Part shown: in pieces, positions 1 through 64,000 of the stretch
How positions within the stretch are numbered: position 1 is the stretch's first letter
How the letters are laid out: the number at the start of each line of letters is the position of its first letter
NCBI RefSeq assembly: GCF_026241095.1
Contig: NZ_JAPFGB010000013.1
Location: forward strand, 66,556-130,555
Source of the DNA: Saccharopolyspora sp. NFXS83
Lineage (GTDB): Bacteria > Actinomycetota > Actinomycetes > Mycobacteriales > Pseudonocardiaceae
Direction: 5' to 3'
DNA: 64,000 nt
The notes under the pieces: model-generated
Told to the model about the DNA's origin: nothing
What the model saw: the letters and a program-made list of their open reading frames with translations, nothing else
Databases searched by the model: none
Translations under genes and position numbers: made by a program

Positions 1-590
1 GCGGAGCCCGCGCGGAAGCCCGATCCCAAGCCGCAGCCCAAGCCGAAGGCGGAACAGCCCAAGCCGAAGGCGGAGCAGTCGAAGCCGCAGCCGAAGGAAC
101 AGCCGAAGCCCGAGGCGCAGCGGCAGGAGCGTCCGTCTGATCAGCTCTACGCCGCATTGAACGTAAAGGTCGGTGCTTCCCAGCGGGAGCTGGACCAAGC
201 GTGGCGCGCTATCGAGCTGCGTTATCCGCAGGACGAGCGGCTCTCCGCGGAGGATCAGCGGCGTTACCAGGAGGCGAAGGACGCGTTCTGGGTGTTGTCG
301 GACTCGGCGGAGCGGGCGCGGTACGACAGGGAGCACGCGGGGCGGAGCGCGGGGGATCGGTCGAAGGCCGACGCGCGGTCCAAGCCGGAGCCGAAGCCTG
401 CGCCCCAGCCGGAGCCGCAGGCCAAGCGCCAGTCGCAACCGCAGCCCGAGCCCAAGCCGCAGCCCAAGTCCGAGCCGAAGCCGGAATCGAAGCCCAAGCC
501 GGATCCGAAGCCTGAACCGAAGTCCGAGCCGAAGCCGGAACCCAAGCCGGAGCAGAAGTCCGAGCCGAAGCCGGAGCTGGACCCCAACCT
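1..590 (+). repeat. Pro/Lys/Glu-rich repeats flanking a J-like domain
   Basis: Two stretches (about 1-135 and 370-585) encode degenerate PEPKP, PKPEP and SEPKP units built from repeated ccgaag and cccaag codon pairs. They flank the HPD-less J-like segment and probably act as extended charged linkers. The first stretch runs off the left edge of the window, so its full extent is unknown. Confidence 0.85.
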
Positions 591-3500
591 GGCGTCGAAC
601 ACGGACCACTACGCCGTGCTGGGAGCCAAGCGCGACGAGGAGATCGCCGACATCAGGAAGAAGTGGCGCAAGCTGCTGCTGGCGAACCACCCGGACAAGA
701 ACCCCGGCAACAGGGAGGCGGCGGAGGCCAACACGGTCGCGATCAACAAGGCATGGGAGGTCTTGTCGGATCCGGAGCAGCGCGCGAGGTACGACGACAT
801 GCTCAAGCTGCATGAAATCCGGGCCCAATTCAACGCGGAGTACGGTGCCGGTCCTGGGCCTTCCCACCGAGCCGGACGCCGGCCCCCCGAGCGTCGGGGC
901 ACCGCCCCTGATGCCGGGACGCGGCCCCGGCACGAGCGTCCCCGCCGCCGGCAGACCGGGTTCGAGCAGGACACCCGGCGGGAACGCGAGCACACGCGCC
1001 CGAGCGCGGGGCCGAGCGTCTCACCGGAGGCTCTCGGTCTGGTGCGGGGTGAGTCGGAGTTCATCTCCGACGGGATGTCGTACTGGGAGGAAGTCTGGTT
1101 CCGCCCGAATCTCGTGCAGCAGCGGCCGATCTTCAGCCAGGCCCGGTTCGATCCGCGCGGCCGGGTCCCGATCGGCGTCAGCTTCGTCCGGACTCCGCTG
1201 GCGGACTTCTACACCAGCGTCGGCATGCCGTTGATGGACGGGGTGGTGCGGACGACCCCGGTCGAGGACCTGGCGGACGCGCTGCGGCAGGACCGGCCCC
1301 ACGGCACCGTGCAGCCGCTCTGGGGTGACCAGTACCCGATCGTCACCGACCTCCGGTCCGACTCCGACGGCGCGCACTTCAGCCTTCCCCCCGGGGCGGT
1401 GTACCTGCGCCGCAAGGCGCTGAACCAGCCGATGGAGGTCGTCGCGGGCGGCCAGAGCGCGGCCATCGTGCACCAGCACTCCCGGTACTTCCAGGACGCC
1501 TACTCGCTGAACCGGCAGGGCTCGCTGTTCGCGATGGCGTGCGCGATGACCCAGAACCAGCACGCGCTCTACTTCATGAGACAGCTGCGTTCGGCCGGAT
1601 TCCCGTTCCCGGCGGTTTTCCCCAGGGACATCTTGGGACTGCACCTGAGTTTCGACGAGAACCACCTCGTGGTCGGTGTCTCGAACAACCGCGGCTTCCG
1701 CAGCTTTTCCCGGGCCGATGCCCGGAACCCGATGCGGGCCCCGTCCGAGCCGTGGTTGGAGTCCCAGTACGACGAGTACGAGCTGCGACAGATCGAGCGC
1801 AATTACTGGGTGCACGGACTGCCGCCGCGACCGTCGACCGAACACCGCGGTACGGACGAGCAGCGGGCCCGGTTCGCCCTGTTGGAGTTCGATCCGCTGC
1901 GCGCGCCGCGTGGCGGTCCGTCGTCGACCGCCGAGCCGGAGGGCGAGGGAGGTCACCGGCCTGAGACGCCGCTGGGCATGGACGGGGTCGAGGCGGACGA
2001 GCTGACGACGTTCGCGACGGAGTCCGCCGAGCCGGAGACCGCTGACCAGGCCGGTGGACCGGAGCCCGAGTCTCCTTCGGAGGTGCTGGCCCGGGCGCGG
2101 GAGGACTTGGCGGAGTCGGACTCGACGCGGCCGGGCGGAGGTGGCGATCGCGTCGTCGCCGGGCGCGGCGTGGGACAGGGCGGTCTGGAGACGATCCCCG
2201 AGGACCCCGCCGACCACACCACCGAGCAGGACCCCGCCGAGCAGGACCCCGCCGAGCAGGACACGGCTCCGCAGAGCTCGATGGTCCAGCAGGCCCTGCT
2301 CGAACGACCCGAGGTCGACGGCGAGATCGACGGCACCCGGCTCCGATCGGTGATCAAGGACCTGGTGCGCGACCCGCAGTCGGACGACACCAAGTTGGAC
2401 GAGCGGGTCGACATCGCCTTCTCGGACCAGAACCTGAAGGACGACTTCCGTTCGGGTCTCGAAGGTCTGCACATCGTGGACCTCGGGGACAAGCTCGGCC
2501 GGGGCCCGCGCGTCGTGCTGGACGTGACCGAACTGTCCGAGCCGGGAAGCCCGCTGCCGGGCTGGGGCGACGTGCGGACCTCCGGCGGCCGGGAGCGGGT
2601 GCTGCACCAGGTCTCCAGCAGCCGAGCCAAGGCGCGCACCGAATCCGCGGCGGTCCGGGTGCCGACGCCGTTCGTGGCGGTGTCGGGCAAGCTCGCCGGG
2701 TCCGCCCACCAGCGCGGGTCCAGCATGGGCTCCGCCGCGAAGCGCGGTACGTCGATCGAGATCATCGAACCGGACCTGCCCGTCACCGGTGCCTCGCACC
2801 AGGCCCGCTACCGGATCTCGGTGACCTCGGCGGGACGCCGTACCCGGAAGTACTCCGGCGAGGCGCTGGTCGACCTGCGGCTGAAGTGGCCCCGGCGCGC
2901 GGAGCTGAACCCCGAAGGCGGTCCCCGGATGGGAAATCCGGAGGCGGTCGAGCACGTCGGCTTCTCCGGCGTCGGCGGCATCTACCAGGCGGTGCGCGAC
3001 AAGCTCGGTGGCGACTTCCGCCCGAACGACCCGGCGGAGCTCGAGTTCCGGACCGTGCTGACCGAACTCGGCGACGATGGCAAGTCGCTGCTCAGCGGCC
3101 AGGTGCTGCGCAAGGCCTTCGACTTCGCGAACGTCCGCAAGCCGGTCGACGTCCTCATCGGACTCGCCGATGTCCGGCCGCTGCGGGCAGCCACGGCCGA
3201 GGCGATGCTCATGCGCAAGGAGGTGACCGGCGGCGAGATCTCGTCCGGGGAAGGGATCACCTTCAAGCACGGCGGCGGCGGCGGAGTCGCGGGTGGGGAC
3301 GTCACCGGCGTGACCGGCCTGCTGTTCGGCCCCACCGGCGAGGAGATCCGGGCCAAGATGCACAGCGGCGCCTCAGTGGGGAGCCACGAGCACGAGACCG
3401 CGGAGAAGTACGAGGGCCCGCTCGACGAACACCTGGCGAACCTGAAGTTCGTGGTCGACGTCGTGCCCCGTAAGGTCCGTGGCTCGTCGGGCGATCCGAC

Positions 3501-6500
3501 CCTGGTCGCCGGGACGGTGACCAGCCGGCTCAAGCCGCACAACGCCGAACAGCACGGGTGGACCAACAGCGCTTCCACCACGCCGACGACCGCTCCCGAG
3601 CAGGACACCGACGCCGACCAGGCCCGCAACGCCCCGGACCGGGTGGACGCGGTCCACCGCCTGCCGAAGGCCACCGTCGACGCGCTCGTCGGCCCCGCGC
3701 TGTCCGAACTGGCCGTCCAGGGACACGTGGCCGCACGTGAGCTGCCGCGCCTCGCCCAGCGGATGCGGCGCTTCGTCCAGGATCACGCGAGGGAGATCGC
3801 CCGTGGCGAGGGCGTCAGGTTCCCGCTGAGCGCGTTGCACGACGCCGCGCCGGACGTGTTCTTCCACGGGACCATGGACCTCGATCGGGCGAAGCCCGCC
3901 GTCGAGGAGCCCGGCACGACCATCGGCGGCAACCTCGTCTCCACCCACCAGCGCATCACCGGGCAGGACAAGGACCGGACACGTGCCGGTGGGGTCGCCG
4001 GAATGGGCTACGTCGACAACCTCTGGCCCGGCCTACCCGGGGCGGTCCTGGAACACACCAACCTCGCCGGGGACACCATCGCGCGCAAGGTCGCTGATGA
4101 GCAGTCGTTCCCCGGCAAGGGCCGGGTGCGGCGGTACGGGTACCCGGCCGAGTTCACCACTCGCCTCGGTGGCACCTGGTCGAACCCCGGAAGGGCGCTG
4201 CCCACCGTCACCGGCGCCGTCGACGTGGAGGTGTCGGACTCGCCCGGCACCGTGCTCGACGAGTCGCCCCGCGACGACGCACCGGAGCACACCTGGCAGG
4301 ACGGTGCGGCCGAGCAGCACGGGCGCGAAGGTGACCTGCCCGCCGGTTACGACCTGGATTCGCTGGCCCCGGTGCCCGGGTTGCGGCGGACCACGGCGGA
4401 CATGCTGGGCGGGATCCCGACACACCGGTGGCGGGAGTGGCTGAAGCTGCCGTTCATCGGGCGCACCCCCGCGCGGTTCGACGAGCACCGGCGGCATTGG
4501 CTGCGCCTCAACGCGGGCCGGTCGAACGAGCCCGGTGAGGACGCGCTGAACGAGCGCAACGCCGGTTTGGGCGGGCTGGAGGTCTTCAGCTCGCCGGAAG
4601 AGCGGATGGCCGGTTTCAGCGGGGCTGTGCTGCTCGGCGACCGCCGTGAGCTCAAGACCCACAACCACGGCGGGCTCGCCGGTACCCGCGAACTGCACGG
4701 GGACATCTCGCTGCGGACGCGGCTGAGCAACCCGACCCCGCTCCGCGTCGACGACCACCACTGGTTCGCGGACAAGAGCGCCTCGGAGACCGCCCGCGCG
4801 GTCAGCGTGGAGAAGTCGCTCAGGGGCCGACTGCGGGCAGGGCTGTTCGCGTTCTTCCCGGTGAACAAGGAATTCAGCGTGGGCGCGGCGGCGGGTGCCG
4901 ATCTCTCCTACACCCGAGGTTCCGGCAAGGCGGAAACCGGCATCGCCAAGAGCACCGACGAGGCCGGCCACTACGAACGCGGATACCTGATCCGCTACGA
5001 CGGCGCGCACACGGCGCAGACCTCGGTGCGACGCCGCTGGGAGAGCACCCTCCGCAGGCTGCACGACGGCACCCCGGTGCGGGCGACCAAGTCGCTCCAG
5101 CAGCCCGGCTACGCCCAGGTGTGGGTCCCGGCCAGCGCGATCGATCAGGTCGGGGAACTCGCCGAGGCGGACATCGCGAAGCTGCGGCCGGAGGACGCCG
5201 AGCGGTACCGCCGTGCTCGGGGAGCCTCCGACCCGGCGGAGACCACGCCGGAGAGCGCTCCGGCGGAGCAGGACCGGGACGGGCTTCGGCCCGAGTCGCC
5301 GGACGCGTTGCCGTTCGCCGGGCTCGCGGAGGCCGAGGTCGCGAACCCGCGGTCGGACGATCCGGGATCGGATCGGGAAGCGGAGCCGAGCGAGCACGGG
5401 CCTCGGGCCGAGTCGCCGCGCGAGGCCCCCGCGGTTCGGCCGCCGGACGACGTCGGGCGTGGCAGGGGTGACATCACCGCGCACCGCTTGAAGGCGGGCG
5501 GTGAACTGGCCGACGGGATCAGCCGGGAGCTGGCCCGCTGGTCGCGGGCCGCCGGGCGGTCGACGACCACGCCGTTCGGGTCGGTGGCCGCCGTGCTGCG
5601 GGCGCTGCGCCAGGCGGACGCGTCGGTCACCCCGCCGCCCGCTCAGCGCCTGTTCGACTCGCTCAACGACCGCATGATGCGGGACTCGGTGTGGCCGGTG
5701 CTCGGTTCGCTGAAGGGCGACCCGGTGCTGCGGGAGATGATCAACGGAGGGTGGCCGCTGCTGGTGGTCACCGACCAGGCCTTCGGCCGGGTCGAGCAGC
5801 TCGTGGTGGTGCGCGGCAACCTGGGCGGAGGTCACTACCACCAGACGATCGAACAGCGGTCGGACCCCGGCGCGCCGGAGCGCTCCGCCGGGCACGAACT
5901 CACCCGCCAGAAGCGCGAGTACGACACGCGAGGTTTCCTGGGCACGCTCACCGCCGCCGTCATCGCCTACCCGGCGAAGAACGGGGCTCCGGCGGCTGTG
6001 CTCGCTCCCGGCGGCGCGGTCACCTACAACACGGTGAGCCAGCCGGAGCACGTGCGCGAGCACACCACCGGTGCGTTCGCCGAGCAGCGGGGCTCCAGCC
6101 ACCAGTTCGTCCACGACCTCGACGTCGAGATCGACGTCTACCCGTACGCGTCACCGGGCGCGTACCGCAAGCTGCTGCCGGACTGGTTCTCCGGACTGAA
6201 CTCCCCGGTGCTGAGCGAGCCGTGGTCGGGCAGGTTCACCGTGCCCGACGCGATCCGCTCGACGGTGCCGGTCGAGGAGACCGTCCCGCTCGATTCCCCC
6301 GCGCCGGAACCGCTCGCGGAGCAGTCCTTCTCGCTGCGGCACGACCAGCGGCAACGGGGAGTGCCGCTCGGATTCTCGGCGAACGCCGCCGTCCACGTCG
6401 GCCGCTTCGAGGCGCCGAACCTGCGCGCGGTGTTGAAGGGCCTCGTCCTCGGGGGCGACCAGGAGGGCCGTCCCCGGCTCCGTCCCGGCGACGCGTACTC

Positions 6501-9500
6501 CTTGCTGACCGAGATGCACGTCGACAAGCTGCGCACCAACCTGTCCGCGAGCATGTCCGAGCAGGGTTACCAGGCCGAGCTGACCAGCGGGCCCCTCGCC
6601 CGGGTGGTGCTCAAGGCGGGGTTGACGCAACGCAAGCTGCACCAGGTCATAGACGGTTCGCTGAAGCCGAGCGCGGTCGAGGAACGCCTCGTGAAGTGGG
6701 CTGCCGATCAAGGGCTCGACTGGGGGACCACCTTCACGCTCCAGTTCCGCGAGCAGAACATCCACGACTCGAACTTCCGGCCCATCCAGCAGGCCGCTGA
6801 CTTCGAGAACGTCGGCGGTGAGCGGAAGCGGAAGCAATCCACGGCGTTGTCCGCGAAGATAAAGGCCGCGAACACCGAGCATCGGACGATGTACCTGGTC
6901 TCGGCGGTTCCCCGGTGGAGGCTCGAACCGAGCTACCGGGGCAAGGGCAACCCGTCGGCGTGGAACCAACCGATCAGCACCGGCAGGGACCACCCGATTC
7001 CGCTCCTGGTCGACCGGCAGGGGCTCATCGACCTCGGCTTCGAGGTTCCGGGTTCCGACGCGCACGACCGGGCGCAGGTTTCGGAGCGGGATGAGCTTTC
7101 CGGAACCGGGAACCAGGACGAGAACGAGCTCCTCGTCGAATCCGCCGAGCACCCCATCTGGTCGGGCCCGGGTAGCCGACAGGATTCGGACCCGGTCTTC
7201 GATCAACCCTCGGACCAGCAGGAGCCCTCGCCGCGAGGCGAGCTCGGCCGCGAGGACTCCGAAGCGGATCCGGCCTCCCCGCCGGCGGTTCAGGCCGACC
7301 CGGCCTCGGACCACGAGATCGAGGTCCGCTTCGATGAGGGGCGCACGCTCCCGCTCGGCATGCGCAGCCGGGACCTGGACGACCTCGAGGATCCGGAGAA
7401 CGAGAACCGCTGGATGGTGCCCGACGGCGCGGAGGTGGTGCGGCTCGCGCAGGCGCGCGACCCCGAATCGCCGAACTACCGGCAGGGCTGGGATCAGCTC
7501 ACCCCGGCGCAGTCGTGGGCCCTGATGGCCGCCGAGCTGCGCGGCGCGCAATTCCACCAGCGCGACCGCCGCAGGGCCATCACCCGCATCCGCCGGCTCA
7601 ACCAGCGGTTCGGCGCGTCCTACCCGGACAGCGAGCAAGCACGCGCCGAGATCGCCGCCGCCGCGCACGAGAAGCTCAAGTCCTGGCCCATCGCCCAGAA
7701 CTTGTTCCCGCACGCGCTCGCGTCCGACGGCAACAGTGGGCCCGCCCCGCTGATGCGGTTGCTCGCCGAAGGGCAGCCGGTCCAGAACGGGTGGGAGAGG
7801 GGTGTCCTGGAGGGCACCGACGCGAGTCATCGCGCCAACGTGGAATGGTGGTTCGGCTACTCCTCCGCTTTCCAGCAGGGCGACGGCACGACGGCCGCGG
7901 ATCCGTCGGAGATGCCGCGCTACGGCGCGGTGATTCCGCCGAACCGGACCGAAGGCACCGCCGTCCAGTGGGGCACGGTCGTGCTGCACTGGAACGACGA
8001 CGTCCGTGCTCGCACCACGTTCACGCCCGGAGACACCGGTCTCGCGCTCAGCGACGACGCGAACGCGAACACGGTCAAGTACACCGACAAAGAGCACCTG
8101 TACACGTTGCTCGCTTACGGCGACGAGCAGTTGGTCCGGCACCTCGTGGCCGAGGCCACCGATTTCCGCTACGACCCCGAGCTGGCGGGTGCCCCGGGGC
8201 CGAGCACGCACGACTACCTGGAAGCGCAGATCCACGGCCCGTTGGACCTGTCCTTCGCGGAGAAGGTCGTGATCAATTGGGGACGCGTCAGCGCCCATGA
8301 GGGCACTCAGCCGAGCCTCACTCGTGCCGAGGCCGAACAGCTGGCCGCGGACCTGCGATCCGCGCGCCCGGAGCTGACCGTCGAGTTGGGCAAGGAACTC
8401 GGAGAGCCGGGCGAGGCCGACGCGGCCGAGCAGGACCGGGTGCGGCGGTTGTACGGCCTGGCGCCCGACCGGAACCTGGACGAGCACGAACTGGCCGTGG
8501 CGCGAGAGCTCGACCGGTCGGCGGGTGGCGGCCCGTTCGCCAGGCACGCCGGTCGCGAGGACTTGATCCGGTTGCTGACCGGAGACGACGGCTCCGGCCT
8601 GGACGACGAGACGGCGACGCGGCTGCTCTCGGAGCACTTCGACACCGCCGTCCGGCGTGATGTCGCGGATTCCGCTCCCGGTGCGGACGTGTCGGATTCG
8701 GACGCCGACTCGGCGCCGCTCGATCGCGCCGAGGAAGACGGCCAGGACGACCCGGTGGCCGGCGACGAGCCGCGAGGCTCCACGCGGGACGCGGCAGCGC
8801 AGCCGTCGTCCCCGTCCGCGGATCGAGCGGTCGAGGATGCGCGGGTGTCGCCGGAGGATCCGGAGTGGCGGTCGGCTCGGGTGCACGTGGTGTCGGCCGA
8901 CGGGCTGGCCCCGTCGTTCGAGGTGCGTCGTGTCACGTCGGGTGGGGAGCGGTTCCTCGCCGCGACGGTGCGGCTGAGCTTGCGTCCTGGTGCGGGGGTG
9001 CGCCCGGATCAGGTGGCGGCGCTGCACCGGTCGTTGCTGGACGCGGCCGAGCGACGCGTCAACGATGCGGGGACGAAGTTCCCGACCGGTGACTTCGCCG
9101 GCGCGCGTTTCGTCTTGGACGTTCAGCGCGATGACCGGGCGGGCGGCGCGGCGCACGCCGGGTTCACCGTCGTCGACGGGCCCGCGTCGGACGGCCAGTG
9201 GTCGCTGGACAGCACCGGTGACGAACTGCTCGACGGTGTTCTCCAGCGACTCGGTGCGCCTCCCGCCGAGGACGGCGCGGACGTGCTCGGTCCCGAGCGG
9301 CTTTCCGGGATCGCGTCGTCCGTGGAGGGGTCTTGGCCGATCCACCCTGACCCGCGGCTGCGGGAGGATCACCCGGCGCGCAGCGCGGGCTTCGACGTCG
9401 CGGAGTACGACGCGGCACGTGAGCAGGCGGCGGTGGCCACTGTGGACGCCGATCTCCGGCTGCCGTTCTCCCCGGTGGGGCAGGGGCCGCGCGCGTACTT

Positions 9501-12500
9501 CGACGTGCGTCGTTTCGACGTCGGTGGCGAGCGGGTCGTGGAGGGCACGCTGCGGCTCGATCTCGATCCGGCCGCGGGTGTCACCGATGAGCAGGTCGAC
9601 GGTGTGTGGCGGTCGACGGTGTTCGGGGTGAACTACCTGGTCAACAGCCAGGGATTGCTGTTCCCGGAGGGCGCGGAGCTGGCCGGGGAGCGGTTGCTGG
9701 TGCGGGCCGAGCGCGCCGCAGGTGATTCGGCGCATCGCCGGATGGCGGTGACCTCGCCGGGAGCGCGGGCGCAGGACGACCGCTTGCCGGTGGGCAAGTC
9801 GCCGTTGATCTACGCGCACGAGGTGCTGCACCGGTTCGGGTTGCGCGATGAGAACGCGGGCGAGCGGCGGCTGCCCGCCGGTCTGCTCCAGCACATCCGC
9901 AATCACAAGCAACTGGTGGCCCGGCACATGGCGGAGTGGGGCGGTGTGATGCGGCACGCGCACAACACCGGAACCAACGTGATGGGCGGGATCGACGCGC
10001 GGGACCTGACGGTGGCCCCGCACGTGCGGTCGCGGCACCTGAGCCAGCTCGGCCGGGTGATCTCGGGTGCGCTGGCTTCCCCGACGTCCTATCGGGGACC
10101 TGACCACGAGCCCACCGGCCAGCACGCCCCCGAACCGAGCTCGGACGACGACGATCCCGTCGCCCGGTTCAACGAGCGCCGGCTCCGGCGGATGCTCGCC
10201 GAGGTCAACGACTACCTCGCGGTCCGCGAACCGGACAGCACCCACATCTGGCGCGGTGCGGACGGGCAGGACCGCAGGGGGAGCGAGCGGGAATGGGGTG
10301 ACCTCCTCGACCGCGGCGTGAACCTGCTCAAGCAGTGGAACGCCGAGCACGGCGCCGAGCGGTCCCTCCGGCAGCCCTACGTGCTGGAGAACCGCGTCGA
10401 GACCTTGAAGCGGGAACTCGAACTAGGGAGACGCGGCCACCGCGTGGTCGAGAAGATCAACCCCGCGGTGGATCACCCCGACCAGCCCACGACGAGAAGG
10501 CTGAAGTGGCTGATCCACGACGTGGTGGACCATGCGACGTGGTCGAAGTCGTGGCTGGACCAGATGGGGGACACGCTCGGCGACATCGGTGCCGGCACCG
10601 AACACCGGGGAGCGCACCTGCGCATCCAACGCGGTTTCCGGCGCCTGTTCGCCGAGCTGTACGCCTGGCGGGCGGAGGCGATTTCCGGGCAGCCGATCGA
10701 CCCCGATCGGTATGCGTCGCTGGCTCAGCTCTACAGCGGGCTGAAGAGCCTGGAGGACTCCTACGAATCCGAATTCGCGCAGGTGTCCAGCTCGCTGGAG
10801 AGGTTCCTCGCGAAGAAGTCCGACATCAGGGTGAAGGATTCGGTCTTCAGTGACACGGCGGCCGAGTTCGATGTGCCGGGTCGCCGCGTCTCGGCGATCC
10901 GTCCGGCGAACGCGCTCGACGCGGCGGTGCGCCCGGTCGATCCGTCCGGTTTGCGGATGATCGAGCTTTCCGCCGGTCCGGGCGGGATGCTGTGGCGCAC
11001 GGACGACGAGTTGCTCTACCGGGAGGACGACCGGCCCTACCAGGCGGTCTTCCGGCTCGGCGTCGTCCCGTGGGAAGAATCGGTGCTGCCGTCCTCGCTC
11101 GACGATTACCAGGCGACGCTGGGCCAGCGAACGTCTTTCGTCTCGGTCAGCCGGAGAAAGGAATTCTCGGCCGAATGGGGTGATCACCGCTACGACTTCG
11201 AGGATGAGATCCGGGAGAGCGACCGGATCCAGGTGTTCGAGATCGATGCTCCCGGCGGGATCGACCTGGTGACGTCGCTGAACCGGTACGCCATGCCCAA
11301 GCAGCAGGAGGTGGTTTTCCCAGGCGGCGTCCGGCCGGAGTTCATCCGGGGTGTCGAGCTGCGGTACGACGACGGCCGGGTCGAGTACGTCCGGAACCCG
11401 GCCTACCGGTCGCACCCGGCTTCCGCGCAGCCGTCGCCGTCGGTGGCTCCGGTGGTGCCGCGGGGACAGGTATCGGGACCCGGGTTGGGAGTGGCCGGGG
11501 TGTCTTATCCCGGTCCGAGCCGACCCGGCCTGCTCGCGGATCCGGAGCCGGGACGTGACCGGCCGCTTCCGCCGGTGGTGCATCGTGGCGAGTTCGAGGT
11601 GGAGACCTTCGGCGGGCAGCCGCACGTGCGGCTGTACACCGTGGTGTCGGCGGCGCAGTTGCCGCAGCTCGACGTGCTGAGCAACGAGCCGACCGCGGCG
11701 TCGGTGGGTGATGTGCAGCAGGATCCGGTGACCGGGAAGATCACCGTGCTGACCTCGCAGGTCGGGCGTCCGTTGTCGGTGATCGCGGGACGTCCGCTCT
11801 CGGCGGTGCAGTTGTTGTCGGCGGCTGAGGACGTGCTGGGTGAGGTGCTGCCGTGGCGGTCGGTGAATCCGCCGGTGATCCGGTCGTACCTGGCGCCGTT
11901 GGACGTGGTGCGGAAGTTGAGCACCGATGCGGCGGCGCGGGAGCAGTTCCCGCACCAGCACGACGGACGGACCGTGAACGTGTGGCCCAAGGCGGGGCCG
12001 AACCTGTTCACCGTCCCGCAGGAAGCACTGCCCGGCCTCGCGCGCGAGCTCGTGCCGGGTTCGATGGTCACCTACACCTCGGGCACCGGCCGGGACGGGC
12101 TGTTGCGCGGGGACTGGGCGGGTGCGGTCGAGCACGTGGACGGTCTGCGGGACCGGTTGGGCGTGCCGCGCACCGACCGCGAGCTCGCACCTAACTGGCG
12201 GGCCTGGCCGTCGCTGGAAGAGCTGGAGACCGGTTCCACCTGGCAATCCCGCCGGATCGCACGAGGGCTGCGGCAGCACTACTCGACCTGGCTGGAGCTG
12301 GTGTCCCCGTCGCGGCGGGACGCGGCGGTCGAACTGCGCGAGGGTGATCCGGTCGTGCCGATCGACGAGCGGACCGAGGAGCTGCGGGACTTCCTCGACG
12401 ACCACGATCTCGGCGACCGGCTGGATTCCTGTGCCGATCACCACGGAAGCACGCCGGCGCGTCCGTGCGAGCTGGACGACTTCATGGAGCGCACGGTGCG

Positions 12501-15500
12501 CCCCTGGGCCGACCAGGCGGCCATCGTCGTGGCCTTGGCCGAGGATCACGGCCGGATGCTGGGCGATCTCGGCATCACGGCCAAGGGCGCGGAGAACGAA
12601 TTCGCCGCCTTGCTGGCGGAACTGCCGGAACAGCGGGCCCGGCAGCGGTCGGCGGGTGCGGCGATCACCGCGCGGTGGCAAGGCCAGGCGGACCCGAAGC
12701 GGATCGTCGCGGCCGTCGGTGAGCACGTGCCGGAGCTCCTGCACCGGGACGGGCCGCACTTCGGCGGCGAGCGGTCCAGCGTCCACCGGCAGCGGGTGCG
12801 GCGTTCGCTGGGGCGGTACCTGGAGCTGGCGCGGGAGGAATCGGATTCCGGCCGGGTGATCCCGGTGGACGCGGTGGTCAAGGCGATCCTGTTCCGCGGC
12901 ATCGGATCCGAGAGCGGGCGGCGGCAGCTGGCCGGTCGGTACGAGCAGTACAAGGACCAGTTCCCGCCCGAGCAGTTCTTCGTCGACGGCGTAGCGCCGG
13001 GTAGCGAGGAGTGGGAGCTCATCGCGAACGAATCCGCGGCGCACCAACGGCGGCTCGACGTGGTGCCGCACCACGCGGTGGCGTCCGAACTCGCTGGGCG
13101 CTACCGCGGCCTGTTCGACGGAGACGACCTGGACGCGGCTCGGGTGCTGGTGGCGTCGGATCCGATCGGGCGCTTCCACGACGGGTTCGCCGGTGCGGAT
13201 TCGGTGTTCGAGTTCGTCGCGCGCACAGCGCTGCGACTAACCGGCCGGGACCTACCGGGCCGGGGCCTGCCCGCCCGGCTCTCCGACGACGCGGTGCGGG
13301 ATGTGCAACGGACGTTCGTGGAGCTGCACCAGCTGCACCAGGCGGAGCGCGACGTAGCGGACTTCGAGACCGACGAGAACGACGATCTCGTCACCATGTC
13401 CGACGGCCGACTCTTCGCGTACTCGTCGCGCATCCGACGCGACCACGCCGATCTGGAGGCGCTGTTCGCCACGCCGAAGGCCGTGCGCGGTGCCTACGCA
13501 AAGCTCTTCCCCGCCGAGACGCGGAACACGACCGAGGACTCCCGGAGCCCTCGGGTGCCGAATCAGACCTCCGCACCTGAATCCGGGCCGGAGCCGGTGA
13601 GCTCGCGTCGCCAGCGGCCCTTGCTGCGGGACGACAGCTCCGATTCGGAGTACTCCGGCAGTTCCGATTCGGACGATGTCGATTCCGGTGGGCATGGCCG
13701 GGGACCGTGGGCGGGCAGCCCGGAGTTCCGGTCGCGCTATCCGGAGCTCGCGGGCGTGAACGCGGCGCGGTACGCGCGCGGTGAGACGGGGTACACGGAG
13801 AACTGCGTCCCGTCGGTTTTGGCGGCGTGGAAGTCGCGTGCCACGGGTGTCACGGTGGCAGCGGATCCGAGCGGCGCCTGGACGGTGGGGGCCGTGAACA
13901 AGCTTTTCCGCGCGGAGGCTGTGGAGGTGTCCTACAAAGCGGTGGTCGCGCATGCCAAACTGCAGCCCGAGGGCGCGGTTGGTATGCCGCTGGTGAACGG
14001 TCCGGTGCCGGGGATGTTGCACGGCATGATGATCGGGCTAGACGCTGATGGCCGGGTGGAGTGGTCGGATCCGCAGAGCGGGATGGATTACGAGCCGAAT
14101 CCGGAGGACGTGGTGGGGTATGTACCGCTCCGGGTTTCGGGTGCGACTCCGCTGGAGGGTGCGCCGCTGGACCGGAACCTGCTGATCGGGATGCAGAAGT
14201 ACCCCGTGGGCGAGAGCAGCGGTTCACGCGAGGGCGAGAGCAGCGGTTCACGCGGTGAGAGCAGCGGTTCACGCGAGGGCGGCCCCGGCCGACCGCGGGC
14301 GAGTCGCATCCGGGCTGCGTATGCCCGGTTGCGGCCGGGCTCGCAATTTAATCCGGGCTGGCTCACCTCCCAGGAAATGATGGATCGGGGGCTGGGCGAG
14401 TTTCCTTATGGTCACATTCGGCTCACCCAATTTCTGGAAGCGGCGGGCGCCGATAGGGGTCTTTTCGACGTGCCGAGAACTACTTCTCGTGGCAGGCTGC
14501 CGGATTATGCTGAGGCGTCTCCGGAGTACGGGGCGTCGATCAGTGTTCCGGGCACCGATGCTTCGTGGCGGCCGGTAGCGGCGGATTCTGTGGTGGGGGC
14601 GGATTACTTCGACAGCGATGCCGCGAATGCCGCGTTCGTGGTGAAGCACTTCGCGGAATTCTTGGGAGTCAACGCGTTGCCGTATGCCCGGAGGGTGCCG
14701 GGGCACACGCGCAACGGCGGGTGGTCCGTGCTGGCCGGCGCGTTGACGGCGGAGCGCGGGACGACCGTGGCGGCGCCGTCGGGGGAGGCGATGCTGATAG
14801 AGGAGTTCGAGCTCCTGCACGGTCAGCTGCTGCTCCCGAATCTCATGCAGGAAGCGGAAGCCGTCATCTTCGAGGGTGACCCCGACCATCGCGCGGCGTT
14901 GCGGGATGCCCCGTTCTCCAATCGTCGTTGTGACGACGCGTTGGAACAGGCCCGCGAGGCTGAGGACGAATCGATCCTGCATACTTACACGTGGACGAAT
15001 GCAACCAACTCAGAGGTGCGCGACGCGTGCGACGCGGTCAGGGATCGGTTTGCCTCGGCGCGGCTAAAGATCGATATGGCGCGGAGCATCATTAATGGCT
15101 GGCCGCCGAGGGTGTTGTGCGCAACGTACGACCAGGTTCTCGACAGCATGCGCGATGACCCGAATTCGGTGACGCGAGCGGTGTACATCCAGAACCGCGA
15201 CGAAGACCTGCACATCGTGCTGCTGCTGAGGAAACCGAGTGAGGACGGCGGGAAAGCCTTCTACTTCTTCGACCCGCACACCGGGTTGATGGCTCCGGCG
15301 CGCCCGGACAACGTCGTCGGTGACCTCGGGCTGCTCCGGGAGCATCCCGGTATGGACTTGGGGTTAGATCTGATGTCGGAGAACAAGCTGCAGTTTTCCG
15401 GCCCGGTGGGGGTTCCGTCCGGGTCGGGTAGGCGCGCGCTGGTCGATGTGCTGGAGGGGCGCGGCTTGCGATCTCTGAGCCGGGAACTGCTCGCGCGGTT

Positions 15501-18500
15501 GCGGGGGCCGAGGGTTTCTTCGGCGTCGGCGCGGGTCGAGCCGCCCGCGTACAGCCCGCCGACCGGGGAGCCGCCGAGCTTCGATGCGGTGGAGGCGGAG
15601 GATTTCGCGGCCTTCGCGCGGGACTTCCCGCTCTTGGCGGGGGTGAACGGGGAGAAGTACCGGAGTGGTGAGACGGGGTACACGGAGAACTGCGTGCCGT
15701 CGGTGCAGGCGGCGTGGGAGTCGGAGGGCGCCGGGATCACGGTGGCCGCGGGTCCGAGCGGCGCCTGGACGGTGCGGGAAATTCGCGATCTTTTCAATGC
15801 GTGGCCTGTGGCGGCGTCCTACGACCGGTTGGTCGCGCATGTCGAACGGCAGCCCGAGGGGGCGTCGGGCATGGTGCTGCTGCGCACTGAGGTGCGGGGG
15901 ATGCTGCACGCCGCTCTGATCGAGCGTGGCGCTGATGGCCGGGTGAGGTGGCCGGATCCGCAGCGCGGGGTGGAGGTCGAGCCGAAGCCGGACGAGGTGG
16001 TCGGGTATCTGCCGAACTTGGGCTCGGGTGCGACTCCGTTGGCGGGCGTGCCGCTGCCCCAGGACCTGGTGGTCGGGACGCTGCGGCCTGACGCCAGCGG
16101 TGCGCGCGCTGGTGAGGGCGGCTCGTCGTCGAGCCGTCGCGAGCGATTCCTTCAAGTGCTGCGGCGGCCGGAGCGGAGCGGACCGACGTCCGCCGGTGCG
16201 CCGGGGTCGCGGGGGCCGTTCGGCCGGTTGCTGGAGAGTTCCGTTCCGGGCGTGTCCGGAGGCGCGAACCCGGCTCAGGGCGTGCCCCCGCCGTACACCA
16301 GGATCTCGCCGAGTCACGCGGAGTTGGGGCTGCCTCCGCACTATTCCGAGCTGCCGGACGACGGCGAGCCGGTTCGTCCGGAAGGTGGTACGGAATTCGG
16401 GCGTCCGAGGCTGCTGAACGGCGCGCTCACGAGGGCGAGCTTCGCCAGCCCGGCGGATGCTGATGCCTTCATCAGGGCGACGTTCCCGACGCTGCTCGGG
16501 ATCAACCCGGGAGGCCGGCGTGTGAACAGTTGCGGCCCGTCGCTGATCGCGACGATGCTGACGCTGGCCGATGGTGTGACGGTGGCCATGGACGCGGACG
16601 GCCCGATGACCGTCGGACACCTGCAGCAGCGGGTTGTGGAGCCGCTCATGCAGCGGTCTCTCGCTGAGTTGGAGGCGGTGTTCTACGCGGCGGACCCCCA
16701 ACGGCAGCGGAGTGCCCGCAACCTCTCCATCGCGGAGCGCATCGACGCCTTGCGGGCGCGCCACGAGCAATTCGGCGAAGAGGGCTACGGCTTGTCGGAT
16801 GAGCAGGCGCAGCGAATGGAGGAATTGCCTGAGCGCCAGTGGCAGCGAGAGGTCAATGCGCTGTACCGGGAGTGGAATGGCGTGCGGGCCAACATCGACG
16901 ACTTGCAGCGGTTGCATGAGCACCCGCCAGAGGGGGTTGAGGCCTCGTTCGACGAGGTGGTCGCGCACCTGCGCAGGTTGCCGAACCAGAAGGCACCGGT
17001 GTTCTTGCGCGGTTCAGAGGGCATGCTGCACGGCGTTGTCGGGGCGACCTCGCCGGACGGTGTGCTCATGTTCTTGGACGGCGACCGCGCGACAGTGCCT
17101 GACGCGAGCCCGCACACGGTAGTGGGAATGCTGCCGATGGTCGAGCCGATGGAAGGTGAGTTCACCGGCTCGAAGCTGGATCCGAAGCTGCTGGTCGGAG
17201 CCCCCGCCGGGCGAGCGGTGATGTCGGTGGATGCCGTCGGCCTCGACGATGCCGCGGCCCGCGCGCAGCACGAGATTCGCGCAGCCGCGGAAAAAGGTGT
17301 TCCGGTCAGCGCCGGGCACCTGGCCGCGCGCTTCGGGAAGAACCGACAGTGGGCGTTCGAGCAGATCGACGCCGTCGCGCGCGCCGACGTGCTGGCCGCC
17401 GTGGGAAGGCATCGGCCGCTGAGCCCGGACGACCTGGCGGAGAAGTACGGCAGGAACGCCGAGTGGGCGCAGGACGTGGTGTTCCGCGTCGCCGTCGATG
17501 TGTTCGGAGCCGAGCTGCGGGCGGCAGGGGAAGGTCACGTGTCCGGCGCCCGCTCGCTGTACGAGCGGTTCGGAGCCGAGGAGGAGCAAGGAACGAAATT
17601 CCTCGAAGCCGCTGTGGTGGCCGAGGTGCGGGCAGCCGCTGATCTCGGCCGCCCCTACGATCCCCACGAACTCAACAGGAGGCTCGTTGGTTACCAGCTT
17701 CCGGCGGCTACGCTCATCGCCATCGCGGGGGCGTTCGATGCGCGCGAGGCCGCCCGCGACGGTCGGCCGTACACCCCGGCCGCACTCGCTCGGAAGTACG
17801 GCTTGTCCTTGACCCGTGCGACGGAGTTGATCGGTTTCGCCGCGCTTGCGGACGCGCGGGAGGCCATCGATGGCGGCGGTTCCATCACGGTTGCCGACCT
17901 GGCCACTCGATACGGCATGAGCCGTCGTTGGGCGTTCGAGCGGATCGAGGACGCTCGCGACACCTCGGGACTCGTGCAGCCGTGGCCGTTCCGGCGGGTT
18001 TCCCGGCCGTTGGCGGACGGCCTCGGCACCGTATCGGCGGCGGCCCGGCAGGCACGTGCGGAGGTGCGCGCAGCAGCCGCTGACAAGCGACCGCTCACCG
18101 CGGAGGAGTTGGCCGAGAGCTTCGGCCAACCACTAGCGTGGGCCTTCGACCAGATCGATCACGTCGCTCACGTCGACGTGATCGAAGCGGCAGGGCGTGG
18201 CGAGCGGTACCGCCCCGAAGCACTGGCCGCCAATTACGGCCTGGACATCCGGTGGGCTCATCGCCGGATCAGCGACGCGTTCGCGCTCGAGCAGGACAAG
18301 AAGGACGCCGCCGTCGCGCAGATTCGGCGGTACGCCGACACCGGTCAACTGTTCGGGGAAGAGACGCGAAGTCAATTGGCCGCCGCCGTGGCGCTGGTTC
18401 GGCGGTTCGTCGGCACCGGTCGCTCGTTCGGGGAAGAGACGCAACGACAAGTGGCCGCCAAGTTCGACCTGCGTCCGGAGACGGTGACGGACTTGATCGA

Positions 18501-20784
18501 TGAGGCCGCGCGGCAGGACGTGATCGACCTCAATCAGAGCTTCCCGGGCGAGCCCCGAAACATGGCCGATCCCGAAGGGCTGGCCGAGCGTTACGCCAGG
18601 TCCACGGACTGGGCCAACGAGCAGATCCGCGCCGCCTTGGCCCGGGACGCGATGGAGAAGTCCGCCGCCCGCCGCGTGCGAGACGCTTCCGGTTTTATCC
18701 GCGCGGACGAGATGAGCGCGGCGCTGGCGGCGGCAAGGGCCTTGGCACTGCGCACTCCGTTCGACGAACTGCACCGCAGGCGGCTCGTTAACGCCTTTCA
18801 GTCCGGCGGCATCATGGATTACGAGCGCGAGCGCGATACCGATGACTTCGTCGTCGAGTCCGATGACGACTCCGATAGCGAATCCGATGACGACTCCGGC
18901 AGCGAATCCCGCGTGGGCGGAATCACCGCGAGAAGTTTCGCGAGTCGCCTGAAGATCAGCGTGGATCACGCTGCGGAGCAGATCAGGTCGGCGGCGAGCC
19001 TCCTCGCCCGCGCGGCGGCGCAAGAGCACGTGCCCTACTCGGCTGACGAACTGGGCGAGAGGTTCGGCAAGGATTCCAGGTGGGGTTTCTACCGCATCGG
19101 TGCCGCGATCCGTGCCGACGCCCGCGATTTTGGGTTCGACACCGCCGCCTTGGCCGAGCGGTACGGCATCAGCGTCGCGGCGGTCGAGCACCATCTCGAC
19201 CCGGATCCTCTTGCCGACGTTCGCGTGGCGAGCGACCGCATGGTGCGCAATTTCGGCTCCCTCGACGCCGATGGATGGAAGCGGTGGGTGAAATCTCTGC
19301 ATCCTTCTGACCGCAAGCTCGACAGGTTGACCGAATCCCTCGGTCATAGCCGGGAAGGCGGACTGTTCTGGATCGGTATCGCTATATTGGAGGATGCCCA
19401 ATTGGGGCATTCGGCTGCGGCCCTGGCCGAGCTGTACGCGATCGACGAGGCGGAGGCCGAACACCTGGTGAAGACGGCGACCGCGCTCACGGGCTTGCGT
19501 TTGCTGAACACCAATTTGGGACAAGAAAATACCTTCAACCGCCTGCAGGAGCTCACCGGCAGGCCGGTGGAATGGCTCCACGAGCGGATGGAGGATATCG
19601 CCGTCTACGGTCCGCGCGGTGGCGATCTCGCTACGCACAATAAGCCCAGGTTTACCGCCTTCGCGCTGGGTCGCATCACGCATATTAAGAAGATGCCGAG
19701 AAACAGCACGCTGGAACGGATCAATCTCGCGGCGGAGGCTGACCTGCTTCCCCGGCCCGGCGTGGAGCCGTACACCGCGGAGGAACTCGCCAAGCGCTAC
19801 CACATGGTCGTCCGCTGGGGTGCGGACCGGATCTTGCATGCCGCGCGCGATGATGCCCGCGCGGTGGTGCGCAACGGCGGGCCTGCGCGCACCGTCGAGG
19901 CGCTCGCGCGGAGGCGCGGTATCGGCCGCGATGTGGCGGAGCGAGCCATCGCCGCTGCCGTGTTCGACGATGCGCACGCCGCAGGTCAGTCCCACAACGT
20001 CGCGGCGTTCGCCCAGCGTTACGGCCTCAGCGAGGAGGCGCTGGACCGGCATCGCGATGCGCTCGCCCGGCTCGACGTCCGCGAGGCGGCGGACTTCAAG
20101 CTGCCGATCAGCGACGTGGCGCTGGCCGAGAAGTACGACAGGGGACGGTCCTGGGCGATCGAGCAAATCGATGCCGCGGCGCAGGAGTTTGTGGCTGATG
20201 CCGCGGTGGCCAATCCATGGGGGCAGGCGAGCTTGGCCACGGTGTTCGGAATGGACGAGGAGCGGGAGCTGCGGGCCCGGCGCGCCGCCGCGCGAAACCA
20301 CGTGCGGGAGACGCTGGATCATGGCATGCGATGCCCCTCCAGATCTGACATGAAAACTGCTTTCCGGCTCAGTTTTGACGAGGCCGTAGACGCGATTGAC
20401 GAAATCAAGTTCGACCACATGCGGGAATCGCTGCGGAACGGTGACTGGTACTCCGCGCGTGATGTTGCCCGGCACTACCGAGTGGGCCATGCGGAGGTGC
20501 TTTCCGTCATCAGACGAATCGCGCCCAGCCGCAGTGACCGGCCCGGTCGTCTCTCGTATGCCCAGGTGGTCATGCAACTCGGCCTCGGCTATAACACTCT
20601 CCGCCATGCGGCGTTGGAGTACGTGCGCGCGCAACCCTACTTGGGCGAGCCATGTACTCCCGAAGACCTGGTCGAGCTGTCCGAAGACCTGGTCGAGCTG
20701 TTCCGCCTGAAACGGCACGATGCCGAGGGAATGGTCGACTACGTCAAGAACGCACCGAGCGATTCGGATTACGAGTCTTCCTAG
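1..20784 (+). CDS. Giant multi-domain polymorphic-toxin-like protein (5' end outside window)
   Basis: The frame is open from base 1 to the TAG at 20782-20784, giving at least 6927 residues; the true start lies upstream. Residues below are counted from base 1. Order seen: Pro/Lys/Glu repeats (1-45), J-like domain without HPD (about 47-115), a second Pro/Lys/Glu tract (116-197), J domain with H230-P-D (about 201-275), a conserved actinobacterial giant-protein region with one Cys in a MACAM context (about 340-633), long beta-rich segments (about 770-2350), metzincin-like domain (about 2957-3360), ADP-ribosyltransferase domain (about 3655-3800), helical region, four papain-like modules (about 4575-5735) and an HTH-like repeat array (about 5746-6924). 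The mix of protease, ADP-ribosyltransferase and deamidase folds resembles polymorphic toxins. A type VII secretion-associated gene lies just downstream. No signal peptide can be judged because the N-terminus is missing. Its biological role is inferred. Confidence 0.9.
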   Translation, partial: AEPARKPDPKPQPKPKAEQPKPKAEQSKPQPKEQPKPEAQRQERPSDQLYAALNVKVGASQRELDQAWRAIELRYPQDERLSAEDQRRYQEAKDAFWVLSDSAERARYDREHAGRSAGDRSKADARSKPEPKPAPQPEPQAKRQSQPQPEPKPQPKSEPKPESKPKPDPKPEPKSEPKPEPKPEQKSEPKPELDPNLASNTDHYAVLGAKRDEEIADIRKKWRKLLLANHPDKNPGNREAAEANTVAINKAWEVLSDPEQRARYDDMLKLHEIRAQFNAEYGAGPGPSHRAGRRPPERRGTAPDAGTRPRHERPRRRQTGFEQDTRREREHTRPSAGPSVSPEALGLVRGESEFISDGMSYWEEVWFRPNLVQQRPIFSQARFDPRGRVPIGVSFVRTPLADFYTSVGMPLMDGVVRTTPVEDLADALRQDRPHGTVQPLWGDQYPIVTDLRSDSDGAHFSLPPGAVYLRRKALNQPMEVVAGGQSAAIVHQHSRYFQDAYSLNRQGSLFAMACAMTQNQHALYFMRQLRSAGFPFPAVFPRDILGLHLSFDENHLVVGVSNNRGFRSFSRADARNPMRAPSEPWLESQYDEYELRQIERNYWVHGLPPRPSTEHRGTDEQRARFALLEFDPLRAPRGGPSSTAEPEGEGGHRPETPLGMDGVEADELTTFATESAEPETADQAGGPEPESPSEVLARAREDLAESDSTRPGGGGDRVVAGRGVGQGGLETIPEDPADHTTEQDPAEQDPAEQDTAPQSSMVQQALLERPEVDGEIDGTRLRSVIKDLVRDPQSDDTKLDERVDIAFSDQNLKDDFRSGLEGLHIVDLGDKLGRGPRVVLDVTELSEPGSPLPGWGDVRTSGGRERVLHQVSSSRAKARTESAAVRVPTPFVAVSGKLAGSAHQRGSSMGSAAKRGTSIEIIEPDLPVTGASHQARYRISVTSAGRRTRKYSGEALVDLRLKWPRRAELNPEGGPRMGNPEAVEHVGFSGVGGIYQAVRDKLGGDFRPNDPAELEFRTVLTELGDDGKSLLSGQVLRKAFDFANVRKPVDVLIGLADVRPLRAATAEAMLMRKEVTGGEISSGEGITFKHGGGGGVAGGDVTGVTGLLFGPTGEEIRAKMHSGASVGSHEHETAEKYEGPLDEHLANLKFVVDVVPRKVRGSSGDPTLVAGTVTSRLKPHNAEQHGWTNSASTTPTTAPEQDTDADQARNAPDRVDAVHRLPKATVDALVGPALSELAVQGHVAARELPRLAQRMRRFVQDHAREIARGEGVRFPLSALHDAAPDVFFHGTMDLDRAKPAVEEPGTTIGGNLVSTHQRITGQDKDRTRAGGVAGMGYVDNLWPGLPGAVLEHTNLAGDTIARKVADEQSFPGKGRVRRYGYPAEFTTRLGGTWSNPGRALPTVTGAVDVEVSDSPGTVLDESPRDDAPEHTWQDGAAEQHGREGDLPAGYDLDSLAPVPGLRRTTADMLGGIPTHRWREWLKLPFIGRTPARFDEHRRHWLRLNAGRSNEPGEDALNERNAGLGGLEVFSSPEERMAGFSGAVLLGDRRELKTHNHGGLAGTRELHGDISLRTRLSNPTPLRVDDHHWFADKSASETARAVSVEKSLRGRLRAGLFAFFPVNKEFSVGAAAGADLSYTRGSGKAETGIAKSTDEAGHYERGYLIRYDGAHTAQTSVRRRWESTLRRLHDGTPVRATKSLQQPGYAQVWVPASAIDQVGELAEADIAKLRPEDAERYRRARGASDPAETTPESAPAEQDRDGLRPESPDALPFAGLAEAEVANPRSDDPGSDREAEPSEHGPRAESPREAPAVRPPDDVGRGRGDITAHRLKAGGELADGISRELARWSRAAGRSTTTPFGSVAAVLRALRQADASVTPPPAQRLFDSLNDRMMRDSVWPVLGSLKGDPVLREMINGGWPLLVVTDQAFGRVEQLVVVRGNLGGGHYHQTIEQRSDPGAPERSAGHELTRQKREYDTRGFLGTLTAAVIAYPAKNGAPAAVLAPGGAVTYNTVSQPEHVREHTTGAFAEQRGSSHQFVHDLDVEIDVYPYASPGAYRKLLPDWFSGLNSPVLSEPWSGRFTVPDAIRSTVPVEETVPLDSPAPEPLAEQSFSLRHDQRQRGVPLGFSANAAVHVGRFEAPNLRAVLKGLVLGGDQEGRPRLRPGDAYSLLTEMHVDKLRTNLSASMSEQGYQAELTSGPLARVVLKAGLTQRKLHQVIDGSLKPSAVEERLVKWAADQGLDWGTTFTLQFREQNIHDSNFRPIQQAADFENVGGERKRKQSTALSAKIKAANTEHRTMYLVSAVPRWRLEPSYRGKGNPSAWNQPISTGRDHPIPLLVDRQGLIDLGFEVPGSDAHDRAQVSERDELSGTGNQDENELLVESAEHPIWSGPGSRQDSDPVFDQPSDQQEPSPRGELGREDSEADPASPPAVQADPASDHEIEVRFDEGRTLPLGMRSRDLDDLEDPENENRWMVPDGAEVVRLAQARDPESPNYRQGWDQLTPAQSWALMAAELRGAQFHQRDRRRAITRIRRLNQRFGASYPDSEQARAEIAAAAHEKLKSWPIAQNLFPHALASDGNSGPAPLMRLLAEGQPVQNGWERGVLEGTDASHRANVEWWFGYSSAFQQGDGTTAADPSEMPRYGAVIPPNRTEGTAVQWGTVVLHWNDDVRARTTFTPGDTGLALSDDANANTVKYTDKEHLYTLLAYGDEQLVRHLVAEATDFRYDPELAGAPGPSTHDYLEAQIHGPLDLSFAEKVVINWGRVSAHEGTQPSLTRAEAEQLAADLRSARPELTVELGKELGEPGEADAAEQDRVRRLYGLAPDRNLDEHELAVARELDRSAGGGPFARHAGREDLIRLLTGDDGSGLDDETATRLLSEHFDTAVRRDVADSAPGADVSDSDADSAPLDRAEEDGQDDPVAGDEPRGSTRDAAAQPSSPSADRAVEDARVSPEDPEWRSARVHVVSADGLAPSFEVRRVTSGGERFLAATVRLSLRPGAGVRPDQVAALHRSLLDAAERRVNDAGTKFPTGDFAGARFVLDVQRDDRAGGAAHAGFTVVDGPASDGQWSLDSTGDELLDGVLQRLGAPPAEDGADVLGPERLSGIASSVEGSWPIHPDPRLREDHPARSAGFDVAEYDAAREQAAVATVDADLRLPFSPVGQGPRAYFDVRRFDVGGERVVEGTLRLDLDPAAGVTDEQVDGVWRSTVFGVNYLVNSQGLLFPEGAELAGERLLVRAERAAGDSAHRRMAVTSPGARAQDDRLPVGKSPLIYAHEVLHRFGLRDENAGERRLPAGLLQHIRNHKQLVARHMAEWGGVMRHAHNTGTNVMGGIDARDLTVAPHVRSRHLSQLGRVISGALASPTSYRGPDHEPTGQHAPEPSSDDDDPVARFNERRLRRMLAEVNDYLAVREPDSTHIWRGADGQDRRGSEREWGDLLDRGVNLLKQWNAEHGAERSLRQPYVLENRVETLKRELELGRRGHRVVEKINPAVDHPDQPTTRRLKWLIHDVVDHATWSKSWLDQMGDTLGDIGAGTEHRGAHLRIQRGFRRLFAELYAWRAEAISGQPIDPDRYASLAQLYSGLKSLEDSYESEFAQVSSSLERFLAKKSDIRVKDSVFSDTAAEFDVPGRRVSAIRPANALDAAVRPVDPSGLRMIELSAGPGGMLWRTDDELLYREDDRPYQAVFRLGVVPWEESVLPSSLDDYQATLGQRTSFVSVSRRKEFSAEWGDHRYDFEDEIRESDRIQVFEIDAPGGIDLVTSLNRYAMPKQQEVVFPGGVRPEFIRGVELRYDDGRVEYVRNPAYRSHPASAQPSPSVAPVVPRGQVSGPGLGVAGVSYPGPSRPGLLADPEPGRDRPLPPVVHRGEFEVETFGGQPHVRLYTVVSAAQLPQLDVLSNEPTAASVGDVQQDPVTGKITVLTSQVGRPLSVIAGRPLSAVQLLSAAEDVLGEVLPWRSVNPPVIRSYLAPLDVVRKLSTDAAAREQFPHQHDGRTVNVWPKAGPNLFTVPQEALPGLARELVPGSMVTYTSGTGRDGLLRGDWAGAVEHVDGLRDRLGVPRTDRELAPNWRAWPSLEELETGSTWQSRRIARGLRQHYSTWLELVSPSRRDAAVELREGDPVVPIDERTEELRDFLDDHDLGDRLDSCADHHGSTPARPCELDDFMERTVRPWADQAAIVVALAEDHGRMLGDLGITAKGAENEFAALLAELPEQRARQRSAGAAITARWQGQADPKRIVAAVGEHVPELLHRDGPHFGGERSSVHRQRVRRSLGRYLELAREESDSGRVIPVDAVVKAILFRGIGSESGRRQLAGRYEQYKDQFPPEQFFVDGVAPGSEEWELIANESAAHQRRLDVVPHHAVASELAGRYRGLFDGDDLDAARVLVASDPIGRFHDGFAGADSVFEFVARTALRLTGRDLPGRGLPARLSDDAVRDVQRTFVELHQLHQAERDVADFETDENDDLVTMSDGRLFAYSSRIRRDHADLEALFATPKAVRGAYAKLFPAETRNTTEDSRSPRVPNQTSAPESGPEPVSSRRQRPLLRDDSSDSEYSGSSDSDDVDSGGHGRGPWAGSPEFRSRYPELAGVNAARYARGETGYTENCVPSVLAAWKSRATGVTVAADPSGAWTVGAVNKLFRAEAVEVSYKAVVAHAKLQPEGAVGMPLVNGPVPGMLHGMMIGLDADGRVEWSDPQSGMDYEPNPEDVVGYVPLRVSGATPLEGAPLDRNLLIGMQKYPVGESSGSREGESSGSRGESSGSREGGPGRPRASRIRAAYARLRPGSQFNPGWLTSQEMMDRGLGEFPYGHIRLTQFLEAAGADRGLFDVPRTTSRGRLPDYAEASPEYGASISVPGTDASWRPVAADSVVGADYFDSDAANAAFVVKHFAEFLGVNALPYARRVPGHTRNGGWSVLAGALTAERGTTVAAPSGEAMLIEEFELLHGQLLLPNLMQEAEAVIFEGDPDHRAALRDAPFSNRRCDDALEQAREAEDESILHTYTWTNATNSEVRDACDAVRDRFASARLKIDMARSIINGWPPRVLCATYDQVLDSMRDDPNSVTRAVYIQNRDEDLHIVLLLRKPSEDGGKAFYFFDPHTGLMAPARPDNVVGDLGLLREHPGMDLGLDLMSENKLQFSGPVGVPSGSGRRALVDVLEGRGLRSLSRELLARLRGPRVSSASARVEPPAYSPPTGEPPSFDAVEAEDFAAFARDFPLLAGVNGEKYRSGETGYTENCVPSVQAAWESEGAGITVAAGPSGAWTVREIRDLFNAWPVAASYDRLVAHVERQPEGASGMVLLRTEVRGMLHAALIERGADGRVRWPDPQRGVEVEPKPDEVVGYLPNLGSGATPLAGVPLPQDLVVGTLRPDASGARAGEGGSSSSRRERFLQVLRRPERSGPTSAGAPGSRGPFGRLLESSVPGVSGGANPAQGVPPPYTRISPSHAELGLPPHYSELPDDGEPVRPEGGTEFGRPRLLNGALTRASFASPADADAFIRATFPTLLGINPGGRRVNSCGPSLIATMLTLADGVTVAMDADGPMTVGHLQQRVVEPLMQRSLAELEAVFYAADPQRQRSARNLSIAERIDALRARHEQFGEEGYGLSDEQAQRMEELPERQWQREVNALYREWNGVRANIDDLQRLHEHPPEGVEASFDEVVAHLRRLPNQKAPVFLRGSEGMLHGVVGATSPDGVLMFLDGDRATVPDASPHTVVGMLPMVEPMEGEFTGSKLDPKLLVGAPAGRAVMSVDAVGLDDAAARAQHEIRAAAEKGVPVSAGHLAARFGKNRQWAFEQIDAVARADVLAAVGRHRPLSPDDLAEKYGRNAEWAQDVVFRVAVDVFGAELRAAGEGHVSGARSLYERFGAEEEQGTKFLEAAVVAEVRAAADLGRPYDPHELNRRLVGYQLPAATLIAIAGAFDAREAARDGRPYTPAALARKYGLSLTRATELIGFAALADAREAIDGGGSITVADLATRYGMSRRWAFERIEDARDTSGLVQPWPFRRVSRPLADGLGTVSAAARQARAEVRAAAADKRPLTAEELAESFGQPLAWAFDQIDHVAHVDVIEAAGRGERYRPEALAANYGLDIRWAHRRISDAFALEQDKKDAAVAQIRRYADTGQLFGEETRSQLAAAVALVRRFVGTGRSFGEETQRQVAAKFDLRPETVTDLIDEAARQDVIDLNQSFPGEPRNMADPEGLAERYARSTDWANEQIRAALARDAMEKSAARRVRDASGFIRADEMSAALAAARALALRTPFDELHRRRLVNAFQSGGIMDYERERDTDDFVVESDDDSDSESDDDSGSESRVGGITARSFASRLKISVDHAAEQIRSAASLLARAAAQEHVPYSADELGERFGKDSRWGFYRIGAAIRADARDFGFDTAALAERYGISVAAVEHHLDPDPLADVRVASDRMVRNFGSLDADGWKRWVKSLHPSDRKLDRLTESLGHSREGGLFWIGIAILEDAQLGHSAAALAELYAIDEAEAEHLVKTATALTGLRLLNTNLGQENTFNRLQELTGRPVEWLHERMEDIAVYGPRGGDLATHNKPRFTAFALGRITHIKKMPRNSTLERINLAAEADLLPRPGVEPYTAEELAKRYHMVVRWGADRILHAARDDARAVVRNGGPARTVEALARRRGIGRDVAERAIAAAVFDDAHAAGQSHNVAAFAQRYGLSEEALDRHRDALARLDVREAADFKLPISDVALAEKYDRGRSWAIEQIDAAAQEFVADAAVANPWGQASLATVFGMDEERELRARRAAARNHVRETLDHGMRCPSRSDMKTAFRLSFDEAVDAIDEIKFDHMRESLRNGDWYSARDVARHYRVGHAEVLSVIRRIAPSRSDRPGRLSYAQVVMQLGLGYNTLRHAALEYVRAQPYLGEPCTPEDLVELSEDLVELFRLKRHDAEGMVDYVKNAPSDSDYESS
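139..825 (+). other. Tandem J-like domains (one HPD-less, one with HPD)
   Basis: Within the giant frame, 139-345 encodes a J-like helical segment (LYAALNV, then FWVLSDSAERARYD) whose expected HPD is replaced by YPQD. The second copy, about 601-825, has DHYAVLG, then NHPDKNPGN with HPD at 688-696, and ends AWEVLSDPEQRARYDD. J domains recruit and stimulate Hsp70. The second copy should be competent by motif, while the first is probably structural or degenerate. J domains on a toxin-like giant protein may serve chaperone-dependent folding or targeting, which is inference. Confidence 0.8.
8870..10080 (+). other. Metzincin-like zinc protease domain inside the giant protein
   Basis: Two similar beta-rich units of about 100 residues (FEVRR..GGERF at about 8913 and FDVRR..GGERV at about 9500) precede the motif HEVLHRFGLRDE. 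His codons are at 9817 and 9829 and the catalytic Glu codon at 9820 (residues H3273, E3274, H3277, with D3283 further on). A downstream NVMGG (Met codon 9982) is placed like a metzincin Met-turn. HExxHxxGxxD is a known zinc ligand pattern, with Asp as the third ligand in some families. Catalytic activity is inferred from these motifs only. Confidence 0.7.
10960..11400 (+). other. Pierisin/scabin-like ADP-ribosyltransferase domain
   Basis: The three signature elements of the R-S-E class are in order: LLYREDDRP (Arg codon 11020), TSFVSVSRR (SVS at 11143-11151, in place of STS) and KQQEVVFPGG (Gln codon 11302, Glu codon 11308, the QxE turn). The segment FEIDAPGGIDL between the last two is also typical of the family. 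Family members transfer ADP-ribose from NAD+, and pierisin and scabin modify guanine in DNA. The target here is unknown. A helical segment precedes the domain (about 10150-10900). Confidence 0.75.
13720..14210 (+). other. Papain-like deamidase module 1
   Basis: The sequence TENCVPS puts a Cys at codon 13804. GMLHGMM gives a His at codon 14020, and WSDPQSG gives an Asp at codon 14068. This Cys-His-Asp order with a DPQ(S/T)G turn matches the papain-fold toxin glutamine deamidase type (PF15644-like). Module 3 is nearly a copy of it, so the pair arose by tandem duplication. A serine/glycine-rich linker made of short DNA repeats follows. Confidence 0.65.
14212..14275 (+). repeat. Three 19-bp direct repeats in the giant gene
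   Basis: The unit gagagcagcggttcacgcg occurs perfectly at 14212-14230, 14236-14254 and 14257-14275. It encodes GESSGSR units in the linker after papain-like module 1. Perfect identity suggests recent slippage or expansion. Confidence 0.9.
14610..15420 (+). other. Papain-like module 2, catalytic Cys replaced
   Basis: The position aligned with NCVPS in modules 1 and 3 reads NGGWS; the Cys codon is replaced by Gly at 14716. The later elements remain: LHIVLL (His codon 15211) and FFDPHTG (Asp codon 15271). An extra insert of about 120 residues lies between the nucleophile position and the His. By motif this module is probably catalytically dead and may bind a substrate or an immunity protein. 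Confidence 0.6.
15600..16090 (+). other. Papain-like deamidase module 3
   Basis: TENCVPSVQ has Cys codon 15691, GMLHAAL has His codon 15907 and WPDPQRG has Asp codon 15955. The module matches module 1 closely over its length, including GETGYTENC and PSGAWTV. The three putative catalytic residues are present. Confidence 0.65.
16450..17190 (+). other. Papain-like deamidase module 4
   Basis: The sequence NSCGPSL has Cys codon 16531, GMLHGVV has His codon 17029 and MFLDGDR has Asp codon 17077. The module is more diverged than 1 and 3. It carries a charged helical insert of about 100 residues (about 16630-16920) in the same place as the insert in module 2. It retains the Cys-His-Asp set. Confidence 0.6.
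18322..18471 (+). repeat. 75-bp imperfect tandem duplication
   Basis: Two adjacent 75-bp copies, 18322-18396 and 18397-18471, share the stretch ttcggggaagagacgc and encode RRY..TGQLFGEET and RRF..TGRSFGEET. This is a local duplication inside the HTH-like array. Confidence 0.8.
20660..20701 (+). repeat. Perfect 21-bp tandem duplication near the C-terminus
   Basis: Two identical 21-bp copies (20660-20680 and 20681-20701) encode the duplicated heptad-like stretch EDLVELS-EDLVELF shortly before the stop codon. It looks like recent slippage. Confidence 0.9.
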
Positions 20785-20799
20785 GGCCGGCGGTGGGGA

Positions 20800-20838
20800 C
20801 CGCCCGATCGGGCACCGGCGCGGTGTCCGATCGGGCGG
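20800..20838. terminator. Hairpin after the giant gene
   Basis: A perfect 12-bp inverted repeat has left arm ccgcccgatcgg at 20800-20811 and right arm at 20827-20838. A 15-nt loop contains a short ACC/GGT inner pairing. It lies 16 bases after the stop codon and no U-tract follows. It is probably a terminator or a 3' stabiliser for the giant transcript. Confidence 0.6.
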
Positions 20839-20881
20839 ATCTCGCGTACGGCGAGCCAGGGCAACGGCTGGCGGGGTCCGG

Positions 20882-20914
20882 GCCGCCCGTGGGGGGTTCC
20901 CCGCTGCGGGCGGC
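20882..20914. terminator. Second GC-rich hairpin downstream of the giant gene
   Basis: Arms gccgcccg (20882-20889) and cgggcggc (20907-20914) enclose an inner GGGG/CCCC pairing. This is a second stem about 45 bp after the first and still upstream of the next gene. It suggests attenuation or termination between the giant gene and its downstream partners. Confidence 0.4.
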
Positions 20915-21001
20915 GTCACCCGATACGGGTCGAGCCCTCGCCGTCCACGATGACGAGGACTTCCCGGGCAACGAAGATTGCCACGAACGACCGAGGTGAT
21001 G

Positions 21002-22282
21002 ATGAGCGACGATCCCGCCCGCCGCGGCGCCGAGTGGCTGGAACGCACCTACGGCGGGCTGGTCACCCTCACCAGCGACGAGCCGCTGGTCGATGGCGAG
21101 CGCAACCTGCTGTTCGGCTGCGACTACGCGACCGGTTCCTCCGAACCGCTGCTGGCAGCCACGATCGCCGTACCCAAGGACGGTCGAGACCCGTTCCCCG
21201 TGGCCAACGCGGAACCGCTGAACGAGGACATCAACGTCGCCGACGCCGGCGCCGGGTCGTGGCGCTGGCGCAGCAACGCGCGGGGCTGCCTGATCGCGAC
21301 CGACGCGGCGGTGGACCACCGCCCGGCTTCGGCGCTGCCGTGGGAGCCGATGGACGAGGCGCCGGGCTGGTGGGGCCGGATGCTGGCCAAGCACTTCCCG
21401 GACGCCGAGCTGAGCACCTGCTCGACCTGGCAGGACGCCACCTCGATGATCGTGGAGGGCGGACCGGGCACCCGGGGCGTGATGTGGCTGCGCAGGCAGC
21501 TCGGCGGGGTCGAGATCACCGGGCACCTGCTGTACGCGTTCCACGACGAGGACCAGGTCATCGTCCTCGACGGGCAGCAGGGAACGCTGGCCAGCCTGAA
21601 CGACGACGAGGTCGCGCAGATCGAAGTGGCCCGCTTCCACCGTCCGCTGCCCGGGGCGGTCGAGATCCCCGTAGCGCCGTGGGAAGGCGCCGCGGAGGAC
21701 CTGGAGTCCGCGATCGGCAAGGCGGAGAGCTGGCTGGCCCACACCTACCTCGGCGACGCGGTGCTCGTCGAACCGGACGCCGCGGACGAGATGGAGCGGG
21801 GCTGGCTGTTCGCCTGCACCACGCCCCGGTTCCTGGAGTCGGGTGACTGGCGGGACCAGATGCTCGACGCCGCGCTGGTGGTGCCGAAGGAGAGCGGCGA
21901 GGCCCCGTTCGGACTGCCCAACGACGACCCGTGGGCCTACCTGTCGACGTGGGACGGCGGTGCCGATGACCTGCCCGAACCGCCGCTGCCCGCCAACGCG
22001 GCGTGGTACGAGCCCACGGTCCGCGAGCTCGGTGAACCGCTGAGCACCTCCGTGCACCAGCACTGGGGCGACGTCCTGTCGGAGCTGTCGGAGGCGCCGG
22101 AGGGCGCCAGGGCGCTGGTGTGGGTTCGCCGCCAGGACGCCCGCGAGCGCGAAACGGTGGGCAACCTGCTGGTGGCGACGCAGCGGGACGGCGGGGTGCG
22201 CGTGGTCGATTCGTTGGCCGAGCAGGGTTTCCCCGCCTTCGACCAAGAGCCGCTGGGACTGCACGTCGTGCGCTTCGAGTAG
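21002..22282 (+). CDS. Internally duplicated candidate immunity/deamidase-like protein
   Basis: The protein has 426 residues. The start is the second ATG of an ATGATG (20999/21002), five bases after GAGG. Two halves of about 210 residues repeat the same plan: (A/S)WL-x-x-TY, then a (W/N)LLF(G/A)C block, then VPK(D/E)..PF. Each half then has G(T/A)R..(M/V)W(L/V)RR. In half 1 this is followed by TGHLLYAF (H175) and LDGQQG (190-194), which resembles the GH...DGQxG end of papain-fold toxin deamidases. The second half lacks DGQxG. No N-terminal Cys motif like that of the giant protein is visible. Its position suggests an immunity or chaperone partner. It could instead be a YrhB/Imm35-type protein. 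The function is inferred. Confidence 0.55.
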   Translation: MSDDPARRGAEWLERTYGGLVTLTSDEPLVDGERNLLFGCDYATGSSEPLLAATIAVPKDGRDPFPVANAEPLNEDINVADAGAGSWRWRSNARGCLIATDAAVDHRPASALPWEPMDEAPGWWGRMLAKHFPDAELSTCSTWQDATSMIVEGGPGTRGVMWLRRQLGGVEITGHLLYAFHDEDQVIVLDGQQGTLASLNDDEVAQIEVARFHRPLPGAVEIPVAPWEGAAEDLESAIGKAESWLAHTYLGDAVLVEPDAADEMERGWLFACTTPRFLESGDWRDQMLDAALVVPKESGEAPFGLPNDDPWAYLSTWDGGADDLPEPPLPANAAWYEPTVRELGEPLSTSVHQHWGDVLSELSEAPEGARALVWVRRQDARERETVGNLLVATQRDGGVRVVDSLAEQGFPAFDQEPLGLHVVRFE

Positions 22283-22312
22283 CGGGTGCGAACCGGAGAC
22301 CGAGGAGACCGG

Positions 22313-22930
22313 GTGGACGAGCAGGCCAGGACCGACGAGCAGATCTGGGACGACGCGCTGGCCGACGCGGCTGAGCGCGCGGAGTTCGGGGAGGGCGATC
22401 GGTGGTATTTCCTGCTCGACCCCGCTTGGGAGCAGGAGGACGATCCGCCGCCCGCGGCCGTGGTCGGCGGCTGGTTCGTGGACGGCGCCGGCGAGACGGC
22501 CCTGTTCCGGGCCAATCCGAGCTACGAACCGTCCCGGCCAGGTCTGCCGACCGATCCGGTCGACGCCGCCCTCCAATTGGCGGTCGAGGACCGGATCGAC
22601 GGCGCCGAGGTGCTGGAGCGGCTCTCGCAGGTGGTGCTGGCGCTAGCGGTCGATGAGGAGAACAAGACGGTGGTGACCACCTCTCCCGACGACGTGCTCT
22701 CGGTGCTCGTGGCCACGTCCCCGGCGCACCAGCGCCGGGTGCCGGAAGCGCGGTGGGTGGAGGTGACCGTCGACGAACTGGCCGATGGGCTGCCGGAGTC
22801 CGGCCTCGACGTGCTGCTGAACCCCAACGCTCCGGCGTCGATGCGGGTCGAGGCCGGAGCGCTCAAGGACGCGTTCGCGACCGGGGCCGGCGACGCTGCC
22901 GGTGAACACGAGACGGTGCGGACTCGCTGA
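22313..22930 (+). CDS. Type VII secretion system-associated protein (SseB-like)
   Basis: The protein has 205 residues. The start GTG at 22313 follows GAGGAG at 22302-22307, in preference to the earlier GTG at 22286. The N-terminal block WYFLLDPAWEQ..PP..VVGGWFVD and then FRANPSYEPSRP is the pattern I know from proteins annotated as type VII secretion system-associated in actinomycetes. The C-terminal half (VLVATSPAH..VPEARW..VTVDEL..GLDVLLNPNAPASM) resembles an SseB-type domain. It lies 30 bp after the preceding gene, consistent with co-transcription. The context suggests that the giant protein upstream is a type VII substrate, which is inference. Confidence 0.6.
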   Translation: MDEQARTDEQIWDDALADAAERAEFGEGDRWYFLLDPAWEQEDDPPPAAVVGGWFVDGAGETALFRANPSYEPSRPGLPTDPVDAALQLAVEDRIDGAEVLERLSQVVLALAVDEENKTVVTTSPDDVLSVLVATSPAHQRRVPEARWVEVTVDELADGLPESGLDVLLNPNAPASMRVEAGALKDAFATGAGDAAGEHETVRTR

Positions 22931-23055
22931 TGGCCGTGTCCCGTGATTCCGGTGGGTGGGATCGCGCACGCAGCGGGGCGGCGGGTGGCGGAATCTTCAC
23001 TCGTGCCACGGCGAACGTGCCGCCGGAGCCTCGACCGGGACAGCGGTGGTGAGGC

Positions 23056-24414
23056 TCAGCTCGCGGGGGTGGCCGCGAGGTCGCCGCCGAGGTCCGTGGC
23101 CCACTGGTGCCACGGCCCGGTCGCGGGTCCGTTCTGGCGCGCTCGCGTCAAGGCCCCGTCTTTGCCGATCCCGTACACGACCATCTTCCCGACGGAGTCC
23201 TTGACCGCGGCGGTCAGTTCGACGACGTCGCCCTCGTGGGAGCGCCAGGTCGCCCAATCGATGCGTTCCGGCTCGACCTGAAAGCTCTCGTAGACCGCTC
23301 CGTCGGCGTCGTGGGCGAAGACCACGAGCCCACCTTTGGCGCCCATCGCGACGACCGGCCGACCGGCGAACGTCCCGGGACCGCTCTGCCACTCGCGCCA
23401 GTTGCGCCAACTCGTCCACGCGTCGGTCGGGGTGGCGCGTTCGCTGCTCTGCACGAGCGCACCGTTCGGGTCTCGCGCGAACAACTGCAGGTTGCCCGCC
23501 TGGTCGAGGACCACCGCCGGTGAGGTGTCCGCGATTCCGGGCACCTTCGACGCCGGGCCCCAGTCGTCCCCACCGGACTGCACGTGGGTTCGGACCACTC
23601 CGTTGCGACCCAGCGCGAAAACATGCAGCGCGTGCTCGTCGTCGACGTGCACCGCCGGATCGTCCTCGATCGCAGGTCCGGGTAGCGCCCTCGGTTCGCT
23701 CCAGACGCCCTCGCCGGCCACGTCCTCGTGTGTCTCCCAGAGCTCTCCGGTGGTGGACCGGGTGAACACGTGCAGCCTGCCCATGGCGTCCTGGGCCGCG
23801 GCGGGAGTGCCCGTCAGCCCCGCACCGCCGAGGTCCGTCCACCTGCCCGGCGACTCGGCGTCCGCTTCGATCTGCGGGTTGTACGACAAGGAGCCGTCGG
23901 TGCCGACCACGAACGCCGCCATCCGCCCGTGGATGTCGGCGACGGTCACGGGGTTCCCCGCGGCGCTCCCGCCGAGGTCGGTCCACCCGGACATGGCGTC
24001 CTCCGCGGGCACGAGCTGGTGGGTCCGCACCACGGTGTCGTGCTCGCTCCGGGCCACGTGCAGCAAGCGCCACTTGCTGTCCAGGCTCGCCCGCGCCGCC
24101 GGCTGCGTCGAATACCCCGGCTTGTATCCGTCCTCTTCCAGCACAGCCGGGAACGGCGGCTCGCCCAGGACACCCGGCGCCCCGGCGCTCACCACCGACG
24201 ATCTGACGAGGCCGACCAGTGCGATCGGTGTCGCGATCAGGGCGGCTCCGACGAGGCAGGCCACGACCAAGCGCTTCCGCTCGCCGCTCCGGGAACGGAT
24301 CTTGGGCAGGGGGGTGGTCGGAGACTCGTCGAACCCGGGCCATTGGCCGGGCTCAGCGGAATCGCGCCTGGATGGAGAATTTCCGGACTGGTCGTTGACC
24401 GAGAACAGAGGCAC
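23056..24414 (-). CDS. Membrane-anchored beta-propeller (tectonin/PLL-like) protein
   Basis: The protein has 452 residues. The start chosen is GTG at 24414, which sits seven bases after GGAGG; an in-frame ATG at 24432 would place that Shine-Dalgarno sequence inside the gene. A basic cytosolic tail (RSRSGERKR) precedes one membrane segment (LVVACLVGAALIATPIALVGLV). The exported part holds about six repeats of the type W-x-DLGG-x-x-x-x-G-x-P and (V/A)F..G-x-(D/N)G-x-(L/V), as in PLL-like lectin beta-propellers. The likely role is sugar or surface binding outside the cell, but no enzyme motif is visible. It is convergent with the type VII-associated gene. Confidence 0.65.
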   Translation of the reverse strand: MPLFSVNDQSGNSPSRRDSAEPGQWPGFDESPTTPLPKIRSRSGERKRLVVACLVGAALIATPIALVGLVRSSVVSAGAPGVLGEPPFPAVLEEDGYKPGYSTQPAARASLDSKWRLLHVARSEHDTVVRTHQLVPAEDAMSGWTDLGGSAAGNPVTVADIHGRMAAFVVGTDGSLSYNPQIEADAESPGRWTDLGGAGLTGTPAAAQDAMGRLHVFTRSTTGELWETHEDVAGEGVWSEPRALPGPAIEDDPAVHVDDEHALHVFALGRNGVVRTHVQSGGDDWGPASKVPGIADTSPAVVLDQAGNLQLFARDPNGALVQSSERATPTDAWTSWRNWREWQSGPGTFAGRPVVAMGAKGGLVVFAHDADGAVYESFQVEPERIDWATWRSHEGDVVELTAAVKDSVGKMVVYGIGKDGALTRARQNGPATGPWHQWATDLGGDLAATPAS

Positions 24415-25002
24415 TAGCCACCTCCACGCCATGCAAATTTGGCCATCTGAGATGGAAATTTACCACTGTTGAGGTCGGGTCGGTCGCACAGGGTTGGCGC
24501 ATTCTTGAGCGGAGTGCGCATGAGCGGGCAATACGGGACTCGGCGATGTACTCGCTCGGCGCGTCCTGGGCGCGCAGGTGATCCCGCCGCGCGACCACAC
24601 CATTGTGGATGGTCACTGTGGTCGTTCGCCGCCACGCATCCGAGGTCATCGCGAGTGGTGCTCGCTCGGTGCGTCGAGCCCGGTTCCCGGTGAAGTGTGC
24701 CGCTGCGTCATGGTCGGCGTCCCCGGCTGCGGGCGGGGCGGCGATGAGGTCCGGCCGGGCGATCGGAGCGTCGCCGACGCGCGAATGGCATGTACATATG
24801 TCCACGTTGGATTCCTCGCGTCGCCGCCCGGCTGAGTGGTCGGGGATGGGCCAATCGCGGTCTTCTCGCAGAAATCGATTCAGCTCGCGCCGGTATTCGC
24901 GATTGCAGTGAAAGCGCTCTGCCCGATGCAATTTTTTTCGGCTTCCGGGGTTTCGCTGAAACGATATGGACGAATGTTCCCCGTGACGCGGAGCATTCGT
25001 GC
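24415..25002. other. Gene-free interval
   Basis: The 590 bases between the propeller gene and the histidine kinase gene contain no convincing gene. Open frames here show no family signature and have shadow-like composition. AT-richer patches at 24430-24470 and 24890-24960 may hold the propeller promoter and the kinase 3' end. A short stem gagcattcgtgctc with a TTCG loop (24991-25004) overlaps the kinase stop codon. Confidence 0.5.
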
Positions 25003-26115
25003 TCAGCGCGCGTGCAGCGGCAACCGGACCTCGAAGCGGCAGCCGCCCGGTACGTTGCGCACCGACACGGTGCCTCCGTGGGCCTGCACGACCCCCTGCA
25101 CGATGGAGAGTCCGAGCCCACCGCCCCGCTCCGTGCCGGGTGCGCGTTGCGCGCCCCGCCAGCCCACATCGAACACCGAGCCGATGTTCTCCAGTGGGAT
25201 CCCGCCGCACTGATCGGAGATCCAGACCATCGCCCAGCCGCGGTCGGCCAGAACGTCGAGCGACACGGTCGTGTTCGCCGGCGCGTACTGCATCGCGTTC
25301 ACCAGCAGATTGTTGAACACGCGGGTCATCATCCGGTCGTCCACGGCGGCGGTCACCGGCTCGATCCGGTTCGGCCGCAGCCGGATCGAGCGCTGTCCGG
25401 CCAGCACGTCGAGACCGGCCACCACGTCGCTGACCAGGTCGTCGAGCGCCACTTCCCGCAGCGTCAGGCGCAGCGTTCCGGACTGGAGCCGGGACAACTC
25501 GAACAGGTCGTCGACCATGCCGGTCAGCCGGTCGGCGTCGCCGCGGATCTTGCGGCAGTAGTGCGGCAGGTCGTCGGCCACCCCGTCTTCGAGGGACTCG
25601 GTCATCGCGCGCAACCGGGCCAGCGGGCTGCGCAGGTCGTGCGAGATCCACGCGACCAGCTGCCGCCGGGACGCCTCGACGGCCTGCTCCCGGCTCCGGG
25701 ACTCCGCGAGTTTGGCGCTGGTCACGCGCAGCTCCCGGGCCAGCTCGGCCAGTTCCGCGGTCGGCGGGTCGTCAGCCAGCCGGAAGTGCTGTTCCTGGCC
25801 GAAGGTTCGCGCGGCGTCGGTCAGCTGCCGACTGCCCCGCACCACCGAGCGGCCCAGCACCACCCCGATCCCGATGGAGACGATTCCGGCCACGAAGTTC
25901 ACCGCCAGGTTCGTCGACACCGGCAGTTGATCCGACTGCCCCACCAGCACGATGGTGAGCATGCTCGCGTCCATCGCGCACACGGTGATCACGACGACGG
26001 CGACCAAGGACAGGTGGACCGAGTGCCGCCGGAGCACGCGCAGCACCGCCGCGCCGATCACACCGACCCCGACCGACTCGCAGATCGCGATCAGCGCGAT
26101 CAGAACCGCGTTCAC
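25003..26115 (-). CDS. Sensor histidine kinase
   Basis: The protein has 370 residues and starts at GTG 26115, overlapping the response-regulator stop codon by four bases (GTGA). There are two membrane segments (residues about 3-28 and 37-85, including LIALIAICESVGVGVIGAAV) and a HAMP-like linker. The phospho-acceptor box is WISHDLRSPLARLR. The ATP-binding domain has an N box (NNLLVNAMQYAP), D-x-G-like WISDQCGG and a G box GGGLGLSIVQG. It autophosphorylates on His and passes phosphate to the adjacent OmpR-type regulator. The signal is unknown because the sensor loop between the membrane helices is short, which suggests intramembrane sensing. Confidence 0.93.
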   Translation of the reverse strand: MNAVLIALIAICESVGVGVIGAAVLRVLRRHSVHLSLVAVVVITVCAMDASMLTIVLVGQSDQLPVSTNLAVNFVAGIVSIGIGVVLGRSVVRGSRQLTDAARTFGQEQHFRLADDPPTAELAELARELRVTSAKLAESRSREQAVEASRRQLVAWISHDLRSPLARLRAMTESLEDGVADDLPHYCRKIRGDADRLTGMVDDLFELSRLQSGTLRLTLREVALDDLVSDVVAGLDVLAGQRSIRLRPNRIEPVTAAVDDRMMTRVFNNLLVNAMQYAPANTTVSLDVLADRGWAMVWISDQCGGIPLENIGSVFDVGWRGAQRAPGTERGGGLGLSIVQGVVQAHGGTVSVRNVPGGCRFEVRLPLHAR

Positions 26116-26861
26116 CGGGGTGCCCCGACGCCACCGGGCGGGTCGAACCGGTACCCGACGCCCCAGACGGTCACCAGAGCCGTGGGGCGTGCGGGATCGT
26201 CTTCGATCTTGGACCGCAACCGGCGCACGTGCACGGTGACGGTGGAGGCATCGCCGAAATCGTAGGACCACACCTCGCGCAGCAGCTCGTCCCGGCGGAA
26301 CACCCGGCCGGGATGCTCCAGCAGGAACACCAGGAGGTCGAATTCCTTGTTCGTCATCGTCAGCCTGCGCCCGGCCTTGCTGACCACCCGCGCGGCCCGG
26401 TCCACCTCCAAGTCGCCCACCCGCGCCACCTCGCCGGCCGGGGCGACCGGCATCGTGGTGGTCCGGCGCAGCACCGCCTGCACCCGCAGCACCAGCTCGC
26501 GCGGGCTGAACGGCTTGGTCAGGTAGTCGTCCGCGCCGGCACCCAGCCCGCGCAGCCGGTCGTCCTCGGCGCCCAGCGAGGTCAGCATGATCACCGGCAC
26601 CTGACTGCGGGTGCGCAGCTGTTGCAGGACTTGGACGCCGTTCAAACCGGGCAGCATCACGTCGAGGATCACCAGGTCGGGTGCCATCTGGTGGGCCAGC
26701 TCCAAGCCGACCATGCCGTCCGAGACGACCACCGGGTTGTAGTCGGCCCGTTGCAGGTAGTCCGAGATCACCTGGGCCACCGCGTGATCGTCCTCCACGA
26801 CCAGCACGCGCAATCGTCCAGCGCGTGAGCCGCCGTCCGTCGTCTGGTCCGGCTGCGTCAT
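26112..26861 (-). CDS. OmpR/PhoB-family response regulator
   Basis: The protein has 249 residues. The receiver domain has the acidic pair in VVEDDHA, the phospho-acceptor Asp in VILDVMLPG, a Thr in MLTSLGAEDD and a Lys in LTKPFSPREL. The winged-helix output domain ends with TVTVHVRRLRSKIEDDP and VWGVGYRFDPP. It is translationally coupled to the kinase downstream. The Shine-Dalgarno is weak, and the gene faces a SpoIIM-like gene across about 560 bp. Confidence 0.95.
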   Translation of the reverse strand: MTQPDQTTDGGSRAGRLRVLVVEDDHAVAQVISDYLQRADYNPVVVSDGMVGLELAHQMAPDLVILDVMLPGLNGVQVLQQLRTRSQVPVIMLTSLGAEDDRLRGLGAGADDYLTKPFSPRELVLRVQAVLRRTTTMPVAPAGEVARVGDLEVDRAARVVSKAGRRLTMTNKEFDLLVFLLEHPGRVFRRDELLREVWSYDFGDASTVTVHVRRLRSKIEDDPARPTALVTVWGVGYRFDPPGGVGAPR

Positions 26862-27425
26862 GTTCTAACCTGTTCTCGATCTTGATCTCGCCGCGCTGCT
26901 CGTCGTGGCGTCGAAACGCTCCCGCGACGGCGGTCGAGCCACTTCCTTGCCCAGATCTTCCCCTCGTTGTGTTCACCCGCGCTGACCGGGTGGCAGGTGC
27001 GCGCGGCACCCTCGGCGTGATCGGGCCGGGGGCGCCCCTCGGATCGCGCGGACGCCCGGGTGCCCGAACTGCGAAGTTCGTCGATCAGGAATTCCGGACG
27101 GGCAAGCGGGTCGCGGTAGTGGGATGCCGCTTCGGTGCTGACGTCGACCGGTCTTTTCGGGTGACGTCGTCGATGCGGTGGAGAGACGTCCGCGCGCCGT
27201 GAACCGTGGTCATCACGCTCGCCGCCGACCAGGAAGTTCCTTCGCCAGGCCGGATGCGGGCGAGGACGACCAACGACGATGATCGCGGTGAGCGCGGGAA
27301 CGAGGATCTTCTTGGGTGCTCCGCGTTCGTGGCCGCCGCCCGACTGCGGTTCATGACACCATGTCATGTCTTCGGGTTACACCGTGGCACTGCACGCGTG
27401 TCGGGCGATGGGATGCGATGGGGGC
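26862..27425. other. Divergent intergenic region
   Basis: About 560 bases separate the response regulator (minus strand) from the SpoIIM-like gene (plus strand). I see no credible gene here. It should hold both promoters. The clearest element is the palindrome at 27352-27368. Confidence 0.5.
27352..27368. promoter_or_regulatory. Operator-like palindrome upstream of the SpoIIM-like gene
   Basis: CATGACA-cca-TGTCATG is a perfect inverted repeat with 7-bp arms and a 3-bp centre. It lies 57 bp before the ATG at 27426. It is a candidate binding site for a dimeric regulator; which one is unknown. Confidence 0.5.
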
Positions 27426-28088
27426 ATGACTTTCGAGCCGACTCCCGGCGAGCATTCCGCGCACGTGCCGTTCCGGCGGCGACCCTTCCGGCTCATCCGC
27501 GAGAACATGCGGTCCTACCTCGTCATCAACGTGGCCGCTTACGGCCTCGCCCTCATCGGGTTCGCGATCGGACTCGCCGTCCCAGAGCTCCAGGCGGCGC
27601 AGTCCGCGTCCATGGAAGCGGACGGCACCGGCGACCTGGTGCGATGGCTGGTGAACACTCCGCCGCTGTTCGCGCTCACGATCCTCGGCGTCAACCTCTT
27701 CCGGCTCAGCCTGCTGACCATCGTGGTGCCGTCCCTCATCGTGCCCTTCGCGGGACTCGCGTTCTTCGGGTACTGGGCTGTCGAGACCGGCATCACGCTG
27801 GTTCCGACTTCCCCAGGTGGGTGGGTGGCGCTCATCCCCCACTCGCTGACCCTCATCATCGAGTTGCAGGCCTACGTGCTCTTGCTGCTCGGCGCGTACC
27901 TCTTGGGCAGGCATTGGCTGTTCCCCCGCACCTGCGGGGCGGAGAACCGACGCCAGGGCTACGTCCGAGGACTGCGGCGGATCGGCCTGCTGGCGCTGCC
28001 CGCGCTCGTGCTGCTCATCGTCGGCGCGGTGTGGGAGGCGTACTCGCTGCGGTACCTCGTGTACCCGCTCAGCCAGCTGTTGCTGTGA
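27426..28088 (+). CDS. SpoIIM-like integral membrane protein
   Basis: The protein has 220 residues from ATG 27426; an in-frame upstream start at 27366 would add a non-conserved, Cys-rich leader. A cytosolic N-terminus (FRRRPFRLIRENMRSYLV) is followed by about five membrane segments, with IELQAYVLLLLGAYLLG and LLALPALVLLIVGAVWEAY near the end. This arrangement, ending in an acidic-aromatic EAY after the last helix, fits the stage II sporulation protein M family (DUF95). In actinomycetes such proteins occur outside sporulation and their role is poorly defined. Neighbours give no operon link, as the TetR gene follows after 78 bp with its own promoter. Confidence 0.6.
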   Translation: MTFEPTPGEHSAHVPFRRRPFRLIRENMRSYLVINVAAYGLALIGFAIGLAVPELQAAQSASMEADGTGDLVRWLVNTPPLFALTILGVNLFRLSLLTIVVPSLIVPFAGLAFFGYWAVETGITLVPTSPGGWVALIPHSLTLIIELQAYVLLLLGAYLLGRHWLFPRTCGAENRRQGYVRGLRRIGLLALPALVLLIVGAVWEAYSLRYLVYPLSQLLL

Positions 28089-28135
28089 TCTGACCGGAGC
28101 CGCGAGCCCGGTGGGGGTGGCCGGGGGTTTCTGGC

Positions 28136-28149
28136 CTGATCGGTCAAGA
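28136..28149. promoter_or_regulatory. Operator-like motif upstream of the TetR gene
   Basis: The sequence ctgatcggtcaaga recurs with one mismatch, on the opposite strand, at 29781-29794 upstream of the neighbouring dehydrogenase. It contains TGA-n4-TCA dyad symmetry. A -10-like taccat at 28155-28160 lies six bases before the GTG, so the transcript is probably leaderless. Confidence 0.45.
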
Positions 28150-28166
28150 ACCCGTACCATCGCGGT

Positions 28167-28754
28167 GTGCCAAGACCTCGGGAGTTCGACGAAGATCGTG
28201 TCGTCGAGGCGATTCGCCAGGAGTTCTGGGACAAGGGCTACGCGGCGACGTCGGTGGACGATCTCATGCGCGTCAGCGGACTGGGCAAGGGCAGCTTGTA
28301 CGGAGCTTTCGGCGACAAGCGCGCCTTGTTCCTGCGGGTCTTGCGCGAGTACAACGACGCCAACGCTCGGATGCTCCAGGAACGGTTGGCGTCCGCGTCG
28401 CGGGGCGTCGACTTCGTGCGCGAGTTCGTGCGAGGTCCGAGCTGCGACTCCACCGGGGCGTCCGCCCAGCGCGGATGCCTGTTGGCCAACAGCACGGCAG
28501 AGCTGGCGATGAGCATGCCGGATGTCGCGGCCGAAGCCCGGCGCAGCTACGACGCGACCGCCGAGGTGCTGGCGGAGGCGATCGAGCGGGCCCAGCGCGA
28601 AGGCGACGTCGATCCCGGCGCGGATGCTGGACCGGTCGCCTACGCGGTTCTCGCCGCCCAGCTCGGCGTGGTCGCGCTCGGTCGGACCGGTATGGGCGTC
28701 GACGTGCTCGCTGCTGCGGCCGAGTCCGCCCTGGGGCGGTTGCTGCCCTCGTAG
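28167..28754 (+). CDS. TetR-family transcriptional regulator
   Basis: The protein has 195 residues from GTG 28167. The N-terminal HTH covers residues about 8-53 (TSVDDLMRVSGLGKGSLYGAFGDKRALF), and the rest is the helical ligand-binding domain, with a Cys-containing loop RGCLLANST typical of one TetR subgroup. It is convergent with a short-chain dehydrogenase, and a shared upstream motif links the two promoters. It probably represses itself and the dehydrogenase in response to a small molecule; the ligand cannot be read from the sequence. Confidence 0.92.
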   Translation: MPRPREFDEDRVVEAIRQEFWDKGYAATSVDDLMRVSGLGKGSLYGAFGDKRALFLRVLREYNDANARMLQERLASASRGVDFVREFVRGPSCDSTGASAQRGCLLANSTAELAMSMPDVAAEARRSYDATAEVLAEAIERAQREGDVDPGADAGPVAYAVLAAQLGVVALGRTGMGVDVLAAAAESALGRLLPS

Positions 28755-28945
28755 GGGACGGGGTGCTCCGGCGAATATCGGCCCTGCGCCTGGAAGAACG
28801 CGCGCTGCGGGTGGATCGCCACTGGTCGCGTGCCTCGTTGCCATCCGCCGGGATCGTGATCCGACCACCGGTGAACGGCCAGGGTTCGAGCCTGGTGGCT
28901 GCGGGTGCGCGACTCTTCGTGGCGCTCGTGGTTCGAACGAAGGCG

Positions 28946-28986
28946 CGGGCTGGCGCGCGAGAGCGAAGCCCTCCCGCGCCAGCCCG
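28946..28986. terminator. Bidirectional terminator between TetR and dehydrogenase genes
   Basis: A 12-bp perfect stem has arms 28946-28957 (cgggctggcgcg) and 28975-28986 with a 17-nt loop. It lies between two convergent genes, as expected for a shared terminator. There is no T-tract. Confidence 0.6.
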
Positions 28987-28995
28987 GCCGCGGCA

Positions 28996-29730
28996 TCAGA
29001 TTTGAGCTGCTCCGCCGTCGGCGGCGAGCTCGGAGCCGTTGACGTAGCTCGACGCGTCCGAGGCCAGGAAGGTCGCGGCAGCCGCGATCTCCTCGGGCTC
29101 GCCGTGCCGGCCCAGCGGGATGATTCCCTTGGCCTGCTCCAGGGCTTCCGAGGGGACGAGATCGAGCAGGCCCGGTGTGGGGACCATGCCCGGCGAGAGC
29201 ACGTTGACCCGGAAGCCGTGCTGGCGCGAGCTGTGAGCCCAGCCCCGGGCCAGGTTGCGCACCGCGGCCTTCGTCGCGCCGTAGACCTCGAGGCCCTGTT
29301 GCGGGCGCGTCGCGGCGGACGAGCCCGTCAAGATGATGGACGCCCCTGGGCGCAGCAGCGGCAACGCCTTCTGGACGGTGAAGATCGTTCCCTTGACGTT
29401 GGTGGCGAACAGGGCGTCGACCTGCTCCTCGGTGACCTCGCCGAACGCGGCCTCGATGCCGATGCCGGCGTTGGCGACCACGACGTCCACGTGTCCGGCC
29501 TGCTCGCGGACGGTCTCGTAGAGCGCGTCGAGATCGGCGGGCACGGCGGAGTCGCAGACCACGGCGGTCACCTCCTCGCCGAGCTCGGCGATCGCCGCGT
29601 CGAGCGCTTCCTCGCGGCGGCCGGTGATGAACACCCGCGCGCCTTCGTCGCGGTACGCCCGTGCGATCGCGAGCCCGATGCCGCTGCTGCCGCCGGTGAC
29701 CACGGCGACCTTGTCCGTCAGGACGGCCAT
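28996..29730 (-). CDS. Short-chain dehydrogenase/reductase
   Basis: The protein has 244 residues from ATG 29730, preceded by GGGAGG eight bases away. The Rossmann signature TGGSSGIG is at residues 12-19, NAG is in the middle, and the catalytic Ser in TGSSAA precedes Y-x-x-x-K (VYGATKA). The C-terminus has ASDASSYVNGSELAADGG, as in classical SDRs. It oxidises or reduces an alcohol/carbonyl with NAD(P)H; the substrate is unknown. Its promoter carries two dyad elements and it is probably regulated by the convergent TetR protein. Confidence 0.93.
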   Translation of the reverse strand: MAVLTDKVAVVTGGSSGIGLAIARAYRDEGARVFITGRREEALDAAIAELGEEVTAVVCDSAVPADLDALYETVREQAGHVDVVVANAGIGIEAAFGEVTEEQVDALFATNVKGTIFTVQKALPLLRPGASIILTGSSAATRPQQGLEVYGATKAAVRNLARGWAHSSRQHGFRVNVLSPGMVPTPGLLDLVPSEALEQAKGIIPLGRHGEPEEIAAAATFLASDASSYVNGSELAADGGAAQI

Positions 29731-29748
29731 GCCGCCCACCTCCCTCGA

Positions 29749-29770
29749 TTATGGACCGTAACGTCCATAA
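29749..29770. promoter_or_regulatory. Perfect operator palindrome at the dehydrogenase promoter
   Basis: TTATGGAC-n6-GTCCATAA is a perfect inverted repeat with 8-bp arms, 19 bp upstream of the dehydrogenase ATG (29730). The size and spacing suit a TetR-family dimer site. The local promoter appears to have -35 TTGACT (minus strand, 29793-29798). Confidence 0.65.
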
Positions 29771-29780
29771 CTCTGCCCGA

Positions 29781-29794
29781 TCTGGACCGATCAG
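29781..29794. promoter_or_regulatory. Second dehydrogenase promoter motif shared with the TetR promoter
   Basis: On the minus strand this reads ctgatcggtccaga, identical at 13 of 14 positions to 28136-28149 upstream of the TetR gene. It lies immediately downstream of the TTGACT box. Confidence 0.45.
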
Positions 29795-29991
29795 TCAACA
29801 AAGGTGGCGTGCCCGCCGAGGCCGCGCCGAGGTGCGCAACCGGCTTCGCCGCGCCGAGGCGACGGCGGTTCGATGCGGCTCCACCGCCTCCAGGTGTGCG
29901 GCGTGGTTCTCCTTGACGTCCTCGTGAAGGTCCGCCGTCCGCAAGGGGGCGAGCCTCGGCGTGACCGATCCGCGAGAAATTTTGTCGCAAG

Positions 29992-30023
29992 GATTGTTAA
30001 CAATCGTGTTCGTCGTTTAGGTT
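29992..30023 (+). promoter_or_regulatory. Promoter and GntR-type operator of the galD-lig operon
   Basis: The -35-like TTGTTA (29995-30000) and -10-like TAGGTT (30018-30023) are 17 bp apart. The perfect 14-bp palindrome GATTGTTAACAATC (29992-30005) overlaps the -35 box. A related ATTGTTGCCAAT lies in front of the GntR gene at the end of this gene set. FadR-type GntR sites commonly have the form TTGTnnACAA. Repression by occluding RNA polymerase is inferred. Confidence 0.65.
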
Positions 30024-30074
30024 ACCGAGCAGGCCGGCGAGGGGCGCCGTGCTGGGAGGACTTGGAGGGGTGCC

Positions 30075-31256
30075 ATGCCCGTCGACGTCGACGGTGTCGC
30101 CGCGCGGTCGCGCCGCCGTGGTTCGCAGACCGCGGTCCCGTGCCTGTTCATGCGAGGTGGCACCTCGCGGGGGCCCTTCTTCGACGAGCGAGCGCTGCCC
30201 GCGGACCTCTCGACCCGGGACGCCGTGCTGCTCGCCGTGCTCGGGTCTCCCGACGAGCGGCAGATCGACGGGGTCGGGGGAGCGCACCCGCTGACGAGCA
30301 AGGTCGGGGTGGTGCGGCCGGGCACGCGGCCCGGTGTCGACGTGGAGTGGACGTTCGGGCAGGTCCAGCCGGGCGGGGACACCGTGGACGTGACGGCGAA
30401 CTGCGGGAACATGCTCGCCGCCGTGCTGCCGTTCGCCGTCGAGACCGGCATGGTCGTCCCGGCCGGTGATCGCACCACCGCTCGCGTGCTGACCCGCAAC
30501 ACCGGCATGGTCGCCGAGATCGCGATCCGCACGCCCGCCGGTCCGGACGGGACGAGGCACGTCGAGTACGCGGGTGACGCGCGCATCGACGGGGTGCGCG
30601 GGGGCGCCGCGCCGATCGAGATCGGCTTCCTCGACACCGCGGGTTCGGTGGCGGGTTCCCTGCTGCCGACGGGAAAGGTGCGCGACACCGTCGAGGTCCC
30701 CGGCATCGGGCCGGTGGACGTGACGTTGATCGACAACGGGCAGCCGCTGGTGATCGTCGAGGCGGGACGGCTCGGCGCCACCGGTTACGAGGACCCCGCC
30801 GAGATCGACGGCGACGACGCGCTCAAGGCGAAGGTGGAGGCCTTGCGCCTGGTCTGCGGGCACGCCATGGGTCTCGGTGATGTCGCGGCGAAGAACTACC
30901 CGAAGATGACCCTGGTGGCGCCGCCGCGGCACGGCGGCAGCCTGTCCACTCGGAGCCTCATCCCGCGGATCGCGCACCGGTCCATCGGAGTGCTGGCGGC
31001 GGTCACGGCCGCGACGGCCTGCGTGCTGGAGGGCAGCGTCGCCCACGACGTCGCGAGCGGCGTGTCCGGGACCGAACCGGTCGTCTCGGTGGAGCACCCC
31101 TCCGGCGAGTTCAGCGTCACCCTCGTGCTCGACCCCGCCGACCCGCAGCGGGTCGTGCGCTCGGCGTTGCTGCGCACCGCGCGCCTGCTGATGTCCGGCG
31201 ACGTGCTCGTCCCGTCGTCCGTCTGGAACCCCGTCGCGAAGGAGCGCTCCGCGTGA
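30075..31256 (+). CDS. galD: 4-oxalomesaconate tautomerase (PrpF family)
   Basis: The protein has 393 residues from ATG 30075, five bases after GGAGGG. PrpF-family features are the N-terminal [19 protein letters not shown] with the putative catalytic Cys, and [12 protein letters not shown] near the C-terminus. GalD-type enzymes isomerise the keto and enol forms of 4-oxalomesaconate. The next genes encode the 4-oxalomesaconate hydratase and the aldolase of the same pathway, which favours this role over the aconitate isomerase role of other PrpF proteins. Its stop codon overlaps the ligJ start by four bases. Confidence 0.85.
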
Positions 31257-32278
31257 TCATCGACGTCCACGGTCACTACACCACCGCCCCGGATCCGCTC
31301 GGCCGCTGGCGCGACGCGCAGGTCGCCGGGCTGACCGACCCGTCGCGGCGGCCCGATCCGGCCGGTCCGGTCATCGGCGACGACGAGATCCGCGAGTCGG
31401 TGGAGGCCCACCAGCTGCGCCAGATGGACGAGCGCGGCATCGACGTCACCGTGTTCTCGCCGCGAGCGTCGTTCATGGCTCACCACATCGGCGACTTCGA
31501 GATCTCCTCCGCCTGGGCGCGGATCTGCAACGACCTCTGCCACCGGGTCGCCGAGCTCTACCCGGAGCGGTTCGCGTTCGGGGCGATGCTCCCGCAGTCG
31601 CCGGGGGCGGATCCGGCCACCACCGTTCCCGAACTGGAACGGGCGGTGCGGGAGCTGGGCGCGGTCGCGGTGAACGTCAACCCCGATCCCTCCGGCGGGC
31701 ACTGGACCTCGCCGCCGTTGACCGACCGGCACTGGTACCCGGTGTGGGAGAAGCTCGTCGAGCTGGACGTCCCGGCCATGGTGCACGTCTCCACCAGCTG
31801 CAACCCGGCTTTCCACACCACGGGCGCGCACTACCTCAACGCCGACACGACCGCGTTCATGCAGCTGCTGCAGGGCGACCTGTTCGCCGATTTCCCCGGG
31901 CTGCGGTTGGTGATTCCGCACGGCGGCGGCGGGGTTCCCTACCACTGGGGCCGTTTCCGCGGCCTGGCGCAGGCGCTGGGCAAGCCGGAGCCGGAGGAAG
32001 CGTTGCTGGGCAACGTCTTCTTCGACACCTGCGTCTACCACCAGCCGGGCATCGACCTGCTGCTCGACGTGATCCCGCACGAGTCCGTGCTGTTCGCCTC
32101 GGAGATGGTCGGCGCGGTGCGCGGCATCGATCCCCGCACCGGGCACCACTTCGACGACACCCGCCGCTACGTCGAGAACGCCGGGCTCACCACCGAATCC
32201 CTGGACGCGGTCGAAGAGCGCAACGCGCGACGCGCCTACCCGCGCCTGGACGCGCGGTTGACCGCGCAGGGCCGCTGA
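31253..32278 (+). CDS. ligJ: 4-oxalomesaconate hydratase (amidohydrolase family)
   Basis: The protein has 341 residues, the usual LigJ length, from GTG 31253. The metal site starts with HGH (DVHGHYTT), and conserved blocks include [39 protein letters not shown] and [15 protein letters not shown], all matching the LigJ group closely. It hydrates 4-oxalomesaconate to 4-carboxy-4-hydroxy-2-oxoadipate. It is translationally coupled to galD and followed after 32 bp by the aldolase gene. Confidence 0.92.
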
Positions 32279-32310
32279 ACCACCACCCCGCTCGGAGAGG
32301 AGTCCGCACC

Positions 32311-32994
32311 GTGCGCGAACTCGGAGTCGTCCACCAGCACATCCGGCGTGCCGATCGGGCCGCCGTCGAAGCCCTGTCGCAGTTCGGCGTGGCCACCGTG
32401 CACGAGGCCTTGGGCAGGGTCGGCTTGATGCGGCCCTACATCCGGCCCGTCTACCAGGGCGCGAAGGTCTGCGGCACGGCCGTCACCGTGCTGCTGCAGC
32501 CGGGGGACAACTGGATGCTGCACGTCGCCGCCGAGCAGGTCCAGGACGGCGACGTGGTCGTGGCCGGGTGCACGACGGAGTCCGAGGACGGCTTCTTCGG
32601 CGAACTGCTCGCCACCTCGCTGCGCGCTCGCGGTGCGCGGGGACTGGTCATCGACGGCGGTTGCCGCGACGTGGACGAGCTGCGCGCGATGGACTTCCCG
32701 GTGTTCTCCCGCGCCATCAACGCGAAAGGCACCGTCAAGGCCACGCTGGGCTCGGTCAACGTGCCCGTCGCGGTGGCCAACGCGCTGGTCGAGCCGGGCG
32801 ATGTCATCGTCGCCGACACCGACGGCGTCGTCGTGGTGCCCGCGGCCAGAGCCGCCGACGTGGCGGAGGCCGCCGAGAAGCGCGAGGCCGGGGAGGCGGG
32901 CAAGCGCGCACGGTTCCAGGACGGCGTGCTCGGCCTGGACCTCTACGGCATGCGCCCGAAGCTCGACGCCCTGGGGCTGACCTACCTCGACTGA
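32311..32994 (+). CDS. ligK: 4-carboxy-4-hydroxy-2-oxoadipate aldolase (RraA-like class II)
   Basis: The protein has 227 residues from GTG 32311, with GGAGAGGAG upstream. The RraA-fold elements [19 protein letters not shown] and [11 protein letters not shown] carry the metal-binding Asp and the Arg used for pyruvate enolate chemistry. The family cleaves 4-carboxy-4-hydroxy-2-oxoadipate to pyruvate and oxaloacetate (also 4-hydroxy-4-methyl-2-oxoglutarate). Its place directly after ligJ fits the last step of protocatechuate 4,5-cleavage. Confidence 0.88.
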
Positions 32995-33054
32995 CGGCTG
33001 ATCGCCTCACGTGCAACGACGCATGCCGTCCGCCGGGCAGCAGGAGGAGACCCG

Positions 33055-33975
33055 ATGAGCACCACACCCCACGTCACCCCCGGATGGCTGCCTTGGCACC
33101 CGGCCCCCAGCCGTCCCGCGTTCGTCCCGCCCGCCGGATCCGTGGACGCCCACTGCCACGTCTTCGGCCCCGCCGCGCGGTTCCCGTTCGCCCCCGAGCG
33201 CAAGTACACCCCCGTGGACGGCGGCAAGGAGCAGTTGTTCGCGCTCCGCGACCACTTGGGCCTGTCCCGCAACGTCATCGTGCAGGCGACCTGCCACGGC
33301 AAGGACAACAGCGCCCTGGTCGACGCGTTGCGGGCAGCGAACGGCCGAGCCCGCGGAGTGGCCGCGGTGGACGCCGACGTGACGCCCGGCGAACTGGAGC
33401 ACCTGCATTCCGCGGGGGTGCGCGGTGTGCGGTTCAACTTCGTGAAGCGGCTGGTCGACGCGGCTCCGACGCGGACGTTGCGGACCATCGCCGAGAAGAT
33501 CGCCCCGCTGGGCTGGCACGTCGTCCTCTACTTCGAGGCCGAGGACCTGCCCGCCCACGAGGAGTTCTTCCTGTCCCTGCCCGTGCCGATCGTGGTGGAC
33601 CACCTGGGGCGCCCCGACGTCTCGAAGGGCCCCGCAGGCCCGGAGTTCGCCGGATTCCTCGACTTCGTCGCCCGCAGCGGCGCGTGGGTCAAGGTCTCCT
33701 GCCCCGAACGCCTGTCGCGGACGGGCCCGCCCGCCCTCGACGGCGAGCGGCACGCCTACGCCGACGTCGTCCCCTTCGCGCGCCGGGTCGTCGAGGCGTT
33801 CCCCGACCGCGTCCTGTGGGGCACCGACTGGCCGCACCCGAACCTGACCGGCCACATGCCCGACGACGGGCTGCTCATGGACCACGTCCCCCGGATCGCG
33901 GTCACCGCCGAGCAGCGGCAGGCGCTGCTCGTGGACAACCCGATGCGCCTGTACTGGCCCGACGAATCGGCCTGA
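33055..33975 (+). CDS. ligI: 2-pyrone-4,6-dicarboxylate lactonase
   Basis: The protein has 306 residues from ATG 33055, with GGAGGAG upstream. The amidohydrolase signature DAHCHVFGP is at residues about 31-39, VVDHLGRPD follows mid-protein, and GTDWPHPN near the C-terminus supplies the catalytic Asp. LigI opens 2-pyrone-4,6-dicarboxylate to 4-oxalomesaconate without a metal, feeding galD, ligJ and ligK upstream. It is co-directional with its neighbours at 60-bp spacing. Confidence 0.9.
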   Translation: MSTTPHVTPGWLPWHPAPSRPAFVPPAGSVDAHCHVFGPAARFPFAPERKYTPVDGGKEQLFALRDHLGLSRNVIVQATCHGKDNSALVDALRAANGRARGVAAVDADVTPGELEHLHSAGVRGVRFNFVKRLVDAAPTRTLRTIAEKIAPLGWHVVLYFEAEDLPAHEEFFLSLPVPIVVDHLGRPDVSKGPAGPEFAGFLDFVARSGAWVKVSCPERLSRTGPPALDGERHAYADVVPFARRVVEAFPDRVLWGTDWPHPNLTGHMPDDGLLMDHVPRIAVTAEQRQALLVDNPMRLYWPDESA

Positions 33976-34026
33976 GCCGCACCAGAGCGACGGCAGGGCA
34001 ACGACGCCCGCCGCGAGGAGACCGCA

Positions 34027-35412
34027 ATGCAGCACTCCGCCCATTCGGCCGACCGGGCCACCAACTCGGCCAACCGGCTCGACCGGTTGCCGATCTCCAA
34101 GTTCCACAAGACCACGATGGTCGCGCTGGCGTTCGCCTACTTCTTCGAGTTCGCCGACATCAACACCTTCGCCATCACCGCGCCCAGGGTGCGCGAACTG
34201 TGGGGATCCGACGTCAGCCACATCGCCTACGTGACGTCGCTGTCGTTCGTCGGCATGTTCATCGGCTCGGTCGTGGCCGGTGCGATGGCCGACCGGCTCG
34301 GCCGGAAGCGGACCCTGACGCTGACCACGACGTGGTTCTCCGTGTGGTCGCTGGCGACGGTCTTCGCCTGGGACATGCCGTCGATGGGGTTGTTCCGCGT
34401 CCTGACCAGCGCCGGGCTGTCGGCGATGACCGTGGTCGCGGTCGTCTACATCAACGAGTTCTACCCGCGGGCCAAGCGCGGCAAGTTCCAGGCCTACGTG
34501 ATCATGATCGGCATCTGCGGCACCCCGGTCACGAACCTCATCGCCGCGTTCGTGGTGCCGATGGGGGAGCAGGCATGGCGCCTGGTCTACCTGTGGGGCG
34601 CCATGGGCGTGTTCTTCCTGCTGTTCCTGCGCAAGCTCGTCGAATCCCCGCAGTGGCTGGAATCCCGGGGCCGCCACGACGAAGCGGAGGCGGTCCTGCG
34701 GGACCTGGAAGGCAGGGCCGCGGCCGAGCACGGCGAACTGCCCGCCGCCGGGCCACCGGTCGCCACGACCGCGACGAAACCCGGGCTGGGCGTGCTCAAG
34801 GACAAGAAGTTCCTCGTGCCGACCGTCCTGCTGTCGGTGCTGTGGATCACCCAGACCATCGGCTTCTTCGGCTTCTCGTCCTGGGCGCCCACGCTGCTGG
34901 CCGCCGAGGGCATCAGCGTGGAGGACTCCATCTTCTTCGTCGCGCTGACCACCGTCGGAGCTCCGCTGGGCTCGTTCTTGGCGGCGCAGGTCACCGACCG
35001 GTTCGAGCGCAAGTGGTGCCTGGTCGTGTTCGGCCTGGTCATCGCGGGATCCGGGCTGCTGTACGGGTTGACCTTCGTCCCCGCGCTGGTCGTCGTGTTC
35101 GGCTTCACGGTCAACCTGTTCGAGCGCGGCTACACCTCGCTGGCCTACGCCTACTCGCCGGAGCTCTACGACACCCGAGGCCGCTCGCTGGGCACGTCGA
35201 TCTCCTACGGCGTCGGCCGCCTGTCCAACGCCATCGGGCCGCTGATCATCGCCGGTCTGTACAGCGGCTACGGGTACCGGACCGTCTTCTACTTCATCGC
35301 CGGAACCTGGGTCGTGGGTGCGCTCGCGCTGGCTCTGTTCGGCCCGGCGACCCGCAAGATCCGGATGCGGGCCGAGGCGGAACGCGAGAGCGCCGCCCCC
35401 GAATCCGCCTGA
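34027..35412 (+). CDS. MFS transporter of the aromatic-acid or pyrone-dicarboxylate cassette
   Basis: The protein has 461 residues from ATG 34027 after GAGGAG. Twelve membrane segments are predicted by eye, with the MFS loop motif AMADRLGRKRTL after TM2 and a long charged central loop (about residues 205-260). The N-terminal FFEFADINTFAITAPRV is like metabolite:H+ symporters with an acidic TM1. Its position at the end of the lig operon and before the regulator suggests uptake of protocatechuate, gallate or 2-pyrone-4,6-dicarboxylate. The substrate is inferred. Confidence 0.85.
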   Translation: MQHSAHSADRATNSANRLDRLPISKFHKTTMVALAFAYFFEFADINTFAITAPRVRELWGSDVSHIAYVTSLSFVGMFIGSVVAGAMADRLGRKRTLTLTTTWFSVWSLATVFAWDMPSMGLFRVLTSAGLSAMTVVAVVYINEFYPRAKRGKFQAYVIMIGICGTPVTNLIAAFVVPMGEQAWRLVYLWGAMGVFFLLFLRKLVESPQWLESRGRHDEAEAVLRDLEGRAAAEHGELPAAGPPVATTATKPGLGVLKDKKFLVPTVLLSVLWITQTIGFFGFSSWAPTLLAAEGISVEDSIFFVALTTVGAPLGSFLAAQVTDRFERKWCLVVFGLVIAGSGLLYGLTFVPALVVVFGFTVNLFERGYTSLAYAYSPELYDTRGRSLGTSISYGVGRLSNAIGPLIIAGLYSGYGYRTVFYFIAGTWVVGALALALFGPATRKIRMRAEAERESAAPESA

Positions 35413-35423
35413 GGAGCACGTCA

Positions 35424-35474
35424 TGACCGGCTCGCCCCTGCCCGTTAGGATTGGTGCACAAAATTGTTGCCAAT
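35424..35474 (+). promoter_or_regulatory. Promoter and operator of the GntR gene
   Basis: The -35-like TGACCG (35424-35429) and -10-like TAGGAT (35446-35451) are 16 bp apart. ATTGTTGCCAAT (35463-35474) just after the predicted transcription start is a 4+4-bp dyad that matches the ATTGTT...CAAT core of the palindrome at 29992-30005. This suggests autoregulation by the downstream GntR protein. Confidence 0.55.
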
Positions 35475-35495
35475 AATCGGTACGGGGTAGGGCGA

Positions 35496-36173
35496 GTGAC
35501 GACAGCGAAGCGCGACGCCGAGCAGCCGGCCCCGCGAGAGCCGGTGGTCGACGTGATCCGCGAGGCCATCACCAGGGGCGAGTTCGCGCCGAATCAGCGC
35601 TTGGTGGAAGCCGAGCTCTCCGAGCAGTGCGACGCCAGCCGAGCGGCGGTGCGCAACGCGCTGGTGCAGCTGGCCACCGAAGGGCTGGTCGAGCGCGTCC
35701 AGAACCGCGGCGCACGGGTGCGCGCGGTCTCGCTCCAAGAGGCCATCGAGATCACCGAAGTCCGCATGGTCGTCGAGGGCCTGTGCGCGGCGCGGGCCGC
35801 CGAGCGGGTAGTCGACGAGGACAAGGCCGAGCTGCGCGAGATCGGCGAGCAGATGCGCACCGCGGTCTCCGGCGGGGACGTGTGGGGCTATTCCGAGCTG
35901 AACAAGCGGCTGCACTCGCTGGTCCTGCGCGTCAGCGGGCAGCAGACCGCGCACGAGGTGCTCAGCAGGCTGCGCGGCCAGAACGTGCGCCACCAGTTCC
36001 GGCTGGCCATGCACCCGGGCCGCCCCGCCGTGTCGCTGCCGCAGCACCTGGCCATCATCGAGGCGATCTGCTCGGCCGACCCGACGGCCGCCGAGCAGGC
36101 GATGCGCGAGCACCTGCGCAGCGTTCTCGACGCCTTGCCAGAGGTGGGCGGGACGCGCTTCAACGCGGTCTGA
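35496..36173 (+). CDS. GntR-family (FCD/FadR-type) regulator
   Basis: The protein has 225 residues from GTG 35496; an upstream in-frame start at 35451 would translate through the operator. The winged HTH has VEAELSEQCDASRAAVRNALVQLATEGLVER, and the helical FCD domain follows (EVRMVVEGLCAARAAER, ELNKRLHSLVL, PQHLAIIEAI), with His residues that could bind a metal. It probably represses the galD-lig operon until a pathway acid binds. Confidence 0.9.
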   Translation: MTTAKRDAEQPAPREPVVDVIREAITRGEFAPNQRLVEAELSEQCDASRAAVRNALVQLATEGLVERVQNRGARVRAVSLQEAIEITEVRMVVEGLCAARAAERVVDEDKAELREIGEQMRTAVSGGDVWGYSELNKRLHSLVLRVSGQQTAHEVLSRLRGQNVRHQFRLAMHPGRPAVSLPQHLAIIEAICSADPTAAEQAMREHLRSVLDALPEVGGTRFNAV

Positions 36174-36309
36174 CCCCGTCCTCCTGGGCGGGGAGGCCGG
36201 GCGCGGGGAAGCCAGGCTTCTTCCTCGGCCTCCACCGGGCAGCTCCCGAGGCGAACAGCGATCCCAGGCCCCGGTGCTCGATCCGGTGGGGACGGGTGCT
36301 GCCAGGGGG

Positions 36310-36912
36310 TCAGCTGGTGTGGGCGCCGGTGAGGGCGAAGAACTCCTGGCGGGAGCGGGGGTCTTCGCGGAGGCTCCCCAGCAGGGTGGAGGTCACGGTG
36401 CAGGCGCCGGTGGCTTGGACTCCGCGCAGGGTCATGCAGGTGTGCTCGGCTTCGATGACGACTCCCACGCCCTTGGGCTGCAGGTGTTCTTCCAGCCGGT
36501 CGGCGATCTGCTTGGTCAGCCGTTCCTGGACCTGGGGTCGGCAGGCGAAGTGCTCGACGATGCGGGCCAGCTTGGACAGGCCCAGGATGCGGTGACCTGG
36601 CAAGTAGCCGACGTGGGCGACGCCGACGAACGGCAGCAGGTGGTGTTCGCAGACCGACCGGACCGGGATGGACCGGGCCAGCACCAGTTCGTCGTAGCCC
36701 TCGTCGTTGGGGAACGTGGTCAGGTCGAAGGGGCGCGGGGTGAACAGCTCGGCGTAGGCCCGGGCCATCCTGCCCGGGGTGCCGGCGAGGCTCTCGGAGT
36801 CGGTGGAGATCCCCAGCGCCTGCAAGAGCCGGCCCGCGGCCTGCTCGGCGGCGACGAGATCGATGCCGGGGTCGGGTTCGTGCACGACGTGCATGGCGGC
36901 TGCCGGTTGCAT
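36310..36912 (-). CDS. folE: GTP cyclohydrolase I
   Basis: The protein has 200 residues from ATG 36912, nine bases after GAGG; a GTG at 36927 lacks a Shine-Dalgarno. Type I FolE motifs are present: the zinc-binding Cys in VCEHHLLPFVGVAHVGY, with His residues, and MTLRGVQATGACTVTSTLLG with the second Cys (AEHTCMTLRG). It converts GTP to dihydroneopterin triphosphate for folate or pterin synthesis. It is divergent from a Cys-rich regulator. It is not embedded in a folate operon here, which suggests a second, conditionally expressed copy. Confidence 0.93.
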   Translation of the reverse strand: MQPAAAMHVVHEPDPGIDLVAAEQAAGRLLQALGISTDSESLAGTPGRMARAYAELFTPRPFDLTTFPNDEGYDELVLARSIPVRSVCEHHLLPFVGVAHVGYLPGHRILGLSKLARIVEHFACRPQVQERLTKQIADRLEEHLQPKGVGVVIEAEHTCMTLRGVQATGACTVTSTLLGSLREDPRSRQEFFALTGAHTS

Positions 36913-37091
36913 GGGCGAGGTCCTCACTGGTCAACGGGCGAACCGCCCGGTGGGCAGGGCGGTCGGAACTGCCGGGTCACCAGTGGCGCGCACGTGGCGG
37001 TGCCCGCCGCGAACAGGCCGCGCCTGACGACCGCGCTGACCGGGAAGCGCTCCTCGGACGACCCTTGCGCCGCTTCCTTTTTCACCAAGAG

Positions 37092-37120
37092 ACGTTAGTT
37101 TTATTCGCCGGAAGAAGCAA
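37092..37120 (-). promoter_or_regulatory. folE: folE promoter
   Basis: On the minus strand the -35-like TTGCTT (37115-37120) and -10-like TAACGT (37092-37097) are exactly 17 bp apart. The motif TTGGTGAAA follows at the expected start (about 37080-37088). The same 9-mer occurs upstream of the divergent regulator on the plus strand (37166-37174). Confidence 0.55.
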
Positions 37121-37165
37121 GACACCAATGCTGGAGCCGAGGAGGGCGGATTCAACCCACTCGTG

Positions 37166-37186
37166 TTGGTGAAACCGCGCTACGGT
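37166..37186 (+). promoter_or_regulatory. Regulator promoter with TTGGTGAAA motif
   Basis: TTGGTGAAA (37166-37174) precedes a -10-like TACGGT (37181-37186), which ends six bases before the ATG at 37193. The transcript is probably leaderless. The motif is shared with the folE start region. Confidence 0.4.
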
Positions 37187-37192
37187 GTCGGG

Positions 37193-37909
37193 ATGAGCGC
37201 ACTCGGCGGCGACGCCGGCCTTCCGATCGCGGCCGTGGCCGTCTTGGACGACGAGCTGCGTCGCGGGATGTACGAGTTCATCCGCCGCGCCCGGCGGCCG
37301 GTGGCTCGGGACGAGGCAGCCACCGCGGTGGGGATCTCCCGCAAGCTCGCCGCCTTCCACCTCGACAAGCTCGTCGACGCGGGACTGCTGACCGCTCGGT
37401 TCGAACCGGCGGGCGGCATCCGCAAGGTCGGGCGGACCCCGAAGGTCTACGAACCGGCCGACGTCGACATCCGCATCAACATCCCGCAGCGCCGGCACGA
37501 CCTGCTCGCCGACATCCTGCTGGAGGCGGTGCTCACCGAGGGCGAGGGGGAGACCGCCCGCCAGGCCGCGCTGCGCGCCGCCGACGAGCGCGGCCGGCAG
37601 CTCGGCGCGGCCGAGCGGGAGCGCGCCCGCCCCGGCAGGCTCGGCGTCGAACGCGCGCTCACCTGCGCCGAGAACGTCCTGGCCGAGTACGGTTTCGAAC
37701 CCGCCCGCCCGGCGCCGGGCTGCCTGCGGTTGCTCAACTGCCCCTTCCACCCGCTGGCGGGCAAGGCTCCGGACCTGGTCTGCGGGATCAACCACGCGTT
37801 CCTCGCCGGGTTCCTCACCGGGCTGCAGGCACCGTCGGTCGAAGCGACCCTCGCTCCCCGCGCCGGTGAGTGCTGCGTGCAGCTGCACCGAGCCGCCCAG
37901 AAGTCCTGA
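37193..37909 (+). CDS. SufR-like HTH regulator with C-terminal Cys cluster
   Basis: The protein has 238 residues from ATG 37193; the frame is open to 37163. The N-terminal winged HTH (ARDEAATAVGISRKLAAFHLDKLVDAGLL) is ArsR/SufR-like. The C-terminal part has Cys residues in CLRLLNCPFHPL, LVCGINH and GECCVQ, spaced like the Fe-S or metal ligands of SufR-type regulators. It may sense iron-sulphur or redox state, or a metal. It is divergent from folE and shares a 9-bp promoter motif with it. Downstream lies the kynurenine locus on the opposite strand. Confidence 0.75.
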   Translation: MSALGGDAGLPIAAVAVLDDELRRGMYEFIRRARRPVARDEAATAVGISRKLAAFHLDKLVDAGLLTARFEPAGGIRKVGRTPKVYEPADVDIRINIPQRRHDLLADILLEAVLTEGEGETARQAALRAADERGRQLGAAERERARPGRLGVERALTCAENVLAEYGFEPARPAPGCLRLLNCPFHPLAGKAPDLVCGINHAFLAGFLTGLQAPSVEATLAPRAGECCVQLHRAAQKS

Positions 37910-37957
37910 CTCCGCTCCCGCGTTCCGCGTCGCGCGGGCCGGGTCCTCCCGCGCCGG

Positions 37958-39208
37958 TCAGGTGACCTTCCCCGCGTCGGGCGGGGTGGGGTCGTAGGCG
38001 CCGGTGGTCGTCGTGCGGTGCAGGAGCGTCGCGGCGGTCAGCAGGTCCTGGTGCGAGGTGTAGAGGCCGTTGACGCCGAAGCGGAGGATGTCGGGGGCGC
38101 GCATGTCGGCGATCACGTGCTGCGCCGTCAGGGCTTGGACCAGGCCGAAGGCGTGCGGGTGGCGCAGCGAGACCTGGCTGGCGCGGCGGGCGGGATCGGC
38201 GGGGGTGACCGGCTCGAAGCCCAGCTCCGCCAGCAGTTCCGCGGTGCAGCGCAGGAAGAAGCCGGTCAGCGACAGGCTCTTGGCGCGGACCTGGGCCATC
38301 TCGACGCCGTCGAAGGCGGTCAGGGCGGCTTCCAAGCTCAGCAGGCCCAGGATCGGCGGGGTGCCGATGCGGGCGCGGGCGATGCCGGGCGCGGGAGCGT
38401 AGTCCCGCTGGAGGCCGAAGGGGTCGGCGTGGCCGGTCCAGCCGTGGAGCGGGGTCTCCCAGGAATCGTGGTGCTTCCGGGCCGCGTAGAGGAAAGCCGG
38501 TGCGCCGGGGCCGCCGGAGAGGAACTTGTAGCCGCAGCCGACCGCGAAGTCCGCTTCGAGCTCGTCGAGCCGGACCGGCATCGCCCCGGCCGCGTGGCAC
38601 AGGTCCCACAGCACCAGCGCGCCCGCCCGGTGCGCGGCGCGGGTCAGCGCCGCCACGTCGTGCAGTTCGCCGGTGCGGTAGTCGACCGGGGAGTAGCTGA
38701 CGACGGCGGCCTGCTCGCCCTCGGCGGCGAGGAACCCGTCCAGGTCCTGCGGGCGGACGTGGCGCACCCGCAGGCCGTGCAGCCGCGCGGCGGATTCCGC
38801 GAGGTACCGGTCGGTGGGGAAGTGGCCGGGGTCGGTGACCAGCAGCTCGCGTCCGGGGCGCAGCCGGGCCGCGGCGCTGAGCGCGGTGAACAGCTGGACG
38901 CTCGTGGAATCGCCGACCAGCGTCTGCCCCGGGGACGCGCCGATGAGGCGGCCGACGGCGTCGCCGACCCGCAGCGGGGCGTCCCACCAGTCGTTGTCGT
39001 TCCACGACCGGATCAGGTCGGTGCCCCACTGCCGGTGCAGGACGTCGGTGATCACCGGCGGCACCGCTGCCGGGAGGGGGCCGAGGGAGTTGCCGTCGAG
39101 GTAGACGAGGTCGTCGGGCAGCAGGAAGCGGTCCCGGATCGGCGCCAGCGGATCGGCGGCGTCGAGTTCGGCGGCGAGCTCGGCGAGTGCCGGGGGTGCG
39201 GTGGTCAT
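37958..39208 (-). CDS. kynU: Kynureninase
   Basis: The protein has 416 residues. It is a fold-type I PLP enzyme with YLDGNSLGPLP near the N-terminus, GDSTSVQLF for phosphate binding, the Asp in LWDLCHAAGAMPV and the Schiff-base Lys in GCGYKFLSGGPGAP. RFGVNGLYTSHQD is near the C-terminus. It cleaves kynurenine to anthranilate and alanine. The start is eight bp after the upstream formamidase frame, so the two are coupled. It looks intact, unlike its two upstream neighbours. Confidence 0.93.
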   Translation of the reverse strand: MTTAPPALAELAAELDAADPLAPIRDRFLLPDDLVYLDGNSLGPLPAAVPPVITDVLHRQWGTDLIRSWNDNDWWDAPLRVGDAVGRLIGASPGQTLVGDSTSVQLFTALSAAARLRPGRELLVTDPGHFPTDRYLAESAARLHGLRVRHVRPQDLDGFLAAEGEQAAVVSYSPVDYRTGELHDVAALTRAAHRAGALVLWDLCHAAGAMPVRLDELEADFAVGCGYKFLSGGPGAPAFLYAARKHHDSWETPLHGWTGHADPFGLQRDYAPAPGIARARIGTPPILGLLSLEAALTAFDGVEMAQVRAKSLSLTGFFLRCTAELLAELGFEPVTPADPARRASQVSLRHPHAFGLVQALTAQHVIADMRAPDILRFGVNGLYTSHQDLLTAATLLHRTTTTGAYDPTPPDAGKVT

Positions 39209-39215
39209 GCGCGTC

Positions 39216-40271
39216 TCACTTCGTCGGGCGTGTCCGGGTGGGCGGTGCCATCGCCGGGATCTCCGGCGGTGGCGGGGAATCCCGGCCTAGCGGTGTTCGT
39301 CCGCGGCGTTCTCCGCGACCGGGTGCCCGCGTTGAACGTGCTCGTACCGGCAGTGTCCTCGCCGGTGGCGTTCTCGGTGATGATCCCGGCGCATCGGTGC
39401 CCGGGTCGGCCTCCGCGGACGCCGCTTCCGCGACGACCGCACCGGCGGCGCTGCCGTCCGCGCGCGTCGGCGTCCACTCGCCGGTGAGGCTGCACAGGGT
39501 TCGGGCGATGTGGTGGGCGGCCGGGTTCTCCGGTTCGATCAGCGCGTAGTTGGCCGGTTCCGGGCAGCACCACGGTCTCCAGGTCGTCCTGGACGGCCGC
39601 GTAGTCCGCGAACTGCTCCAGCGGCACCTCCTCGTCGGCGGCGCCGTGCAGCAGCACGGTGCGCACCCGGTCGAACCGGCGCCGTCGAGCGGGGTGACCG
39701 GATCGACCAGCGGTAGCCGCCGCTCGAACTCCTCCTCGCCGCCCAGGAGTTGCCGCGCCGCCCCGTCGCTGAGGTCGTCGCGCCGGGTGGCGTCGAGATC
39801 GGTGATCGGGGCGAGCGCCAGCACCGCGTTCGGCAGCCGCGTCGTGCGCCGCGGCGAGTCGGCGGGCAGCAGTCCGCGCGCGGCGCACCACAGCGCGAGG
39901 TGACCGCCCGAGCAGTGCCCGGCCAGCACGTACGGCCGGTCCGCGGGCAGGGTGTCCACGATCCGCGCGACGTCGTCGAAGGTCTCCGGGTAGCCGCCCG
40001 CGCCTCCGGAGCGGCGGAACCCGGGCAGCAGCGCGGAAAAGCCCTGCCGGGCGAGGAAGTCGGCGAACGGCGTCAGGTGCATCCGGTCGTAGCGCCAGTA
40101 CCCGCCGTGCAGCAGGACCACCAGCGGTGCGTCCGGATCCTCGGCGGGCCACGCGTCGTAGGAGTGGTGCGGGTGGTCGCCGTACCTGCCGTGGCCCGGC
40201 GCGAGGACGGGCTTCAGGCCCAGGACTCGCGCCTCCTCCTCAACGTGCGCGGAAACGGTCCTAGACGGCAC
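39216..40271 (-). CDS. Kynurenine formamidase-like alpha/beta hydrolase with two compensating frameshifts
   Basis: The open frame gives 351 residues from GTG 40271, six bases after GGAGG. The first 200 are normal: LLHGGYWRYDR (HGGxW oxyanion motif) and GHCSGGHLALW (nucleophile Ser). From about 39675 to 39550 the family-like sequence (RVRTVLLHGAADEEVP and ETVVLPGTG) sits in another frame, and the original frame resumes at ANYALIEPENP. This implies a lost base near 39675 and an extra base near 39550. Removing one T at 39550-39551 restores GHYALIEP with the expected catalytic His. The last 80 residues are low-complexity and unlike the family. It is either a decayed gene or a gene with two sequencing errors. 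Confidence 0.65.
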   Translation of the reverse strand: MPSRTVSAHVEEEARVLGLKPVLAPGHGRYGDHPHHSYDAWPAEDPDAPLVVLLHGGYWRYDRMHLTPFADFLARQGFSALLPGFRRSGGAGGYPETFDDVARIVDTLPADRPYVLAGHCSGGHLALWCAARGLLPADSPRRTTRLPNAVLALAPITDLDATRRDDLSDGAARQLLGGEEEFERRLPLVDPVTPLDGAGSTGCAPCCCTAPPTRRCRWSSSRTTRPSRTTWRPWCCPEPANYALIEPENPAAHHIARTLCSLTGEWTPTRADGSAAGAVVAEAASAEADPGTDAPGSSPRTPPARTLPVRARSTRAPGRGERRGRTPLGRDSPPPPEIPAMAPPTRTRPTK

Positions 40272-40464
40272 CGCGGGCCTCCCAGATCTCGGGGAACACG
40301 ACGAGGCGGACGCGCTTCTCCAAGTAGGCCAGCCCGGAGGAACCGGCGCTGCCGGGCTTGGCGCCCATGGCGCGGCGCACCACCATCACGTGGTCGAACC
40401 GCCACCGGTTGACCTGCTCGGCGATGTCGGTCGACCCGGCGCGACGGCCTAGCGAGCCGGTGAG
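40261..40464 (-). pseudogene. kynA: C-terminal remnant of tryptophan 2,3-dioxygenase
   Basis: The minus-strand frame ending at TAG 40261-40263 encodes AEQVNRWRFDHVMVVRRAMG, then AKPGSAGSSGLAYL, then VVFPEIWEAR. This is the typical end of tryptophan 2,3-dioxygenase (KPGTGGSSG..YL and FPELW..R). Only about 56-68 codons of an expected 270 or more are present; upstream the DNA is the 3' end of an XRE regulator. The frame precedes the formamidase GTG, as in a normal kynA-formamidase-kynU operon, so the body of kynA appears to have been deleted. There is no start codon in a sensible place. Confidence 0.8.
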
Positions 40465-41036
40465 CTGCTCTCCGGACTCGGACCGGAGCCGTGGGGATGC
40501 CGGTCGACGGTCGTGGTCACCAGGGCGACCGCCCGCTCCGGGCCGGAGACCGAACGCAGGCGGTGCGGCCGGGTCGCCGCGAAGTAGGCGGTGTCCCCTG
40601 CCGCCATCCGGTGGACCTCGTCGTCGACGGTGAGCTCGACCGAACCTGAGACGACGTAGACGAATTCGTCGCCACCGTGCTCGACGAGGGGGCCGTCGCC
40701 GGAGTCGCCGGGGTGCACCCAGAACGGGTGCATGTGCTTGCCCGGCGTGGTCGCGGCGATCGGCACGTAGCTCGGCGTTCCGGCGCGGGCGGGCGCGGCG
40801 GGGCGCGCCTCGGCGGTCTCGACCAGCGCCGAGCCGGAATTCCCCGGCGTCGGGCCGAAGATCTCCGCCGCGTCCACCTGGAGCTCCTGGGCGATGCGCA
40901 TCGCGATCGCGATCGACGGGGAGCTCTTGCCCCGTTCGACCTTGGACAGGTAGCTCTTCGTGAGCCCCGCCGCCGTCGCGAGCTCTTCCAGCGTCAGGCC
41001 TTTGCCCAGGCGGTACATCCGGATCTTGGCGGACAC
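40449..41036 (-). CDS. XRE-family regulator with cupin domain
   Basis: The protein has 195 residues from GTG 41036, after a GAGGAGGAGAG Shine-Dalgarno. The N-terminal HTH is at residues 5-60 (LTLEELATAAGLTKSYLSKVERGKSSPSI), and the C-terminal cupin is at about 110-175 (HMHPFWVHP, HGGDEFVYVVSGSVEL, GDTAYFAATRPHRL). Such regulators sense small ligands in the cupin. It is divergent from a class II aldolase operon and probably controls the promoter between them. Its last codons run into the kynA remnant, so its C-terminus may be a novel joint. Confidence 0.9.
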   Translation of the reverse strand: MSAKIRMYRLGKGLTLEELATAAGLTKSYLSKVERGKSSPSIAIAMRIAQELQVDAAEIFGPTPGNSGSALVETAEARPAAPARAGTPSYVPIAATTPGKHMHPFWVHPGDSGDGPLVEHGGDEFVYVVSGSVELTVDDEVHRMAAGDTAYFAATRPHRLRSVSGPERAVALVTTTVDRHPHGSGPSPESSSPAR

Positions 41037-41101
41037 CCTCTCTCCTCCTCGGTCGTGAGCGGCCTCGGAACTGTACCCATCGCCCCGTGAAAAGACACGA
41101 G

Positions 41102-41130
41102 TTGCCGACAAGACACTTGTGTCATATCGT
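41102..41130 (+). promoter_or_regulatory. Aldolase operon promoter with spacer palindrome
   Basis: The -35-like TTGCCG (41102-41107) and -10-like TATCGT (41125-41130) are 17 bp apart. The spacer contains overlapping dyads ACAAG-aca-CTTGT (41108-41120) and GACAC-tt-GTGTC (41112-41123). AAGACAC also occurs directly upstream at 41092-41098, 18 bp from the copy at 41110-41116. It is a likely operator for the divergent XRE-cupin protein. Confidence 0.6.
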
Positions 41131-41201
41131 CGCCGTGCCCCGCCCGGAAGTCGAGCGGGGCCGGACGAGGGAAGGCCGGACGCGGGAAGGGCAGTGCCGC
41201 C

Positions 41202-41975
41202 ATGACCATGCACCTGGGAAAGCAGGACCTGATGGACTCGGCCGAGGCCTCGATGGAGGCCGAGCTCGCGGCGACGGAGCGCACCGACCGGGAGAAGCTG
41301 GCGCTGACCTGCCGGGCGCTGTTCGACGCCGGCCACGACGCGGGACTCGCCGGGCAGATCTCGTCCCGCGCGGACGCGCCCGGCACGTTCCTGACCCAAC
41401 GCCTCGGACTCGGCTTCGACGAGATCACCGCGCAGAACCTGCTGCTGGTGGACGAGGACCTCACCGTCCTCGAAGGATCCGGCATGGCCAACCCCGCCAA
41501 CAGGTTCCACAGCTGGATCTACCGGGCGCGCCCGGACGTGCAGTGCATCGTGCACACCCACCCGCTGCACGCGGCGGCGCTGGCGATGCTGGAGATCCCG
41601 CTCGAGGTGTCGCAGATGGACATCGCGCCCCTCTACGACGATTGCGCGTTCCTGCCGGACTGGCCGGGTGTCCCGGTGGGCAACGAAGAAGGCGAGATCA
41701 TCTCCGCCGCGCTCGGCGACAAGCGGGCCATCCTGCTCGCCCACCACGGGCAGCTCGTGGTGGGCGCGAGCATCGAGGAGGCGTGCTCCCTGGCGCACCT
41801 GATCGAACGCGGCGCCCAGCTGCAACTGCTCGCGATGAGCGCGGGCGAGATCAAGCCGCTCCCGCCGCGCCTCGCCCAGGAGGCCCACGACTGGACGCTG
41901 AGCCCCCGCCGCAGCGTCGCGAACTTCCAGTACTACGCCCGGCGCGCGCTGCGCAGGCACCCCGACGCGATCTGA
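41202..41975 (+). CDS. Class II aldolase/adducin-family protein
   Basis: The protein has 257 residues from ATG 41202, with GGGAAGGG upstream. The zinc-binding His pair is in VHTHPLHAAALAM, a further His in LLAHHGQLVVGAS, and Asp/Glu residues lie in GLAGQISSRAD. The family includes fuculose-phosphate aldolase and ketoacid-cleaving or decarboxylating enzymes; the substrate is unknown. It is followed after 34 bp by a DapA-like aldolase, suggesting a two-enzyme catabolic operon under XRE-cupin control. Confidence 0.85.
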   Translation: MTMHLGKQDLMDSAEASMEAELAATERTDREKLALTCRALFDAGHDAGLAGQISSRADAPGTFLTQRLGLGFDEITAQNLLLVDEDLTVLEGSGMANPANRFHSWIYRARPDVQCIVHTHPLHAAALAMLEIPLEVSQMDIAPLYDDCAFLPDWPGVPVGNEEGEIISAALGDKRAILLAHHGQLVVGASIEEACSLAHLIERGAQLQLLAMSAGEIKPLPPRLAQEAHDWTLSPRRSVANFQYYARRALRRHPDAI

Positions 41976-42009
41976 CCCCCCGACACCCCTCGCGAGGAGC
42001 TGACCACTG

Positions 42010-42900
42010 ATGACCATTTCCGGGATCGTCGCCTACCCGGTGACTCCGTTCACCGCCACCGGGTCGATCGACCACCCCGCGCTGCGCCGGGTGCTGGACC
42101 GCCTCGTCGACAGCGGCGCGGACGCCATCGCCCCGCTGGGCAGCACCGGGGAATCCGCCTACCTCGACTTCGACGAATGGGTCGAGGTCGCCGCCGCCAT
42201 GATCGGGCACGTCCGGGGCGCGCTGCCCACCGTGGTGGGCGTGTCCGACGTGACCACTCGCGGGACCGTGCGGCGGGCGCGGGCGGCCGAAGCGCTCGGC
42301 GCCACCGCGATCATGGTGCTGCCGGTCTCCTACTGGAAGCTCACCCCGCTGGAGATCCAGCGGCACTTCGAGAGCACCGCGAACGCCGTGAGCATTCCGG
42401 TCATGCTGTACAACAACCCCGCGACCGCGGGCGTCGACGTCGCTCCGGAGTCGTTGTGGGAGCTGGTCCGCGACGTCCCGAACATCACGATGGTCAAGGA
42501 ATCGACCGGCGACATCGCGCGCATGCACCGGCTGCGCGAACTCAGCGACGCCACCTTGCCGTACTTCAACGGGAGCAACCCGCTCGCGTTGGAGGCGTTC
42601 CAGGCCGGGGCCAGCGGATGGTGCACGGCCGCCCCGTGCCTGATCCCGCGGCAGATCAGCGCCTTCCACCGCGCCGTCGTGGACGGCGAGACCGAGACGG
42701 CTCGGGACCTGTTCGGACGGATCCGGCCGCTGCTGGACCTGATCGTCGCGCGCGGGCTGCCCACGGCGGTGAAGGGCGGACTGTCCTTGACCGGCATCGA
42801 CGCCGGGATCCCGCGGCTCCCGCTGCAACCGCTCACCGAGGAGGAGACCCGCGCGCTGTCCGGACTCATCGAACGCATCGAGGCCCCGGCCGACTCCTGA
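42010..42900 (+). CDS. DapA/NAL-family aldolase
   Basis: The protein has 296 residues from ATG 42010, with GAGGAG upstream. It has the TIM-barrel signature GSTGESAYL (residues 44-52), the Tyr in MLYNNPATAG and the Schiff-base Lys in ITMVKESTGD. The family forms or cleaves pyruvate adducts (dihydrodipicolinate, N-acetylneuraminate, keto-deoxy sugar acids). The context with a class II aldolase and no lysine genes favours a catabolic aldolase or dehydratase over DapA itself. Confidence 0.88.
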   Translation: MTISGIVAYPVTPFTATGSIDHPALRRVLDRLVDSGADAIAPLGSTGESAYLDFDEWVEVAAAMIGHVRGALPTVVGVSDVTTRGTVRRARAAEALGATAIMVLPVSYWKLTPLEIQRHFESTANAVSIPVMLYNNPATAGVDVAPESLWELVRDVPNITMVKESTGDIARMHRLRELSDATLPYFNGSNPLALEAFQAGASGWCTAAPCLIPRQISAFHRAVVDGETETARDLFGRIRPLLDLIVARGLPTAVKGGLSLTGIDAGIPRLPLQPLTEEETRALSGLIERIEAPADS

Positions 42901-42920
42901 CCCGGCACGCCCCCCGTCGG

Positions 42921-43688
42921 CTAGGGCGCGGCGTCGGTTCCCACGCCCGCGCGGTACGCGCCGGGAGTGGTGCCCGTGGACCGCGCGAAGGTGTGGACGA
43001 AGGCGCTGGTGGTCGCCCACCCGCACGCGTGCGCGGTGTCGGTGACGGAGGAGCCTTCGGCCAACATGATCATCGCGGTGAGGGTGCGGGCGCGGGTGCG
43101 CCATTGCGGGAAGCTCATGCCGAACTCGTCGCGGTAGAGCCGCGAGAGGGTGCGCTCGCTGGTGTGCACCTGGCCCGCGAGCTGGGCGAGGGTGCGTGGC
43201 CTGCGGAGATCGTCCTCGACCAGGCGACAGGCGTCGGCCAGGCGCCGATCGCGGGCGGTGGGCAGGACGACGGGCTGAGCCGTCACCCGGCGCAGGCGGT
43301 CGCGCAGCACCGCTTCGACGTGCCGGGTCTCCACCCGCGTGAGGGTGGTGCCGGTGAGCGCGATGAGGAGTTCGCGCACCAAGGCGTCGACCGCGATGAC
43401 CGTCGGTCGTTCCGCGTCGAGCAGCGGTGCCCCGCCGCCGACGGGAAAACCGGCCGTGTGGAACCGGCTCCGGCCGTAGAAGCGGTGCTCGTGCCAGGTG
43501 TTCGCCGGCACCCACAGCGCCCGGTCGCGGGAGGCGATCCAGCAGCCGTGCTCGGTGGTGATCGCGAGCACTCCGGAGCTGACGTAGATGAGCTGGTGGT
43601 CGTCGTGGCGGTGCCGGTCGATGGTGTCGCCGCCGTCGCGGAACTGGGTGCTGGTCGGCGCGACGGGCGCGTGGCGGATCTGCGACAT
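42921..43688 (-). CDS. AraC-family regulator
   Basis: The protein has 255 residues from ATG 43688; the frame extends further but that part overlaps the divergent gene. The N-terminal cupin-like ligand domain (DRHRHDDHQLIYVSSGVL, WVPANTWHEHRF) is followed by two HTHs (TLAQLAGQVHTSERTLSRLYRDEFGMSF and SVTDTAHACGWATTSAFVHTFARSTGTTP). It is divergent from an Fsr-like MFS pump with only 54 bp between, and so probably controls it. Confidence 0.9.
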   Translation of the reverse strand: MSQIRHAPVAPTSTQFRDGGDTIDRHRHDDHQLIYVSSGVLAITTEHGCWIASRDRALWVPANTWHEHRFYGRSRFHTAGFPVGGGAPLLDAERPTVIAVDALVRELLIALTGTTLTRVETRHVEAVLRDRLRRVTAQPVVLPTARDRRLADACRLVEDDLRRPRTLAQLAGQVHTSERTLSRLYRDEFGMSFPQWRTRARTLTAMIMLAEGSSVTDTAHACGWATTSAFVHTFARSTGTTPGAYRAGVGTDAAP

Positions 43689-43742
43689 CGGTGGGCAGAT
43701 TACGGGAAGCGCGCCCAGCGGTCCGTTGACCAGGGTGGACTC

Positions 43743-44954
43743 GTGACCTCGATCCAGGACGACAGCGTTTCCCACGACCTGCCGGGGCCTTGGCACCGGA
43801 TGCGGCTCTGGGCCGGAGCCCACGCCGTCGACGACTTCTACCAGGGCCTCGTGCCCGCCGCGGTCCCGTTCTTCGTGCTGCAGCGGGACTTCAGCTACGT
43901 GCAGGCGTCAGGGCTGGCGCTCGCCGCGACGTTGGGCAGCGCGTTGCCGCAGGTGCCGATCGGACTGCTCGCCGACCGGTACCGGCTCCGCTGGATGGCA
44001 CCGCTGGGAATCTGCCTGGCCGGGATCGGCGCGGGCCTGTCCGGACTCGCGCCGTCCTACCCGCTGGTGTTCGCGCTGCTGCTGACGGCGGGTGCGGGCA
44101 TCGCGATGTTCCACCCGCCCGCCGGGCGCGACGCCCGCTGCGCGGCCGGGGGCAGCGCCACCGCGATGAGCTACTTCGCCGCGGGCGGCAGCGTCGGCTT
44201 CTTCGTCGGGCCCGCGCTGGTGACACCGGCCCTGGACAACCTCGGGCTGGGTGCGACCGCGCTGTTCATCCCTCCTGCCGTGCTCATGGGTTTCGTCCTG
44301 CTGCGCCACCACGACCGCACGTCCGTCGCCGTCGCCGAGAAGGCCCGGCGCGAGGGCGCGGACCGGCCCGGCCTGTTCGCGACCCTGACCGCCGTCGAGG
44401 TCGTGCGGTCCACGATCTCGACCGGGCTGAACACCTTCATCGCGCTGTACTGGATCCGCCACCTGAGCGCGAGCAGCGGCCTCGGCGGTCTCGCGTTGAC
44501 GCTGCAGCTCGGCGGCGGTGTGCTCGGCACGCTGCTCGGCGGCAGGCTCGCCGACCGCATCGGCATGGTGCGCACGGTGCAGATCGGCAACGCCGCCATG
44601 CTGCCCGCGCTGTGGCTCATGCTGCTCTGCGACGACGAGCACTTCGCGCTGCCGCTGGCGTTGCTGGTCGGGCTGATCTCGAACATCCCGTTCGCCGTGC
44701 TGATCAAACTCGGCCAGGACTACCTGCCCAGCAGGCCGGGAACCGCGGCCGGGGTCACGCTCGGCCTCGCGGTCAGCGCCGGTGGTCTGTTCATGCCGCT
44801 GCTGGGCGTCGTCGCCGGTCACCACGGTCCTCGTGGCGCGCTCGCGGTCCTGGCCACCGTGCCGGTGCTCGCGATCCTGCTCTCCGCCTTCCTGCGCGAA
44901 CCGGCCCGGCGCGAACCGGCGCTTGCCGGGGGCGGCCCGGCCGGGACAGGCTGA
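43743..44954 (+). CDS. MFS transporter, fosmidomycin-resistance (Fsr)-like
   Basis: The protein has 403 residues from GTG 43743; the Shine-Dalgarno is weak (aggg). About 12 membrane segments are visible. GLLADRYRLRWMAPLG is the A-motif loop, and AMFHPPAGRDARCAAGG resembles the FHPEGAR motif of Fsr-type efflux pumps. GGRLADRIGMVRTVQIG is the second-half A-motif. It is probably a drug or metabolite exporter controlled by the divergent AraC regulator. Confidence 0.85.
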   Translation: MTSIQDDSVSHDLPGPWHRMRLWAGAHAVDDFYQGLVPAAVPFFVLQRDFSYVQASGLALAATLGSALPQVPIGLLADRYRLRWMAPLGICLAGIGAGLSGLAPSYPLVFALLLTAGAGIAMFHPPAGRDARCAAGGSATAMSYFAAGGSVGFFVGPALVTPALDNLGLGATALFIPPAVLMGFVLLRHHDRTSVAVAEKARREGADRPGLFATLTAVEVVRSTISTGLNTFIALYWIRHLSASSGLGGLALTLQLGGGVLGTLLGGRLADRIGMVRTVQIGNAAMLPALWLMLLCDDEHFALPLALLVGLISNIPFAVLIKLGQDYLPSRPGTAAGVTLGLAVSAGGLFMPLLGVVAGHHGPRGALAVLATVPVLAILLSAFLREPARREPALAGGGPAGTG

Positions 44955-45017
44955 GTTCCGCGCGGGAGCGCCTCATCGCGGGCGTTCGACGGCGGGAGCG
45001 GGCGAGGAGGAGCCGAG

Positions 45018-45521
45018 ATGCACGTGGTGTGGAAGTTCGGGCTGCTGGCGATCACGGCCGAGGAGGTCGACTTCCGGGACCCGGCCGGGACGGGGCCGGA
45101 CGTGCGGGAGCGAGGGCTGCGGATCGAGTTCCGCGTCGTGGACGACCACCACGAGGGAAGCATCTACGCATCCGACCGGTGGACGGTGCGACCGGCCTTC
45201 TGCCGCCTCGACCTGCTGGAATCCGGACCGGGGCGCGCCGACCGCATCCACTGGCACCCGGACGTCCGGGACGGCGAGCCCGGCGACCGCGTCTTCGACA
45301 CCGCTCTTACCGCCGACCCCGTCGCCTGGATCCGGGAGCGGCTCCAGGACCTCCCCGCGTTCCTGCGGCGCACCGGCGAGCCGGACCTCGAGGTCGAGCA
45401 GGAGGACTTGAACGCCGAACTGGAGGGCGTCCTGGCGTGGATCGAGCATGCGCTCGACCACTCGCGGCGGCCGTGGCCGGTCGCCACCCACGATGAGCGC
45501 GGACTCGCCGCGACGCGCTGA
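45018..45521 (+). CDS. Hypothetical protein
   Basis: The protein has 167 residues from ATG 45018, preceded by GAGGAGGAG. It is soluble and acidic, with no membrane segment or signal peptide. Blocks such as WKFGLLAITAEEVDF, VVDDHHEGSIYASDRW and an all-helical end (EDLNAELEGVLAWIEHALDH) look like genuine coding sequence, but I recognise no family. It lies 63 bp after the MFS gene on the same strand. Confidence 0.7.
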   Translation: MHVVWKFGLLAITAEEVDFRDPAGTGPDVRERGLRIEFRVVDDHHEGSIYASDRWTVRPAFCRLDLLESGPGRADRIHWHPDVRDGEPGDRVFDTALTADPVAWIRERLQDLPAFLRRTGEPDLEVEQEDLNAELEGVLAWIEHALDHSRRPWPVATHDERGLAATR

Positions 45522-46150
45522 GCCGCCTACCGCCACGAGCGACCGCCGGGGAACGAGCAGAGCGTTCAGGGCGAGATCAAGGCCGAGGTCCGCGAGGTGC
45601 CGGAGTTCGCCGGGTGGAAGTACCTGCTCTGGTTCGACGGCGTCGTCGGCTACCGCAGCACCTGCGCGCCGGACGGAACCGAACCGACCGGCCGGTGGTC
45701 GCCGGAGACGAGGAAGGCCGGTCCGGGCGGGAGGAGCCGACCCACGACGAGAAGCCGGTCGCCGCGGGGGACGGTCGAGCGCCTCGCCGAACGAGGCTCA
45801 CCGCCCAGGTGCCACCGCGGCTCGACGGCACCTGGGCGGGATCCGACACGGCCGAATGTGTGATTCAGGACACTTTTTTCGGGGTTGTGATCGGCAAAGT
45901 CCCAGCAAAGCCCACCGGCTGAGGCGTGTGGCGGCCTGCGTGGAGCCACCGGTGGGCCACCCGTGGCGCGGCGAGGTGTAGTGTTGCACCTGGTCGTTGT
46001 TTCTGGGTTCGTGTTTTCGCACGCTCGCAGGATTGCTGATGCGGGCGCGCTGCTGTCTTTGGAGTAGCTGGAGTAGTCGCCGTCTGAGATCCGCGACCCT
46101 GGTGTCGAAACCGGCACCGGAACCAACCAGCTACCAGGATGGAGAACAAC
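45522..46150. other. Interval with a possible coding remnant and the csp leader
   Basis: No complete gene is seen. A frame at about 45555-45720 reads EIKAEVREVPEFAGW then LLWFDGVVGYRST, which looks protein-like but has no start signal and loses sense after 45720, so it may be a gene remnant. A stem with one bulge (gagcgcctcg and cgaggctc, 45777-45799) follows. The last 170 bases should hold the cold-shock promoter (a -10-like TAGTGT at 45979-45984) and a long leader. Confidence 0.4.
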
Positions 46151-46354
46151 ATGGCACAGGGCACCGTGAAGTGGTTCAACTCGGAGAAGGGCTTCGGTTT
46201 CATCGAGCCGTCCGAGGGTGGACCCGACGTTTTCGTGCACTACTCGGCGATCGACGCCGCCGGTTTCCGCAGCCTGGAGGAGAACCAGACGGTCTCCTTC
46301 GAGGTCACCCAGGGACCGAAGGGCCCGCAGGCCGAGTCCGTGCGTGTGGTCTGA
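46151..46354 (+). CDS. cspA: Cold-shock protein (CspA family)
   Basis: The protein has 67 residues from ATG 46151, with GGAGA upstream. RNP1 is KGFGFIEP and RNP2 is VFVHYSAI; the N-terminus is GTVKWFN. It is an OB-fold RNA/DNA chaperone that melts mRNA structure. A long leader and a very strong terminator at 46421-46459 fit a highly expressed single-gene transcript. Confidence 0.97.
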
Positions 46355-46420
46355 TCGCCCTTCCGGCGAACTGAGCGCATGATCGCGGAGCCTCGCTCCT
46401 AGGTCATCGCAGCACAGATC

Positions 46421-46459
46421 AATGAGGCCGACCGTCCGATTCGGACGGTCGGCCTCATT
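46421..46459. terminator. Strong bidirectional terminator
   Basis: A perfect 18-bp stem has arms 46421-46438 (aatgaggccgaccgtccg) and 46442-46459 with a 3-nt loop, followed by tgcttt. It serves cspA on the plus strand and the MFS operon on the minus strand. Confidence 0.92.
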
Positions 46460-46494
46460 GTGCTTTCCCGCTGCTCGCAACGCGGCGCCGTTCA

Positions 46495-46632
46495 CTACAT
46501 GAACAGCTGCGACGCCTTGATCACGAGCTGGTAGACGCCGATGGCGAACGGGACGCCCACCCACAGCCAGGACACGGTGAGAAGGGCTCGGACTTTGACT
46601 CCGCCCTCGGGCGCGGTCTTCTGCTCGGTCAT
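46495..46632 (-). CDS. MFS transporter small subunit
   Basis: The protein has 45 residues, too short for standard ORF cut-offs, from ATG 46632 with AGGCGAGAC just before it. It has a charged N-terminus MTEQKTAPEGGVKVRA and one membrane helix (LTVSWLWVGVPFAIGVYQLV). Such one-helix proteins are known to accompany OFA-type MFS transporters and are annotated as MFS transporter small subunit. It starts 15 bp after the transporter stop codon, so they are co-transcribed. Confidence 0.8.
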   Translation of the reverse strand: MTEQKTAPEGGVKVRALLTVSWLWVGVPFAIGVYQLVIKASQLFM

Positions 46633-46647
46633 GTCTCGCCTGTCCCC

Positions 46648-48351
46648 TCAGCTGCTCTGCTTGCCGGAAGAGCTGGTGGCCTTCTCGGTGCTCGGGGCAT
46701 CGTCGCCGGCCTTCTCGTCGGACTCGCCGGCCTCGGCCTGCTCGCCCGCCGATCCGCCTGCCTGCTCGCCGGTGTCCTCGTCGGCCTTGTCGGAGACGGT
46801 GTCGTCGGCCTTCTCGTCCTCGGAACCAGCGGCACCGGCCTCGTCGTCGGCCGGTTCGGCCTTGTCGGAGACCTCGTCGCCGGAGTCGTCCTTGGAGTCG
46901 GCCTCGTCCTCGGACGTGCTCTCGTCCTTCGGCTCGGCCTCGTCCTCGGACGTGCTCACGTCCTTCGAAGCGACCTGGTCCTCGGATTCGTCCTTCGCAC
47001 CGGTCTCGTCGTCGGACGCGGCCTCGACCGCTTCCGGAGCCGGCTCGTGGAACTTGGCCTTCACCGGGCGGATCAGTTCGTTGGCCACGAACCCGATCAC
47101 CAGGAATCCGGTCATCAAGTAGAACGACACCGTGTACAGCTCGGCACCGGACTTGCCCGCGGCCTCACCGGAGTCCGCCAGCGCATCCACGATGGCCGGT
47201 CCGAGCACGCCCGCGATCGACCACGCGGTCAGCAGCCGCCCGTGGATCGCGCCGACCTCGAAGGTCCCGAACAGGTCCTTCAGGTACGCGGGGATCGTCG
47301 CGAAGCCCGCTCCGTAGAAGGACATGATCAGCATCGCGGCGACGACGAACAGGGCGACGCTGCTGTCGCCCGCGAACAGCAGCAGCAGGTACGCCAGCGC
47401 ACCCACCCCGAGGTAGACGCGGTAGATGTTCTTGCGGCCGGTGCGGTCGGACAGCGCCGACCACACGAAGCGCCCGCCCATGTTGGCCAGCGACAGCAGG
47501 GACACGAAGCCGGTCGCCGCGGCGACGACCACCGGCGTGCTGGTGTCCGCGAAGAAGTCCTGGATCATCGGCGACGCCTTCTGCAGGATCCCGATGCCCG
47601 CAGTGACGTTCAGGCAGAGCACGATCCAGAGCAGCCAGAACTGCGGCGTCTTGATCGCGCTGTTGGCCGAAACGCGGATGGTGCTGACGCTCTTCGCCGC
47701 CGCGGCAGGGGTCCAGCCGGGAGGGGTCCAGCCGGGCGGGGGAACCCGGACCAGCAGGATGCCGAGCGTCATGAACACGGCGTAGACGACGCCGTGCACG
47801 AAGAACGTGGTGCCGATGCCTTCCGCGGTCTTGCCGAAGGCGCTGAGCATCGCCGTCGACCACGGCGAGGCGATGATCGCGCCGCCGCCGAAGCCCATGA
47901 TGGCGATGCCGGTGGCGAGACCGGGACGGTCCGGGAACCACTTCATCAGCGTGGACACGGGCGCGATGTACCCGATGCCGAGACCGATGCCACCGACCAC
48001 GCCGTACCCGACGACGACGAGCCAGTACTGGCCCACGTACATGCCCAACGCGGAGATCAGGAATCCCGCCGCGAAGCTGACGGTGGAGACCATCATCGCC
48101 CAGCGCGGGCCGCGGGCCTCCACGAACTTGCCGCCGAACGCCGCTGACAGGCCGAGGAAGAAGATCGCCACCTGGAACGGCAGCGCGCTACCGGTACCGG
48201 AGATCTGGAGGCTCGATTCCAGCGGGCTCTTGAAAACGCTCCACGCGTAGGCCTGCCCGATGGAAAGATGGATGGCCAGCGCGGCGGGTGGAACTAGCCA
48301 ACGGTTCCAGGTCGGTGGCGCAACGACCGAGAATCCGTCACGCACTGTCAC
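46648..48351 (-). CDS. OFA-family (oxalate/formate antiporter-type) MFS transporter with acidic tail
   Basis: The protein has 567 residues from GTG 48351, with AAGGAGG seven bases upstream. The membrane domain spans residues about 15-440: SIGQAYAWSVFKSPL in TM1, GLGIGYIAPVSTLMKWFPDRPGLATGIAIMGFGGGA in TM4-5, and SALSDRTGRKNIYR as the second A-motif. These are OFA hallmarks for oxalate, formate or pyruvate-like monoacids. Residues about 440-567 (46651-47040) are an unusual Asp/Glu/Ser/Lys repeat tail (SEDEAEPKDES type). The small subunit gene follows. The substrate is inferred. Confidence 0.88.
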   Translation of the reverse strand: MTVRDGFSVVAPPTWNRWLVPPAALAIHLSIGQAYAWSVFKSPLESSLQISGTGSALPFQVAIFFLGLSAAFGGKFVEARGPRWAMMVSTVSFAAGFLISALGMYVGQYWLVVVGYGVVGGIGLGIGYIAPVSTLMKWFPDRPGLATGIAIMGFGGGAIIASPWSTAMLSAFGKTAEGIGTTFFVHGVVYAVFMTLGILLVRVPPPGWTPPGWTPAAAAKSVSTIRVSANSAIKTPQFWLLWIVLCLNVTAGIGILQKASPMIQDFFADTSTPVVVAAATGFVSLLSLANMGGRFVWSALSDRTGRKNIYRVYLGVGALAYLLLLFAGDSSVALFVVAAMLIMSFYGAGFATIPAYLKDLFGTFEVGAIHGRLLTAWSIAGVLGPAIVDALADSGEAAGKSGAELYTVSFYLMTGFLVIGFVANELIRPVKAKFHEPAPEAVEAASDDETGAKDESEDQVASKDVSTSEDEAEPKDESTSEDEADSKDDSGDEVSDKAEPADDEAGAAGSEDEKADDTVSDKADEDTGEQAGGSAGEQAEAGESDEKAGDDAPSTEKATSSSGKQSS

Positions 48352-48792
48352 AAGTAAACCTCCTTGGTGCAAGGGGTTCCGGTGTCTGGTACCGGAAACG
48401 CGCCCCGGCACGTCGGGGCGCACGAATTCGAGATGCTACCTGCCTGGTCAAACGGGAAATCAGCGAAAAAACATCATGCGCTGGCCGGTGGTCTCGGCGA
48501 GGCGTCACCAAAAGTGATCATCGCTGGTGGGGCGGAAGGGCCTTACTGCGCACGGGAAAGCGGCTCGGAGAGCCGGACGAAACGCACTGAACAATATGAA
48601 AGCGACCCTTCGGGGGTTACGCGGAGTGATCCGGAGAGCTGTTCGCGCTCACATTGTTGTGATCATATTGAGACCAATTGTTTGCGGCGATGTAGCTAAT
48701 CCTTCGGGTAGTCCCCGCGTGTGCTTCGCGCACATCCGTGGGACTAGACTCCTGATTCCTTGACGCGTGAGCAAGCCCGAAGGATCCACAGC
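48352..48792. other. Divergent promoter region
   Basis: 440 bp lie between the OFA transporter (minus) and the DUF485 gene (plus). The sequence is AT-richer than its surroundings, especially 48580-48700. I see no gene and no clear palindrome. It should contain both promoters. Confidence 0.5.
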
Positions 48793-49209
48793 ATGACCCG
48801 AACGTCGGAAAACCGAAGCCGAGGTCGGCTTGAAGGTCAGCCTCCAGAGCCGAGATTCGGCAACATCTCGAAGCACAGCCTTCGGCGCCCCACCAACCCG
48901 AATGGTACCGATTTCGTCGCAATTCAGGAGAGTGACGATTTCGTCGCTCTCCGGCGTCGTTTTCGATGGTTCGTGTTCCCCATGACGCTGCTCGTCCTCG
49001 CGTGGTACTTCACCTACGTGGCGCTGGGCGCCTACGCCGAGGACTTCATGAGCCAGCCGGTCTTCGGCGTGGTGAACATGGGGATCGTGCTGGGCTTGCT
49101 GCAGTTCGTCACCACGGCGATCGTCACCGTGGCGTACGGGCGGTACGTGCGCAAGCGCATCGACCCGCTCGTCGAGCGCCTTCGGGAGCAGGAAGGGACC
49201 GGCCGCTGA
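48793..49209 (+). CDS. DUF485 membrane protein
   Basis: The protein has 138 residues from ATG 48793, with GAAGGA upstream. It has a basic N-terminal tail, then FRWFVFPMTLLVLAWYFTYVALGAYA and IVLGLLQFVTTAIVTVAYGRYV, the two helices of the DUF485 family. The motif ALRRRFRWFVFP is typical. DUF485 proteins are regularly encoded just before ActP-type solute:sodium symporters. Here the stop codon overlaps the symporter start (TGATG). Confidence 0.92.
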   Translation: MTRTSENRSRGRLEGQPPEPRFGNISKHSLRRPTNPNGTDFVAIQESDDFVALRRRFRWFVFPMTLLVLAWYFTYVALGAYAEDFMSQPVFGVVNMGIVLGLLQFVTTAIVTVAYGRYVRKRIDPLVERLREQEGTGR

Positions 49210-50825
49210 TGACGATCAACTTCGCGGCGGGGGCCGTCGGTGACCCGACGACCACCGTCAGCGTGTTCGTGGCATTCGTGCTGCTGACGCTCTTCGTGGT
49301 GTACCGGGTGTCGACCCGGAACGCGACCGCGTCCGATTATTACGTGGCGGGCGGCAATATCACCGGCGCGCAGAACGGTGTCGCACTGGCCGGTGACTGG
49401 CTTTCCGCGGCATCATTCCTCGGAGTCGCCGGCGCCATTGCGGTGCACGGCTACGACGGATTCCTCTATTCGGTCGGATTCCTCGTCGCGTGGCTCATCG
49501 AATTGATGCTCATCGCTGAGCTCGTCCGGAACACCGGCCGTTTCACGATGGGCGACGTGATCGGTTACCGGATGCGGCAGCGTCCGGTGCGGGCCGCTGC
49601 GGCGAACACCACGCTGGTCATTTCTTTCTTCTACATGGTCGCGCAGATGGCGAGTGCCGGTGGTCTCGTCGCATTGCTCCTCGACGTGCAGAGCAAATTC
49701 GGTCAAGCGATGGTCGTCGTGGCCGTGGGCTTGATCATGATCTTCTACGTGCTGGTCGGCGGCATGAAGGGGACGACCTGGGTCCAGATCATCAAGGCGA
49801 CGTTGCTGTTGATCTGCGTGTCCTTGATGGCCGTGTTCCTGATCGGCCGGTTCTCCTACGACTTCTCGGCGCTGCTGGAGCAGGCCGCGAACAACAGCCC
49901 GATCGGGCAGGCGCTGCTGGAGCCCGGCGCGCAGTACGGGCAGACCTCGCTGTCCCGGATCGACTTCATCTCGCTGGCGATGGCGATCGTGCTCGGCATC
50001 TCCTGCCTGCCGCACATCATGATGCGGTTCTACACGGTGCCGAGCGCGCGGGAAGCACGTCGCTCCGTCGTCTGGATCACCTGGACGATGATCGTGTTCT
50101 ACCTGGCCACGATGCTGCTCGGGTTCGGCGCGACGGCGCTGGTCGGTTCCGAGGCCATCACCAACGCGCCCGGCGGCGAGAACTCCGCGGCACTGCTGCT
50201 GGCTTACCGCATCGGTGGTTCGCCGCTGCTCGGCGTGGTCGCCGCGATCGCCTTCGCGACGATCCTCGCGGTGGTCGCCGGTCTCACCCTGACCGCGTCG
50301 GCGTCCTTCGCGCACGACGTGTACGCGAACATCATCAAGCGCGGCGAGGCCGACACCGGCTCGGAGATCAGGGTCGCTCGGATCACCGCGCTGATCGTCG
50401 GCGTGCTGTCCACGGTCGGTGGGATCGCGGCCATCGGGCAGAACGCGGCGTTCATGGTCTCGCTGGCGCTCGCGCTGGCGGCGTCGGCGAACCTGCCGAC
50501 GATGCTGTACTCGCTTTTCTGGCGGCGGTTCAACACCGCGGGGACGTTGTGGTCGATGTACGCGGGCCTGATCTCGTGCATCGTGCTGATCGCGTTCTCG
50601 CCCGCGGTGTCGGGTCGCCCGTCGGCGATGTTCCCGAACGCGGACTTCGACGTCTTCCCGCTCACGAACCCGGGGATCGTGTCGATCCCGCTGGGCTTCC
50701 TGGCCGGGTTCATCGGCACGCTGGTCGGTAAGAAGGACCAGGACCCGGCGAAGCAGGCAGAGATGGAGGTCCGCTCGCTGACCGGCATCGGCTCCGGCCT
50801 CGCGCTGGAGGCGCCGCGCCGCTGA
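49209..50825 (+). CDS. actP: Cation/acetate symporter (SSS family)
   Basis: The protein has 538 residues from ATG 49209, overlapping the DUF485 stop codon by one base. It has about 13 membrane segments, with the family motifs DYYVAGGNITGAQNGVALAGDWLSAASFLG and GLTLTASASFAHDVYAN (Na+ site region), and LPHIMMRFYTVPSAREARRSV as in ActP. It takes up acetate or short monocarboxylates with Na+ or H+. A strong terminator follows at 50838-50873. Confidence 0.92.
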   Translation: MTINFAAGAVGDPTTTVSVFVAFVLLTLFVVYRVSTRNATASDYYVAGGNITGAQNGVALAGDWLSAASFLGVAGAIAVHGYDGFLYSVGFLVAWLIELMLIAELVRNTGRFTMGDVIGYRMRQRPVRAAAANTTLVISFFYMVAQMASAGGLVALLLDVQSKFGQAMVVVAVGLIMIFYVLVGGMKGTTWVQIIKATLLLICVSLMAVFLIGRFSYDFSALLEQAANNSPIGQALLEPGAQYGQTSLSRIDFISLAMAIVLGISCLPHIMMRFYTVPSAREARRSVVWITWTMIVFYLATMLLGFGATALVGSEAITNAPGGENSAALLLAYRIGGSPLLGVVAAIAFATILAVVAGLTLTASASFAHDVYANIIKRGEADTGSEIRVARITALIVGVLSTVGGIAAIGQNAAFMVSLALALAASANLPTMLYSLFWRRFNTAGTLWSMYAGLISCIVLIAFSPAVSGRPSAMFPNADFDVFPLTNPGIVSIPLGFLAGFIGTLVGKKDQDPAKQAEMEVRSLTGIGSGLALEAPRR

Positions 50826-50837
50826 CGTGACCGCGCG

Positions 50838-50873
50838 ACGAGGGCCGCACCGGAATCCCGGTGCGGCCCTCGT
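50838..50873 (+). terminator. Terminator after the symporter gene
   Basis: A perfect 16-bp stem has arms 50838-50853 (acgagggccgcaccgg) and 50858-50873 with a 4-nt loop AATC, followed by gcgtttcc. It is 12 bp after the stop codon. Confidence 0.9.
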
Positions 50874-51030
50874 GCGTTTCCGAGGCGCGGGAAAGGGCCG
50901 CCGCGCCCGTTGTCGTCTTCTTCGGCCGGTTGATGTCGCCTTCGCCGATTTCGGCGTCGGCGCCGCGCCAGGATCACCATCGGAGCAATTCGGGCGGCTC
51001 CGCGCCGATCGCCACTGATCGAATTCGGCC

Positions 51031-53103
51031 TCACTCGGCGGGCATCGACCGCGGCGCGGTGAGCAGGTCGCGGAATTGCGCGTCCGGAACGGGCCGGGAG
51101 TACAGGAATCCCTGCTGCGCGTCGACGCCGAGTTCGTTGAGCAGGTCGGCCTGCACCTGGGTTTCCACGCCCTCGGCGATGCACGTGCGCCCCATGCCCC
51201 TGGCGAGCTCGATCACGGCCCGGACGATGCCGAGATCGGTGGGGTCCGATTCCATGCCGACCACGAACCTCCGGTCCAGCTTCACCAATTGCGTGGGCAG
51301 GTCTTTGAGCCGTGCCAACGAGGAATAGCCGGTGCCGAAGTCGTCCATCGCGAACCGCACGCCCCGGTCGTTGAGCCGGCGCATCATCTTCCGGGGCTGC
51401 GCGGGCAGGTCCACCAGCACCGTCTCGACGACTTCCAGCACCACCCGGCCCGGTTCGATGCCGCTGTCCTCGATGGCCGAGCTGACCTCGGCGTGGAAGT
51501 GCGCCGAATCCGGGCGCAGTCCGGCGAGGTTCACCGTGACACCGGGGGCCGCGCCGTGCGGGCAGCGCCACCGGCTCGCCTCGCGCAGGGCGGTGCGCAG
51601 CACCCACCGGTCCAGTTCGCCGAGCAGCTTCGCCTGGCTCGCGACCGGGAGGATCACGTCCGGTCTGAGCAAGCCCTGCGTCGGGTGCGGCCAGCGCACC
51701 AGGGCCTCCGCGAGCAGGATCGTCCCGTCGCGAGCCAGGATCGGTTGGTAGTGCATCCGGAGGCCGTCGTGCAGCAACGCGTCGCGGAGGTCCTCCTCCA
51801 GCGCGAGCCCGCCGACGGGAGCGGGTGGCGCGGTGCGGCCGTGGCCCTGCTCCTTGGCGGCGAACATGGCCGCGTCGGCGGTGCGGATCAGCTCGTCGGC
51901 GGTGGTGCCCACCTCCGGCGGGGTCGCCGCGCCGATCGACGCGGTGACCCCGATCAGCCTGTCCCGCAACGGGATCTCGGCGCACAGCAGGTCCGAGACG
52001 AGACCGATGAGCGTGTCGAGCCCGCCGCACGCCGTCAGATCCGAGCAGATGATCAGGAACTCGTCGCCGTAGAGGCGGGCGGGTGTGCAGGAGCTCGGCA
52101 GATCGTTGACGAGGCGCTCGGCCAGGAGGTTGATCAGCTCATCGCCCGCGTCGTGGCCCAGCGAATCGTTGAACCGCTTGAAGTTGTCCAGGTCGCAGAA
52201 CAGCACGCCGACGTCCTCGCTGGCCGAGGACAGCAGCGGCACCAGCAGTTCGTGCACGCCGCGCCGGTTCAGCAGGCCCGTCGGCTGGTCGTGGGTGGCC
52301 TGGAAGTGCAGGGTCTCGGTGCGGCGCTGCTGCTCGGTGAGGTCTTGGAACACCGCCAGCCAGAAGCGCCGGCCGTCGTAGTCCACCGAGGCTGCGCACC
52401 GCACTTCGCAGAACACCGGCTCACCGTTGGACCGGGCGAGCCTGCGGTGCGAGACGGGCTCGCTGCCGTCGTCGTCCGGCGCCGCGTGCGGGACCAGCCC
52501 GGTCCGAGGATCGTCGACGTGCATCAGCTCCGGTGCGAGCAAGTCGTGCGGCCGGTAGCCGAGCAGGTCGCACAGCGCGCCGTTGGCGTCGAGGACCCGG
52601 TCGTGGCGGTCCAGCAGCGCGATGCCCGCCGGGGCGAGCTGGAACAGGTCGGTGAACCGCCGGTCCGAACGTTCCCGCTGCGCGTAGGCCTCGGATTCGT
52701 CGCGAGTGACCTTGATGAAGCCGTCCAGCCGGCCGTCGTCGGCGCGCTGCGCGGTGATCACGACGTGCGCCCAGAAGGCGGTGCCGTCCTTGCGTAGCCG
52801 CCAGCCGCGGTCGATGAAGAAGCCGTTCGCGGCGGCCTGCCGCAATTCCCACGCCGGGTAGCCGGACGCGACGAGCTCGGCGGGGTAGAAGATCGAGAAG
52901 TGCTGCCCGATAATCTCCCGGCTGGTGTACTGCTTGATCAGCTGTGCACCCGAGTTCCAACTGGCGACCCGGCCTTCGGTGTCCAGCGCGAAAATCGCGT
53001 ACTCGCGCATGTCGGCAGCCAGCGCGCCGAGCAGCCGTTCGGTCTCCACTTGTGCCCCGGTTCGCGGAAAAGGCTCATCCGGGATGTTCGGTGTCCCACT
53101 CAT
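51031..53103 (-). CDS. PAS-GGDEF-EAL cyclic-di-GMP protein
   Basis: The protein has 690 residues from ATG 53103; a GTG at 53109 is closer to the GGAG. There are two PAS domains (residues about 35-150, FALDTEGRVASWNSGAQLI, and about 165-280, LDRHDRVLDANGALCDLLGY). The GGDEF domain is at about 290-430 with the active-site motif reading YGDEF. The EAL domain is at about 445-685, with LAEALVRW, NLAG, EVVET, DDFGTGYSS and AEGVET all present. The phosphodiesterase half looks active and the cyclase motif is altered at its first residue, so it may be a phosphodiesterase controlled by the PAS domains. Confidence 0.92.
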   Translation of the reverse strand: MSGTPNIPDEPFPRTGAQVETERLLGALAADMREYAIFALDTEGRVASWNSGAQLIKQYTSREIIGQHFSIFYPAELVASGYPAWELRQAAANGFFIDRGWRLRKDGTAFWAHVVITAQRADDGRLDGFIKVTRDESEAYAQRERSDRRFTDLFQLAPAGIALLDRHDRVLDANGALCDLLGYRPHDLLAPELMHVDDPRTGLVPHAAPDDDGSEPVSHRRLARSNGEPVFCEVRCAASVDYDGRRFWLAVFQDLTEQQRRTETLHFQATHDQPTGLLNRRGVHELLVPLLSSASEDVGVLFCDLDNFKRFNDSLGHDAGDELINLLAERLVNDLPSSCTPARLYGDEFLIICSDLTACGGLDTLIGLVSDLLCAEIPLRDRLIGVTASIGAATPPEVGTTADELIRTADAAMFAAKEQGHGRTAPPAPVGGLALEEDLRDALLHDGLRMHYQPILARDGTILLAEALVRWPHPTQGLLRPDVILPVASQAKLLGELDRWVLRTALREASRWRCPHGAAPGVTVNLAGLRPDSAHFHAEVSSAIEDSGIEPGRVVLEVVETVLVDLPAQPRKMMRRLNDRGVRFAMDDFGTGYSSLARLKDLPTQLVKLDRRFVVGMESDPTDLGIVRAVIELARGMGRTCIAEGVETQVQADLLNELGVDAQQGFLYSRPVPDAQFRDLLTAPRSMPAE

Positions 53104-54290
53104 GGTCACCACATCTCCGTTTCTGCGGTGGGACAGCGCGGTGCGCAGTTGAATGGGGCATCGCCGTCGGCGACGCGCGCCTAATGGTCTGCAGGTGACC
53201 CCGGAACCTGCTCCCGCCCCGTCCGGCGACGTCCGGTCGGCGTCAACCACGGTACCGGCGCGCTGCGCGGCGTGCCAACGAAACCGCAGCGTATCGAGGT
53301 TCCGGCGGGGTGTGCTGCGACGTGTCGGCCGGATGTGCGCTACGTCCGCTGGGCGCTCGGACTCCGTGGATGGATTCAGCGCGAAATCGGCGGAGTCAGT
53401 GCTGTTCATCAGGTGTCCACTGTGGGAGAAGAGTCGAAAGTCCTCCGGTTCTTCCCCGCGATTCGAATAATCTGCTGGACAATGATCGTTATGGTGGTTA
53501 AAGTGACGGCATCGGTTGACGCCGGATTGACCTGTCGACCGCACGTGCTGAGTGCTCGGCCCGGATTCGGGCATCTGAGCTTTCATTCTGCTCCGTGATG
53601 AGTGGTTGCGCCATCACGTGAGCTCTTCCTTCGCCCGTACCGGGCAGCGGCGCTCGCCCGCTGCGGAACACCTTCGTCGAACAGGAGTGATGTTGACCCA
53701 CCGCAGCACCGCGCCCCGGTCGACCGCGTGCCGAGGATCCGGCGCGGAAACGGGCTCGTCCCGGAGCGGCGCGAGATGTGGCGCCTACCGCGGACTCAGA
53801 TCGTTCTAGCAGGTGAACGCGGGATCCGTTGAGTCGTCGCGGTGCCGTGAACGTGGTGGCCCGGTGAACTCCAGGCATGCTGAGGACCGCTGATCCGGCG
53901 GCTTCCCGAACCGCCGCCGATCGTCCGGGCGGACGGCCGGTCGTTGCTGCGCGAAAAACCAAAAACGCGTTTCCCGCTCTGCTGGCGAGGAGTTCTCCGG
54001 ACGGTCGTCGGCGGTTCGAGGATCCTGCTCGAACGAAGTGACCATGAACGATGCCGTGCTGGTGGCCCGGTCTCGCGCGGAAAGTGCTGCACCGCGTGGA
54101 TTCCGCTGCCCCGCGAGTCCGCATCGGCGCTGTCGAAGGACGTGCCGCGGATGCGGCTGCGCAACGGCGCCCGCATTCGGCAACCCGCTCGCCGACCGGC
54201 CGCGATGCGCGTCCTGCGTTCGAGAACTCGCCGAACGCGAGGACACCTGAACACCGATGTGGAAGAACGAGGGGAGTGGAGGGCCGAGAC
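53104..54290. other. Gene-poor 1.2-kb interval
   Basis: Between the GGDEF-EAL gene and the WhiB gene I find no frame with family signatures, Shine-Dalgarno support and proper codon bias together. Frames present are Arg/Ser/Ala-rich shadows. An AT-richer patch at 53450-53520 could be a promoter. It may hold a degraded gene or long leaders. Confidence 0.4.
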
Positions 54291-54560
54291 ATGCGGCTCA
54301 TCGACGCAACGAGTCCGGGACGGGTGGAAGTGCCCGACTGGCACCGATCGGCGCTGTGCGCCCAAACGGACCCGGACGCCTTCTTCCCGGAGAAGGGCCG
54401 GACCGCCCACCTGGCGAAACGCATCTGCGCGTCCTGCGAGGTCCGCGAGGACTGCCTGCGCTACGCGCTGGAACACGGCGAGACAGCAGGAATCTGGGGA
54501 GGCCTCAACGAGGCCGAACGCCGCGAACTCCGCACCGCCACCCGGACCCGGGCGGCGTGA
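54291..54560 (+). CDS. WhiB-family iron-sulphur regulator
   Basis: The protein has 89 residues from ATG 54291, with GGAGGG seven bases upstream. Cys23, Cys46, Cys49 and Cys55 (LC, CASC, DC) form the 4Fe-4S ligand set. The GIWGG turn is at residues 67-71, followed by the basic NEAERRELRTATRTR. The sequence most resembles the WhiB2/WhmD group. These proteins bind sigma factor region 4 and regulate development or redox responses in actinomycetes. Confidence 0.95.
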   Translation: MRLIDATSPGRVEVPDWHRSALCAQTDPDAFFPEKGRTAHLAKRICASCEVREDCLRYALEHGETAGIWGGLNEAERRELRTATRTRAA

Positions 54561-54600
54561 GGTGAAGTCTATTGTGGACTCATTTGTAGCTGTTCGGTCG

Positions 54601-55062
54601 TCAAGAGGGCGGTGCCTGCCGACGGTCTCGTGGTCCTGAAGTCCTTGATCTGACCTCGCGCTCGACTGCGGCGGCACCGCACGCCGGATCCTCGTGCTCC
54701 CAGATTCGAATGACCGACCAGCCCGAATCCCGCAGCAAGCGGTCGGTCTCGCGGTCTCGTTCCTGGTTCCGGTGCACCTTCTCGGCCCAGTACTCGGAGT
54801 TCGTCGCCGACTTGGTGTGGTGCTCGGGGCAGCCGTGCCAGAAACACCCGTCGAGGAAGACCGCGACCTTGGCTCGCGAGAACGTGAGGTCCGCTGTTCG
54901 ACGCACCGTCGAGAGCGGCCGGGTGGAAACCCGGTAGCGCAATCCCAGCGCGTGCACCGCCCTGCGCAAGGCGAGCTCCGGTTTCGTGTCACGACCCTTG
55001 TTGGCCCGCATGCTCTTGCGCACGCCTTCGCTGGATGCTCCCGACGGCCGCTGGGAAGCCAT
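54601..55062 (-). CDS. vsr: Very short patch repair endonuclease
   Basis: The protein has 153 residues from ATG 55062; an internal ATG (MRANKGRDTKPELALRR) is the conserved family start. The nuclease core DGCFWHGCPEH carries the Cys/His zinc ligands, and TADLTFSRAKVAVFLDG holds the Asp. WHGC and SNxEYW-like NSEYWAEK are Vsr marks. Vsr nicks T:G mismatches arising from deaminated 5-methylcytosine. No cytosine methyltransferase gene is adjacent. Confidence 0.93.
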   Translation of the reverse strand: MASQRPSGASSEGVRKSMRANKGRDTKPELALRRAVHALGLRYRVSTRPLSTVRRTADLTFSRAKVAVFLDGCFWHGCPEHHTKSATNSEYWAEKVHRNQERDRETDRLLRDSGWSVIRIWEHEDPACGAAAVEREVRSRTSGPRDRRQAPPS

Positions 55063-55304
55063 GGCCGACACCGTACGCCGACGATCAGAACTCGAATACG
55101 GCCCTCGGGGATTGGCGGAAGCGACGGGTGGCCGCTCTGCCCCGGGTGGAGTTTCCTCGCGGATCCCCGGAGCCGCCCTGAAGAGCGACCTCGAACGGGC
55201 TGCCGGGGCCGTCGAACACGCCTCCACCGTCACCGCTGCGGCGAGCGGGCCACTCGGTTGGCGCTCACCCTGTCGGGTACTGGTCTAGGAGGGGAGCACC
55301 AGGC

Positions 55305-55835
55305 ATGGAGATCACGTTGACGGTGGACGGGGAGCTGTTCGTGCTGGCGGTGGAGCCTCGGGTGACGGTGCTGGACGCGTTGCGGGAGTACCTGGGGGTC
55401 ATCTCGGTGAAGAAGGGGTGCGACCACGGTCAGTGCGGGGCGTGCACCGCGCTGGTGGACGGGCGGCGGGTGGCGACGTGCCTGTCGCTCGCCGTGCAGT
55501 GCGACGGGGCCGAGATCACGACCGCCGGAGGTTTGGGGGAGCATCCGATCGCGCGGGCGTTCGTGGAGCACGACGGGTTCCAGTGCGGGTATTGCACGCC
55601 GGGGCAGGTCTGCTCGGCGGTCGGGATGCTCGACGAAGCCGCTCAGGGGTGGCCGAGCCACGTGACCGAGGACGTCGCGGCGGAGGTCGACGGGCTCAGC
55701 GACGACGAGATCCGGGAGCGGATGGGCGGGAACCTGTGCCGGTGCGGGGCCTACGTGAACATCGTGGCCGCGATCCGGGAGGTGGCCGATCGAGCTGAGC
55801 ACGCGGCACGTCGGACCGGGGAGGGCGCGCGATGA
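55305..55835 (+). CDS. Molybdenum hydroxylase [2Fe-2S] subunit
   Basis: The protein has 176 residues from ATG 55305. The plant-type ferredoxin domain has CDHGQCGACTALVDGRRVATC, and the second helical domain has CGYCTPGQ and CRCGAY, giving two [2Fe-2S] clusters. It is the small subunit of a three-protein xanthine/aldehyde dehydrogenase, like PaoA/YagT but without a Tat signal. Its stop codon overlaps the next gene by four bases (ATGA). Confidence 0.94.
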   Translation: MEITLTVDGELFVLAVEPRVTVLDALREYLGVISVKKGCDHGQCGACTALVDGRRVATCLSLAVQCDGAEITTAGGLGEHPIARAFVEHDGFQCGYCTPGQVCSAVGMLDEAAQGWPSHVTEDVAAEVDGLSDDEIRERMGGNLCRCGAYVNIVAAIREVADRAEHAARRTGEGAR

Positions 55836-56815
55836 ATCCCTTCGACTACGAGCGGGCCGCCGACGCCGCTGGGGCGGTGGCGGCGGTGGCGGGCAATCCG
55901 CGGGCGATGTTCCTGGCCGGGGGGACGAACCTGGTGGATCACCTGAAGTTAGGGGTGAGCGCGCCGGAGTTGCTGGTGGACGTGTCCCGGTTGCCGCTGG
56001 ACGAGGTGCGGGAGTTGCCGGACGGCGGGATTCGGGTGGGTGCGGCGGTGCGCAACAGCGACCTCGCAGCGCATCCGGTGGTCCGCACGCGGTTCCCGGT
56101 GCTGGCGCAGGCGCTGCTCGCGGGTGCGTCGGGGCAGTTGCGCAACGTCGCGACAACCGGCGGGAACCTGCTGCAGCGCACCCGGTGCCCGTACTTCCAG
56201 GACGTGACGACGCCGTGCAACAAGCGGCTGCCGGGGGCGGGATGTTCGGCGATCGGCGGGCATCATCGGGACGCCGCGATCCTGGGGGCTTCGCGGCAGT
56301 GCGTGGCCACGCACCCCTCCGACATGGCGGTGGCGATGGTCGCGCTGGACGCCGTGGTGCGGGTTCAGGGCGAGGACGGTGAGCGCGCCATCCCGGTCGC
56401 GGAGTTCCACCGGCTTCCGGGCGACGAACCGGAGCGGGACACGGTGCTGCGGCACGGCGAGTTGATCACGGCGGTGGACCTGCCGGGAACGGCGTCGCGG
56501 TCGGCCTACCGGAAGGTGCGGGAGCGGGCGACGTACGCGTTCGCGCTGGTGTCGGTGGCCGCCGTCGTCGACCTCGACGGCGGTGTGGTGCGGGAGGCGC
56601 GGATCGCGCTGGGCGGCGTCGCGCACAAGCCGTGGCGGGCCGTCCGGGCGGAAGAAGCGCTGCGCGGAGCGGTCGCCGGCGACGAGGCGTTCCGGGATGC
56701 GGCGGAGGCCGAGCTGGCCGATGCGGCTCCGCTGACCGGCAACGCGTTCAAGGTGCCGATGGCGAGGAACACGCTGGTCGCGGTGCTGCGGCAGCTGACG
56801 GGAGGGACGCGATGA
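55832..56815 (+). CDS. Molybdenum hydroxylase FAD subunit (PaoB/YagS-like)
   Basis: The protein has 327 residues. FAD binding is in FLAGGTNLVDHLK and TTGGNLLQRTRCPYF. The insertion TRCPYF, PCNKR, GCSAI and CVATHPSD gives four Cys, matching the extra 4Fe-4S cluster of PaoB-type subunits. It passes electrons from the molybdenum/iron-sulphur subunits to FAD. It overlaps both neighbours by ATGA. Confidence 0.92.
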   Translation: MNPFDYERAADAAGAVAAVAGNPRAMFLAGGTNLVDHLKLGVSAPELLVDVSRLPLDEVRELPDGGIRVGAAVRNSDLAAHPVVRTRFPVLAQALLAGASGQLRNVATTGGNLLQRTRCPYFQDVTTPCNKRLPGAGCSAIGGHHRDAAILGASRQCVATHPSDMAVAMVALDAVVRVQGEDGERAIPVAEFHRLPGDEPERDTVLRHGELITAVDLPGTASRSAYRKVRERATYAFALVSVAAVVDLDGGVVREARIALGGVAHKPWRAVRAEEALRGAVAGDEAFRDAAEAELADAAPLTGNAFKVPMARNTLVAVLRQLTGGTR

Positions 56816-58890
56816 CCGACTTGCTGCGACCGCGGTCCATGGGGATGCCGCTGGAACGGCTGGACGGGTGGGCGAAGGTCACCGGGACCGCGCCTTACGC
56901 GGTCGAGCACCCGGCGAGCTCGCCGCTGTACGTGCACCCGTTGCAGTCGGAGATCGCACGTGGCCGGGTGAAGTACATCGATGCTCATGCGGCGGAGGAC
57001 CTCGACGGGGTCGCGGCGGTGCTCACGCACGAGAACGCTCCTCGGCTGGCGACCGATTCGGACGCGGAGCTGTGGGTGCTGCAGTCGCCGGAGATCGCGT
57101 TCCGCGGCCAGCTGATCGGGGCGGTGCTGGCGGAGACACCGGAGATCGCGCGGCAGGCCGCAAGCCTGGTCCGGGTCGAGTACCAGCAAGAACGGCACGA
57201 CGTGGTGCTGCGGGAGAACCACGAGGCGCTGTACGCGCCGGAAGTGGTGAACCCTTCCTTCCCGTCGGACACCGCGGATGGCGACGTCGAAGCCGCCCGG
57301 CCGGAGGTCGTGGTCGAGCAGACCTACACGACCCCGATGGAGCACAACAACCCGATGGAACCGCACGCGACGATGGCGACCTGGAGCAACGGCGTCCTCA
57401 CGTTGCACGATTCGACGCAAGGGGTGCACGCGATGCGGTCGCGGATCGCGCCGGTGCTCGGGCTGGAACCGGAGCGGATCCGGGTGGTGGCCCCGCACGT
57501 CGGTGGCGGCTTCGGGTCGAAGGGCACCGCGCACGCGCACAACGTCCTCGCCGTGCTGGCCGCTCAGGTCGCGGGCGGACGGCCGGTGAAGCTGGCGTTG
57601 ACGCGGCAGCAGATGTTCGCGCTCGTCGGCTACCGCACGCCCACCATCCAACGGGTGCGGCTCGGCGCGGACCGCGACGGGACGTTGTCGGTGGTGACCC
57701 ACGACGTGATCGAGCAGACCGCGACCGTGCAGGAATTCGCCGAGCAGACCGCGGTCGGCACCCGGACGATGTACGCGGCGCCGAACCGGCGCACCACGCA
57801 CCGGCTCGTCCCGCTGGACGTACCGGTCCCGTTCTGGATGCGGGCACCCGGTGAGGCGCCCGGCATGTTCGCCACCGAAGTCGCCATGGACGAACTCGCC
57901 CAAGCGTGCGGGCTGGACCCCATCGACCTGCGCTCCCGCAACGAACCGGCCGTCGATCAAGCGACCGGCCTGCCGTTCTCGGGCCGCCATCTCGCGGAAT
58001 GCCTGCGGGAAGGCGCCGAGCGGTTCGGGTGGGCCGAGCGCGACCCCGCCCCGAATTCCCGGCGGGACGGGGATTGGTTGGTCGGGACGGGAGTCGCCAG
58101 CGCCACCTACCCCCGGCACGCGATGCCCGGCTCCACCGCCACGATCCGCCGCCACGACGGGCGGTACGAGGTGCGCATCGGGGCCGCCGACATCGGCACC
58201 GGCACCTGGACCGCGCTCAGCCAGATCGCGGCCGACGCCCTGGACTGCCACGTGGACGACGTGCGCTTGGAGATCGGTGACACCGATCTGCCCACCGCCA
58301 CCGTCGCCGGTGGCTCGTCCGGCCTGGGGTCGTGGGGCGCGACCGTGGTCGACGCGGCGCGGCGGTTCCGGGAGAAGTTCGGAACCGACCCGGACGACGG
58401 CGACGAAGCCGAAGGGGCGATGCCCGACAACCCGGACGCGCAGCGGTACTCGATGCACTCGTTCGGCGCGCACTTCGCCGAGGTGCGGGTCAACGCCGAC
58501 ACCGGCGAGGTGCGGGTGCCGCGGATGCTCGGGGTGTTCTCCGCGGGGCGGATCGTCAACCCGCGGTTGGCGCGTTCGCAGCTGATCGGCGGCATGACCA
58601 TGGGTCTGTCGATGGCGCTGCACGAGCACAGCGTGCTCGACCCGCAGTTCGGGCACGTGATCAACCACGACTTCGCGCAGTACCACATCGCCGCGCACGC
58701 CGACGTGGCCGACATCGAGGCGATCTGGCTCGACGAGCAGGATCCGCACTCGAACCCGATGGGCAGCCGCGGCGTCGGGGAGATCGGGATCGTCGGCTCG
58801 CCGGCGGCGATCGCGAACGCCGTGCACCACGCCACGGGCATCCGGGTGCGGGACCTGCCGATCACACCGGACAAGCTCCTTCGCGGCTGA
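56812..58890 (+). CDS. Molybdenum hydroxylase catalytic subunit
   Basis: The protein has 692 residues from ATG 56812. The molybdopterin-binding xanthine dehydrogenase fold has VGGGFGSKG, FWMRAPGEAPGMFA (Arg contact near the active site), GTGTWTALSQIAA and, near the end, GSRGVGEIGIVGSPAAIANAV with the catalytic Glu. With the two genes before it, it forms a PaoABC-like aldehyde or N-heterocycle oxidoreductase. No XdhC or molybdenum cofactor insertion chaperone gene is seen in the window. Confidence 0.93.
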   Translation: MTDLLRPRSMGMPLERLDGWAKVTGTAPYAVEHPASSPLYVHPLQSEIARGRVKYIDAHAAEDLDGVAAVLTHENAPRLATDSDAELWVLQSPEIAFRGQLIGAVLAETPEIARQAASLVRVEYQQERHDVVLRENHEALYAPEVVNPSFPSDTADGDVEAARPEVVVEQTYTTPMEHNNPMEPHATMATWSNGVLTLHDSTQGVHAMRSRIAPVLGLEPERIRVVAPHVGGGFGSKGTAHAHNVLAVLAAQVAGGRPVKLALTRQQMFALVGYRTPTIQRVRLGADRDGTLSVVTHDVIEQTATVQEFAEQTAVGTRTMYAAPNRRTTHRLVPLDVPVPFWMRAPGEAPGMFATEVAMDELAQACGLDPIDLRSRNEPAVDQATGLPFSGRHLAECLREGAERFGWAERDPAPNSRRDGDWLVGTGVASATYPRHAMPGSTATIRRHDGRYEVRIGAADIGTGTWTALSQIAADALDCHVDDVRLEIGDTDLPTATVAGGSSGLGSWGATVVDAARRFREKFGTDPDDGDEAEGAMPDNPDAQRYSMHSFGAHFAEVRVNADTGEVRVPRMLGVFSAGRIVNPRLARSQLIGGMTMGLSMALHEHSVLDPQFGHVINHDFAQYHIAAHADVADIEAIWLDEQDPHSNPMGSRGVGEIGIVGSPAAIANAVHHATGIRVRDLPITPDKLLRG

Positions 58891-58927
58891 CCCGAGCGCA
58901 CCCGCCTCGACGCTGCGGCGGATTCGG

Positions 58928-58974
58928 GTGAACGGACCGTTCGTCCAACCAGATTGGACGAACGGTCCGTTCAC
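58928..58974. repeat. Nested palindrome copy 1
   Basis: The arms are 21 bp and perfect (58928-58948 and 58954-58974) with a 5-bp loop. Each arm itself contains the dyad GAACGGACCGTTC. It is the first of three similar hairpins about 85 bp apart after the molybdenum hydroxylase operon. Confidence 0.9.
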
Positions 58975-59014
58975 TCCGCTTGCGGTCGTGCTCGCGGGGC
59001 GGCGAACTCGTCGA

Positions 59015-59061
59015 GTGAACGGACCGTCTGCCCAATGTCGTTGGACGAACGGTCCGTTCAC
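59015..59061. repeat. Nested palindrome copy 2
   Basis: Same design as copy 1, with arms 59015-59035 and 59041-59061 and three mismatched positions. Outer CGA/TCG extends the stem. The right arm is identical to that of copy 1. Confidence 0.88.
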
Positions 59062-59098
59062 TCGTTCCTGCCTCCGCTCGGCGGGGCGTCGGTTCGGG

Positions 59099-59145
59099 GT
59101 GAACGGACCGTTCGTCCGTTTCGGTTGGTCGGACGGTCCGTTCAC
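59099..59145. repeat. Nested palindrome copy 3
   Basis: The left arm starts gtgaacggaccgttcgtccg at 59099 and the right arm ends acggtccgttcac at 59145. The outer 13 bp pair perfectly and the inner part is diverged. Confidence 0.85.
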
Positions 59146-59313
59146 TGCTGTCCGGGATGGGCGGAGCGTTGGTCTCGCTACTGGTCTGGTCGTGGGAGGA
59201 AGTCGTGACGCTCGGGGGTGCTCGCTCAAGAACAACACCTGGTCAGGGGCTTGCGGGTCTTGCCTGTCACCCGAAAGAGGGGGCACGCTGGGGCTCCGAG
59301 TGAGGGGTGGGCC

Positions 59314-60303
59314 ATGGTGCGATTCCGAGGAGTTCTGGTGCGGGCGGCGGTGCTGCTCGCGGTGTTGGCGACCGTGCTGGCGGGCGGCCTCGCGTGCCAA
59401 CCGGCCCGGACCCAGCGCGCCCCGGACGCACCCCAGGGCGCCGCGCCGCCCGAACCGACGGCTGAGCCACCCTCCGCCGGTGCACCGAGCAACGGCCCGC
59501 CGGTGCTCGCGGTGAAGATCGACAACGTGCCGGAGGCGCGACCGCCGACCGGCATCGGCTCGGCGGACGTGGTCGTCGTGGAACCGGTGGAAGGCGGGCT
59601 GAGCAGGCTCGTCGCGGTGTTCGGCGGGAAGCGCCCACCGGTGGTGGGGCCGGTGCGCAGCGCGCGGGAGACGGACCTGGAACTGCTGTCCCAGTTCGGC
59701 AGGCCGACGCTGGTGTTCTCCGGCGCGGCCCCGGAGCTGCTGCCGAAGCTCGACTCGGCTCCCGTGGATCCGGTGCGGCCCGAGCAGCTGCCCGGAGCGT
59801 TCTTCCGCGGTGGTGACCGCCCGGTTCCGCACAACCTGTTCGTCCGCCCCGACGAGGTCCCGGCGGGAGCGGCCTGGTCGCCGAAGGCGCCGCTGGTGTT
59901 CGGCCCGGCTCCGGCGGGCGGCGTGCCGCGGGAGTCCGCGCAGGTCGACTACCTGGCCGCGTCCACCGGTTTCACCTGGTCGCCGGAGCAGCAGCGGTGG
60001 CTGGTGTCGATGGACGGCGAGCCGGCCGCGGCGACCGACAGCGGGCGGCTCGGCGCGGGGACGGTGGTGCTGCAGGAGGTGCGCGTCCGCGACTCCTCGC
60101 TGAGCGACAGCGCGGGGAGCGTCTCGCCGCACGCGGAGACCGTGGGGTCCGGCCGGGCCGTGGTGCTGCGCGACGGGAAGGCGTTCGACGCCCGCTGGTC
60201 CCGGCCCAGCCCGGACGTCGGCACCACCTACACGACGGCCTCCGGCGAACCGCTGCCGTTCGCGCCGGGTCCGGTGTGGGTCGCGCTGAACGACCGGTTG
60301 TGA
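59314..60303 (+). CDS. DUF3048 lipoprotein
   Basis: The protein has 329 residues from ATG 59314, with GAGG nine bases before; earlier in-frame starts would bury the signal peptide. The lipoprotein signal has MVRFRGVLVRAAVLL and the lipobox LAGGLAC. A Pro/Ala-rich linker leads to the DUF3048 domain (VKIDNVPEARPPTGIGSADVVVVEPVEGGLSRLVAVF, VGPVRSARETDLELL), and the C-terminal part has WSRPSPDVGTTY. It is exposed on the outer face of the membrane and its role is unknown (YerB-like). Confidence 0.9.
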   Translation: MVRFRGVLVRAAVLLAVLATVLAGGLACQPARTQRAPDAPQGAAPPEPTAEPPSAGAPSNGPPVLAVKIDNVPEARPPTGIGSADVVVVEPVEGGLSRLVAVFGGKRPPVVGPVRSARETDLELLSQFGRPTLVFSGAAPELLPKLDSAPVDPVRPEQLPGAFFRGGDRPVPHNLFVRPDEVPAGAAWSPKAPLVFGPAPAGGVPRESAQVDYLAASTGFTWSPEQQRWLVSMDGEPAAATDSGRLGAGTVVLQEVRVRDSSLSDSAGSVSPHAETVGSGRAVVLRDGKAFDARWSRPSPDVGTTYTTASGEPLPFAPGPVWVALNDRL

Positions 60304-60415
60304 GGTGACCGCGCCGGAGGCGGCCAGCGGCTCGGCGTCGCGCACGCGGAGCAATTCCCCGCGCAGAGCCGGGAACCCGGCGGCGTTGTCGGGGACGTTG
60401 GCTAGGCTCGAAAGC

Positions 60416-61258
60416 ATGAGCGAACGCCGCTTGCTACTCGTGCATGCCCACCCCGACGACGAAGCCACCGCCACCGGCGCCACCATGGCCCGGTACACCG
60501 CCGAAGGCGCCACCGTGAGCCTGGTGACGTGCACCAGCGGAGAACTCGGCGAGGTCGTCGCCGAGGACCTCGCGCACCTGCGCGACTCCCCGGACGCGCT
60601 CGGCGAGCACCGCCGGGGGGAGATCAAAGCCGCGCTCGCCGAGTTCGGCGACGTCCGCCACCACTGGCTGGGCGGCCCCGGCCGGTGGCGCGACAGCGGT
60701 ATGGCGGGGTTGGAGAGCAACTCCGCGGCAGGCGTGTTCGCCGCAGCCGACCCGGCCGAGGTCACCCGCGAGATGGTGGAGCTGCTGCGCGCCGAACGGC
60801 CGCACGTCGTGATCACCTACGACGACTTCGGCGGCTACGGCCACCCCGACCACATCGCCGCGCACCGGGCGCTGATGGACGCGCTCGACCCGGCGGCCGA
60901 TCCGGAGTTCGCCCCGGAGCTCGGCGCGGCCTGGGACGTGCCGAAGACCTACTGGACCGTGCTGCCCGAATCCTTCATCACGCGGATGCGGGAGGCCGGG
61001 TTCGACGACTTCAAGCCCAACACCGTCCCGGACGCCGACATCACGGCGGTGCTCGACGGCGCCGCCCACCACGAGGCGAAGATCGCGGCGCTGCGCCACT
61101 ACCGGAGCCAGGTCGACGTGGACGACGACGGGTTCTTCGCCCAGCTGGTGCGGCGCCCCGAGTTCGCGACCGAGCACTACCTGCTCGTGCGTGGCGATCG
61201 CGGTCCCGGCGGCGGGCCGCACGGGGCGGAGGAGGATCTCTTCGCCGGGCTCGGCTGA
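60416..61258 (+). CDS. mshB: Mycothiol biosynthesis deacetylase
   Basis: The protein has 280 residues from ATG 60416; the -10-like TAGGCT at 60403-60408 suggests an almost leaderless transcript. It has the zinc motif HAHPDDEATATGATMA with the catalytic Asp and a second ligand site GYGHPDHIAAH. VTCTSGELGEV and ADITAVLDG are typical of MshB. It deacetylates GlcNAc-inositol in mycothiol synthesis. It could be confused with the conjugate amidase Mca, but the length and the GATMA context favour MshB. Confidence 0.93.
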   Translation: MSERRLLLVHAHPDDEATATGATMARYTAEGATVSLVTCTSGELGEVVAEDLAHLRDSPDALGEHRRGEIKAALAEFGDVRHHWLGGPGRWRDSGMAGLESNSAAGVFAAADPAEVTREMVELLRAERPHVVITYDDFGGYGHPDHIAAHRALMDALDPAADPEFAPELGAAWDVPKTYWTVLPESFITRMREAGFDDFKPNTVPDADITAVLDGAAHHEAKIAALRHYRSQVDVDDDGFFAQLVRRPEFATEHYLLVRGDRGPGGGPHGAEEDLFAGLG

Positions 61259-61298
61259 GGGGCCGGGGCTACCCGCCCCCGTGGCCGCGGCCTCGTTC

Positions 61299-61312
61299 GG
61301 CCTGATCAGGCC
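61299..61312. promoter_or_regulatory. Palindrome before the ABC transporter genes
   Basis: GGCCTGATCAGGCC is a perfect 14-bp palindrome. A -10-like TACGGT (61323-61328) lies 11 bp later, and the ATP-binding gene starts at 61363. It is a possible operator near the -35 region. Confidence 0.35.
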
Positions 61313-61362
61313 GGTCAGCAAGTACGGTTGGCGGAGTCCGTCGACCACCTGGGGGTAGGTGC

Positions 61363-62298
61363 ATGACGACACGGGAGCGGGTCGAGACCGTGACGGCGTC
61401 CGCGCTGTCGCTGCGCGGTGTGGTGAAGCGCTACGGCGAGATCACCGCCGTCGACGGGCTCGACCTCACCGTGACCGCCGGGACCTGCCTGGGGCTGCTC
61501 GGTCCGAACGGCGCGGGCAAGTCCACCACGATGCGCCTGATCACCGCGCAGACCAGGGCCGACGCCGGTGAGATCGAAGTGCTCGGGTTCCGCGTGCCGC
61601 GCGAGTCGAAGCGGGCGCGCACCGCGATGGGCGTGGTGCCGCAGCTGGACAACCTCGACGAGGAGCTCACCGCTCGGCAGAACCTGGAGGTCTTCGCCCA
61701 CCTGTACCGGGTGCCGCGGGCCAGCCGGGCCGAGGCGGTGGAACGGGCGCTGGACTTGGCGCAGCTGCGCAAGCGGGCCGACACGAAGACCGATGAGCTC
61801 TCCGGCGGCATGCGGCGCAGGCTGCTGATCGCCCGCGGGCTGGTGCACTCGCCGCGGATCGTGCTGCTCGACGAACCCACCGTCGGCCTCGATCCGCAGG
61901 TCCGCCAGGAGCTGTGGGCGCTGATCGACGCGTTGCGCGCCGACGGCGTCACCGTGCTGATGTCGACGCACTACATCGAAGAGGCCGAACGTCTCGCCGA
62001 CGCCGTCGCGGTGATGTCCGGTGGCCGGGTGATCGCCAGCGGCACCCCCGAGGACCTGCGCGGGGAGCACGCCGGGCGGGACGTCGTCGAGTACTACGGC
62101 CCGCCGGGCAGGCTCGCCGAAGTCGAGGCGATCGCCCTGGAAGCGGGTCTGACGACGCGTCGCACCGGTCCGGCCGTGTCGGTGCTGCGCGCCGAGAGCA
62201 TGTCCGAGGCGACGACCCGGCGGCTCGGCCCCGGCCACCGCCGGGTCAGCAACCTGGAGGACGTGTTCGTCTCGCTCACCGGGGAGGCCGTGGAATGA
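61363..62298 (+). CDS. ABC-2 type transporter ATP-binding protein
   Basis: The protein has 311 residues from ATG 61363. Walker A is GPNGAGKST, the Q-loop is in VPQLDNLDEELT, the signature is LSGGMRRRL, Walker B is IVLLDEPTVGLD and the H-loop is STHYIEEAE. The C-terminal extension is of the DrrA/NodI type. It pairs with the permease whose start overlaps by four bases, and drives export of an unknown compound, possibly a drug or lipid. Confidence 0.95.
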   Translation: MTTRERVETVTASALSLRGVVKRYGEITAVDGLDLTVTAGTCLGLLGPNGAGKSTTMRLITAQTRADAGEIEVLGFRVPRESKRARTAMGVVPQLDNLDEELTARQNLEVFAHLYRVPRASRAEAVERALDLAQLRKRADTKTDELSGGMRRRLLIARGLVHSPRIVLLDEPTVGLDPQVRQELWALIDALRADGVTVLMSTHYIEEAERLADAVAVMSGGRVIASGTPEDLRGEHAGRDVVEYYGPPGRLAEVEAIALEAGLTTRRTGPAVSVLRAESMSEATTRRLGPGHRRVSNLEDVFVSLTGEAVE

Positions 62299-63101
62299 CG
62301 AACGCGCGGGTCGCGGGCCGCGCGCCCGAACGGCTGCGGCGGTTCGAACTGGCCGCGTTCGCCGGGGTGTGGCGGCGGGAGCTGACCCTGTTCCGGCGGT
62401 ACTGGCTGTCGAGCACGTTCTCCTCGGTGGTGGAGCCGACGATCTACCTGCTGGCGTTCGGCTTCGGGCTCGGGTCGCTGATCGCCACCATTCGCGGGCT
62501 GCCGTACATCGAGTTCCTCGGCACCGGCGTGGTGGCGACCTCGGTGCTGTTCACCAGCGCGTTCGCCGGGATGTTCACCACGTTCGTGCGGCGCAAGTTC
62601 CAGCACTCCTACGACGCGATGCTCGCCGCGCCCGTGGACGTGCACGAGCTCGTCGCCGCCGAAGCGCTGTGGATCGCGACCAAGTCGGGCGTGTACGGCT
62701 GCGCTCCGCTGTTCGTGGCGATGGTGTTCGGCCTGGATCCGGCGCCGGGCATGCTGCTGGTGCCGCTGATCGGGTTGATCACCGGGCTCGGGTTCGCGCT
62801 GTTCGGGATCTGGTGTTCGGCGGTGGTGCCCTCGATCGACTCGTTCAACTACATCGTGAGCGCCGTGATCACGCCGTTGTTCCTGGTGGCGGGCACGTTC
62901 TTCCCCGTCGACCAGCTGCCCGGCTGGGCGAGCGCGGTGGCGGCGTTCAACCCGCTCTACCACTGCGTGGAGCTCGTCCGGCACGCCGCTTTCGGCCTGC
63001 GGCCGGGCATCGACCTGCTGCACGTGGGTGCGCTGGCGCTGTTCGCCGGGCTGATGTGGCTGCTCGCCTACACGGCGATGCGCCGCCGCTTGATCGACTG
63101 A
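62295..63101 (+). CDS. ABC-2 type transporter permease (NodJ/DrrB-like)
   Basis: The protein has 268 residues from ATG 62295. Six membrane segments are seen, with the N-terminal cytosolic amphipathic stretch WRRELTLFRRYWLSSTFSSVVEPTIYLLAFG. The ABC-2 signature is ITPLFLVAGTFFPVDQLPGWASAVAAFNPLYHCVELVR. It is the membrane partner of the preceding ATPase. Confidence 0.94.
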   Translation: MTNARVAGRAPERLRRFELAAFAGVWRRELTLFRRYWLSSTFSSVVEPTIYLLAFGFGLGSLIATIRGLPYIEFLGTGVVATSVLFTSAFAGMFTTFVRRKFQHSYDAMLAAPVDVHELVAAEALWIATKSGVYGCAPLFVAMVFGLDPAPGMLLVPLIGLITGLGFALFGIWCSAVVPSIDSFNYIVSAVITPLFLVAGTFFPVDQLPGWASAVAAFNPLYHCVELVRHAAFGLRPGIDLLHVGALALFAGLMWLLAYTAMRRRLID

Positions 63102-63108
63102 GGTGCCC

Positions 63109-63948
63109 TCAGCGCTTGACGCCGACGGCGCCGATGATGCACCGCTGCACCGGGCCGGGTTCGGTGAGCAGGGGACCGTCCGGCCACCAGTCGAGCAGCG
63201 GTACCAGGCCGTCGGCCGAGTTCGGGCCGGACGGCACGAGTTCCAGGCCGGGGAACAGGCGCTCGATCTGCTCCCGCGACCGGAAGTGGTCGGCGTCGAG
63301 GCCGTGGGCCAGCATCGATTCCCGGATCCGCCGCACCGGAGCACCGGCCTCGCCGCCCGGGTCCCAGAAGTGGCTCAGCACCACGTAGGAACCGGCGGGC
63401 AGCGCGTCGACGTAGCGGCGCATGATGCCCGGCAGGTCGAGGTCGTCGGGCTGGTGGTGCATGGTCGCGCTCTGGTACAGGGCGATCGGCCGGGTGAAGT
63501 CGAGGTGTCCGAGGACGACCGGGTGGTCGAGGATCTCGTCCGGTTCGGTGAGGTCGCCCTCGACGTAGCGGGTCAGGTGGTGGTCGTCGAGCAGCACCCG
63601 GCCGTGCGCGGCGGCGGCCGGGTCGTTGTCGACGTAGACCACGTGCGCCGAGCCGTTGATCCGCCGCACCACCTCGTGGGTGTTCTCCGCCGTCGGCAGG
63701 CCCGCGCCGAGGTCGAGGTACTGGGTGATCCCGGCGTGTTCGGCGAGGAACCGGGTGGCCCGGATGTGCCAGGAGCGGTTGACCTTCGCGAGCTCGCTCG
63801 CTTCCGGGGCGACCGCGTTGGCGGCGGCCACCGCGGCGCGGTCGACGTCGAAGTTGTCCTTGCCGCCGAGCGCGAAGTCGTAGCACCTCGCCACGCTCGG
63901 CACGGTGACGTCCACCCGGGGCGGAATCCAGGACTGCTCGTCGGACAT
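63109..63948 (-). CDS. SAM-dependent methyltransferase (Methyltransf_19/SAV2177 family)
   Basis: The protein has 279 residues from ATG 63948, five bases after GGAGG (GTG 63954 is too close to it). The family start PSVARCYDFALGGKDNFDVDR, then FLDLG-like QYLDLGAGLPTAENTHEV for SAM binding and VYVDNDP for the ribose-binding acid are clear. The end RCIIGAVGVKR is also typical. This actinobacterial family has no agreed substrate. It is convergent with the ABC permease gene, with 7 bp between the stop codons. Confidence 0.93.
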   Translation of the reverse strand: MSDEQSWIPPRVDVTVPSVARCYDFALGGKDNFDVDRAAVAAANAVAPEASELAKVNRSWHIRATRFLAEHAGITQYLDLGAGLPTAENTHEVVRRINGSAHVVYVDNDPAAAAHGRVLLDDHHLTRYVEGDLTEPDEILDHPVVLGHLDFTRPIALYQSATMHHQPDDLDLPGIMRRYVDALPAGSYVVLSHFWDPGGEAGAPVRRIRESMLAHGLDADHFRSREQIERLFPGLELVPSGPNSADGLVPLLDWWPDGPLLTEPGPVQRCIIGAVGVKR

Positions 63949-64000
63949 CGACACCTCCGGACGGGGACGGCGGTGATGATCTTACCGGAGCGGGGAGTCC

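What the first reader, a model, noticed from the sequence alone, without database searches (positions are those of the whole stretch)
1..20784. A giant protein combines J domains, a protease, an ADP-ribosyltransferase, four papain-like modules and an HTH-like array
At least 6927 residues in one frame carry three unrelated toxin-type catalytic folds plus chaperone-recruiting J domains. Polymorphic toxins usually carry one C-terminal effector. Several effector modules in series, followed by a long repeat array, suggest a multi-effector weapon or a self-processing polyprotein cut by its own metzincin. Motifs are seen directly and the role is inference.
Basis: partly seen in the sequence, partly recalled or inferred. 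Interest (0 to 1): 0.9.

Follow-up and report, generated by a model that had tools for sequence, protein, structure and literature searches.

The report
Giant multi-enzyme protein beside secretion genes
A soil-type bacterium carries one gene for a protein of roughly ten thousand amino acids, placed at the end of a secretion-machine gene cluster and followed by a likely protective gene; it looks like several enzyme weapons strung on one chain, a larger and odder version of a kind already described.

Summary
The giant frame is real. The window holds the last 6,927 residues; about 3,350 more lie upstream of a 236-base N run, beginning with a WXG100-like domain. Two same-genus single-contig genomes have uninterrupted homologous frames of 10,947 and 8,149 residues. 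The gene ends an ESX-type (type VII) secretion operon. The next gene has Imm35 and papain-like domains; its relatives in five Streptomyces loci follow ordinary-sized frames with one C-terminal Tox-PL1. Domain claims: one true J domain (a second lacks HPD); a Scabin/pierisin-type ADP-ribosyltransferase (strong); four papain-like modules in the window and four upstream (seven of eight with Cys, His and Asp); a DUF3626/SopF-like module, the best conserved stretch measured. The metalloprotease has no profile match, but its motif recurs in 8 of 12 giants, far above chance. The C-terminal array is an irregular set of 38-residue helix-turn-helix-like units, scattered over broken frames in one congener and absent in another. 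Best reading: an ESX-exported multi-effector giant of the class Zhang et al. 2012 reported, in a new architecture. Export, toxicity and self-cleavage are unproven.

The parts
1..20784 (+). C-terminal 6,927 residues of the giant protein (5' part lies upstream of a 236-base N run, from ATG at L004:9704 = G000:C5:56259)
   Evidence: open frame; N run; homologous frames of 10,947 and 8,149 aa
139..336 (+). degenerate J-like domain (no HPD); ends approximate
   Evidence: two DnaJ stretches, of which only the best has reported ends; sequence printed
604..795 (+). J domain with HPD (HPDK at 688-699)
   Evidence: Pfam DnaJ 3.7e-27
7870..8253 (+). DUF3626 module, SopF-like
   Evidence: Pfam 1.9e-5, 24.3 bits, below the 27-bit gathering score; PDB 7dn8 E 0.034; 94% and 84% identical to G003 and G001 over aa 2430-2890
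9388..10110 (+). metzincin-like metalloprotease candidate, HExxHxxGxxDE at 9817-9852, TNVMGG at 9973-9990
   Evidence: motif kept in G003 and G001 and recurring in other giants; no profile match
11014..11406 (+). Scabin/pierisin-type ADP-ribosyltransferase (R in LLYREDDRP, SVS, QQE)
   Evidence: Pfam Scabin-like 6.3e-22; PDB matches; NCBIfam NF041482 1.7e-8, below cut-off
13657..14145 (+). papain-like (Tox-PL1) module 5, Cys-His-Asp present
   Evidence: this module was a seed of the profile
14569..15342 (+). papain-like module 6, catalytic Cys replaced by Gly
15565..16032 (+). papain-like module 7, Cys-His-Asp present
   Evidence: Pfam Gln_amidase 2.5e-10; (also a seed)
16411..17148 (+). papain-like module 8 with an insertion; Cys in the first half, His and Asp in the second
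   Evidence: not a seed; not aligned across the insertion
17269..20526 (+). array of 38-residue helix-turn-helix-like units (13 above 10 bits, irregularly spaced)
20999..22282 (+). neighbour gene: Imm35 and papain-like (Gln_amidase) domains, likely immunity or partner protein
   Evidence: Pfam Imm35 1.2e-30, Gln_amidase 2.1e-23; relatives after giants
22313..22930 (+). type VII secretion system-associated protein
   Evidence: NCBIfam NF033532, 149.9 bits, cut-off 85

Best explanation
The gene encodes a substrate of about 10,300 residues of the ESX-type (T7SSa) machine encoded just upstream. Its WXG100-like N-terminus takes it to the EccC translocase. The chain carries several effector enzymes (Tox-PL1 papain-like modules, a Scabin/pierisin-type ADP-ribosyltransferase, a SopF-like DUF3626 module, probably a metalloprotease) that act on competing or grazing cells, while the Imm35/papain-like neighbour protects the producer from, or escorts, the papain-like modules. 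Shown here: the operon, the domains, the partner gene in part of the relatives, catalytic residues largely kept, constraint on the sequence. Inferred: export, toxicity, protection, target. Unproven: that modules are cut free. The HTH-like array is most likely a variable binding or spacer segment rather than the killing part.
For: WXG100_2 at the N-terminus, 32.4 bits, cut-off 27. The order EccC-EccD-EccB-908aa-EccA-YbaB-364aa-giant-Imm35 gene is found, as far as the fetched stretches reach, in 5 of 10 relatives examined: G003, G001, G176, G132, G048. EccC and EccB are over their NCBIfam cut-offs, EccD over its Pfam cut-off; two WXG100 genes lie in the cluster. The Imm35 gene is 65-91% identical in those five. 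Zhang 2012 says in its text that Imm35 is associated only with Tox-PL1, though its table also lists Ntox40. In 5 Streptomyces loci of 38 found (L087, L088, L089, L094, L096, the last cut by the contig end) and in S. endophytica L084 a frame of 437-800 aa with a single Tox-PL1 at or near its end precedes the Imm35 gene. 34 of 43 papain-like modules in six giants have aligned Cys, His and Asp. dN/dS against G003 is 0.53 for aa 192-5125, against 0.10-0.34 for EccC, EccD, EccB, EccA, the Imm35 gene and the 205-aa gene.
Against: No secretion or toxicity datum. A chain above a megadalton is far larger than T7SS substrates I recall. The YxxxD/E signal is not constant: present in the N-terminal part of own, G003, G001 and G132, absent from the first 300 aa of G176 and G048. 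The 364-aa gene before the giant, which I first took for a WXG partner, has no family match and no WxG or YxxxD/E motif. In 5 of 10 relatives' stretches (G017, G104, G159, G055, G194) no Imm35 gene was found at 1e-5. The papain-like profile found no module in the giants of G104, G055, G017, G194 and the longer G159 frame, and one in the other G159 frame, so these modules are not general. No ADP-ribosylglycohydrolase lies on the window's contig; other ART immunity families were not sought. The Imm35 neighbour has Cys97, His176 and Asp191 kept in 6 of 6, so it could be an enzyme. In 24 of 38 loci with the Imm35 gene the longest upstream frame has no Tox-PL1 match.
Confidence: 0.68

Rival explanations
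1. Self-processing polyprotein: the papain-like modules (and perhaps the metzincin) cut the exported chain into free enzymes.
For: Zhang 2012 proposes internal Tox-PL1 copies as releasing peptidases (passages). Modules sit among proline-rich linkers and other enzymes and mostly keep Cys-His-Asp. The metzincin motif recurs in 8 of 12 giants, with a Met-turn-like match within 150 aa in 7 of the 9 cases, of which those of G048 are poor.
Against: Tox-PL1 at the C-terminus of ordinary-sized Streptomyces frames is by position the likely toxin; Pfam names the family glutamine deamidase. Eight copies are more than processing needs. No cleavage data.
Confidence: 0.25
2. A weapon or defence mainly against eukaryotes (grazing amoebae, fungi, insects).
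For: SopF, which a paper says contains DUF3626 (PMC6682159, passages), and the mosquitocidal toxin and pierisin, relatives of the ART, act on eukaryotic cells (recalled). No ADP-ribosylglycohydrolase on the contig.
Against: The Imm35-type partner argues for bacterial or kin targets of the papain-like modules; Scabin-type enzymes modify DNA bases and need not be eukaryote-specific (recalled).
Confidence: 0.22
3. The protein stays inside the producer (an intracellular conflict or phage-defence scaffold) and is not exported.
For: A true J domain and HTH-like units are features of cytoplasmic proteins (recalled); large polyvalent proteins combine such enzymes (PMC5512222, listing and passages).
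Against: WXG100-like N-terminus and place in an ESX operon; no PHROGs match in the ten stretches tried, which did not include the J domain, ART or papain-like modules. The defence library (PADLOC) was not searched.
Confidence: 0.1
4. Artefact: two or more genes fused by assembly or frame error.
For: An N run interrupts the gene in this assembly and the two sides are not in one frame as the Ns stand.
Against: Uninterrupted frames of 10,947 and 8,149 aa in single-contig genomes, and of 8,308, 12,169, 12,488 and 5,857 aa in other genera.
Confidence: 0.02

Closest known systems
Giant multi-toxin proteins of actinobacteria (Zhang et al. 2012, PMC3482391)
   Same: More than 10,000 residues possible; several effector domains in one chain, including ADP-ribosyltransferases and peptidases; pierisin-like ART noted in similar actinobacterial toxins.
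   Different: The described example has two lethal-factor-like metallopeptidases, two caspases, three ARTs and MCF1-SHE. Here: eight Tox-PL1, Scabin-like ART, DUF3626, J domain, HTH-like array. In the held text of that paper (300,000 of 357,715 characters) 'DnaJ', 'J domain', 'DUF3626' and 'helix-turn-helix' have 0 occurrences; 'HTH' occurs only for a toxin domain Tox-HTH, which was not compared with the array.
WXG-type Tox-PL1 polymorphic toxins with Imm35
   Same: WXG-type N-terminus, Tox-PL1 with NC-H-DxQ, Imm35-containing gene next door.
   Different: The simple members seen here are frames of 437-800 residues with one Tox-PL1 at or near the C-terminus; this has eight, plus other enzymes and a different C-terminus.
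Scabin / pierisin / mosquitocidal-type ADP-ribosyltransferases
   Same: Whole Pfam Scabin-like domain matched, 1-130 of 130; Arg and QxE motif kept.
   Different: Embedded in the middle of a giant chain; the STS motif (recalled) reads S-V-S.
SopF (DUF3626)
   Same: Weak but aligned match to PDB 7dn8 over 116 profile positions, including the EAxIHG stretch. That 7dn8 is SopF is recalled, not from a call.
   Different: Score under Pfam's gathering cut-off; actinobacterial, not a lone type III effector.
Polyvalent proteins of phages and conjugative elements (PMC5512222)
   Same: Many enzymes in one long chain, ART among them (passages).
   Different: Sits in an ESX secretion operon; no phage family matched in the ten stretches searched.

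Membership tests
T7SSa (ESX) substrate | WXG100-type N-terminal domain | tested here: met
   WXG100_2 32.4 bits, cut-off 27; in G132 19.8 bits, below it
T7SSa (ESX) substrate | encoded with ecc genes | tested here: met
T7SSa (ESX) substrate | YxxxD/E export signal | tested here: inconclusive
   found in own, G003, G001, G132; not in G176, G048
T7SSa (ESX) substrate | export shown | not testable with these tools
   needs secretome of wild type and eccC deletion
Polymorphic toxin system | immunity gene next to the toxin | tested here: met
   by family name only: Imm35 1.2e-30 in the next gene; kept in 5 of 10 relatives' stretches; protection not testable here
Polymorphic toxin system | C-terminal region exchanged between relatives | tested here: inconclusive
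   array in own, scattered over frames in G001, absent in G003; but the N-terminal third varies too
Tox-PL1 / Gln_amidase | NC-H-DxQ catalytic signature | tested here: met
   7 of 8 own modules have Cys, His and Asp: 6 aligned, module 8 read by eye across its insertion
J-domain protein | HPD tripeptide | tested here: met
   met in one of the two window copies, not in the other
Scabin-like ADP-ribosyltransferase | R, STS and QxE motifs over a full-length domain | tested here: met
   full domain, R and QQE; STS is SVS
DUF3626 | score above gathering cut-off | tested here: not met
   24.3 bits, cut-off 27: filed only as DUF3626/SopF-like
Metzincin | HExxHxxGxxH/D and Met-turn | tested here: met
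   HEVLHRFGLRDE and TNVMGG, kept in 3 of 3 congeners
Metzincin | fold | tested here: inconclusive
   model failed, mean pLDDT 37; no PDB match
Polyvalent proteins | carried by phage or conjugative element | tested here: inconclusive
   ESX operon context; no plasmid match for part of the array or the Imm35 gene; no PHROGs match in ten stretches; no scan for integrases was made

The most novel reading that the evidence does not exclude
The C-terminal array is a modular reader: 38-residue helix-turn-helix units whose most variable positions include 26, 27, 30, 31 and 34 of the unit, by spacing one face of the long, recognition-type helix, so that an exported giant effector could address a particular nucleic-acid or protein surface unit by unit, in principle a T7SS-delivered counterpart of repeat-based readers; one relative (G048) has 53 units in several blocks.
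Probability: 0.1. Interest if true: 0.88.

Novelty: new variant of a known kind. Interest (0 to 1): 0.52.

Why it matters
It links giant multi-toxin proteins of actinobacteria to a definite secretion machine in an operon kept across genera, so a plain question becomes testable: can an ESX system export a single chain of more than a megadalton, whole or in pieces? The array of helix-turn-helix-like units, with no match at E 0.001 among solved structures, and the conserved DUF3626 module are well-bounded targets. The Streptomyces relatives with one Tox-PL1 and a related partner gene give a simple system in which to test the role of the Imm35-type protein.

Tried and rejected
Frame or assembly artefact: rejected for the class; left open for this strain's N run.

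A third J domain: an upstream stretch looked J-like by eye but no DnaJ match was reported for it; not counted.

The 364-residue gene as a WXG partner: dropped, no family match and no WxG motif.

Metzincin confined to one genus: I held this and dropped it when the recount showed the full motif in G132, G048, G159 (twice), G055 and G194 as well; G176, G017, G104 and the longer G159 frame lack it.

Structure of DUF3626 plus metzincin: model useless (mean pLDDT 37), so no fold search with it. Fold search of the array: 350 PDB matches with E up to 10, none at 0.001; best Rickettsia Sca2 repeat domain 0.027, then designed repeats, chains of transcription initiation complexes (sigma factors, recalled) and TFIIB, with low TM-scores. 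Not used as evidence of function. A profile of the array against PDB gave 11 bc1-complex sequences, none with a stretch passing on its own: taken as chance.

Charge of the array: eight of nine stretches measured are net negative, -1.1 to -5.0 per 100 residues, one is +2.2 (two of the nine overlap); but the rest of the own chain in the window is -3.0 and of G048 -2.2, so most arrays are no more acidic than their proteins. Charge therefore gives no support to nucleic-acid binding and does not exclude it.

Plasmid searches with part of the array and with the Imm35 gene: no match.

ADP-ribosylglycohydrolase as ART immunity: 11 matches in the own genome, none on contig C5.

Large parts of the core (eight queries covering aa 321-670, 701-2400, 2931-3370 and 3801-4550) matched no Pfam family even at E 10.

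Literature: nine full-text searches. None of the listed titles is about this architecture; subscription journals are mostly not held, and the listings were cut (8 of 130, 12 of 120 and 10 of 63 shown).

Full report
WHAT IS THERE. The window starts inside a gene. The frame 1-20784 is open to the left edge. Upstream on the same contig a 236-base run of Ns ends at the base before window position 1, and before it the gene continues back to an ATG at L004:9704, about 3,353 residues. As the Ns stand the two sides are in different frames, but the length of an N run is usually an assembler's estimate, so this says nothing either way. Two same-genus single-contig genomes settle the class: G003 has one frame of 10,947 residues and G001 one of 8,149, both stop to stop and without Ns. 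Over about 5,000 columns they are 71% and 66% identical to the window protein. Other genera of the family have frames of 8,308, 12,169, 12,488 and 5,857 residues with related parts. Of 200 family genomes, 14 including the own have a match to the N-terminal domain at 1e-6, in 17 frames of 513 to 12,488 residues. A named record points to the family: a contig of Actinosynnema sp. ALI-1.44 has the same length as G132:C38 (258,398), and Actinosynnema is in Pseudonocardiaceae.

SURROUNDINGS. The giant closes an ESX-type cluster: two WXG100 genes, EccC, EccD, EccB, a 908-residue protein, an EccA-type ATPase fused to a beta-helix, a YbaB-like protein, a 364-residue protein without family match, the giant, then a 427-residue protein with Imm35 and papain-like domains and a 205-residue protein that NCBIfam calls type VII secretion system-associated. 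The EccA match is below its NCBIfam equivalog cut-off. Of ten relatives' stretches examined, five (G003, G001, G176, G132, G048) keep this order from the Ecc genes to the Imm35 gene, as far as the stretches reach. In the other five no Imm35 relative was found at 1e-5; G017, G104, G159 and G194 have the 205-residue family next to the giant, G017 and G104 have EccC on the other strand, and in G055 (20 kb fetched) only the YbaB gene matched.

DOMAINS. N-terminus: WXG100_2 over its cut-off. J domains: two DnaJ-like stretches in the window, one with HPD; G132 also has a strong J domain, 5.7e-22. ADP-ribosyltransferase: full-length Scabin-like match, 6.3e-22, with solved relatives mosquitocidal toxin, Scabin and pierisin; G017 matches aa 3397-4535, which include it, at 42%. 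DUF3626: 1.9e-5 but under the gathering score; its profile matches PDB 7dn8 and 7dn9 at 0.034 and 0.1, which I recall to be SopF structures; a SopF paper states that SopF contains DUF3626 (PMC6682159, passages read). Of the 13 stretches compared it is the best conserved, 94% and 84% identical to G003 and G001, 72% and 63% in G176 and G104; it is found in 10 of 200 family genomes including the own, and not in G132 or G048. Papain-like: eight modules in all, four upstream and four in the window, by a profile seeded with six of them. Pfam marks one in each half; some modules were cut by the ends of the query segments there. The two weak ones, 4857 and 5471, were not seeds. Over six giants 34 of 43 modules have aligned Cys, His and Asp; one module of a G159 frame was left out of that count, and the profile found none in G017, G104, G055, G194 and the longer G159 frame. 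In the own protein six are intact by alignment, 5471 by reading across its insertion, and 4857 has Gly for Cys. Metzincin: HExxHxxGxxDE plus TNVMGG, kept in three of three congeners, no profile support. The pattern HExxHxxGxx[HD] occurs 9 times in 8 of 12 giants, against 0.05 per shuffle of the pooled 108,149 residues, and G159, G055 and G194 follow it with SMMGG, SLMGR and TLMGN. In G132 and G048 it lies near the N-terminus, without a good Met-turn.

THE ARRAY. Residues about 5757-6842 hold 13 units above 10 bits; 9 units exceed 5 bits in an earlier profile against none in each of 20 shuffles. It is irregular: 5 of 12 successive steps in the own array are exactly 38 residues. The model of aa 5740-6115 from 13 sequences (mean pLDDT 79.5, pTM 0.60) shows a short helix, a turn and a long helix, repeated. 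No solved structure matches at 0.001. In seven array-bearing proteins, two of them partial frames, there are 175 units above 10 bits. The most variable positions are 30, 34, 26, 31, 9, 11 and 27 of the unit; five of these fall on one face of the long helix by their spacing, not from coordinates, and exposed residues vary in any such repeat, so this is weak. Charge decides nothing: eight of nine stretches are net negative, but mostly no more so than the rest of their proteins. At E 0.001 the array is found in 7 of 200 family genomes including the own, one of the seven (G211) by a single weak match; in samples of 296 class genomes (1e-8) and 396 phylum genomes (1e-6) only the own genome matched, with few candidates scored in each. 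In G001 its homologue is scattered over separate frames with a stop, and G003 has no match, so the giant can exist without it.

PARTNER GENE. Pfam marks Imm35 at 237-319 and Gln_amidase at 93-195 of the 427-residue neighbour; by eye it reads as two Imm35-like and two papain-like parts, the last degenerate. Cys97, His176 and Asp191 are invariant in six of six. Relatives at 1e-20 are in 21 of 200 family genomes including the own. Among 38 named loci (15 Pseudonocardiaceae, 23 Streptomyces), nine have an upstream frame of 2,459-3,333 residues running off the fetched stretch, ending 2 to 2,622 bases before the gene, and in 14 of 38 the longest upstream frame holds a papain-like match. One of the nine (L072) is the G132 record and two (L073, L075) lie on one contig. 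Five Streptomyces loci and one Saccharopolyspora locus show the simple form: a frame of 437-800 residues with a single Tox-PL1 at or near its end. In the other 24 of 38 the longest upstream frame shows no such match; the nearest gene was not examined there. The giant thus looks like an expanded form of a simple toxin-partner pair; that direction is inference.

SELECTION. By a simple count, dN/dS of aa 192-5125 of the giant against G003 is 0.53, with 0.10-0.34 for EccC, EccD, EccB, EccA, the Imm35 gene and the 205-residue gene against G003 and, except EccC, G001. dS is depressed by very high GC3, so only the comparison between genes matters. The giant is a constrained coding sequence that changes faster than its machine. 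Against G003 two stretches have dN above dS: the J domain (0.117 and 0.04) and aa 320-620 (0.183 and 0.14); against G001 they do not. Exchange between strains is one possible cause.

MECHANISM. The best-supported account is export by the ESX machine of a chain with several effector enzymes, protected or escorted by the Imm35-type neighbour. Export, toxicity, targets and cutting are inference. What would be truly new, a unit-by-unit reader at the C-terminus, is not excluded but has little positive support.

AGAINST WHAT IS KNOWN. Zhang et al. 2012 (passages and section 32 read) already describe giant actinobacterial proteins with several toxin domains, Tox-PL1 with WXG-type N-termini, the Imm35 pairing and pierisin-like ARTs in such proteins. 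The combination seen here, with the J domain, the DUF3626 core, eight Tox-PL1 modules, the array and the ESX operon, was not in the passages read nor in the listed titles of nine searches. I therefore call it a new variant of a known kind.

Noticed in passing
L004:1411-4137 (upstream of the window): The 908-residue ESX-operon protein has a conserved C-terminal part with a weak match to the effector XopAI (1.9e-6, 27.3 bits, cut-off 300) and a middle stretch that differs between relatives; possibly a second effector.
   Followed up: partly
L004:4363-7677: The EccA-type ATPase carries an N-terminal right-handed beta-helix (Pfam Beta_helix 3.2e-31); matches over nearly the whole length are found in relatives.
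   Followed up: no
window 8791-9330: A stretch before the metzincin candidate resembles its N-terminal half by eye but lacks HExxH; it may be a dead twin. No Pfam match.
   Followed up: partly
G001, around C1:1212484-1215556 (L023, L030): The array homologue is spread over different frames with a stop, as if decaying, while the rest of the giant is open. Not read through.
   Followed up: no
L064-L068 (G159:C15): Two very long frames, 12,218 and 9,019 residues, lie on one contig with an ESX cluster between them.
   Followed up: no
own genome C4:81351-85799: One frame of 1,902 residues holds three ADP-ribosylglycohydrolase matches in a row; 11 such matches in the genome in all.
   Followed up: no
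window 23056-24264 (- strand): A 402-residue protein with no Pfam match at 0.01 sits next to the cluster and is 64-69% identical in G001 and G003.
   Followed up: no
window 598-810 and 958-1860: Against G003, dN exceeds dS in the J domain and in aa 320-620, while the other 11 stretches compared have dN below dS.
   Followed up: no
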